Source: an uncultured Endomicrobiia bacterium (GTDB lineage: Bacteria > Elusimicrobiota > Endomicrobiia > DTEH01). From it: a stretch of DNA of 37,164 nt. The notes under the pieces are model-generated. The model did not search any database. It saw only the letters and a list, made by a program, of their open reading frames with translations, and was not told the origin of the DNA. A program made the position numbers and the translations under genes. Positions within the stretch are counted from its first letter, which is position 1; every line of letters begins with the position of its first letter. Shown in pieces: positions 1-37,164 of this stretch. Location: the NCBI GenBank assembly GCA_938074745.1, contig CALJEJ010000062.1:1-37164 (forward strand), written 5' to 3'.

Positions 1-1095
1 GATGTATCTAAACTACCTAAAACACCTTTGGGGAATGAGTTATCTCCCTTAACTCCTCAGGGTAAGTTTGATATTTTTTATGGAACAAAACTAGATACCT
101 ACCGACTTGGAGCAGCGCTACTTTTTGCATCTAATTCTAAAACTACTATAGGTGATGCAACATCAAAACCTAATCCTACAGATGGAGATCAAAAATATAA
201 CGAAAATCTAAATTCTTCAGATATATGGTTAATGTTTGGCGGAGAAATTTTAAATTTTGAACCTTTATCAAAAGTAGATGCTGTGGTTAATCTCGGAATA
301 CATTCGGCTAATAATACTTATGAAGACAAAATTTATTCACAAAATAGGTATGTTACTAATGACAATTATTCTTTTAAAACAACAGGAAATCTAGATATTG
401 AACTTACATTGAGAGCTATTAAGAATTTACCGAAATTTACAATAATTGGTTTATTTGATTATTTCTACTCTGATATTTCAAACGAAGCAACTATCACTAC
501 TGATGCAAATTTGAATGGTACATTGTCACCAAATGAAGGTGATGTCAACCATAAACTTCTACAGGAATACAAAATTTCTAACATAATCCTTGGTGCAGCA
601 TTAAATATCTATCCTTCTAACAAAATGTTAGTAATCCTTGCTACAAATATAAATTTATATTCCCAAAAACAATTAGAGACACGAAAACAGTTGTTCTCAA
701 CAAGAAATGGAATTGATCAAGAATATTCTTATGAAATCTCAATTTTTACCCTACCGGTGAATTTAGGGTTAGAATATTACGTATCAAAAACAGTAACATT
801 GCGTAGTGGAATTAATAAAGTATTCATAGCATCGCAAAATTTACAAATAAAAGATCCTGATTATACCTGGACAGGAACAGAATTTCAACTTACTGGCCAA
901 AGTACAACTCTACAAAATGAAGATATATCAGGAAATTATACCACAAATGTCTCTTTAGGAGTAGGAATTAACCTTACAAAAAATTTATTAATTGACTTTG
1001 TAGTACGACAAAGTGTATTGTTTAGTGGAACCTACATTGTTAGTGGTGTTCCTGAAACTTTAGTTTCTCAAATAACTGCTATGTATAGATTTTAA
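1..1095 (+). CDS. Outer-membrane beta-barrel-like protein, 5' end outside the window
   Basis: The frame is open from base 1 to the TAA at 1093-1095 (364 visible codons), so the gene starts upstream. The TTG at 28 is only an in-frame codon, since coding sense continues before it (D-V-S-K-L-P-K). The visible protein is full of alternating hydrophobic and polar stretches broken by Asn/Ser/Thr-rich turns, has no internal hydrophobic helix, and ends in the aromatic pattern 'AMYRF'. A terminal Phe is the usual outer-membrane insertion signal of beta-barrels. I do not recognise the family, and a transport or porin role is inference from fold alone. It is followed after 39 bp by a second barrel gene on the same strand, so the two are probably co-transcribed. 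The signal peptide would lie outside the window. Confidence 0.6.
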   Translation, partial: DVSKLPKTPLGNELSPLTPQGKFDIFYGTKLDTYRLGAALLFASNSKTTIGDATSKPNPTDGDQKYNENLNSSDIWLMFGGEILNFEPLSKVDAVVNLGIHSANNTYEDKIYSQNRYVTNDNYSFKTTGNLDIELTLRAIKNLPKFTIIGLFDYFYSDISNEATITTDANLNGTLSPNEGDVNHKLLQEYKISNIILGAALNIYPSNKMLVILATNINLYSQKQLETRKQLFSTRNGIDQEYSYEISIFTLPVNLGLEYYVSKTVTLRSGINKVFIASQNLQIKDPDYTWTGTEFQLTGQSTTLQNEDISGNYTTNVSLGVGINLTKNLLIDFVVRQSVLFSGTYIVSGVPETLVSQITAMYRF

Positions 1096-1134
1096 AAATT
1101 TTTTAAAATTACAACCAACCTTATTTCTAATCTA

Positions 1135-2460
1135 ATGAAAAAACTATTAATCTTGATTATTTGTCTACCTGTTTCCTCTTTGGCAATTACAAAATTATTC
1201 TTGGACACTAATTATAAAGTTAATTACATAAACTATTCCAACCTTGATTTTGATTCCACAGTTCAAGATGAGTATAATCATATATATTCAAATTTAAACT
1301 TGAGCTTTAAAACACAAATTGATAATCTCTTTTTTTGTACAAAACTTACTTCTTTAGGCGAATGGGGTCAAGGAGGGTATAAAATTGAATATAGTTCTTC
1401 TATCATACCTACACAACTTTATAAATGGCAAACACAAATACCATACCCACAAACAAATTTTGTCCCTTTTATTGAAGAAGTATATCTAAAGTATGAATAT
1501 CTCTTTGAAAGAATTCGCCTACCATATGTAAAAAAGAAAATTGAGAATATTAAATTTGGTATTATTTTAGGACGGCAAGAAATTGAACTTGTAAACGGAT
1601 TTGTTGTAGGAAATAACGGTATAGGGTATGACGCAATAAATTTTTTGTTTTCTATAGATGAATACCTATATGGCCAGTCCTTCATCTCTAAAATATTAAC
1701 AGATACTGGCAAGAAAAATTTTTTTCTTTGCGGTTTAATGGTGGCTAGTAAATATTTCCCTGAATTTGACTTTGGAGTAAGTAATGTGCTGGAACAAAAC
1801 GATTTTTTTAATGAAACGAAATTGTTCACTGAATTTTTTATAAAAAGAACTCAGGAAAAAATGTATTATGTGTTTGAATACGCAATGCAACAAGGTAAAA
1901 AAAATGTAAATGACGTTGTCTACAACGGTAGTTTATGGTATTTCAAAGCAGGAACTAAAGGAGAAAACAAGTTTTTGGGAAAATCTTACGCTGATATTGT
2001 GTGGCTGTTAACTTCTGGTGGCGACGAAGGACAAATTTTCTCACCTTCATTTTACAAAAGATATGATGGATTAGAACCTTACGGTATAGGAGAGTTTGCC
2101 GCTGCTGGTCCTACCAACTTGTTCTTTGATTTTCCAACAGGATATTCTGGAATGTTCGTGTTAGGATTAAGTGTAACTGTTTCTCCGTGGAAAAATTTTT
2201 CAGGTGGGCTAAATTATTATCTTTATTCTTCAGCAGAAGGTCCTCCTGATAAACCAGAACCTTCATCTACAGAAAAAACGCTCGGAGCAAAAAAAGCTAT
2301 CGGAATAGAATACGGAATAAATCTAAAGTATAATTTCTCTAAATATACCAACATTAAGTTCTCTTACTCTTTGTTCAACCCGTTACCTAACATATATCCC
2401 GACTACCCTAAAGGAGATACTGCAACAAAAATTAAGTTGGCAACCGAAATTAATTTCTAA
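1135..2460 (+). CDS. Outer-membrane beta-barrel protein, possibly alginate-export/porin-like
   Basis: The 441-residue protein starts with a clear signal peptide (MKKLLILIICLPVSSLA, cleavage about residue 17) and then shows repeated amphipathic strands with aromatic girdles, ending in 'KLATEINF' with a terminal Phe. The stretch around residues 145-170 (GRQEIELVNG, then GIGYDAINF) recalls alginate-export/porin-type barrels, where 'GRQ' precedes a gated strand. That family call is weak. An acidic/aromatic block near 280-310 (SGGDEGQIFSP, YKRYDGLEPYG) could be a long loop. It sits in a plus-strand cluster: the GH57 gene begins 1 bp after its stop, which suggests translational coupling and a possible role in carbohydrate passage. 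No Shine-Dalgarno is visible; 'TTCTAATCTA' lies directly before the ATG. Confidence 0.6.
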   Translation: MKKLLILIICLPVSSLAITKLFLDTNYKVNYINYSNLDFDSTVQDEYNHIYSNLNLSFKTQIDNLFFCTKLTSLGEWGQGGYKIEYSSSIIPTQLYKWQTQIPYPQTNFVPFIEEVYLKYEYLFERIRLPYVKKKIENIKFGIILGRQEIELVNGFVVGNNGIGYDAINFLFSIDEYLYGQSFISKILTDTGKKNFFLCGLMVASKYFPEFDFGVSNVLEQNDFFNETKLFTEFFIKRTQEKMYYVFEYAMQQGKKNVNDVVYNGSLWYFKAGTKGENKFLGKSYADIVWLLTSGGDEGQIFSPSFYKRYDGLEPYGIGEFAAAGPTNLFFDFPTGYSGMFVLGLSVTVSPWKNFSGGLNYYLYSSAEGPPDKPEPSSTEKTLGAKKAIGIEYGINLKYNFSKYTNIKFSYSLFNPLPNIYPDYPKGDTATKIKLATEINF

Positions 2461-2461
2461 T

Positions 2462-4699
2462 ATGACAAAGAAAAAAAAATTGTTTATAGCAATTTTATAT
2501 CACCACCATCAACCATATTATAAAGATACTTCTACTAACTACTACCAGTTACCCTGGGTACGTTTCCATGCAATAAAAGATTATTATGATATGGCAGCAA
2601 TAGTGGAAAATTTTGAGAACTTAAAATTGAATTTCAATCTAGTACCTTCATTGATGTTACAACTTGAAGATTACGCTAACAATGCAATTGATAAGTATCT
2701 TCAATTAACTTTAAAACCTGCAGACCAGTTAAATCATCAAGAAAAATTGTTTATACTTAAAGAATTTTTCAAATGTAACTGGCAAACAATGGTTTATCCT
2801 TATAAACGATACGCTGAATTATTAGAAAAACGAGGTAAAGTTGTCTCAGATGAAGAACTTGAAAGAAAAATAAAATATTTTTCTACCCAGGATTTCTTAG
2901 ATTTACAAATGTTATCAAATCTGGTTTGGTTTGACCCATATTGGCGAAATAAAGATCCTGAAATAAAGTTTTTGTTTGATAAACAACAGGGATATACACA
3001 ACAAGAAAAAGAACTTGTGGTAAAAAAGCAACGGTATATCTGTGGAGAAATTGTAAAATTATACAAAAGGTTACAAGACGAAGGGAAAATTGAAGTAACA
3101 ACATCAGCATTTTATCATCCTATATTACCATTATTATGTGATTTTAACAAAGCAAAAATTTCAAACCCACAGATAACTTTACCCTCTACACATTTTATAT
3201 ATCCAGAAGATGCTAAAAAACAAATTGAGACTGCTATAGAATACTATATAAAACAGTTTGGAGTTAAACCTAAAGGTTTTTGGCCGTCGGAGGGTGCAGT
3301 GTCAGACGATATAATTCCTTTCCTTGTAGATGTAGGAATAAAATGGATTGCTACTGACGAAGAAATATTAAAAAACTCTTTACAATTAGATCCTGCATTT
3401 AGAAATACAAAGATTGAAAAAAAACTTATATATAAAAATTATAAAGTATCACATCCTTCAGGGAAAGAAATTAATATAATATTTAGAGATCGCGAACTGT
3501 CCGATAATATAGGTTTTGTATACTCAAACTGGGATCCTAAAGATGCTGTAAAAGATATAGAACTACGCTTGAATAATATTTACCACACTGTTTATTCACA
3601 AGAATCTCTCAATGAAGACTATATAGTTAGTATAATCCTTGATGGTGAAAATTGTTGGGAATACTATCCTAATGATGGAATAGAATTTCTTACTGAATTT
3701 TATAAAATGTTAACAACAAATGAATTGTTTGAAACAACACTCATTTCAAAATATATTGAGGAACACCCTGCAGAATATACATTAAAAACACTCTGGCCTG
3801 GTTCATGGATAAATGCCAATTATAACATCTGGATTGGCCACCCAGAAGATAACACTGCTTGGGAATATTTAACAAAAACAAGAAATGTTTTAGTAGAAAA
3901 TATAAATTCTCAACCTCAACTTGAAAAAGAAAAAATTGAATCCTGCTGGGAAGAAATTTATATTGCTGAAGGGTCTGATTGGTACTGGTGGTATGGAGAT
4001 GAACACTTTACTTTAGATAGTTCGGTGTTTGACAATCTTTTTCGTCAACATCTAAAAAATGTTTATATTCAACTTGGACTTGAAATACCTCAATATCTAA
4101 ACATACCAATAAAAGGATCTGGGAAAAAACCTGAATATGTGTTACCTACAGATTTTATCTCTCCAGTAATAGACGGTAAAATCACAAATTATTTTGAATG
4201 GATTTCCGCAGGTAAATATCTACTTCGGCAAACATCTAGCATGCATCAAACTACAAATATTATCTCACAAATTTTCTTCGGATTTGATTTAGGAAACTTA
4301 TATTTCCGTATAGACCTCAACCCAAAAATAGAAAAAGAAAATTTAGAAAATTTATTAATAAACATCAATCTATTGAGACAACAGCAATTACCTGAAACTT
4401 TTAACATAACATTTTATTTAGCTGATAAAATTGACTTTTATGAATTTTATGCCGCAGGTTTAGAAAAACAAATATTAAACGACATAAAAAAAGATAAAAT
4501 TATAGAACTAAAACTACCCTTCTGTCTAATCAAAACCCTGCCTGGAAATAAGATCCTGTTTAATATAACTGTTTACAGTGCCACTAAAGGAAATAAAGAA
4601 CAAACAAAACTCTATGAACTTGAAAGATGGCCTCCAAATGGATATATTGAAATTTTCCATCCAACTGAATCATATCCAAAACAATTTTGGTCTGTGTAA
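2462..4699 (+). CDS. Glycoside hydrolase family 57 protein (alpha-amylase/4-alpha-glucanotransferase type)
   Basis: A 745-residue GH57 enzyme acting on alpha-glucans such as glycogen or maltodextrin; the exact reaction cannot be read from sequence. All five GH57 motifs are visible: motif 1 'HHHQPYY' (about 14-20) followed by 'PWVRFHAIKDYYDM'; motif 2 'GKIEVTTSAFYHPILP' (about 207-222); motif 3 'GFWPSEGAVS' with the predicted nucleophile Glu277; motif 4 'LDGENCWEYY' with the predicted acid/base Asp394; and motif 5 'WYWWYGDEHFT' near 507-517. A beta-rich domain of about 200 residues follows, as in longer members of the family. There is no signal peptide, so it is probably cytoplasmic. The ATG lies 1 bp after the stop of the upstream barrel gene, and aroD follows after 3 bp. 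No Shine-Dalgarno is visible, so re-initiation by a terminating ribosome is plausible. Confidence 0.9.
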   Translation: MTKKKKLFIAILYHHHQPYYKDTSTNYYQLPWVRFHAIKDYYDMAAIVENFENLKLNFNLVPSLMLQLEDYANNAIDKYLQLTLKPADQLNHQEKLFILKEFFKCNWQTMVYPYKRYAELLEKRGKVVSDEELERKIKYFSTQDFLDLQMLSNLVWFDPYWRNKDPEIKFLFDKQQGYTQQEKELVVKKQRYICGEIVKLYKRLQDEGKIEVTTSAFYHPILPLLCDFNKAKISNPQITLPSTHFIYPEDAKKQIETAIEYYIKQFGVKPKGFWPSEGAVSDDIIPFLVDVGIKWIATDEEILKNSLQLDPAFRNTKIEKKLIYKNYKVSHPSGKEINIIFRDRELSDNIGFVYSNWDPKDAVKDIELRLNNIYHTVYSQESLNEDYIVSIILDGENCWEYYPNDGIEFLTEFYKMLTTNELFETTLISKYIEEHPAEYTLKTLWPGSWINANYNIWIGHPEDNTAWEYLTKTRNVLVENINSQPQLEKEKIESCWEEIYIAEGSDWYWWYGDEHFTLDSSVFDNLFRQHLKNVYIQLGLEIPQYLNIPIKGSGKKPEYVLPTDFISPVIDGKITNYFEWISAGKYLLRQTSSMHQTTNIISQIFFGFDLGNLYFRIDLNPKIEKENLENLLININLLRQQQLPETFNITFYLADKIDFYEFYAAGLEKQILNDIKKDKIIELKLPFCLIKTLPGNKILFNITVYSATKGNKEQTKLYELERWPPNGYIEIFHPTESYPKQFWSV

Positions 4700-4702
4700 T
4701 AT

Positions 4703-5419
4703 ATGAAAAAAAATATTGTTGCTGTGCTTACATATCCTAACATTCAACAACAATTAAAACTTCTAAGATATTACTTAAAGTATATTTCAGCAATAGAACT
4801 GCGAATTGATACTTTCTGGCCTCATAATATTAAAAAAATTCCTATTTTATTATTTCAATTAAGAAGAAGTTTTCCACAAAAGGCTATAATAGTTACTTTT
4901 AGGTTTTACAAAGAAGGGGGAAAATTAAAAATTTCTGAAACACAACGCTTAAAAGTTATTAGTGAAATCGTATCCCAATATCATAAATTCATAAATTACA
5001 TAGATATAGAATATTTTTCTTTGATATATAAAGACGTTTTAAAATTAGCCCAAAGATATAACCTTAAAACTATCGTTTCTTGGCATTTGTTAACCAAAAC
5101 TACAAAAGTTAATTTTATTAAGAAAATTACAAAACTTAAACCACTACAAAATAAAAAAAATCTGTTTATAAAAATTGTAGTAAATGAACCAGAATTTAAC
5201 AGTTATTTTGAAAAGTTACGATTAATATTTAAGAAGTTCAAAACTTTTAAAAAACTTACATTTTTTACAATAGGCAACACTTCGTTATTTTCACGAATAA
5301 TTGGATATATCTTAGAGATGCCATTTATTTACGCTGCTTCTCAAAAACCAGTAATTACAACCCAACCTTCTATTAAATCTTTAATCAAAATATTTAAAAA
5401 GATGGGTTTAATAGTATAA
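4703..5419 (+). CDS. aroD: Type I 3-dehydroquinate dehydratase, divergent
   Basis: A 238-residue (beta/alpha)8 enzyme of the shikimate pathway, which dehydrates 3-dehydroquinate to 3-dehydroshikimate through a lysine Schiff base. Visible family landmarks in order: 'AIELRIDTFW' (substrate-binding ELR), 'VTFRFYKEGG', 'YIDIEY', 'TIVSWHL' with the catalytic His128, 'LFIKIVV' with the Schiff-base Lys157, 'TSLFSRIIGY' with the binding Arg198, and 'TTQPSIKSL', where the usual PGQ loop Gln is kept. Length is normal for the family. The protein is very Lys/Phe/Ile-rich and the DNA is the most AT-rich coding stretch here (9 G+C in 60 at 5101-5160). It starts 3 bp after the GH57 gene and is the last gene of the plus-strand cluster. 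No other shikimate gene is in the window. Confidence 0.85.
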   Translation: MKKNIVAVLTYPNIQQQLKLLRYYLKYISAIELRIDTFWPHNIKKIPILLFQLRRSFPQKAIIVTFRFYKEGGKLKISETQRLKVISEIVSQYHKFINYIDIEYFSLIYKDVLKLAQRYNLKTIVSWHLLTKTTKVNFIKKITKLKPLQNKKNLFIKIVVNEPEFNSYFEKLRLIFKKFKTFKKLTFFTIGNTSLFSRIIGYILEMPFIYAASQKPVITTQPSIKSLIKIFKKMGLIV

Positions 5420-5880
5420 AGCAGAGTTAATATTTTTAAACCACCAATAAACTCTAAAACAACTTCCCATAATATATATTATGTTAAGTTATACAATAAA
5501 AGTGTTTTGTTGTTTTGTGTTTGTTTTATATTGATTTTTGGATGTTTTTTAAAAAATATTAAAGCAATACTTTAAGATTGATAATAATTAGATGTGTGGC
5601 TGGCTAAAAGTTTAGAACGAACGGGTTTGTGATTGTCGAATTGAAATTGAGTTATTTGTGTAGGATATTTGTGAAGAAATTTTGCAAGAGAAGCATTTTA
5701 AGTAGAATTTAACGAAAAAATAAAAAATCAATATGTTTTAGTGAAGTTCGCAGTTTTTTTGAGCTAAGCTTTTGATTAACCTTATAAAATTTCTGCTGAA
5801 ATTTTCCACAGTTTAGTGACCTTTGGTAATTTATCATTATCTTTCTTTAAAATTCCTTTAATATTTTTAAAAAAATAAGA
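5420..5880. other. Gene-free convergent spacer
   Basis: 461 bp between the stops of aroD (plus) and the Wzy/WaaL-like gene (minus). I find no convincing gene on either strand. It contains a perfect 16-bp AT palindrome at 5468-5483 and a T6A6 palindrome at 5545-5556. The stretch 5590-5710 is less AT-extreme than its flanks and has short open frames without a start or recognisable product; it could be decayed coding sequence, but nothing supports a name. A hairpin at 5786-5805 is listed separately. Confidence 0.6.
5786..5805. terminator. Possible bidirectional weak terminator hairpin
   Basis: A perfect inverted repeat with 8-bp arms (AAAATTTC / GAAATTTT) around a TGCT loop, placed between two convergent transcription units. 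The stem has a single G-C pair and the U-tract is formed by the arm itself, so it would be weak if it depends on RNA structure alone. Its position 75 bp past the minus-strand stop and 367 bp past the aroD stop suits the former better. Confidence 0.35.
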
Positions 5881-7272
5881 TTAAACTTTCCTTTCGTATA
5901 TTTCTTTACTTACTGCGGCGATACCACATAAAAACCAAAAAGGTTCCATAATACGAATAATTATAAAAGTATTTGCAGCAACAGAATGAAAAATTAATCC
6001 TATCAATACCGAAATTATACATAAAGAAATTGATTTTAGTAATGGGTCTTCTACTGTCTTAAAACTTACATATGCTGTGTTAAAAACTGAACCAATCATC
6101 CACAAGAAAATGACCAATCCTAAAAGTCCCAGTTCGCCTATTATTAAGGGTATCTGAGTATCTACCAAACCCACACCTGTAACGCCGAACCCCAATATTG
6201 GTCTTTTAGGCAGATATTCAAAAAACGCTTTTTTCCAAGATTTTACCCGTGCTAAGGCAGACAGTTCACGAATTTTTAATCCCAAAATAGAAGCTTCTTC
6301 CTCAGAATATGGTGGAGCTACAAAAGTTTCTTTTACCCGTTCAACTACAGTTTCTGTAGCTGCAGGAAACATCAAAGGTGCCAATGCAAACAACAACAGC
6401 ACCCCGCCTAAGATAATATTTTTTTTCTTTTGTGTTAAAAGAGTAATTGTTAATATCATTGGAACGAACCCGAAATAACTTGCCCTTGATTTTGTATAAG
6501 CCAGCGGTATTAATGAAAAAATTGTCAAACCTAAATATAAAAAGTTTGTTGTTGGCACCTCAGAATAACAAAATAAAGAAACTAACAACGCAATAACTAT
6601 TAAAAGGTATCCACCGTAAGTATTTGCTTCACCGGCACCTGTTATTGGAGTTCCCCCCGGTACTTCTCCACCAGGAACATCAAACGGTGCATAAAGTCGC
6701 TCAACTTTACCTATCAAACTATATCCATGAAGATTCACTATTATTGAAACAATTATAAACAAAATGATATAAATTTTAATTTGTTGTCTGGTACGGACAA
6801 TTTGTGTCACAAGAAAATAAATTATAAAATATTCAATATATTTCAAAATGTAAAAAAATGATTTTTTAAGTACTACTGTATTAGAAATTATTCCAAAATA
6901 TGTTGAAACTATACAACTTAAAGTATAAAAAAATATAGGTATCAAAACAGGCGTAATTACTAATTCTAATTTTTTGCTGAACATTGACTTTGCAAACCAT
7001 CCTAAAAATACAGCGAAAATTAACAAATCGTCTATACGTAGTACTACATCTCTACCTGGAACTTCGGCAAGTTTTATTTCAGGTGAAAGTAACATTGAAA
7101 ATATCAAAAATGCGAGTCCTGTTGGTGGAGAGAAAAAAGAAGTTAAAAGTAGCGCTACAGACAAAATTAATCCTATAGTCAATACCTGAGGTTTGCTCAC
7201 CAACAATCTTGAAACGAAAAATGTTAAAACAACTATTAGTAACGTGATTATCACATAAGAAGTTTTTGACAT
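5881..7272 (-). CDS. O-antigen ligase / Wzy-type polysaccharide polymerase-like membrane protein
   Basis: A 463-residue polytopic membrane protein with roughly ten to twelve hydrophobic segments. The Wzy_C/O-antigen ligase signature is visible: 'TKSRASYFGF' at 260-269 in a membrane segment, then a large polar loop (about 310-375) containing 'RVKSWKKAFFEYLPKRP' and 'ILGFGVTGVG', followed by 'GELGLLGLVIFLW'. In this superfamily such Arg-containing loops bind undecaprenyl-linked glycans and either polymerise them or transfer them to an acceptor. Sequence alone does not separate polymerase from ligase. Its place directly behind a Wzc-like co-polymerase (10-bp gap) and a Wza-like exporter favours exopolysaccharide polymerisation. 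A second glycine/proline-rich loop (about 195-215) precedes the signature. It is the last gene of the leftward cassette. Confidence 0.8.
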   Translation of the reverse strand: MSKTSYVIITLLIVVLTFFVSRLLVSKPQVLTIGLILSVALLLTSFFSPPTGLAFLIFSMLLSPEIKLAEVPGRDVVLRIDDLLIFAVFLGWFAKSMFSKKLELVITPVLIPIFFYTLSCIVSTYFGIISNTVVLKKSFFYILKYIEYFIIYFLVTQIVRTRQQIKIYIILFIIVSIIVNLHGYSLIGKVERLYAPFDVPGGEVPGGTPITGAGEANTYGGYLLIVIALLVSLFCYSEVPTTNFLYLGLTIFSLIPLAYTKSRASYFGFVPMILTITLLTQKKKNIILGGVLLLFALAPLMFPAATETVVERVKETFVAPPYSEEEASILGLKIRELSALARVKSWKKAFFEYLPKRPILGFGVTGVGLVDTQIPLIIGELGLLGLVIFLWMIGSVFNTAYVSFKTVEDPLLKSISLCIISVLIGLIFHSVAANTFIIIRIMEPFWFLCGIAAVSKEIYERKV

Positions 7273-7282
7273 ACTTCATTTT

Positions 7283-9163
7283 TCATTTTTCTAATTCTTT
7301 TGAATAGTATTTATATGCATAATAATATCCGTATCGTGGTTCCATTTCTTCTGCACGGATATCGTTTAATACTATACCTATCAAGTTAGATTTTACTGCG
7401 GTTAACTGGTCTTTAGCACGTTTTAATGCGCGTCGTGCTATTCGTCCTACACGATAAACCAATATTACATAGGAAACTATTTTAGATATTATCAAAGCAT
7501 CTGCAAATAGCAACACAGGGGAAGTATCTATTACTACAAGGTCATAGATATTTTGTAATTCTTTTAACAATTTTATTGTAGCAGAAGAAGAAAGTATATC
7601 TACAGGATTTGGTGGTATTGTTCCACAAGAAATAAAACTAAAATTTTCTAACCCTGGTATTGAAGTTATACGGTCAACTTCCACACCGCCAAGCAAAAAA
7701 TCTGTAGTTGTACGAACAATATCGTTGAGAGTTTTTCTTCCCACTACACAATCGGTAAACCCAGGAACACGGTTTAAACCGAATAATCTATGTACAAACG
7801 GTCGTCTAAGGTCTAACTCTATAAACACTGTCTTAATTCCAGCAATAGCAGCAGATAATGCAAAATTTATTGAAGTTAACGTTTTACCTTCGTCTATACC
7901 TGAAGAAGTGAACAATATTGAACCTGTAGGTTCAACCTGTTCTTGAGAAAATTTTATATTTGTTCTCAAGGTATGGTATGTTTCTACATAAGGAGATTTT
8001 GGTGAATGGTAGATTACTAACTTAGGTTTCATTTCTTCTACTGAATGTTTTGCAGAAGCAAACACAGAAACTTTTTTCTTAGTTTTAACTTCAATATGTG
8101 GAATAATTCCTAATACTGGTAAAGATAAATATGTTTCTACTTCTTCAATAGTTCCTATAGAAGTGTCTAAATGTTCTATTACAAATGCAAAAATTAATCC
8201 CAACACCAACCCCATAAAACCACCTATAGAAAAATTTGTCAGTTTATCTGGTTTTAACGGTTTAGACGGTACAGTTGCAGGTGTTACTACAGTTGCTGGT
8301 TGAACACGGTCTGCTTCAGAAATTTGTGCTTCTTTGAATCTTTTTGCAAGCAAAGTATACAGTTCCTCATTAATTTTTACTTCTCTAGACAACCTTGCAT
8401 ATTCTAGTTCTTCTTTTGGAAGGCGTTTAAATTGTTCTTCAATAAATTTTATTTTTTGGTCAATTTCTATAACTGATGGATGTTTGGTAGTATATATTTT
8501 TAACAACTCATTCTTTTTACTTTGTAAGGAGATAAGTTCTATTGCCAACTGTCCTCCAACACCGGTAGTTTTTGTCTCTTCGGTAAACTTTCTTAATTTA
8601 TCTTCTGAATCTTTTAACTTCTGTTGAGCATCTATCATTTGTTTTTCAATAAACTCTCTTAATTCTCGGGCACGTTGTGTCCTATCTTCTATACCTTTTT
8701 CAATATATACCTCAGCAATAGTATTTGCTAACAATGCTACTTCAGAGTTATCTGAGGAAGTTGCAATAATCCGTACAAGATTAGCTTCTGCAACACGTTC
8801 AGCACGAACTTTGTTTTGTATTGAAGTTATGACTTGTTGACGTTGAGTTTCAGTCATATCTTCTTTAATCCAGCCTAACTTTTTTGCAGCACGTTCCGCT
8901 ACTATAGTAGAATTTATAATTTTCACTTCAGTATTTATAAGATTATACATATCCCAACCAAGTGTTTCTGTAGTAACACCCGGTATTATTAAAGCAGGGT
9001 CTATTTTAACCACTGCAACAGATTGATATATAGGTTGTTGTAAATTTGTGTAAATCCATACAAAAAACAAGGTGGATATCAACGTAGAAATTACTACAAA
9101 CCTACGGCGTTTTAATATCCGCCAGTAATCAAAAAGGTTTAATTCGTATTTTATCGTAGTCAT
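7283..9163 (-). CDS. Wzc-like polysaccharide co-polymerase fused to a bacterial tyrosine kinase (BY-kinase)
   Basis: 626 residues. The N-terminal Wzz domain has 'LNLFDYWRILKRRR' before membrane segment 1 (about 22-39), a periplasmic domain with long predicted helices or coiled coil (about 140-285), a Pro-rich stretch (PSKPLKPDK) and membrane segment 2 (about 311-331). The cytoplasmic kinase has Walker A 'SGIDEGKTL' (421-429), Walker A' 'VFIELDLRRP' (446-455; Glu replaces the usual first Asp), a 'PPNPVDILSS' loop and Walker B 'LVVIDT' (542-547). The C-terminus carries seven Tyr within residues 611-620, the cluster that BY-kinases autophosphorylate. The protein controls chain length and export of a capsule or exopolysaccharide at the inner membrane. 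It starts 10 bp after the Wza-like gene; TATAAT touches the ATG and no Shine-Dalgarno is visible. Confidence 0.93.
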   Translation of the reverse strand: MTTIKYELNLFDYWRILKRRRFVVISTLISTLFFVWIYTNLQQPIYQSVAVVKIDPALIIPGVTTETLGWDMYNLINTEVKIINSTIVAERAAKKLGWIKEDMTETQRQQVITSIQNKVRAERVAEANLVRIIATSSDNSEVALLANTIAEVYIEKGIEDRTQRARELREFIEKQMIDAQQKLKDSEDKLRKFTEETKTTGVGGQLAIELISLQSKKNELLKIYTTKHPSVIEIDQKIKFIEEQFKRLPKEELEYARLSREVKINEELYTLLAKRFKEAQISEADRVQPATVVTPATVPSKPLKPDKLTNFSIGGFMGLVLGLIFAFVIEHLDTSIGTIEEVETYLSLPVLGIIPHIEVKTKKKVSVFASAKHSVEEMKPKLVIYHSPKSPYVETYHTLRTNIKFSQEQVEPTGSILFTSSGIDEGKTLTSINFALSAAIAGIKTVFIELDLRRPFVHRLFGLNRVPGFTDCVVGRKTLNDIVRTTTDFLLGGVEVDRITSIPGLENFSFISCGTIPPNPVDILSSSATIKLLKELQNIYDLVVIDTSPVLLFADALIISKIVSYVILVYRVGRIARRALKRAKDQLTAVKSNLIGIVLNDIRAEEMEPRYGYYYAYKYYSKELEK

Positions 9164-9173
9164 ATTATAAGCT

Positions 9174-10460
9174 TTATTTAGAGGTATAACTTATTATAAC
9201 TAATATCATAGTAACCAAGGTTAACCAAGGCAAAACTGTGTTTACAAACCATTGGCCTGAAGCTATTTTTTTATAAGGTACTACTACGACATCGCCGGGT
9301 TCAAGTAAAACATTACCTTTTAAGTCACCTTTCAACAATTTGTTGACGTTTACAAAAATAACTTTCCTATCTTTAGAAGTTCCACGAAATATTTTTACAC
9401 GACTCAACGATGCAACATCTCGTGGTCCTTCAGGAAAACTTAATGCTTCAAGAATATCAATTCCTTCATGCCAAGGGAAACTACCGGGTTTATTTACTGC
9501 ACCGATTACAGAAATTGTCTTAGGTTCTTTAGGAACTTCTACAATATCGCCTGGTTGTAAGACAAAATCTTTTGTGATATCTCCTGAATTTAGTATTTCT
9601 TCTAAATTTACTATGATAGTTTGTTGTTTTTCCTTTTCTCCACGATAGATTTTAATATTTCTTACTCCAGCATATTGTGTAAACCCGCCAGCTAAACTTA
9701 TAAGTTCAAGTAATCTCATATCTTCTTTATACGGATATCCACCTGGACGTTTTACTTCACCCATTAAAAATATTTGTTTTTTACTAAAATACTTTACTGT
9801 AACATTTACCTTAGGATTTGCAACATAAACTGACAAATTTTTCAACATTAGATTTGTGAATTCTTTCACAGTTAAACCTGCAACTTTTAATGTCCCTATC
9901 AACGGAAATGTAATTGCTCCGTCAGGGTTAACCACAACTTCTTTTGAAAGTTCTTCAGCAGGAGAAACAGAAATATACATTATATCACCTGCAGAAATTA
10001 TATAATCTTGTGTTGTATCTCTAAAGGAAGAAACCTTTTGTGTTTTTCCCCCCACAGAGTCTTGTGAAGTTAACACAACTGTTTTTGTAGAATATTCAAC
10101 AGGTTGTATGGCAGGACCTGTTGAATTATAAGATTGGTAAGATACAGAACTGACTTTTATTTCTTGTGTAAGAGCGGTTTCTTTAGATTCTAAATTTTTT
10201 TTTACTTTTTCAATTTCAATATTTAATTTTTCAATATTTACATTTGAATATTTGTATTTTTCATAGATGCGGTTTAAGATATATAACCTATCATTCCAAG
10301 AAAGGTTTTTTTCTTTAGAAATTTTATAATAATATTTTAAATCTGCATCTAAACTTTTCTGGTCAAGTTTTTTTTGTTGAGCAAATATTGAAACAGAACC
10401 CAATATAAATATAAAAACAAGATTACTTAATAAGGATGTTCTACTTTTTATGTAATTCAT
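9174..10460 (-). CDS. Wza-like polysaccharide export protein with two SLBB domains
   Basis: 428 residues: a signal peptide (about 1-27, ending 'SIFAQ'), a charged helical region (28-105), a Poly_export domain at about 150-224 ('DYIISAGDIMYISVSP', 'PDGAITFPLIG'), SLBB domain 1 at about 229-309 ('IFLMGEVKRPGGYP') and SLBB domain 2 at about 315-396 ('ISVIGAVNKPGSFP'). A hydrophobic segment (404-424) ends the protein, in the place where Wza has its outer-membrane helix. Wza-family proteins form the translocon that carries polysaccharide across the periplasm and outer membrane, working with Wzc. Unlike classical Wza there is no Cys at the signal-peptide end, so it is not an obvious lipoprotein. 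First gene of the leftward cassette; TATAAT lies 2 bp before the ATG, next to a divergent ABC transporter. Confidence 0.9.
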   Translation of the reverse strand: MNYIKSRTSLLSNLVFIFILGSVSIFAQQKKLDQKSLDADLKYYYKISKEKNLSWNDRLYILNRIYEKYKYSNVNIEKLNIEIEKVKKNLESKETALTQEIKVSSVSYQSYNSTGPAIQPVEYSTKTVVLTSQDSVGGKTQKVSSFRDTTQDYIISAGDIMYISVSPAEELSKEVVVNPDGAITFPLIGTLKVAGLTVKEFTNLMLKNLSVYVANPKVNVTVKYFSKKQIFLMGEVKRPGGYPYKEDMRLLELISLAGGFTQYAGVRNIKIYRGEKEKQQTIIVNLEEILNSGDITKDFVLQPGDIVEVPKEPKTISVIGAVNKPGSFPWHEGIDILEALSFPEGPRDVASLSRVKIFRGTSKDRKVIFVNVNKLLKGDLKGNVLLEPGDVVVVPYKKIASGQWFVNTVLPWLTLVTMILVIISYTSK

Positions 10461-10529
10461 AGATTATAAATTTAAATACAAAAATTTTTGTTAAAATTCA
10501 ATGTTTTTTTACAATTTGTTTTAAAATAT
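10461..10529. promoter_or_regulatory. Divergent promoter region between the polysaccharide cassette and the ABC transporter
   Basis: 69 bp, almost pure A+T, separate two outward-facing transcription units. On the minus strand TATAAT (10468-10463) lies 2 bp before the ATG of the Wza-like gene. On the plus strand TAAAAT (10522-10527) lies 2 bp before the ATG of the ATPase. Neither has a convincing -35 box at 16-18 bp. If these are -10 elements, both transcripts would start at or inside the start codon (leaderless). AT richness makes chance matches likely. Confidence 0.35.
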
Positions 10530-11174
10530 ATGAGTTATATTATTGAACTGATTAATATTTCCAAATCATTTTCAAATACAAATGTTTTTAGTGATGTGAC
10601 AATAAAAATTCCCCAAAATATTATTTGTGTACTTACTGGGAAAAACGGTTCTGGAAAAACTACTTTATTAAGAATCATTGCAGGGATATTACTTCCTGAC
10701 ACAGGGACAGTCCTTGTAAACAACCTTGACACTAAAAAATACCGTAATAAAATAAAAACTTTTATTGGACTAGTAACTAATCAAGAACACTATTTGTATC
10801 CCCAATTGACTATTTTAGAAAACCTAAAATTTCTTTCTCGTATTTATCAGCGAGATATTAAGGAAATCTCTTGGTACATTGACCATTTATCAATTAATAG
10901 GTTTCTAACCACAAAATTTTGTTTTTGTTCTTCTGGGATAAAACATCGTGTTGCGATTTTAGCATCGCTTATTCACCAACCACAAATCTTGTTGATTGAT
11001 GAACTTACAAAATCTGTTGATTATGAAACTGCTACAAAAATTTATGAGTTGATAAAATTGTTAGTTAACAAAAACCGCATGACAATATTATTCGTTTCAC
11101 ATAATATTAGTGAAATCAAATCCTTAGCACAATATCATCTTAATATTGAAGACAATAAAGTTGTTGTAAAATAA
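10530..11174 (+). CDS. ABC transporter ATP-binding protein
   Basis: I chose the ATG at 10530 (214 residues; 'MSYIIELINISKSF' matches the usual first strand of the fold) over an in-frame TTG at 10488, which would add 14 hydrophobic residues inside the divergent promoter. Motifs: Walker A 'GKNGSGKT' (37-44), Q-loop Gln85, a degenerate signature 'CSSGIKHR' (133-140, in place of LSGGQ), Walker B 'ILLIDE' (153-158), D-loop 'SVD' and switch His191 ('VSH'). It is a small single-domain ATPase that would power the membrane protein encoded 5 bp downstream. The substrate is unknown; position next to polysaccharide genes allows, but does not prove, glycan export. The loss of both usual glycines in the signature is notable. 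Confidence 0.88.
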   Translation: MSYIIELINISKSFSNTNVFSDVTIKIPQNIICVLTGKNGSGKTTLLRIIAGILLPDTGTVLVNNLDTKKYRNKIKTFIGLVTNQEHYLYPQLTILENLKFLSRIYQRDIKEISWYIDHLSINRFLTTKFCFCSSGIKHRVAILASLIHQPQILLIDELTKSVDYETATKIYELIKLLVNKNRMTILFVSHNISEIKSLAQYHLNIEDNKVVVK

Positions 11175-11179
11175 AACTT

Positions 11180-11944
11180 ATGAATTTTAACCAATTTTTT
11201 GCTTTTCTTTATCGTGATTATTGTATAGAAAAAAGTTATAAAATACATTTAATAACCAAATTTACCACTGTAGTATTTCAATTATTGGTTTTTTATTTTT
11301 TATGTAAACATATTGATATTAACTACTTCAATTTTTTATTTAGTGGCATATTGTTTTCAAGGACAATTCATTACACACTTGTTAGTCTCAATGAAACAAT
11401 TCGTCAGGAACAATACTGGGGTACTATTGAACGACTAATTTTATTCCCACAAGATGAACTTATAACTTTTTTATATTCTACAGCAACAAAATTTGTTTTT
11501 TTGATTATAGAGATTTTATTATTGGTTATGATATCACATTTTTTAGGGTTATATTATTCTCTTTTACAGATTATTTTTATATTTGTGTTTACAATATTTT
11601 CAATAATATTACTTTTATGGATTGGTATATTAATATCAAGTTTGACATTATTATTTCCTCGTGGAGATAATTTAGTATGGTTGATAACAATTTTAATAGA
11701 TCTATTATCTGGTATATATTTCCCGCCTGAACTGTTACCTGAACCATTTTGTTTTATAGGGAAACACTTACCTACAACTTCTATGTTAACATTTTTTCGT
11801 GGTGTGCTTTATAACCAATCAGTATTGTTCAATAAATTGGGATATACTATAATCTTTACTTTTATATTTACTCCGATAGCGATATATTGTTTTAACTATT
11901 CTCTGCGAAACTCTCTTTTCCGAGGGAATTTAGTAAGTTATTAA
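11180..11944 (+). CDS. ABC-2 type transporter permease
   Basis: A 254-residue protein with about six hydrophobic segments, starting 5 bp after the ATPase gene, which is the standard pairing for an ABC-2 exporter. Features typical of the fold: an N-terminal amphipathic region 'FFAFLYRDYCIEKSYK' before the first membrane segment, a cytoplasmic loop containing 'QEQYWGTIERLI' between segments 2 and 3 (the coupling region, where many relatives have 'E..GT.E'), and the late 'SGIYFPPELLP' turn before the last helices. Substrate unknown; this subfamily exports drugs, lipids or glycans. Its last 53 bp overlap, tail to tail, the 3' end of the nucleotidyltransferase gene on the other strand. Confidence 0.85.
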   Translation: MNFNQFFAFLYRDYCIEKSYKIHLITKFTTVVFQLLVFYFLCKHIDINYFNFLFSGILFSRTIHYTLVSLNETIRQEQYWGTIERLILFPQDELITFLYSTATKFVFLIIEILLLVMISHFLGLYYSLLQIIFIFVFTIFSIILLLWIGILISSLTLLFPRGDNLVWLITILIDLLSGIYFPPELLPEPFCFIGKHLPTTSMLTFFRGVLYNQSVLFNKLGYTIIFTFIFTPIAIYCFNYSLRNSLFRGNLVSY

Positions 11945-12725
11945 GTATTCTTTTTATTATAATCTCACTTAAGTTCAAACATATTTTAAAAGTGTTTGTC
12001 ATTATCATTAACCATCTTAAAAGATACAACAAAATTCCTAATTTAGCTAAACAACCTTTTGCATATCTACGGGAAAGAAATTTTACTGATGGGAACAATG
12101 TGGTAAACAACAACAATATTTTTCTATTAAAAGGTAAAAACAAAAATTTTATGATATGTCCTTTGTAAACAATATTTTGTTTTACTAAAAATTTGCAGAC
12201 GTTGTTTATTGTAAGTTCGTAGTTTGTAAAGTTTAGAACTTTTTGTAACAATTTTATATCCGAGAACCATTTTTTCTCATTTTTCCCGTGAAGTAATGAA
12301 TGGATATAAATTTCTTTCAGCATCTCTTCTAACGGTAAAATATAACAATCTAATTCAGAACCGTATTTTTTGACATGTTCTATCCGAGAAAAAATTTTAA
12401 AATTTTGTTTTTTTGTATAATACCATAACCCAGTAGAAATATCAATACATACAATCTGGTTACCAACATGTTTCATCATAACATTAGGGTCATCTTCGCG
12501 ATCTATGTATCCTAAAGAAGACAAAATTTTTCTAAACTGTTCCACATTGTGTGGTTCTATTAACACATCAACATCTTCCATCTCACGTTCAAACGTATAT
12601 TCAGGGAAAATTTCTACCATTGCAGCTCCACGGTATAAAACAATTTTTATGTTTTGTTGACTACAAATTTTACAAATGTTTTCTAATTCTGAATGTATTA
12701 AAATGTTTTTTGCTAATATAGTCAT
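11892..12725 (-). CDS. NTP_transf_5-type nucleotidyltransferase family protein
   Basis: A 277-residue protein. The N-terminus has a nucleotidyltransferase-like core: 'VLYRGAAM' (29-36), then 'EREMEDVDVLI' (46-56) with Asp51 and Asp53 as the likely metal-binding pair, and 'CIDISTGLW' as a later strand. The C-terminal part is helical and has 'TLFPSVKFLSRRYAKG' followed by hydrophobic helices, a pattern typical of this family (PF14907). Family members are often found near exopolysaccharide or peptide-modification genes, but their substrates are mostly unknown; I infer no reaction. Its ATG overlaps the stop of the PorV-like gene in an ATGA, so the two are translationally coupled. It appears to be the last gene of the operon that begins with the giant protein. 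Its 3' end overlaps the ABC permease by 53 bp. Confidence 0.7.
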   Translation of the reverse strand: MTILAKNILIHSELENICKICSQQNIKIVLYRGAAMVEIFPEYTFEREMEDVDVLIEPHNVEQFRKILSSLGYIDREDDPNVMMKHVGNQIVCIDISTGLWYYTKKQNFKIFSRIEHVKKYGSELDCYILPLEEMLKEIYIHSLLHGKNEKKWFSDIKLLQKVLNFTNYELTINNVCKFLVKQNIVYKGHIIKFLFLPFNRKILLLFTTLFPSVKFLSRRYAKGCLAKLGILLYLLRWLMIMTNTFKICLNLSEIIIKRILNNLLNSLGKESFAENS

Positions 12726-14338
12726 TTTATTTTAACAACAAGTTTCTGCAATTTTGGTATAACAAGTTTGTATACATTTTCGTCAACTTTTTCACTAAAT
12801 ATTTCTTGTTCATAATTGTTATAACTACTGTAAAACTTTACTTGTTGTGGAATTTTATCCAGAGTAACATTATATACTAACTCACAATTTGTAAGTTCAG
12901 AATTAAAAATTGGGAATACTGTGATTTTGTTTACTATTTGTTCTTCTGCTGTAGTTTCGTCCATTTCTTTATCTAAAGAAACAGCTACTAGAACGTTTAC
13001 CTGTTTCATATCCATGATGTTTCTACGTGTAACAATTTCGCCTTTCATATACACTATTCCTGTTTGTTGTACAATTTGTTCATTAGTTGTAGATGACACG
13101 TATATTCTGTAATTATAGATATTGTTATTAACATCTATATTAAGCAATTCCACGTTTCCGTTGAAGACATATACTGAAGTTGGAATTTTCACTAAATCTT
13201 CAAACTCGCTTTTAGGTTCTGGAGGTTGTAGGATTATTGAGTTTAACACTTCTTGAACCTTTGTTTTTTCTTTGTTATTAATTTCTTGTTGTATTTTTTG
13301 TTTACCGAACAAAGGACCGAACTTTTGACGGAATAGTTTGTATAAATTACCAATTTTTACAAAATCTATACCTATGGAAATTTTATGAACTAACCCTAAA
13401 ACACCGTAAGAAGTTAGACTATAGTCAAGTTTACTACCGTAATAATTTACCCCTACACCAGCAGATACACCTGCGTATTCAGCAAGTTCCCAACCATAAA
13501 TTCTATATTTATACCCGCTACGGAAAGATAAATATTCCTTTATCCACCATTCTACCCCTGAGGAAATAGACAAATAATCATCTATTGGTTGGTTAATATC
13601 TAGCAAAAAATTGATTTTGTTAAGTTTAACTTTTGTACCTAAACCTGCTTCTGAAGGTAGAGGATAACTTTTTTCATAAAATTTAATTTTAGGACCAACA
13701 TTTTTTACTACAAAAGCTAATTGGATAAAGTTAAACTTTTCAGGAATATATAAAATACCTAAATCTATTCCCACACCATAACCAACAATGTTCTCAATAC
13801 GTTGTTGAATAAACTTTATGTTACTACCTACGAAAATTGTTTCTTTAAACTTTTTTGATCCTGTAATTTGTAAAGCAATATCATATACACCAAAATAATA
13901 TTCTGGCAGAGTGATTTGATATTTATTTACATACTCTTCGTCAAAATCTAATCCTTTAGTTCTTGCTTCAATATTATTTGTATAAAGACCTAATATTGAA
14001 CATCCTAAAACATAATGTTTTGCAGGATATATATACCCGAAAAATTCGTGTTTTATATCTTGGAAATGTTCTGTATGCGAATACTCAACTTGTTGAGATG
14101 GACCTTCTTGCGAAATTAACAAAGCAACACCTGCAGGGTTCCAACATATACCTGAAACATTTTCAGCTGAAGCGATGAACGCTTGTAGTGCACTACCTTG
14201 TGCTCCTACAGGAAGTTTTAAAAAAGTAGCAGAAGTAGTTCCTGCCTGAGGATGAACATTTGTAGCATTAAGTTCTCCACATATAATTAGGAGATAAAAA
14301 ATTGTAGTTAACAAATTTTTATTAACATTTTTTTTCAT
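12722..14338 (-). CDS. PorV/UPF0164-like outer-membrane beta-barrel protein with a C-terminal extension
   Basis: 538 residues. A signal peptide (about 1-25, ending 'GELNA') is followed by the UPF0164/PorV opening: 'AGTTSATFLKLPVGAQGSAL' and, after a short gap, 'ENVSGICWNPAGVA', the 'NPAG' signature of this barrel family. The barrel runs to about 335 with 'GVGIDLGILY', 'PSEAGLGTKVKL', 'FRSGYKYR' and a final 'KISIGIDFVKIG'. In Bacteroidota the family member PorV collects type IX secretion cargo carrying a C-terminal signal. Here about 190 more residues follow the barrel (345-538), with a charged linker (KQKIQQEINNKEKTK) and a beta-rich domain I do not recognise. It overlaps the nucleotidyltransferase gene by ATGA and lies 139 bp after a protein with a sorting-like C-terminus, which suggests a carrier/cargo relationship. 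Confidence 0.78.
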   Translation of the reverse strand: MKKNVNKNLLTTIFYLLIICGELNATNVHPQAGTTSATFLKLPVGAQGSALQAFIASAENVSGICWNPAGVALLISQEGPSQQVEYSHTEHFQDIKHEFFGYIYPAKHYVLGCSILGLYTNNIEARTKGLDFDEEYVNKYQITLPEYYFGVYDIALQITGSKKFKETIFVGSNIKFIQQRIENIVGYGVGIDLGILYIPEKFNFIQLAFVVKNVGPKIKFYEKSYPLPSEAGLGTKVKLNKINFLLDINQPIDDYLSISSGVEWWIKEYLSFRSGYKYRIYGWELAEYAGVSAGVGVNYYGSKLDYSLTSYGVLGLVHKISIGIDFVKIGNLYKLFRQKFGPLFGKQKIQQEINNKEKTKVQEVLNSIILQPPEPKSEFEDLVKIPTSVYVFNGNVELLNIDVNNNIYNYRIYVSSTTNEQIVQQTGIVYMKGEIVTRRNIMDMKQVNVLVAVSLDKEMDETTAEEQIVNKITVFPIFNSELTNCELVYNVTLDKIPQQVKFYSSYNNYEQEIFSEKVDENVYKLVIPKLQKLVVKIK

Positions 14339-14380
14339 ATATGATATTATTTTTAAAATTTTTGGTTTTGTATAACAACT

Positions 14381-14441
14381 GCATTGTTACAAAATGCAAT
14401 GATATAAACATTGCACTACATAGCAAAGCTTATGCTTTGCT
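14381..14441. repeat. Cluster of small palindromes in the gap before the PorV-like gene
   Basis: The 139-bp gap 14339-14477 contains two perfect inverted repeats: 8-bp arms AGCAAAGC / GCTTTGCT around TTAT (14422-14441), and 7-bp arms TGCAATG / CATTGCA around ATATAAA (14395-14415). The arm at 14393-14397 can also pair with GCATT at 14381-14385, giving an alternative fold. No U-tract follows the stems in either direction, so they are not typical terminators. They resemble the short intergenic palindromes scattered in some uncultured bacterial genomes, or could tune expression between the two genes. Confidence 0.55.
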
Positions 14442-14477
14442 GCTACATTTTCTTTTTTCATTTTCCCAGTTCATTTT

Positions 14478-17400
14478 TCAATGTATTACAACCATTTTTT
14501 TAATTACACGTTGTGTCTTATTTTCGTTTACACCTTCAACACGGTATACATACATACCTGTAGCAATTTTTTCTATATTCCACGGGATACTAAACGCTTT
14601 ACCAACATCTTCTTGTTTATACACAAACTCCTCGCTACACCATATAATTTCGCCTGCAATGTTATACACATAAACTTTTACTTTAGCAGGTTGGTAGATT
14701 ATAAACTTAAAATACACAGTATCACCTTTAGCAGGTGATGGATAAGTATAAACATATTCTGGTTTAAAAATATCTTCTGTCGTAGGACTATATTCTAACA
14801 CACGGTATAGACTCAAATGTAACACTTTTGCTTCTACAAAATTGTTCTCTGTATCTACAGTAGAATTGTTCAGTAACCTCCATTGCGAAACTGTGTCATC
14901 ATACCAATACAATCGTAAAAATTTTTCGTTTAACCCTTTTATATCACTTTCAAGATACGAAATTTTTATACTTACAGGTTTTTTAAACTTTATTTCTTGT
15001 TGAGGAGCAAACTCGTAAACCAATCCCGTAGGTTTTGTATCTTTTGGATAAGAAGTATCATACACTTGCGGTTTTGAAATTTTAATTTGAACAGGCACAT
15101 CTACACTTCCAGGTTCAATTTTTAATTCTGCATATCTACCATCTTTTTCATATCTTAAAACAGTTGTAGAAGATTTTGTTACCACGATACCGTCAAAAAC
15201 AGGATATCCTGAAACTATGTTTGAAGGCATAGATTCAAACCCGTCAGAATCTACTGCTGTAATATAGTAATAATATAAAGTATCAACAACACAGTTCATA
15301 TCAACATAAATAGTAACTCCGCGACTAACCTGGGTATAATATTGTATAGTATCCTGAGTTAATCCTTTATAAATTTTGTAAAACATTACATCGTTATCTC
15401 CATCATCATCATCACCAGATTTGTTCCATACAAGAGTAAGACTTTTACCGTCATCGTTCGGTGTATCAAAAACAACAAGGTTAGTAGGTGCTAACGGTAT
15501 ACCATCAGGTTCTGAATATGCAAAAGCAATATTTGACATTTTTGATTCAAGCATATTCATACCTAACGCAGTGATGTAATAATAATATGTAGTATAATCC
15601 TGTTCCACTGTGTCTTTATAAAAAGTTGTCCCTGCAGTAACAAAACTGTGATATTCAAAATAGAGACCTGTTGTACTACGATATATTTTGTAACGGATAA
15701 CATTGTTAGCACCTTGACCATCGTCTAAAGATTTTGTCCATTTTAGAGTAATACTTTTACCTGTATCGTTAGGTGTATCAAAACATTCAAGGTTTGTAGG
15801 CGCTTGTGGCGGAGTAGTGTCTGTAACAGTTGTGTTAATTATAGAATATGCAGACACTATTTCTGACGGGTCAGAATCAAAATTGTACCCGTTTACTGCT
15901 ACAACATAATAATAAAATGTTGTTCCTACAGGACATTCAATATCGTAAAAAGTATAACTACTTTTACCAACTATATTTTCAGTATATAATAACCAGAAAC
16001 TTTGTTGTTGACTACTTTTATAAATTTTGTATTCTACAACCTTATCGTTACCTGAAAGATACTCGCTTAACGATGCTTCCCAACTTAAAATTATTTTCCC
16101 ACCAGTATCGTCAGGGAAATCTATTGCAGTAAGATTTCTTGGTGGTAACGGTTTTGGTGAAAATGTCCATACAGAAACAATGTTGGAAGAATCTGACCTA
16201 ACATCGTACTCGTTCACCGAAGTAACAAAATAATAGTATGTAACTCCTATAACAATTGATGTATCAACATAAGTATAACTACTTCTACCAACAGTTTGTT
16301 CTGTGTAAATAATTTTATATTGAGAAACATCGTTACTGCTTTTATATATTTCATATTTTACAACTTTTCCTGCCGAGGTACTTTCGTCTATTGAACTTTC
16401 CCAACTTAATGTTATATACCCATCATCTTTAACTGGAGTATAAACCCCTGTAAGATTTCTTGGTGGTGATGGTTTAGGGAAAACTTGTGCAAAATATATT
16501 TTTGCGATATTTGAATCTATTGATTCGCTATGTTTGTCCACAGCAGTAATTTTGTAATAATAAGTAGTATCTGAGGAAGGCACTGTGTCAATATAATAAG
16601 TTACACTTCGTGTTACTGTAGAGATTACACTAAAGTTATTCCCTGTATCGGTGGCTCTATAAATTTTGTATGAAACAACATCGTTATTTCCCCCACCATC
16701 GTCTAACGATTTTGTCCAACATAATAAAGTTTTTAAGTTGGCATAATACATTGCTGTAATATTCGTGGGAGGGAACGGCGAATTGTCTATCACGAGCTTG
16801 TTCATTGCAAAATTTGTATTATTCTGTGGTAACACAAATTTTAGGTAATATTTACCGTCATAAAGGTGTCCTGTGTTCCATATAGTTACCGTAGTTGTTC
16901 CTGAAGACAATGTCCCTGAAGAAATTGTTATCCATTTTGTAGTATCGCTACTATATTGGACCTCATACATTTCGTTATCAAACCCTTCTGAAGTTACCAC
17001 AATTGGTGTCTGGTTTATAACAATCTCAGTAACATCAGGATTTTTTATTGCTAAACTTTTTTCTGCTTTAATACCATAAAATTTGTTGTCTACAGTAGCA
17101 AAATAAACCCAGCCGTTAGATACCGCAGGAGAACATACTATAGGAGAGCTGAACTCATATTTTGCAACTATCCCACCTGTGGAGATTGTTAAAACATAAA
17201 GTTCGCCGTTGTAAGTTCCGAAACATACCACATTGTTTGTTACTGTTGGTGGAGAAGTTATCCCGTAAGAAAATTTTGGCGGTTTTGTTACTAAGAAATC
17301 TTTTTTCCATATTATATTCCCGTTTGTTTTGTTAATACACACAACACTTTGGCTGGAATAAAAAATTCCGCTGTTTGGCACTGTTTCCCATACTTGTGTT

Positions 17401-18347
17401 GGATAAATGTTTACAAAAATTTTGTCTTCAGACAATGCTATTGATGTATTATCTGTTGCAACATTACTTAACCGTGGAGAAACCCATACAATTGTACCAT
17501 TGTTTGTGTTCACAGCATAAACTTTCCCATCCATATCGCCTGAATAATAATATAAGATATTATCTTTCACAATCGCAGTAGTGAAGTTTAAACAACTTAA
17601 CATTTTTATTTTCCAAAGAATTTCGTTAGTAGAAATTTTGTAACAATACACTGTTCCGTCGTTAGTTGTAAAATATACTTTTCCATCATCTACAGAAGGT
17701 GATGATTGACCAAACATAGACAAAGCAAGTTTGGTTACTAAAGTTCCGTTTATTGCATCAACTATATACAAGAACCCTTCAGGGACACCGTCAATCCTTG
17801 GCCCTGAAACAAATATTACTTTAGGTGAACTTCCTTGAAAAGTTGTAGTGTCTACCACAATTGGTGAAGAACAAGATTTACTTTGTGTATCAAATGTCCA
17901 TACAGGGACAATGTCTTCTTCAGAACCATAAAGTTGTTTGAAACAGTATAACTTTCCGTCACGAGACAAAATATACAAATATTCTCCGTACAAACACGGA
18001 GTAGAATCTACCCAACCAGAAGTAGAATACTGCCATACAACTTCTCCTGAGAACCCGTCTAAAGCCCATACAGAACCGTCCCGTGAACCAAAGTATACTA
18101 TACCATTTTTTACTACTGGAGAACCTATTATTTCACCTTGTAATTCAAACGACCATCCTTGAGGTTGAGGTTTAGGTACAAAAATTTCGTAAATTTTCCC
18201 ACTACGAACACTGTCCATCCTAAACATAGGATATGATGCACAATAAAGGTTGACAAAAAATGTGGTTAACAACCAACAAAATATAAAAATTTTTTTCCAT
18301 ATTTTATACCACATAATTAAAAAACCTCTTTTTGTATGTAAGTTCAT
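14478..18347 (-). CDS. Secreted PQQ-propeller and Fn3 protein with a FlgD/type IX-like C-terminal domain
   Basis: 1,289 residues. Order: signal segment (IWKKIFIFCWLLTTFFVNLYC, about 16-36); PQQ/YncE-like beta-propeller with repeated 'VYFGSRDGSVWALD'-type blades (about 50-425); a short beta domain (about 435-515); five Fn3 domains starting near 519, 626, 729, 847 and 947, each with 'YKIYR/K' and 'YYYxITA' strands; a ZU5-like domain (about 1051-1182); and a C-terminal domain (about 1192-1289) with 'YPSPAKGDTVYFKF', 'VYVYNIAGEIIW' and 'IATGMYVYRV', matching FlgD-like/type IX sorting domains. It is probably exported and anchored at the surface. The giant gene ends 6 bp upstream. A second start at 18314 (residue 12) is preceded by AAAGAGG at 10 nt and may be the real one, giving a cleaner signal peptide. 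Confidence 0.85.
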   Translation of the reverse strand: MNLHTKRGFLIMWYKIWKKIFIFCWLLTTFFVNLYCASYPMFRMDSVRSGKIYEIFVPKPQPQGWSFELQGEIIGSPVVKNGIVYFGSRDGSVWALDGFSGEVVWQYSTSGWVDSTPCLYGEYLYILSRDGKLYCFKQLYGSEEDIVPVWTFDTQSKSCSSPIVVDTTTFQGSSPKVIFVSGPRIDGVPEGFLYIVDAINGTLVTKLALSMFGQSSPSVDDGKVYFTTNDGTVYCYKISTNEILWKIKMLSCLNFTTAIVKDNILYYYSGDMDGKVYAVNTNNGTIVWVSPRLSNVATDNTSIALSEDKIFVNIYPTQVWETVPNSGIFYSSQSVVCINKTNGNIIWKKDFLVTKPPKFSYGITSPPTVTNNVVCFGTYNGELYVLTISTGGIVAKYEFSSPIVCSPAVSNGWVYFATVDNKFYGIKAEKSLAIKNPDVTEIVINQTPIVVTSEGFDNEMYEVQYSSDTTKWITISSGTLSSGTTTVTIWNTGHLYDGKYYLKFVLPQNNTNFAMNKLVIDNSPFPPTNITAMYYANLKTLLCWTKSLDDGGGNNDVVSYKIYRATDTGNNFSVISTVTRSVTYYIDTVPSSDTTYYYKITAVDKHSESIDSNIAKIYFAQVFPKPSPPRNLTGVYTPVKDDGYITLSWESSIDESTSAGKVVKYEIYKSSNDVSQYKIIYTEQTVGRSSYTYVDTSIVIGVTYYYFVTSVNEYDVRSDSSNIVSVWTFSPKPLPPRNLTAIDFPDDTGGKIILSWEASLSEYLSGNDKVVEYKIYKSSQQQSFWLLYTENIVGKSSYTFYDIECPVGTTFYYYVVAVNGYNFDSDPSEIVSAYSIINTTVTDTTPPQAPTNLECFDTPNDTGKSITLKWTKSLDDGQGANNVIRYKIYRSTTGLYFEYHSFVTAGTTFYKDTVEQDYTTYYYYITALGMNMLESKMSNIAFAYSEPDGIPLAPTNLVVFDTPNDDGKSLTLVWNKSGDDDDGDNDVMFYKIYKGLTQDTIQYYTQVSRGVTIYVDMNCVVDTLYYYYITAVDSDGFESMPSNIVSGYPVFDGIVVTKSSTTVLRYEKDGRYAELKIEPGSVDVPVQIKISKPQVYDTSYPKDTKPTGLVYEFAPQQEIKFKKPVSIKISYLESDIKGLNEKFLRLYWYDDTVSQWRLLNNSTVDTENNFVEAKVLHLSLYRVLEYSPTTEDIFKPEYVYTYPSPAKGDTVYFKFIIYQPAKVKVYVYNIAGEIIWCSEEFVYKQEDVGKAFSIPWNIEKIATGMYVYRVEGVNENKTQRVIKKMVVIH

Positions 18348-18353
18348 ATATAA

Positions 18354-21300
18354 CTATTCCTGTAATACCTCAATTTTACCGTCGTCACTGCCAATTATTA
18401 ACCTACCATTTGTAAAATTATACTGTAAATTAGCGTTTATCTTCCCACCAGTTAATACAGGATAACCTGATTTTATCTGTTTTGTATCTCTGTGGATACA
18501 ATACACAACTCCTTCTTCTGTGCCAAAATATATATAAGGTTCGTTCCACACATATACAGAAGATTTTACTGCTGAGTTTGTTATATATGACCATACAACA
18601 CTTCCCGTCTGAGCATTTATTTTATGAACACCATTGTCACAACTTAGATATAAATATTTATTTCCGTTTTCCAAAGTTAATACTAAATTATTTATTCCAC
18701 TGCCAATATTTACATCAGACCAGTTTGCTGGTATACTGCTTAAATTCAACCCGTATCGGCAATACAAAGTTCCGTTTTCCGTACCCCAGTAGATATTTAA
18801 TGTATTTAATGCATTATTATAAAATCCTGCATCATATTCTATCCGTGTAGTAACTGCAGCAGCTATATTCGTAGAAGTTAAAATACTTCCATCTTGAATG
18901 TTCAACCTGTAGATATACCCGTTGCCAGTACCCCACCAAAGTGACGCTTCGCCTGTGTTAAACCCTTCATCAATTGCTGGCTGTTTTATTATACTACCGG
19001 AAACCTGTGGTACAGGCGACCATAAATCTCCGCCTGTAGCAGTACTTATTTTGTAAACATACCCGTCTATTGTACCAGCATAAATTTTTGCAGGTGGTTC
19101 GTAATAATATGCAACAACTTCGCTTGTAATTTCTGATGACAAATTCCGTGACCACACATTTTGTGTTAAATCAGACAACAAATTTTTGTATATAGTTCCG
19201 TTCTTTGTTCCAAAATACAAATATCCAGTTTCTCCAGTCCAATAATCGCTAAAAATTGACGATATTACGGACCCGTTTGCTGTAAACGAACTTTGTAGAA
19301 CACCTGAAGAATTAAGTTTCATTATTACATTATCCTCACGACAGACAATGACACTTCCGTCCCAGAATTGTTGTATCTGGTTAATCTTTGTTTCTTTACC
19401 AATATTATAAGGCCATGAAGTACCCGACGGTGCACTCTTTGGACGGACAATTGTAAAAGTAGAAGTTTCAACAGTATCACCTATAACATATGGTTGTTCA
19501 ACTGAAGAATTTGTTTCAACCCATCGTGTATCTTTTCCTTCTATAAGTTGTACTTTGAAACTGTTTGGTGAAACTTCTGTAGCATAAGAAGAAATTTTTA
19601 CTATAACAAAATATGTAGTAGCTTGTTGTGGCAAAATTTCAGAACTTGTTTGTGTATAAACTTCTTGTCCACCGTTGCTGTCAAGGTTAAATTCTGAACT
19701 ATAGATTTGTGTTAAGTAAAATTTGTTATCTATGTTATAATAGTATTTGTTATCGTTATTTTCATCTCGGACAATTGATATTTCTGAAACTAAATTTTTA
19801 AGTTGTTCTGTTGTCAACGGTGTACCGTTACTGTCAGTAAATTTTATATAAACTTTGTTAAGTGCGATATTGTTTGACCCTGAAGACGAGTTGTTTTTCA
19901 ATGTAACTTTTAATAACGGGAAATATTTGTTTTCATTCGCATATGTATAAGTATACGATGAAACTTCAATACTATGCAAAGCAGCGTCGTAAGTTACCGA
20001 CGAGATAACAATTTGTGCTGCCAGTTTTTCTTCTTGTTCAGTATTTAACACAATTTTATAAACAGTACCACTGCTTAAACTGTATCCGTCAACATCTGAA
20101 AGTTCTACACCAATATGTATTGTAGTTTGTGTAACTAAAGCAGAGGAAATGTCTATTCCAAAATCTGCCAACCTGAACTGGTGTGGAGAATAGTTATCAG
20201 GTTCACCACCTGTACGTATAAACCATAATGTATTGTTATACCCTGAAGAATAATTTGTTGAAAGTTGAACTTCAAACTTAAACCTTCTTGGTAAAACTGT
20301 ATTATTTTGTGGATAATACACTGTGTTAGAACCTAAACTTGGCTGTATATTACGCATACCATAAGATTTTTCTTTTACAACGAAATCTAAATTATCTTTA
20401 TCCGTATCTCCACCGTCAGGAGTACGACTTAACGAATTCGTTGCAGCAACACCACCTTGTTGTGCATCAGTATAAGATACAAGTTGTGCTTGTTCGTTAC
20501 GGTAGACATAATTTGTAGAAAGTTGATATGTTATTCTATCTATTACTCTACCAGATGTGGTTTCTAAAACCACGAAATCGCTTGTTGTATTAAGCCCGTT
20601 TGTACCGAATATATCATAGAACCTGAACCCATCGTTGTCAATTGAAGAAAAGTCTACTATTGCAAAACTTCTTGGATAAATTTTTCTTGTAAACTTAAAA
20701 AGTTTGTTATTTGTATTTCTTAGATACCCGCTGAATGTTATTGTGGAAACATATGATGTGTTAAACAGTTCAATAAACTGTTCGTTAGACGAATAATGTA
20801 CTTCGTTAATTTTTATCTGTGCATACTCTGTGGTATTGTTTTTAAGTCCTTTAGTAGGTGATGGGTCAAATTCAAAATATTGAGCATTTCCGTCGGTTAT
20901 TCGTGAATATGATACATCTTGATAATGTGCAGGATAGACAACTTTGTTTACTTGTAAACCGTTGTTATCCAGTAGCAGAAGTTCGCCTGAAACTGTATTG
21001 TCTAAATTCAAGTTTGAAATTACAACACAACTTGAAGGTAAAATTGACTGTGTTGAAGAACCTGTCCATACAACAGTACCGTTATATTTCAACTGCCAAC
21101 CGTTGAGATTTATTTCCGCAGATAAATTGTTATAAAGTTCAATCCAGTCGTTTCCTTGACTGCCATAGCAATAAATTTCGTTTATCCATATATTCCCTTT
21201 CTGTGGAAGAACACCAACAGTGTTTGACAATTCAGACCAGTTGAAATTCGGGTTTGGCGGAGATAAAACTTTGTCTCTTGTTCTTATACAGAAATAGTAT

Positions 21301-24300
21301 GTAGTGTCAACATTTAGTCCAGTAACAGTGACTGTTTGTATTGTTCCTGGTGGTTGTGGTGTAACAGTGATTTGTAAAGTTGTTGCATTCAGAAAATCAG
21401 ATAATGTAAGTATAGGATATGTAGCAAATTTTATCACATAAAGTTCAACACCGCTGCCAAAATCTTGTGGTGCAGTCCATTGCAAGTTCACGCTGCCGTA
21501 AACAGGACCTGCAAGTGCAGTAAGGTTTGTAATTGCTTGTGGTGGAACTGTATCTTTTAATATCTTGAAAGCATCAACTAAAGTTGTAGTGTTCCCAGCA
21601 ACATCATAACATTTAACTGTTACATAATTTGTTGCTGTTTGTAAAAATTCCCAATGGCCTGTATTAAGTGCCCAGTTTGCAGTGTAATTTAACCGATTAG
21701 GTGTGTAAGTAAATATATTACCTGTGGCGAGTGTTTGTCCTGTTTGGTTTGGTTGTGTATTGATTATATACTGTGCAGTTGAAAGTAAAGAAAGTCCTTG
21801 TTGGTCAGAAAAATCTATGTCAATTATTGCACCTGGATCTGTATTATACCATGTTGTTAACCCGCCAGTGATATTATTTGTGATCACAGGCGGTTGTGTA
21901 TCTTTTTGAACATAGAACGCGTCAGTAAGTGTAACATTGTTCCCTACACCATCAAAAATTTTAAGTGAGATATAAGTTCTACCTGAGACGAGTTGTTCCC
22001 ATGTGGTTGAAGTTAAAGACCAGTCAGTTGTGTAAGAATCTGTATTTAACCCTGTAATTTCGTCAGCCCAGGTTCTATAAACACCTGTACCACCAGAACC
22101 TGTTGCAAGTTGTGTTTGAACTTTTGATAGTTTTGACCCTCCTGTGTCAAAGAAATCTACATTATAAATCCCGTTGTTAGTTGACCGCCAGGTGTCATCC
22201 CCGGGTTGGTTGTTAGAATAAGTTGGTGGTATTACGTCGTGTTTATCAAGTGCGAGCATAAAGAACTCGTAGTTCGGGTTAGAACCTAATGCAGTCAATG
22301 CTGTTCCACCTGCCCAACCTGCACCTGTCCAGTTTATTGTTCTTAAATTGACGGAACCTGCAGCATTTGCATTTGAACCCAAAAGTACCATTTTGTTTGA
22401 ATTTGGGTCAGGGACAAGTTGTAACCATCGCAGGTCAACTGAATTACCGAGATTATATCCTGAATATGTTGTCACTGCTGACCATGAACCTGCAGACCAG
22501 ATTGAATATGATACATACTGTGCTGGTGCTGCGGATAATACGCCGACTGCGAGACATCTACCTGTATCTTTTTCCCAGGCGATATCAATAAGCCGTGGTG
22601 TTGGTGCATCCATGGTTGCTGAGAGTTCAGTCGGTGCTGCCCACGAAGTTCCATCCCAGATTGATACATTCCAGTCGGAATCACCATCAAGAGATGCCAT
22701 GGCTATTCTGTTTGACCCACTTAACCTATCAGCAGACAGTTTTATCCAGTAAGCACCTGTTGTTGCAGCTATATTAGGCCCTGCTGCACCAACTACACTC
22801 CATAAACTTGCCGTTGATGACCACATTGCGTATCTTGTTGATGTCCCTTCACCCCAGAGTATCAAACAATTTCCGCGAGTGTTCTCCCAAGCTAGGTCAA
22901 AACATTGATACACACCAGTATATGCTGAAAGTGTGAGCTGCCGATTGTTAACCCAGGAAGAACCGTTCCATCTATAAGCATACATAACTCTGTTGGAATC
23001 AAGTGTGACGAGCATTATTTCATCAGTTCCCGGTCGAGGTTCTAAACGAACCCATCTTACGAATCCCGTACCACCGATGTTAAGTTGTGTTGCTGGTGTA
23101 ACCCACGATGCTGCTGTTGATGACCAGATTCTATACCAAACTTGTCCTGTTAAACTACCGCTGCTGAATACTACAATTGCCCTACCTGAGTTTTGTTCAT
23201 AAGCGATATCTACACATCTATATACGGCATCTGCGGATGCTATCGTTGTTAAAAGTTCAGGTATTGACCAAGTTCCAGATATACCATCAAAACGTTGAAT
23301 GTAAATTCCACCATTTGAAGATATTGTTGCAAGTAGTTTTTCATTTCTTAAAACATTGCATGCTCTTAGTACTGACCAATAAATTGTTGATGCAGTATTG
23401 TTAGCATTTGAAGGACCTGTCCAGCTAGCACCTGCTGAAGTTGTTTTGTAATATTTCGGATATGCGAGTGTTCCTTCTGCATAACATAAAATTCCGTCTG
23501 CAGGACCACGAGGTCGTGCCTGAACTGATACTGTGTTTGAAATCACTGAATAATTGGCACCTGGTGATGCGTCATCGTAAACTTTTATAGCAAAATAATA
23601 TGTTGCACCGGGTTCAGGCATTGAAAGAATTTTTTCTTCAACAGTTCCTGCAGGTGCAGGTATCCAGGATTGAGTATATTCCGATACTGAATCCCATTCA
23701 TTTTCACCAAACGGATATGTTGCATATTTAACAACATAACCACTGGCTTGACCTATGTATTCATCATCACCGACAGCAATCCAGGAAAGTATTAACTCGC
23801 CAGGGTTCAAAGTTTCCGGTGAAGAGCCGGATAAAGTTGTAATTCTTGCCGGAGGCACCCTTGTTGCCCAAGTTGAAGTTGTGGATAGTAAAACAGAATA
23901 GTTGTTTGCCTTATCCTGTGGTAATATACCAATCCAATAAGTTGTTCCTTCAACGAGTCCTGTGACTATTGCTGTTTCTGGTGTAGAAGGATGTTGTGGT
24001 GGTGAGATATAGAATGTTGTTCCGGCTGATAAGAAATCCAATTTACTGGTGAATTCCAATGTTTTGTATTTTACCAAATATGCTTTACATCTGATATTTA
24101 GTGGATCCGCGATTGTATCATCATATGGCGCAGTCCAGTTCAATTGTATTGAACCACCTGTTGAACCCTGTGTTGAGGTTAAATCGGTGATATTATTTGG
24201 TGGTATTGTATCTTTTAGAACGCGGAATACATCTATTTGTGTTACTGTATTATTCAAACCATCGCTACACCATATTGAGACATAATTCGTTCCGGGCTGT

Positions 24301-27300
24301 AGTAGTTCAAAATTGATTTGCCAATTTGTATCGTATGTATTTTGTGGTGTAGCAAGCCAGAAGATTGTTGTCCACGGAATTAGTTGTATTCCTGCAAGCC
24401 CAGGTTGACTGTAAACCGTATAAGATGCAATTTTTACACCAATTCCTGGGTCAGTGAAATCAACATCGTGATATCTTGCGGAATTGTCCCATGGAGGTAT
24501 TGTGGGTTCGTTGTTTATGATATTTGGTGCTGCTGTATCTTTTTTGACATGGAAGACATAAGTTGCGTAATTAGTTGTGTTACCTGCCATATCATATGCA
24601 CGAACGAACACGAAGTTATAACCTTGCTGGAGTTGCTCGAAAACCGGTGATAAATCCCAATTATCAATATAATAAGTTGTTCTTGTGGGTAATGACCAGT
24701 TGAAAATGGTTTGCCATTGAGTTAAGGCAACACCTGCAGCTGTACCATCGGGGTTGGTTGAAGAATAGACGATGTATTGTGCATAATCTAATCCTGAACC
24801 GTTAACCGATGGTGTGTCAAAGAAATCTATATCATAAACCGTTGTTCCGACTGAACGCCAAATTTCATCACCTGGCTGGTTATCAACGACATAAGGTGGT
24901 GTTATATCCACTGTGATTTCCGATGAACCTGATACACTATAATTTCCTGCGCGGTCAAGTGTTTTCACTCTCCACCAGTAACGGTTTTCGGAAACCGTTA
25001 ATGTTGCTGATGTCAATTGTGTTACGGAAGAATAGTTTATGACTGTGAAAACTGTATCTGTTGAAAGTTCAAGTATATACTCTTTTAACCCCGCAGGACC
25101 GATATCGGAAACGGAAGTCCAACTGAATGTGATAGTTGTTGAATTCGTTCGTGTATCATTAGCAGGCGATAAGTTTGAAGTTTGTTGTGGTGACGAAATA
25201 TCTACAATGAACTGTCTTGTTGAAAACCATGATGAATAATTGCCTGCACGGTCATATGTTCTAACTCGCCACCAGTAGACATTTTCAACGAAATATGTCG
25301 CATATGTTGCCAATTTTGTTATTGTTGAGTAATAAACAGATGTAAATGTTTCTGTGGTTGAAATTTGTAACTCGTATTCTTTTACTCCTGCTGGACCTAA
25401 ATCCTGTCCACTCCATTCGAAGTTAATTAGATTGTAGTTTGTAGTTAACCCGTCAGTTGGCTTAACCTGTGATGGGATTGGCGGAGTGATTGTATCTATC
25501 ACTAAAACGAAACTTCCGGAATAGCTTGAATTTGCTGCTCTGTCAATTGCTATCACACGCCAGTAGTAAGTTAGTGAGTTTGTAAGTGAATAAGTTAGTG
25601 AAGTAGTGGGAACCGACGATGAATACCATAATGTTGCGAAATTGCTCACCGTTGAGATTTCAAATCTATAGTGTGATAATCCAGCAGGACCTAAATCCGT
25701 GACCGATGTCCAATTGAAAATTTGATTGGTGTAATTTGTAGTTAATTCGTTTAGTGGCGAAGTCAAGCTTGGTGTCTGTGGTGGTGTGGTATCCACTTGT
25801 ACTGCCCAGGTGATTGACCAATCGGAATAATTGTTGGCTAAATCCTTAGCACGTATTTTCCAGTAATATGTTGATTCCGCTAATGAAGTAGATACAACCG
25901 AAGTTAATGGAGTTATAGTTGAATAACTCACCACACCGAAATTCGGATCCGTTGAAACTATTAACTGATAAACTGTTGTTCCCGAAGCTAAATCAGTTGC
26001 TTTACTCCAGCTGAAGTTAACATTTAATTGGTTAGTTGCTGAACCGTTTAATGGAGAAACCAACGTGGGTATTTCAGGTGGTGTTGTGTCCTTTTTCACC
26101 CAGAATACATCAACTAATGTCCTGGTTGCTCCCGCCATATTCCAGCATCTTACGGATATGTAATTAGTTGTTCCGTCAAACATTTGTTCAAATTCGGTTG
26201 CGCCGATGTACCAGTTGGTTTCGTAATAAGTTGTTCCCGGAATAAATCCTGGTATTGTAGTCCAGGGGAATGCTTGTGAACCGGTCATATTGGGTCCACT
26301 GTATGCTGTGTATTCTACAGCTTGTAGTGGTGTCATACCAAATGAATAAAAATCCACATCATATGCTCTTTCTGTAGGTGTAGAACGCCAGATTAAATCC
26401 TCACCCGGAGGTTCGTTATCAACAATTCCTACACCAGCTGTATCTTTTTTAACTATGAAGACATAACCTGCAGATGTGGTCGTATTAGTAGCGAAATCAT
26501 AAACCCTTAGCCAGCAATAGTTAGTAGTTCCGGAGAGCATGGAATCAAACACGGATTGTGGTATCTGCCAGTTTTCGGTGTAGGAATATGTATTGGTAGT
26601 TAAAACGGTTGTCCAAGGAATTAAAATTGGTGAACCTGTTTCCAAGGTTGATACTTGGATATCAAACCCCTTCACTCCACAACCCGAGATGGCATCATTG
26701 AAATCGACATCAACAATTGGCGGGTTATAATACCATGCATTTTCATCCCATGTATTTTTCGTGATAGTTGGTGGTGTTGTATCTTTTAAAACGAAGAAGG
26801 CATCTACAAGTATTTCGGAGTTTGTTGCATTGTCTAAGACTTTTACAGATATATAATTCTTGCCTTCCCATAAACTGGCGAAATCAATTGACCAGTTTGT
26901 TATGTAGTAGGTTGAGTTGATGTTTAATATATTATCGGTCCAATCCCATACCGTTGCTCCACTTAATAACTCACCGCGCATTGCTTTGGTCTGGAACTTA
27001 TTTAATCTCGAACCGCCGAGATCACGAAAATCAATATCGTAAATAGCTCCGGGATCGGTATTACGCCAGGTCGAGTCAAACCCTGCTGGTAGGTTGTTTG
27101 TTATTGTTGGTTTGGTGATGTCTTTTAATATAAAGAACCTGTCGTAGTATGTTGCCATTTGTAATAAATTGTCCCGTACACGGACGGATACATAATTCGT
27201 TACACCTTCAATAAGCAATGCGAAACTCGGTGCCCAGTCGGTTAAATAATCTGGCTGGTTAATGTTGGTAAATATCGGTGTCCAATCAATAACTAATGGT

Positions 27301-30300
27301 GGTGTAGCAAATGTATTAGTTGAGACACAGTACCATGCGTCTTTGAGTAAAGAATGTGGGTCATGGAAATTCAAATCATACAATTTTGAAGAATTACGCC
27401 ATGTTGTATCTGTTGTACCTGTTGAATCCGTTCCCGAGATTGTTGGTGGTGATGTATCTTTTCTTATATAGAACACATCAGGGACTGTTGTTGATAACCC
27501 AACTCTGTCAAAACATCTAACAGAGACATATGAAGTTCCTTGTGGTATAAGTTCCCAATGACCAAAAGCAATAGACCAGTTTGTAGTATAACTTGAGATT
27601 GGGCTACCTGCATAAATTGTTGTCCAGTTGATTAAAACATTTTCGTCAGAATTGCCTGGTAAAGAACAGATTCTGTATTCTATAGTTGTAAGTCCTGAAC
27701 CTAAATCTTTAAAATCAATATCCCAGATTGCGCCAGGGTCTGAAGATAGCCATAAATCATATCCCAGCTGATTATCTACAACTATTGGCGAGGAAGTGTC
27801 TATAAGGAAAGTTCTTGTTGAAGACCATAAAGAATAATTTCCTGCAAAATCTTTTGCTCTAACTCGCCACCAGTTTGTTCCCTCTAAACAAGTGATTGAG
27901 TGATTAAGTGATTGAGTGATTGAAGAATAGTAAACTACAGAAAAATCAGCAAGTGTAGAAATTTGTAATGTATAATCTTCAACTCCTGAACGTTTATCTG
28001 TTGAACTAAACCACTGAAAATTCACTAATTTTGTGTTCAATAAAGCGTTATCTTGTGGTGAATCAAGTGAAGGTATTGTTGGCGGAGTTGTATCTTTTAA
28101 GATATAAAATACTGATACTGAGGTAGAAGAATATCCGAGCCCATCAAAACATTTTACTGTAATATAATTTGTTGCCCATTCCTGAAGTCTTTCAAAATCA
28201 ACAGACCAGTCATCTGTATAAGATGAAACAGGTATCCCTGCATAAATTGTTGTCCAGTCGAGCAATGTAGCCGTTCCTTCAAGGTCGGATGATACTTTAT
28301 ACCATATAGTTGAAACACCGATACCGTAATCCTGGAAATCAACATTATATGTTTTACCAGAAGTTCTCTGCCATGTAGTATCACCTTCCTGAAGGTCAAC
28401 AATTAAAGGAGGTTCCGTATCTTTTAGTACATAAAATGCGTTATAAAGTGTTGCCGAAGTCGGTACTAAATCAAAAACTCGTACATGGACATAGTTTTTC
28501 CCCTGTGGCCAGTTATCAAAGAAATAAGAATCAGGTTGTATCTGCCAGTCAAGAGTGTAAGAAATAGAATTTATGTTTGACACGATTACAGACCACGTTG
28601 TGTATTCAGTTCCTGTTCCATCAGAAGTAGTTGTAACTTTTATTTCAAACCTGTCCAAATTTTGGCCTGAGTTTGACTGGAAATCTATATTGAAATAAAC
28701 TCCTGTAAGTGTATTTCTCCAGGTATCGTCCCCAGGTTGGTTATCAATAATTGACGGTCCTACGGCTTCTTTATAAATTGAAAATGCATCAACGAAAGTC
28801 GTTGTATTATTTGCGAAATCTTGTGCACGAACTGAAACATAAGAAGTTGCTTGGTTGGGTAATGATACAAATGGTATTGACCACGGAGTAATATAATAAG
28901 TTGTCCCAACTGGTGGTGGAACGATATTTGTCCAGTCAATGATATATTCTGAAGGATTCCCTGGTGACGGTGCAACACGGTATTGTATAGAATAAAGTTT
29001 TGAACCGCCAGTATCGTAAAAATCAACATCTATATTGTTAAGTTCTGACTGCGAGGTTGCATAAATGTTCTCTTGGTTATCAACACAATATGGTGGTGTT
29101 GTATCTTTACGGATACAAAAGATATCGTAACCTGTTGTCAAATTGAGCAAGTTGTCATAACAGCGGACTGTTATGTAAGAAGTTCCTTCAGGTAAAAGTT
29201 CCCAATGACCTGCTGCAAGTGGCCAGTTTGTATCATATAAGGTTTGGTTTATACCAGCAAAAATCGTTGTCCAATTAGTTAATTGAGTACCTGATAGTTG
29301 TGGTCCGGAATAAATAATGTAGTATGCTGAAGCAAGTTTTGAGAGGTCATCTTTAAAATCCACATCCCAGACAGCGCCAGGGTCGCTATTGAGCCAATTT
29401 GAGTCAGGTTGATTATCAATAATAGTTGGACCATAAGTATCTTTTTTCACAATGAAAGCATCTATTAATGTTGTAGTTGAACCTGCAATATCCCAAACAC
29501 GAACTGAGATATAATTTGTGCCACTTGAAAGTAATGTAAATGTTGTTTCACCGATATCCCAGTTTGTATTGTAATATATTGTTCCTAAATTAGAGAATAT
29601 GTTTATCCAACCAACAACTTGTGTTCCTGTCTGGTTAGGTCCTGTGAAAGATGTCCATTGTGCAGTGTGAAGTTTTGAACAATGTTGTTGTATTTGTTCT
29701 TCAAAATCTATATCCCAGATTGCTCCGGGATTGTTTTTCATCCAGCCACGGTCAACAGTTTCGTTATCAATTATTATTGGTGGAACAGTATCTTTTAAGA
29801 CATAAAATACAGAATTTATACTTGTGGACGAATTTGCAGGGACAGAATTGTCAAACACACGAACGAAGATATAATTCGTAGTCCAGGATTGTAATGCATC
29901 CCAGACTGAAGATGGTATAGACCAATTAGTAGTGAATGAATCGGAATTTATTGATGATTGAACTATGGTCCAGGGGATAAGTTCACCCACACCATCCGTA
30001 AAGAGAGACGGAGAAGTTGACGCAGTTATTTCAAACCGTGACAATTTTGACCCACCCGTATCAGAAAAATTAACGTTATAAACACCTGTATTGGCGCTAC
30101 GCCATACATTATCACCTTCCTGCTGGTCATCAATTGTTGGCGGTGTCGTGTCCTTTAATACGAAGAAGATATCGGAAAGCTCATAAACATTACCAGCATA
30201 ATCAAACACTCTTGCTGAAACATAGTTATATCCCTCACGCATATTTTGGAATGTTTGATAACTTATTGACCAATTCACAGTGTAGAAAGTAGTGCCAAGG

Positions 30301-33300
30301 TTTAACTTTTCATCGGTCCAGTCTTGATATATTAAACCGGTTTGGTTAGGACCTGATGTTATTTTTAATTGGAACTTATACAACTTTGAGCCATCGGATG
30401 GGGTGTCAAAGAAATCTACATCATAAGTTGCAACATTTGATGACCGCCAGATTGTGTCATCACCTGGAACATTGTCAACTATTGATGGTAAAGATACATC
30501 TTTGAATATTCTGAATGTATCAACCAATGTTGTTGTAGTACCTGCGATATTCCATACGCGCACACTAACATAATTAGTTCCGCCGTTCTGTAATGCAGGA
30601 AAGTTGACTGACCAGTCCGTTGTATATTCTGCGACATTCAATGGTGGTATACCAATATTAGTCCACGGGATTAAGTTTGTCCCTGTGAATCCCGGACCGG
30701 AATAAACACAATATTGAATAGTGTCCAAATTTGTAGCACCTTGTTTATAGAAATTCACATCATAAGTTTGTGAAGTGTTTATCCAAGTGACTGTTGTCGT
30801 ATCAAACGCAACTTCAATTCTTGGCGAGGTTGTATCTTTTTTAACGAAGAAAGCATTTATGAATGTCGTGGTATTACCTGCAAAATCCACAGCACGAACA
30901 TCTATGTAGTTTATTCCATCATATAACTTAGCAAAATCTATGGCAAAGTTTGTGATGTAGTATGTTGTATTAACCGAGGTAGCAATTGTTGTCCAGTCAA
31001 TTATAACACCGCCTGTTGAAGATTTCGCACGATAGAATAAGTTGTTCAATTTTGAGCACCCGGGAATTCTATCCGGCACGGGGTCGTCATAGAAATCTAT
31101 ATCCCAGATTGTTCCGGGGTTTGATGTGAACCAGCCACGGTCAAAGGTTTCGTTATTAACACACCTCGGTGGTGTTGTATCCTTCAAAACGAAAAATACA
31201 TCAATATATGTTGAGACATTACCTGCTAAATCATACACACGAACCGAGACATAGTTTGTTGTCCCTTCCCATAAAGTATTAAACTGTGAAGCGGTTAATG
31301 CCCATGGTGTTGTATATGATGGTGCATTAATATTTGTGATATGGTCAGTCCACGGTATTATCACGCCTTCATTTGAATTTTCTTCCACAACTGGTGATGT
31401 GGTTATACGGATTTGGAATTTGGATAAATTTGACCCGCCTGTGTCATTGAATTGGACATTATAAGTTGTACCACTTGAATTACGCCATGTGTAATCACCA
31501 TCTTGTAAATCGTTAACTGTTGGCGGGATTACATCTTTTAGGATTTTAAATGCATCAATATAAGTTGAAGTGTTCCCTGCTAAATCTATAACTCTTACAC
31601 TGAAATAATTTGTTCCATTTTGTAACAATTCCCAGTGGCCAAAATTTAATGCCCAGTTGCTTGTATAAGACACCCCGCCGTAACCGGATACTTTATCACT
31701 CCAGCCAATTAATATGTTCCCGCCTTCGTTTGGTAATGTATGGACTTTGTATTGTATTCTATCAATTTTTCCTACAGTTAGATATCCACCGGCAATATCG
31801 TCAAAGAAATCAATATCAATCACACTTCCCGGATCGGAATTATACCAGTTAACCAATCCGCCAATTATGTTGTTTGTTATTCTTGGAGTGATTGTATCAA
31901 TAGTTATATCCCAGGTTGAACTCCATACCGAGAAATTGTTAGCTGAATCTTTTGCACGCACTTTCCAGTAATAAACTCCGGATGGCATAGCAGGAGGTGT
32001 ATAGGTTGAAGTAGTAGGTGAAGCACTATAGTTTATAACACCGAAATATTGGTCTGTTGAGATATATATCTCATAACTTACTGCATCTAATACATCTGAC
32101 CAATCAAATGTTGGGGTTTGTAGATTTGTATAAGTTCCTGCTGATGGAGATATTAATACTGGCGTGGAAACTGGTGTTGTGTCAATGATTATAGACCAAG
32201 TTGTTGACCATAACGAATAATTACCTGCGTAATCCTTAGCACGTGTTCTCCACCAATATGTTCCTTCCGACAATATTGTAGTATAACTCGTTGTGGTGGT
32301 AAATGACGATGATATGAATACAGTAAAATATTGTTCGGTTGATATATAAAACTCATATCCTTGTGTTCCCGAATGTGCATCCGTTACTGGATTCCATACA
32401 AATGTTACATTTGTTGTGTTTAGTGCTGTAGTATCTTGTGGTGAGGATAAAGTAGGTGCAGGTGGAGGAATTACGTCTTTTCTTATAAAGAACGCATCAA
32501 CCAAAATTGAAGTATTACCTGCTAAATCATCGGCACGTACAGTGACATAGTTTGTTCCGTTTTGTAGGAGTACCCAGGAAGATGCAGAAATTGACCAATC
32601 AGTTTCGTAATATGTAGCATTTATTAAAAGTGTATTTATTGGTGTCCAGTTAATCAAGAGTGTACCTGTTTGTCCTGTTGATGACCATACACGGTAATAA
32701 CATGTTGCCAGTTTTGAAAGTTCATCATAGAAGTCAACATTATAAGTTGTCCCGCTTGAAGAACGCCAAGTGTAATCACCAACGACATTGTTCACAATTT
32801 TAGGCAGTGTTGTGTCAATTATAACTGAGTAAGTATCGCTCCAACTGGACCAGTTGCCAGCGATATCTTTTGCTCTGACACGCCAATAATGTATACCTTC
32901 AAACCGTAGTAATGAAGTTTCAGAAGTTACAGAAGTCACAGTAGTTACAGAAGTTGCGAAGTTAATATCTGTAGAGATTACAAGTTGATAAAGATCAATC
33001 CCTGATGTAGTATCTACCGAATCGTCCCAGTCGTAGGTGATTGTTAGATAATTAGTTGCTGAATTATTTTTTGGTGAAACCAGCAAAGGTGTGCTTGGCG
33101 GTGTTGTGTCCTTTTTCACATAAAACACATTTTCAGCAACAGTAGTATTCCCTGCACCATCAAAGATTTTTAGATGAATATAATTTATTCCTTCTTTTAA
33201 TTCGTTCCAAACTGTATCATTCAATGTCCATAAAGTAGAATAAGAATTTGTATTTGCAGGGAAGATAAGGTTATCAGTCCAGTCTAAGATTGTCAAAGAA

Positions 33301-36300
33301 GTTAAAGCAGGGCCAGTAGTTGCTTTTATTTGAAACTTACTTAAATAAGAACCGCCACTGTCTTGGAAAGTTATATTATAACTTCCGGTATTGGAACTTC
33401 GCCATATATCATCACCAGTTTGGTTATCAACATAACTCGGTGGAATAATGTCATGTTTATCCAACACCAAACTTGCGCATTCTGCGGATATAATTGAAAC
33501 ATCTGTCTCATGAATTTTTTTACCAGTCCAGTTTGACCCAGTCCAGTTTATAGTAGTTAAATCCGCTGCCTGGTCAATTATATAACAAATCATTTTGTTC
33601 TGGTTCGGGTCAGAGACAAGACCAAGCCAGTTTATATCACCTAAAAGTCCCAAAGTTCCCGTAGGTGTTTTAGGTGCTGTTAACGGTGTCGCTGCAGTAC
33701 CTGTTATAGGGTTATGCCAGCCGAGTGTTTCTGACCATGCAATAAAAGATATTTCTCTTGCATTTAAATCACCTGCAACTATTATGCATCTTCCAGAATC
33801 TTTCTCCCAGGCAACATCAGTACATCTTGCAGCAGCTGTTTCCATTGTATCATCTTCAGTAGGAAGTGTTCCCCAAGAAGTGCCGTTCCAGATACATACA
33901 TTCCAGTCAACAGCACTGTCAATTGTAGTCATTGCTATATAGTTTGAATTCATTCTCGGGTCAGAAGAAAGTCTTACCCACTGTAAAGTTGCTGCAATAT
34001 TAGGACCTGCAGCACGAGATACAACCCACCTAGATGCTGTAGAAGACCATAAAGAATACATTGTAGTAGTTCCTTCACCCCAGAAAACCATACATCGTTG
34101 ATTTTGTCTCTCCCAGGCTAAATCAAAACATTCTCGTGTTGCGATTGCTGCGTTGAGTGTAGGAACATAGGTTGAAATTGATAAAAACTGGTTCGTATCA
34201 CCATCCCAGAGTGCACAGAAGATATACCTGTTAGCGTCAAGTGTTGCAAGCATTATCTGGTTGGAATTAGGTCTTGGCTCAAGCCGTACCCAGTATACTG
34301 CACCTGAAGTGCCACTTAAGGTTAGGTTAGACGGACCTGAAACCCATCCAGCAGCAGTTGATGACCATACACGGTATTGAACCTGTCCTGCAGTGCCGTT
34401 GTAATAAACAACTAAACACCGTCCTGAATTTTGTTCATATGCTAAATCACAATTACGGACTGCATCTATCATATTGTATTGTGTTGTATTTAATTGTCCT
34501 ATATATTCCCAGGTTGTTCCATTGTAGCGTTGTAAATGTACGTTTCCTAATAGTTCAGGAGTTGTATCACCATCGCCAGTTTTTAACAAAACAAGTTTTT
34601 CATTGCGTAACACTGGACACGCAACAGATCTAACAAACTCAATTCTGTGCCCTGGTGGGAGAGGGAAAACCGGTGGCAGGTTTTGTGCAGCGGACCAGTC
34701 TGGAGGTTCCCAACGAGATGTTTTTGGTATATTTGAAGTTCCTGCACCCCAGAGAATATTTCCACAAGCAGCACCTGGCGGTGCTGGGATTGAAGCGGAA
34801 GAGTTTGAAGTTGAAAAATTCCCTGCCTTGTCCCAAGTTCTTACCATAAACCAGTAAGTAGCATTTTGTGTTAACCCGTTGAAGATATATTCTTGTAATT
34901 GTCCAACTTCTAAAGGTATAGGTCCGTCAACTTCGCCAATGTAACCAACTGTATCACTCCAACCTGTCGGTGCTGTTTCTTTCTGCCAGTATCTTATTTT
35001 GTAATATCCGGAATAACTGTCACCTTCAATATAAGTTCCGGACAAATTACCGACAAGTCCGTTATCACCCGGTGCAAGCCAGGTGAGTTTTATCTGACCA
35101 ACATAATCACCAGGTTGTGCATTCAATGTCGTTATAGCATAAGGAGCAACAGTATCTTCTTTTGCTTTTGCATAATTTGAAATTTTAAGAACTGAAATAT
35201 TACCTGCAGAATCTCGTGATTTTATAGCAACATAGTACCATCTTGATTGTGATAGCCCTGTTATAACTTTTGATTCAGTACTTCCTGGTGCCTGAGGTGT
35301 CCATGACTGAACAAAAGTTCTTACATTAGGGTCAGTATCAAAGTTTGTTTCTGTGATTTCAAAAGTTGCAAATTTTACAATATAACTGCTTAACCCACTG
35401 CCTGGTTGTGGGTCATAGGGTGCTGTCCAAGTTAAGTTTATTTCACCTTCGTTACTTCCTGTCTGCGCAGTTAGATCAGTAATCTGTAGAGGTGCCTGTG
35501 TATCTTTTTTAACATAGAAAACATTTGCAGTGCTTATGTTTCCTGCAAAATCGTAACTTCGGACTGTTACATAGTTATATCCTTGCTGTAATGCTGGAAA
35601 ATCTATACTCCAATTGGTTTCGTAAGAAGACGAGTTCAAGTTTGTGAATATAGGTGTCCATACAACAAGTTGTGTCCCTGACTGATACCCAGTTGAATAA
35701 ACTGTATATTCAGCTTTGTCAAGCAGGGATGAATAATCATAGAAATCTATATCATAATTCCTTCCACTATTATACCAGGTTTCGTCATCAGGTTCGTTAT
35801 CAACGATATTTGGTGATGTTGTGTCTTTTCTAACGTAGAAGACATCAATATAAGTCGAAGTATTTCCGACGGCATCAATACATCTAACCGATACATAATT
35901 TACACCTTCAAGCATGTTATTAAAAGTTTCCGGTTTTAATTGCCAATCGGCTGTATATTTTGCAACTTGTGATGATACAACTGTTCGCCAGTCGTCAAGC
36001 AGTGTTCCGGTCATGTTCGGTTGTGTATAGACAATTGTTTGGAAATACGAACAACCGGATAATAAATCTTCAAAATCTACATCGTAATATCCACTATTCG
36101 TATTTCGCCAGACGGTATCACCGGGTTGGTTATCATAAATTGTTGGTGGTAAGACATCTTTAAGTATTCTAAACGCATCAATATATGTTGTAGTATTACC
36201 TGCGAGATCTTGACCACGGACTGAGACATAGTTTGTCCCGTTTTGTAACAAGTCAAAATTCACTGCCCAATCGGTAATGTAATAAGTTGTGCCGATGTTA

Positions 36301-37164
36301 ATAGCTACTGTTGTCCATGGGATTAAGTTTGTTCCGGTTAGATTGCTTGAACTCCAGACACAGTATTCAAATTTGTCAAGTTTATCGGTTCTATTGGCTG
36401 AGATTTTGTCAAACAGGTCAACATTGTAAGTTCGTGGTGTATTTCTCCAATTCAAATCGCCACCGGCTTCGTAATTCACGAACTCAGGCGGTGTTGTGTC
36501 TTTTAGGATATAAAATGCGTAATATGTGGATATATTTCCGGCTATATCTGTTAGTCGCACAAAGACGAAGTTCGTTGTGTATTCTACAAGTGATGCAAAA
36601 TCTACTGACCAGTTTGTTGTATAAGTTGGTGAAGATATACCGGTTGCGATATTTTGCCAATCTATGATAATGTTTGGTGGACTAAAGTCAGCAACTACAG
36701 AAGATTTTTTTACACAATATTCTGCTTTTGACAACCACGAAAGACCATCGTAAAAATCTACATCGTACCCACTGGCACGTGCTGTGTTACGCCATGTATC
36801 ATCACCACCGGATGAAAATTCGTTATAAGAAACAATTGGTGGTTCTGTGTCTTTCTTTACATAAAATACATTGTTGACAGTTGTTGTCCTACCTGCAATA
36901 TCCCAGACACGAACCGAGACATAGTTCCAGGAAGATTTGCAAGCATCAAAATCTATATTCCAGTTGACGTTATAAGATGTTACATTTGTTGATTGGAATA
37001 TGTAAGTCCAATCTTTTAACACGCTATCCATTTCCGATGGTCCGGAACGGATTATGTATTGTGCCGAATCTAACCCGGAGCCAGAATCATGGAAATAAAC
37101 TGCATAGCCATCTGGTTTGGGTGCGTTCCTCCATATATCATCACCGGGCTGCTGGTCGTTAACA
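18354..37164 (-). CDS. Giant multidomain repeat protein (at least 6,269 residues), 5' end outside the window
   Basis: One uninterrupted frame covers 18.8 kb. The ATG at 37031 is internal: the 44 codons between it and the window edge are open and encode the start of a repeat unit (VNDQQPGDDIWRN). By hand parsing, N to C: 27 Ig-like type A units of about 113 residues, eight type B units of about 97 residues, five Fn3 domains, two related predicted beta-propellers, two lamin-tail domains, an unrecognised region of about 300 residues, and a final PQQ-like propeller. Composition is Thr/Ser/Asn/Asp-rich with few Cys, like extracellular fibres or adhesins. No membrane anchor or sorting domain closes the C-terminus (...KIEVLQE), so export must rely on the unseen N-terminus or on the downstream proteins. 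A surface adhesin, fibre or matrix role is inference. Confidence 0.92.
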   Translation of the reverse strand, partial: VNDQQPGDDIWRNAPKPDGYAVYFHDSGSGLDSAQYIIRSGPSEMDSVLKDWTYIFQSTNVTSYNVNWNIDFDACKSSWNYVSVRVWDIAGRTTTVNNVFYVKKDTEPPIVSYNEFSSGGDDTWRNTARASGYDVDFYDGLSWLSKAEYCVKKSSVVADFSPPNIIIDWQNIATGISSPTYTTNWSVDFASLVEYTTNFVFVRLTDIAGNISTYYAFYILKDTTPPEFVNYEAGGDLNWRNTPRTYNVDLFDKISANRTDKLDKFEYCVWSSSNLTGTNLIPWTTVAINIGTTYYITDWAVNFDLLQNGTNYVSVRGQDLAGNTTTYIDAFRILKDVLPPTIYDNQPGDTVWRNTNSGYYDVDFEDLLSGCSYFQTIVYTQPNMTGTLLDDWRTVVSSQVAKYTADWQLKPETFNNMLEGVNYVSVRCIDAVGNTSTYIDVFYVRKDTTSPNIVDNEPDDETWYNSGRNYDIDFYDYSSLLDKAEYTVYSTGYQSGTQLVVWTPIFTNLNSSSYETNWSIDFPALQQGYNYVTVRSYDFAGNISTANVFYVKKDTQAPLQITDLTAQTGSNEGEINLTWTAPYDPQPGSGLSSYIVKFATFEITETNFDTDPNVRTFVQSWTPQAPGSTESKVITGLSQSRWYYVAIKSRDSAGNISVLKISNYAKAKEDTVAPYAITTLNAQPGDYVGQIKLTWLAPGDNGLVGNLSGTYIEGDSYSGYYKIRYWQKETAPTGWSDTVGYIGEVDGPIPLEVGQLQEYIFNGLTQNATYWFMVRTWDKAGNFSTSNSSASIPAPPGAACGNILWGAGTSNIPKTSRWEPPDWSAAQNLPPVFPLPPGHRIEFVRSVACPVLRNEKLVLLKTGDGDTTPELLGNVHLQRYNGTTWEYIGQLNTTQYNMIDAVRNCDLAYEQNSGRCLVVYYNGTAGQVQYRVWSSTAAGWVSGPSNLTLSGTSGAVYWVRLEPRPNSNQIMLATLDANRYIFCALWDGDTNQFLSISTYVPTLNAAIATRECFDLAWERQNQRCMVFWGEGTTTMYSLWSSTASRWVVSRAAGPNIAATLQWVRLSSDPRMNSNYIAMTTIDSAVDWNVCIWNGTSWGTLPTEDDTMETAAARCTDVAWEKDSGRCIIVAGDLNAREISFIAWSETLGWHNPITGTAATPLTAPKTPTGTLGLLGDINWLGLVSDPNQNKMICYIIDQAADLTTINWTGSNWTGKKIHETDVSIISAECASLVLDKHDIIPPSYVDNQTGDDIWRSSNTGSYNITFQDSGGSYLSKFQIKATTGPALTSLTILDWTDNLIFPANTNSYSTLWTLNDTVWNELKEGINYIHLKIFDGAGNTTVAENVFYVKKDTTPPSTPLLVSPKNNSATNYLTITYDWDDSVDTTSGIDLYQLVISTDINFATSVTTVTSVTSETSLLRFEGIHYWRVRAKDIAGNWSSWSDTYSVIIDTTLPKIVNNVVGDYTWRSSSGTTYNVDFYDELSKLATCYYRVWSSTGQTGTLLINWTPINTLLINATYYETDWSISASSWVLLQNGTNYVTVRADDLAGNTSILVDAFFIRKDVIPPPAPTLSSPQDTTALNTTNVTFVWNPVTDAHSGTQGYEFYISTEQYFTVFISSSFTTTTSYTTILSEGTYWWRTRAKDYAGNYSLWSTTWSIIIDTTPVSTPVLISPSAGTYTNLQTPTFDWSDVLDAVSYEIYISTDQYFGVINYSASPTTSTYTPPAMPSGVYYWKVRAKDSANNFSVWSSTWDITIDTITPRITNNIIGGLVNWYNSDPGSVIDIDFFDDIAGGYLTVGKIDRIQYKVHTLPNEGGNILIGWSDKVSGYGGVSYTSNWALNFGHWELLQNGTNYFSVRVIDLAGNTSTYIDAFKILKDVIPPTVNDLQDGDYTWRNSSGTTYNVQFNDTGGSNLSKFQIRITTSPVVEENSNEGVIIPWTDHITNINAPSYTTPWALTASQFNTLWEGTTNYVSVRVYDLAGNVSTYIDVFFVLKDTTPPRCVNNETFDRGWFTSNPGTIWDIDFYDDPVPDRIPGCSKLNNLFYRAKSSTGGVIIDWTTIATSVNTTYYITNFAIDFAKLYDGINYIDVRAVDFAGNTTTFINAFFVKKDTTSPRIEVAFDTTTVTWINTSQTYDVNFYKQGATNLDTIQYCVYSGPGFTGTNLIPWTNIGIPPLNVAEYTTDWSVNFPALQNGGTNYVSVRVWNIAGTTTTLVDTFRIFKDVSLPSIVDNVPGDDTIWRSSNVATYDVDFFDTPSDGSKLYKFQLKITSGPNQTGLIYQDWTDEKLNLGTTFYTVNWSISYQTFQNMREGYNYVSARVFDYAGNVYELSDIFFVLKDTTPPTIDDQQEGDNVWRSANTGVYNVNFSDTGGSKLSRFEITASTSPSLFTDGVGELIPWTIVQSSINSDSFTTNWSIPSSVWDALQSWTTNYIFVRVFDNSVPANSSTSINSVFYVLKDTVPPIIIDNETVDRGWMKNNPGAIWDIDFEEQIQQHCSKLHTAQWTSFTGPNQTGTQVVGWINIFSNLGTIYYNTNWDIGETTFTLLSSGTNYISVRVWDIAGSTTTLIDAFIVKKDTYGPTIIDNQPDSNWLNSDPGAVWDVDFKDDLSKLASAYYIIYSGPQLSGTQLTNWTTIFAGINQTLYDTNWPLAAGHWELLPEGTSYITVRCYDNLLNLTTGYDIFCIRKDTTPPYCVDNQENIYATSQSELNNIDVDFYDTGGSKLYSIQYRVAPSPGNPSEYIIDWTNIVPPPVGTTYYITPWSIPFVSLPNQATSYVSVRAQDFANNTTTFVDAFSIYKEAVGPSIIDNQPGDDTWRNTLTGVYFNIDFQSNSGQNLDRFEIKVTTTSDGTGTEYTTWSVIVSNINSISYTLDWQIQPDSYFFDNWPQGKNYVHVRVFDLVPTSATLYNAFYVLKDTEPPLIVDLQEGDTTWQRTSGKTYNVDFQDYGIGVSTIWYKVSSDLEGTATLLDWTTIYAGIPVSSYTDDWSVDFERLQEWATNYITVKCFDGLGYSSTSVSVFYILKDTTPPTIPSLDSPQDNALLNTKLVNFQWFSSTDKRSGVEDYTLQISTLADFSVVYYSSITQSLNHSITCLEGTNWWRVRAKDFAGNYSLWSSTRTFLIDTSSPIVVDNQLGYDLWLSSDPGAIWDIDFKDLGSGLTTIEYRICSLPGNSDENVLINWTTIYAGSPISSYTTNWSIAFGHWELIPQGTSYVSVRCFDRVGLSTTVPDVFYIRKDTSPPTISGTDSTGTTDTTWRNSSKLYDLNFHDPHSLLKDAWYCVSTNTFATPPLVIDWTPIFTNINQPDYLTDWAPSFALLIEGVTNYVSVRVRDNLLQMATYYDRFFILKDITKPTITNNLPAGFDSTWRNTDPGAIYDIDFRDLGGSRLNKFQTKAMRGELLSGATVWDWTDNILNINSTYYITNWSIDFASLWEGKNYISVKVLDNATNSEILVDAFFVLKDTTPPTITKNTWDENAWYYNPPIVDVDFNDAISGCGVKGFDIQVSTLETGSPILIPWTTVLTTNTYSYTENWQIPQSVFDSMLSGTTNYCWLRVYDFATNTTTSAGYVFIVKKDTAGVGIVDNEPPGEDLIWRSTPTERAYDVDFYSFGMTPLQAVEYTAYSGPNMTGSQAFPWTTIPGFIPGTTYYETNWYIGATEFEQMFDGTTNYISVRCWNMAGATRTLVDVFWVKKDTTPPEIPTLVSPLNGSATNQLNVNFSWSKATDLASGTTVYQLIVSTDPNFGVVSYSTITPLTSVVSTSLAESTYYWKIRAKDLANNYSDWSITWAVQVDTTPPQTPSLTSPLNELTTNYTNQIFNWTSVTDLGPAGLSHYRFEISTVSNFATLWYSSSVPTTSLTYSLTNSLTYYWRVIAIDRAANSSYSGSFVLVIDTITPPIPSQVKPTDGLTTNYNLINFEWSGQDLGPAGVKEYELQISTTETFTSVYYSTITKLATYATYFVENVYWWRVRTYDRAGNYSSWFSTRQFIVDISSPQQTSNLSPANDTRTNSTTITFSWTSVSDIGPAGLKEYILELSTDTVFTVINYSSVTQLTSATLTVSENRYWWRVKTLDRAGNYSVSGSSEITVDITPPYVVDNQPGDEIWRSVGTTVYDIDFFDTPSVNGSGLDYAQYIVYSSTNPDGTAAGVALTQWQTIFNWSLPTRTTYYIDNWDLSPVFEQLQQGYNFVFVRAYDMAGNTTNYATYVFHVKKDTAAPNIINNEPTIPPWDNSARYHDVDFTDPGIGVKIASYTVYSQPGLAGIQLIPWTTIFWLATPQNTYDTNWQINFELLQPGTNYVSIWCSDGLNNTVTQIDVFRVLKDTIPPNNITDLTSTQGSTGGSIQLNWTAPYDDTIADPLNIRCKAYLVKYKTLEFTSKLDFLSAGTTFYISPPQHPSTPETAIVTGLVEGTTYWIGILPQDKANNYSVLLSTTSTWATRVPPARITTLSGSSPETLNPGELILSWIAVGDDEYIGQASGYVVKYATYPFGENEWDSVSEYTQSWIPAPAGTVEEKILSMPEPGATYYFAIKVYDDASPGANYSVISNTVSVQARPRGPADGILCYAEGTLAYPKYYKTTSAGASWTGPSNANNTASTIYWSVLRACNVLRNEKLLATISSNGGIYIQRFDGISGTWSIPELLTTIASADAVYRCVDIAYEQNSGRAIVVFSSGSLTGQVWYRIWSSTAASWVTPATQLNIGGTGFVRWVRLEPRPGTDEIMLVTLDSNRVMYAYRWNGSSWVNNRQLTLSAYTGVYQCFDLAWENTRGNCLILWGEGTSTRYAMWSSTASLWSVVGAAGPNIAATTGAYWIKLSADRLSGSNRIAMASLDGDSDWNVSIWDGTSWAAPTELSATMDAPTPRLIDIAWEKDTGRCLAVGVLSAAPAQYVSYSIWSAGSWSAVTTYSGYNLGNSVDLRWLQLVPDPNSNKMVLLGSNANAAGSVNLRTINWTGAGWAGGTALTALGSNPNYEFFMLALDKHDVIPPTYSNNQPGDDTWRSTNNGIYNVDFFDTGGSKLSKVQTQLATGSGGTGVYRTWADEITGLNTDSYTTDWSLTSTTWEQLVSGRTYISLKIFDGVGNNVTLTDAFYVQKDTQPPVITNNITGGLTTWYNTDPGAIIDIDFSDQQGLSLLSTAQYIINTQPNQTGQTLATGNIFTYTPNRLNYTANWALNTGHWEFLQTATNYVTVKCYDVAGNTTTLVDAFKILKDTVPPQAITNLTALAGPVYGSVNLQWTAPQDFGSGVELYVIKFATYPILTLSDFLNATTLQITVTPQPPGTIQTVTVTGLNVDTTYYFCIRTRDKVLSPPNPNFNWSELSNTVGVLPQKGNIWINEIYCYGSQGNDWIELYNNLSAEINLNGWQLKYNGTVVWTGSSTQSILPSSCVVISNLNLDNTVSGELLLLDNNGLQVNKVVYPAHYQDVSYSRITDGNAQYFEFDPSPTKGLKNNTTEYAQIKINEVHYSSNEQFIELFNTSYVSTITFSGYLRNTNNKLFKFTRKIYPRSFAIVDFSSIDNDGFRFYDIFGTNGLNTTSDFVVLETTSGRVIDRITYQLSTNYVYRNEQAQLVSYTDAQQGGVAATNSLSRTPDGGDTDKDNLDFVVKEKSYGMRNIQPSLGSNTVYYPQNNTVLPRRFKFEVQLSTNYSSGYNNTLWFIRTGGEPDNYSPHQFRLADFGIDISSALVTQTTIHIGVELSDVDGYSLSSGTVYKIVLNTEQEEKLAAQIVISSVTYDAALHSIEVSSYTYTYANENKYFPLLKVTLKNNSSSGSNNIALNKVYIKFTDSNGTPLTTEQLKNLVSEISIVRDENNDNKYYYNIDNKFYLTQIYSSEFNLDSNGGQEVYTQTSSEILPQQATTYFVIVKISSYATEVSPNSFKVQLIEGKDTRWVETNSSVEQPYVIGDTVETSTFTIVRPKSAPSGTSWPYNIGKETKINQIQQFWDGSVIVCREDNVIMKLNSSGVLQSSFTANGSVISSIFSDYWTGETGYLYFGTKNGTIYKNLLSDLTQNVWSRNLSSEITSEVVAYYYEPPAKIYAGTIDGYVYKISTATGGDLWSPVPQVSGSIIKQPAIDEGFNTGEASLWWGTGNGYIYRLNIQDGSILTSTNIAAAVTTRIEYDAGFYNNALNTLNIYWGTENGTLYCRYGLNLSSIPANWSDVNIGSGINNLVLTLENGNKYLYLSCDNGVHKINAQTGSVVWSYITNSAVKSSVYVWNEPYIYFGTEEGVVYCIHRDTKQIKSGYPVLTGGKINANLQYNFTNGRLIIGSDDGKIEVLQE
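18357..19435 (-). other. C-terminal PQQ-like beta-propeller of the giant protein
   Basis: About 360 residues with repeated blades: 'YLYFGTKNGTIYK', 'KIYAGTIDGYVYKI', 'LWWGTGNGYIYRL', 'IYWGTENGTLY', 'YIYFGTEEGVVYCI' and 'LIIGSDDGKIEVL'. It resembles the N-terminal propeller of the next protein (14478-18347), which starts 6 bp further on. Confidence 0.8.
19436..20349 (-). other. Unrecognised beta-rich region of the giant protein
   Basis: About 305 residues between the lamin-tail domains and the terminal propeller. It has 'HIGVELSDVDGYSL', 'FPLLKVTLKN', 'NKVYIKFTDSNGTPLT' and 'TYFVIVKISSYA', which look like two or more Ig-type sandwiches. No family is recognised. Confidence 0.5.
20350..21203 (-). 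other. Two lamin-tail (LTD) domains of the giant protein
   Basis: LTD 1 (about 20835-21203) has 'IWINEIYCYG', 'DWIELYN', 'INLNGWQLKY' and 'VVISN'. LTD 2 (about 20350-20832) has 'IKINEVHYSS', 'FIELFN', 'FSGYLRN' and 'FAIVDFSS', then 'NSLSRTPDGGDTD'. Lamin-tail domains are common in secreted bacterial proteins as Ig-fold surface modules. Confidence 0.8.
21204..21540 (-). other. Fn3 domain E of the giant protein
   Basis: A single Fn3 domain with 'VNLQWTAPQDFGSG', 'YVIKFATYPI' and 'TTYYFCIRTRD'. It separates the repeat arrays from the lamin-tail domains. Confidence 0.8.
21541..22221 (-). repeat. Type A array V: units 26-27
   Basis: The last two type A units, boundary near 21889. Unit 26 has 'PGDDTWRST', 'YNVDFFDTGGSKLSK' and 'LKIFDGVGNN'; unit 27 has 'NTDPGAIIDIDF' and 'GHWEFLQTATNYVTVK'. 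They are followed by Fn3 E. Confidence 0.83.
22222..23505 (-). other. Predicted beta-propeller domain B of the giant protein
   Basis: About 428 residues, homologous to domain A: 'DIAYEQNSGRAIVV', 'WVRLEPRPGTDEIMLVTLD', 'DLAWENTRGNCLILWGEGT', 'DIAWEKDTGRCLAV' and 'LALDKHDVIPP' line up with A in order. It is noticeably richer in G+C than the flanking genes (27 of 60 at 22501-22560). Confidence 0.65.
23506..24198 (-). other. Fn3 domains C and D of the giant protein
   Basis: Two Fn3 domains with the boundary near 23855. C has 'IQLNWTAPYDD', 'YLVKYKTLEF' and 'TTYWIGILPQDKANNYS'. D has 'LILSWIAVGDDE', 'YVVKYATYPF' and 'TYYFAIKVYDDAS'. Same order as Fn3 A-B before propeller A. Confidence 0.8.
24199..24894 (-). 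repeat. Type A array IV: units 24-25
   Basis: Two type A units with the boundary near 24525. Unit 24 has a longer middle ('SVNGSGLDYAQYIVYSS') and 'NFVFVRAYDMAGNTT'; unit 25 has 'PPWDNSARYHDVDF'. They precede Fn3 C and D. Confidence 0.82.
24895..26076 (-). repeat. Type B units 5-8 of the giant protein
   Basis: Four tandem type B units of 291-300 bp with boundaries near 25779, 25479 and 25188. Units 6-8 share 'DLGPAG' or 'DIGPAGLKEY' in the middle, unlike units 1-5, so these three probably arose from each other. Each ends in 'VDxxxP' or 'IDTITP'. Confidence 0.82.
25567..25602 (-). repeat. 12-bp in-frame tandem repeat in type B unit 6
   Basis: Three imperfect 12-mers (TAAGTTAGTGAG type) encoding 'SLTYSLTNSLTY' immediately before 'YWRV'. 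It occupies the same strand as the short repeats in type B units 1 and 4. Confidence 0.7.
26077..27786 (-). repeat. Type A array III: units 19-23
   Basis: Five consecutive type A units with lower boundaries near 27445, 27108, 26770, 26428 and 26077 (337-351 bp each). Unit 22 is atypical at its start ('NAWYYNPPIVDVDF') and unit 20 has 'YDLNFHD'. The array ends with 'KKDTTPP' into type B unit 5. Confidence 0.85.
27787..28080 (-). repeat. Type B unit 4 of the giant protein
   Basis: A 98-residue unit with 'YTLQISTLADF', 'NWWRVRAKDFAGNYSLWS' and 'IDTSSP'. The strand before 'NWWRVR' is encoded by an 8-bp tandem repeat at 27891-27922. Confidence 0.8.
27891..27922 (-). repeat. 8-bp tandem microsatellite inside the giant gene
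   Basis: Four copies of AGTGATTG; copy 2 differs only in its last base (AGTGATTA). It encodes 'SITQSLNHSIT' just before the 'NWWRVR' strand of type B unit 4. The unit length is not a multiple of three, so gain or loss of one copy would shift the frame of the whole downstream protein. Confidence 0.8.
28081..31885 (-). repeat. Type A array II: units 8-18
   Basis: Eleven consecutive type A units, the longest array in the protein. Lower boundaries read from the PP codons lie near 31522, 31168, 30823, 30486, 30139, 29779, 29427, 29091, 28755, 28407 and 28081, giving unit lengths of 326-364 bp. Units are well diverged from each other, so this is an old array rather than a recent expansion. Units 8, 10, 14 and 15 carry the 'SDPG/NPG...DIDF' variant; units 9, 12 and 13 carry 'G(G)SxL.(K/R)F'. 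Confidence 0.85.
31886..32463 (-). repeat. Type B units 2 and 3 of the giant protein
   Basis: Two tandem 96-97 residue units with 'YEFYISTEQYF' or 'YEIYISTDQYF', followed by 'YWWRTRAKDYAGNYSLWS' and 'YYWKVRAKDSANNFSVWS'. Both end in 'IDTxTP' linkers. Confidence 0.8.
32464..32802 (-). repeat. Type A unit 7 of the giant protein
   Basis: A single type A unit between type B units: 'VGDYTWRSSSGTTYNVDF' at its start and 'NYVTVRADDLAGNTS' near its end, closing with 'RKDVIPP'. Confidence 0.8.
32803..33096 (-). repeat. Type B unit 1 of the giant protein
   Basis: A 98-residue Ig/Fn3-like unit of a known bacterial type: 'LLVSPKNNSATN', 'YQLVISTD', 'HYWRVRAKDIAGNWSSWS' and 'IDTTLP'. It contains a short in-frame tandem repeat, listed separately. 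Confidence 0.8.
32911..32964 (-). repeat. 9-bp in-frame tandem repeat in type B unit 1
   Basis: Six imperfect 9-mers of the form ACAGAAGTT; the four at 32920-32955 are the closest. They encode the V-T-S rich strand 'ATSVTTVTSVTSETS'. Since 9 bp is a multiple of three, copy-number change would keep the frame. Confidence 0.75.
33097..33440 (-). repeat. Type A unit 6 of the giant protein
   Basis: A single type A unit straight after propeller A, with 'TGDDIWRSS', 'NITFQDSGGS', 'YLSKFQI' and 'NYIHLKIFDGAGNTT'. Its counterpart after propeller B is unit 26, which shares the 'GGS.LSK' and 'LKIFDG' variants. Confidence 0.8.
33441..34775 (-). other. Predicted beta-propeller domain A of the giant protein
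   Basis: About 445 residues with an internal period of about 105-110: 'DLAYEQNSGRC', 'DLAWERQNQRC', 'DVAWEKDSGRC' and a final 'LVLDKHD', alternating with 'WVRLEPRPNSNQIMLATLD'-like segments and 'WSSTA' turns. This regular aromatic and beta pattern suggests a propeller. I cannot name a family. It is clearly homologous to domain B at 22222-23505. Confidence 0.65.
34776..35490 (-). other. Fn3 domains A and B of the giant protein
   Basis: Two fibronectin type III domains. The first has 'INLTWTAPYD', 'YIVKFATFEI' and 'WYYVAIKSRDSAGNIS'; the second has 'IKLTWLAPGDNG', 'YYKIRYWQ' and 'YWFMVRTWDKAGNFS'. The boundary between them is near 35140. They precede propeller-like domain A, the same order as Fn3 C-D and propeller B further on. 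Confidence 0.8.
35491..37164 (-). repeat. Type A array I: units 1-5 (unit 1 cut by the window edge)
   Basis: Five consecutive Ig-like units with lower boundaries near 36838, 36487, 36145, 35811 and 35491. Each begins after the linker 'KDTxPP', has 'NxxGDxxWRN' then 'YDVDFxD', a middle 'YxVxS...W(T)xI', and closes with 'NYVSVRxxDxAGN' and 'FxVxKDT'. The pattern 'DxAGN...DTxP' is that of large bacterial Ig-like adhesin repeats; the 'WRN...YDVDF' half may be specific to this protein type. Confidence 0.85.

Follow-up and report, generated by a model that had tools for sequence, protein, structure and literature searches.

Very long open reading frames with a proposed role in adhesion have been described in surveys of uncultivated bacteria. 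The giant proteins of the Omnitrophota are described as showing little conservation, as uncharacterised or as often carrying many transmembrane helices (PMC10066038), and a survey of huge proteins found the Elusimicrobiota to be statistically rich in proteins of more than 5,000 aa (PMC11573180). The gene reported here resembles the subjects of both surveys in its length, its occurrence in uncultivated bacteria and the role proposed for it. An earlier note, made from the DNA alone, had named the Omnitrophota among the lineages with established examples of proteins of this size. Here the lineage is Elusimicrobiota and, in contrast to those giants, the protein belongs to one conserved, colinear family in which architecture and gene neighbours are fixed and which lacks internal membrane helices.

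Partial parallels are also found among better characterized surface proteins. Like SprB (Flavobacterium johnsoniae, T9SS), the product is a giant repetitive surface protein, and the genome that encodes it also codes for PorV-family and SprA-like proteins, but it has no detected sorting domain, a motor part was not matched in a search whose positive control gave no match either, and a RiPP-like cassette is present instead. With the type I-secreted SiiE and RTX adhesins it shares an array of Ig-like repeats, and the Ig modules of SiiE are among its best structural matches, whereas its orthologues carry an N-terminal signal segment and its neighbours are different. An RTX or type I-secreted adhesin was rejected as a candidate on the grounds of these signal segments and of the absence of any RTX family reported by Pfam. 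Finally, both of its propeller modules have the fold of the Photorhabdus PLL/PHL lectins, a fold-level likeness at 10-15% identity; the propellers are here embedded in a giant protein.

The cassette has parallels of its own. Lasso-peptide kinases, which depend on a His-Lys-Asp-Asp motif, phosphorylate the conserved Ser at the C terminus of the peptide; in the case of pseudomycoidin a nucleotidyltransferase-like protein afterwards adds a hexose (PMC9266682). The paeninodin and pseudomycoidin tailoring systems (PadeK, PsmK/PsmN) and the system described here have in common a PqqD-type protein, a Y..P leader, an HprK-like putative kinase with H-K-D-(E) residues, the fourth of which is Glu175 instead of Asp in the present protein, an invariant C-terminal Ser and a nucleotidyltransferase-like protein. 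Here, in contrast, there are a radical SAM/SPASM enzyme, an S26 protease and a tri-Cys core, and neither a lasso cyclase (asparagine-synthetase-like) nor a B2 protease is found among the cassette genes annotated by Pfam and NCBIfam. The radical SAM/SPASM RiPPs (sactipeptides, ranthipeptides and the SynChlorMet cassette) similarly combine a radical SAM/SPASM enzyme, PqqD and a Cys-containing precursor, and the P-loop protein has a weak, ScmC-like match to the SynChlorMet cassette; the present precursor, however, falls in no NCBIfam or Pfam family and is tied to a giant surface protein. A literature search, which did not extend to the main paper on groundwater Elusimicrobia or the primary one on paeninodin, returned no description of the giant family or of its partnership with the cassette, and nothing relevant on Elusimicrobia with PqqD/radical SAM or RiPP systems.

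The giant open reading frame

The window, that is, the whole stretch of DNA analysed, comprises 37,164 bp and is the entire contig C62 of genome G000, a metagenome-assembled genome of 1.52 Mb in 85 contigs and 93.9% complete. Hence, the giant gene runs off the assembly. As the earlier note had read it, a single frame stays open over more than 6,269 residues with its 5' end beyond the window: on the minus strand, 6,269 stop-free codons run from 37163 to a stop at 18354-18356, the earliest ATG of the frame within the window lies at 37031, and complete orthologues of the long type are longer still. At this base composition the probability of such a stop-free run is about 10^-188, and GC content rises from about 30% outside the gene to 38% inside it. 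The features of the window discussed below are the following.

18354-37164, minus strand: giant ORF, C-terminal two thirds, approximately, of a predicted secreted protein of about 8.8-9.3 kaa; 5' end beyond the contig
24207-36845, minus strand: Ig-like array (repeat HMMs; Pfam Big_13/Ig_Rha78A_N/Glucodextran_B)
33438-34781, minus strand: lectin-like beta-propeller, copy 1 (aa 795-1242; AlphaFold2 pTM 0.90; PDB matches to PLL/PHL lectins)
22224-23510, minus strand: lectin-like beta-propeller, copy 2 (aa 4552-4980; second copy of the module)
21270-21530, minus strand: fibronectin type III domain PF00041 (E 1.4e-8)
20934-21203, minus strand: lamin tail domain PF00932 (E 3.6e-17; the better of two reported stretches)
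18360-19500 (approximate), minus strand: C-terminal PQQ/ACSF4-type beta-propeller (PF13570, E 7e-22, best stretch 18843-19421)
14478-18347, minus strand: 1,289-aa protein with PQQ/BamB-like propeller (PF13360, E 4e-34), Fn3-like modules and T9SS type A sorting domain (TIGR04183, 31.0 bits, cut-off 23)
12722-14338, minus strand: PorV/PorQ-family protein, 538 aa (NF033709, 117 bits, cut-off 90), position conserved
11892-12725, minus strand: NTP_transf_5 nucleotidyltransferase-like protein, 277 aa (PF14907, 61 bits, cut-off 31)
11180-11944, plus strand: ABC-2 permease, opposite to the operon
10488-11174, plus strand: ABC transporter ATPase, opposite to the operon
5881-10460, minus strand: polysaccharide polymerase/export genes (Wzy_C-like, Wzz/BY-kinase-like, Wza-like)

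That the giant frame is an assembly artefact or a decayed ORF seems scarcely conceivable. Such a reading would draw on the fact that the contig terminates inside the gene and that the gene is fragmented in several metagenome-assembled genomes. Nonetheless, exact direct repeats in the ORF reach no more than 22 bp, too short to cause a short-read collapse, and DNA self-matches in the last 2.2 kb do not exceed 83% identity and are confined to short stretches. The same stop-free frame recurs in several independently assembled relatives, chunks of the protein keep their order in another family (55/56, see below), and comparison with L085, the closest of the contigs retrieved (82% aa identity), yields a dN/dS of 0.33 with a dS of 0.41 over 4,274 codons; against L086 dN/dS is 0.15, with dS near saturation. 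The integrity of the frame assumed by the earlier note, free of in-frame stop, frameshift or misassembly, is thus supported by indirect means, and from these sequence comparisons a misassembly appears very unlikely. In one relative (G237:C69, joined locus 10203-38471; L160, L179, L180), a stop splits the giant into 6,956 and 2,457 aa, which may be a real break or a sequencing error.

By comparison with G002, about 2,560 residues are missing from the window protein, and about 3,030 by comparison with two overlapping contigs of G003, so that the complete giant of G000 would be expected to span some 8.8-9.3 thousand aa, or 0.95-1 MDa. When the G000 genome was queried with the first 2,296 aa of the G002 protein, only Ig-repeat matches and no second contig piece came up; the 5' end is therefore not recoverable from this assembly.

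Domain architecture

The part of the giant protein encoded in the window is made up of some 40 modules of the Ig-like type, a pair of beta-propellers similar to bacterial lectins, lamin-tail domains and a C-terminal PQQ-type propeller, the last identified by running Pfam over the final 2,000 aa. HMM matches over the whole ORF resolve the Ig-like modules into 29 of about 112 aa and 11 of about 98 aa; the main array is interrupted by Fn3-like modules and by propeller copy 1, and a few further modules flank it. A model of two consecutive modules has a pLDDT of 95, and its PDB matches include the giant adhesin SiiE, the biofilm scaffold RbmA and the HPI S-layer. The lectin-like propeller module, of 430-450 aa, is covered by no Pfam family, and the best PDB matches of copy 1 are the Photorhabdus PLL/PHL lectins (TM, target, 0.65-0.70; a fold-level likeness at 10-15% identity). 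No internal hydrophobic, membrane-like segment occurs in the window part of the protein, and Pfam reports no catalytic domain and no RTX family in it, nor a T9SS sorting domain (Por_Secre_tail) in its last 2,000 aa. The earlier note had taken this mix of Ig-like arrays, Fn3, propellers and lamin tails to indicate an extended, modular, adhesin-like surface protein, and all of these elements are found, with secretion suggested by the orthologues. The giant is hence likely to be a secreted, extended and modular adhesin-like surface fibre.

Orthologues across the Elusimicrobiota

Within the class Endomicrobiia, the C-terminal region of the giant is detected at full strength in 13 of 96 genomes, and in none of the 77 belonging to its largest family (f3), which, judging by how many genomes it has and by their size, we take to be the host-associated Endomicrobiaceae. 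Across the phylum, 52 of 341 genomes carry the gene (E <= 1e-20), in lineages that include the Endomicrobia/Endomicrobiia and the RIFOXYA2 Elusimicrobia. Complete giants of the long type measure 8,832 aa (G002), 9,460 (G005), 10,458 (G038), 10,481 (G094), 9,479 (G265), 9,418 (G245) and 9,178 aa (G214). Shorter forms are present in G024 and many genomes of family f16 (4,161-5,611 aa) and in G331 (2,866 aa). The long type is built of Ig-like modules and the shorter f16 giant of G223 of an Fn3 array (Pfam), the Ig repeat HMM missing the arrays of the shorter f16 proteins, but both types end in lamin-tail and PQQ-type propeller domains. A hydrophobic, signal-peptide-like segment opens most complete orthologues; in those of the long type, (T/K)R(I/V)KTVE(W/Y)NFG or a close variant comes next. 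An export signal is accordingly to be expected on the G000 giant.

The spacing of the propellers is conserved. In seven genomes from five families (G000, G002, G005, G007, G245, G265 and G214), the starts of the two lectin-like propellers are separated by 3,742-3,794 aa, whereas in G038 and G094 they are separated by about 4,400 aa; the distance from copy 2 to the C terminus is constant (1,708-1,774 aa). When the window protein was cut into 56 consecutive chunks and the best match of each was scored on the C-anchored diagonal, 55 of the 56 were in register in G007, which belongs to another family, 51 in G002, 50 in G005, 28 and 27 in G245 and G265, from other parts of the phylum, and 15 in G038. 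Since the matches keep this register, the Ig modules are individually orthologous, and the alignments imply that the array has neither expanded nor contracted between these families, unlike that of many repeat adhesins.

Gene neighbourhood

The gene for the 1,289-aa T9SS-tailed protein starts 6 bp after the giant gene and occupies the same place in complete loci, where a PQQ-propeller/Fn3 protein of 838-1,289 aa with a T9SS tail and a PorV-family protein follow the giant. The NTP_transf_5 gene, third after the giant, keeps its position in the Endomicrobiia and in G265; a profile of its product found no match in the PDB. ABC ATPase- and permease-like genes stand at the same place in G002, G003, G007, G024 and G038, and the Wzy_C/Wzz/Wza-like gene order is repeated downstream in G002, G007 and G024.

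A RiPP-like cassette upstream of the giant

In G001, G002, G003, G005, G024, G038, G093 and G094, and also in families f16, f19 and f27, the start of the giant is preceded by a cassette. Its order in G002, G003, G024, G038 and G094 is HD protein, HprK-like P-loop protein, PqqD, radical SAM/SPASM enzyme, a peptide of about 50 aa and S26 peptidase, and then the giant; a radical SAM and SPASM enzyme, a PqqD-type RRE and a short Cys-containing precursor thus stand side by side. In G005, the giant is preceded by the peptide and the peptidase, but the genes for the three enzymes were not detected at this site. The S26 gene ends about 44 bp before the giant in G002, 33 in G005, 12 in G038 and 7 in G094, short gaps that make it likely that cassette and giant share one transcript. 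The window contains no cassette. In G000 the cassette occupies one end of contig C67 and faces outward, with genes for an ExeA-like ATPase and a 23S-IVP-like protein between it and the contig terminus; in G001 and G003, of the same family as G000, an ExeA-like ATPase likewise stands in front of the giant. For the G000 copy, then, a signal peptide and a link to the cassette would be predicted from its relatives and from two contig ends of the same genome. At L084 15922-16536, the gene for the 23S rRNA-IVP-like protein is succeeded, at the contig end, by low-complexity repeats of the TSETPETIET type, a possible cause of the assembly break.

The precursor and the loci discussed in the next section are located as follows.

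L084 14408-14563 (G000 C67:54407-54559): tri-Cys RiPP-like precursor, about 50 aa
L053 9170-19001, continuing in L054 (G024): S26-giant fusion
L164 (G093): S26-giant fusion
L125 (G095): S26-giant fusion

All 39 distinct precursors share Y..P, an E, LxCxKC, a third Cys 10-12 residues further on and a C-terminal Ser, and the peptide matches no Pfam or NCBIfam model. We take the Y..P element to resemble the leader motif bound by PqqD-type RREs. In an alignment of 20 HprK-like kinases, His131, Lys152, Asp174 and Glu175 are invariant; against the PDB, the profile of this protein yields P-loop matches only. The S26 family displays a GG(S/C)MRP-type nucleophile motif and an invariant HR, and its profile finds SEC11A (E 1e-7); the ETAA that precedes LAC in the precursor would fit signal-peptidase specificity. 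In f1, the family of the window (L084 14619-14960), and in G005, the nucleophile Ser is replaced by Cys (GGCMRP) and the His-Arg pair is kept. In some f16 loci (e.g. L150 3952-6082 and 9488-10033, L146 9219-9782), genes for pilin-like proteins lie upstream, and one for an Rrf2-like regulator separates the radical SAM gene from the giant; these genes were named by eye.

Co-inheritance of cassette and giant

Among the 341 Elusimicrobiota genomes, 54 have the precursor, 52 the giant and 47 both, with 7 having the precursor alone, 5 the giant alone and 282 neither (Fisher p 3e-44, which overstates independence because of shared ancestry among genomes). At the genus level, 25 of 100 genera have the precursor, 25 the giant and 23 both (Fisher p 3e-18, uncorrected for ancestry). 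Both are missing from f3, G008, G021 and G034, and both are present, on different contigs, in G202 and G333. Outside the class, the succession of cassette and giant is found again in ten f16 genomes, in f19 and in f27, other genes standing between the two in G214 (f16). Moreover, an S26 domain opens the frame of the giant itself in G024 (f8) and, in open-ended form, in G095 (f8) and G093 (f11), that is, in two families; in G333 (f29) it opens a frame of 904 aa that is not the giant. Among the discordant genomes, the giant of G001 begins at the edge of a contig, the contigs that carry the precursor in G011 and G229 terminate nearby, and those of G010, G015, G200 and G254 are not complete genomes. 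In G011 and a few f16 genomes the precursor is present and the giant was not detected, with some contigs ending close by. A functional coupling of the giant to the RiPP-like cassette appears, on this evidence, well supported by gene content.

A proposed model and its alternatives

The observations on which a model can be built are computational: the architecture and conservation of the giant, the signal segments of its relatives, synteny, co-inheritance and gene fusion. Taken together, they make it fairly probable that the locus encodes a fixed-length secreted surface adhesin of about 1 MDa that is functionally tied to a modified peptide. Sec would export the giant through its N-terminal signal peptide, a segment seen in the orthologues, and since the Ig array keeps the two lectin-like propellers at fixed positions, the protein would work as an adhesin of fixed length, the putative glycan targets of which may lie in the cell's own capsule or matrix, on neighbouring cells or on substrates. 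With about 70 modules of ~4 nm each, the fibre is estimated to measure roughly 0.3 micrometre. One conserved surface locus would supply the giant, the T9SS-tailed PQQ-propeller protein and the PorV-family protein. In the cassette, the PqqD-type protein would bind the YxKP leader of the precursor, the radical SAM/SPASM enzyme modify the LACGKC...C core, the HprK-like kinase phosphorylate the invariant C-terminal Ser and the S26 protease remove the leader, probably after ETAA. Here we infer glycan binding, enzyme order and peptide chemistry, and we hypothesize that the matured peptide then works for the fibre, its likeliest role being that of an anchor, a cap or a linker to envelope or polysaccharide; the cassette could instead serve capsule export or regulation. 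A more specific version, possible but on balance doubtful, is that of an Elusimicrobiota surface organelle in which a radical-SAM-modified, C-terminally phosphorylated and perhaps phospho-glycosylated RiPP is the dedicated structural partner of a megadalton fibre, for instance its covalent anchor or linker to exopolysaccharide.

Sets of HprK, PqqD and NTP_transf_5 genes adjoin exopolysaccharide loci elsewhere. This, the capsule genes that flank the locus and the pilin-like and Rrf2-like genes interleaved in f16 loci, which imply that the region collects surface and regulatory genes, would be in keeping with a large secreted adhesin of the ordinary kind, encoded in a locus for surface polysaccharide; the neighbouring cassette would then have a separate task (signal, antimicrobial or cofactor) and have only locus and inheritance in common with the giant. 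We consider this reading rather unlikely, given that both elements are kept where they are unlinked and both are missing from f3, G008, G021 and G034, that giant and peptidase form a fusion in two families and that the peptide core and C terminus do not show the variation usual in antimicrobial cores. The PorV-family and T9SS-tailed proteins next to the giant, and a SprA-like ORF of 1,749 aa in G000 (G000:C39:232-3717; homologous to an ORF above the PF14349 cut-off), might also evoke a T9SS-dependent moving adhesin like SprB of Flavobacterium, involved in gliding. The lack of a sorting domain on the giant in the Pfam search and the presence of the SprA-like gene in relatives devoid of the giant make this improbable; GldM was not matched in 16 genomes, in a search in which the positive control likewise gave no match. 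Slightly more improbable still is that the giant serves to prey on other cells or to attack them, a role put forward for the giants of the Omnitrophota. The size of the giant and the capacity that its lectin-like propellers might have to bind the glycans of other cells would suit it, but Pfam reports no catalytic domain, internal membrane segments are lacking and none of the 77 f3 genomes has the gene. The use envisaged by the earlier note is therefore supported as regards a secreted, adhesin-like giant and not supported as regards predation; the association with the cassette lies outside the window and hence escaped it.

Returning to the fixed-length adhesin tied to a modified peptide, the huge proteins of the Elusimicrobiota, so far a matter of statistics, would include one defined, phylum-wide family whose architecture and neighbours are fixed and whose partner can be tested. 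If the cassette does serve the fibre, a conserved orphan RiPP would gain a function, radical SAM peptide chemistry a new use and the building of megadalton surface structures in uncultivated bacteria an experimental handle; in the more specific version above, a RiPP would be a building element of the cell surface and not, as otherwise, a cofactor, a signal or an antibiotic.

Additional observations

A T9SS-type translocon appears to be present in the Endomicrobiia, in members without the giant as well. At the far end of the window (1-5419), the genes are unrelated to the giant: two encode proteins without a Pfam match (1-2460), and these are followed by genes for a GH57 glycoside hydrolase (2462-4699) and a type I 3-dehydroquinase (4703-5419).
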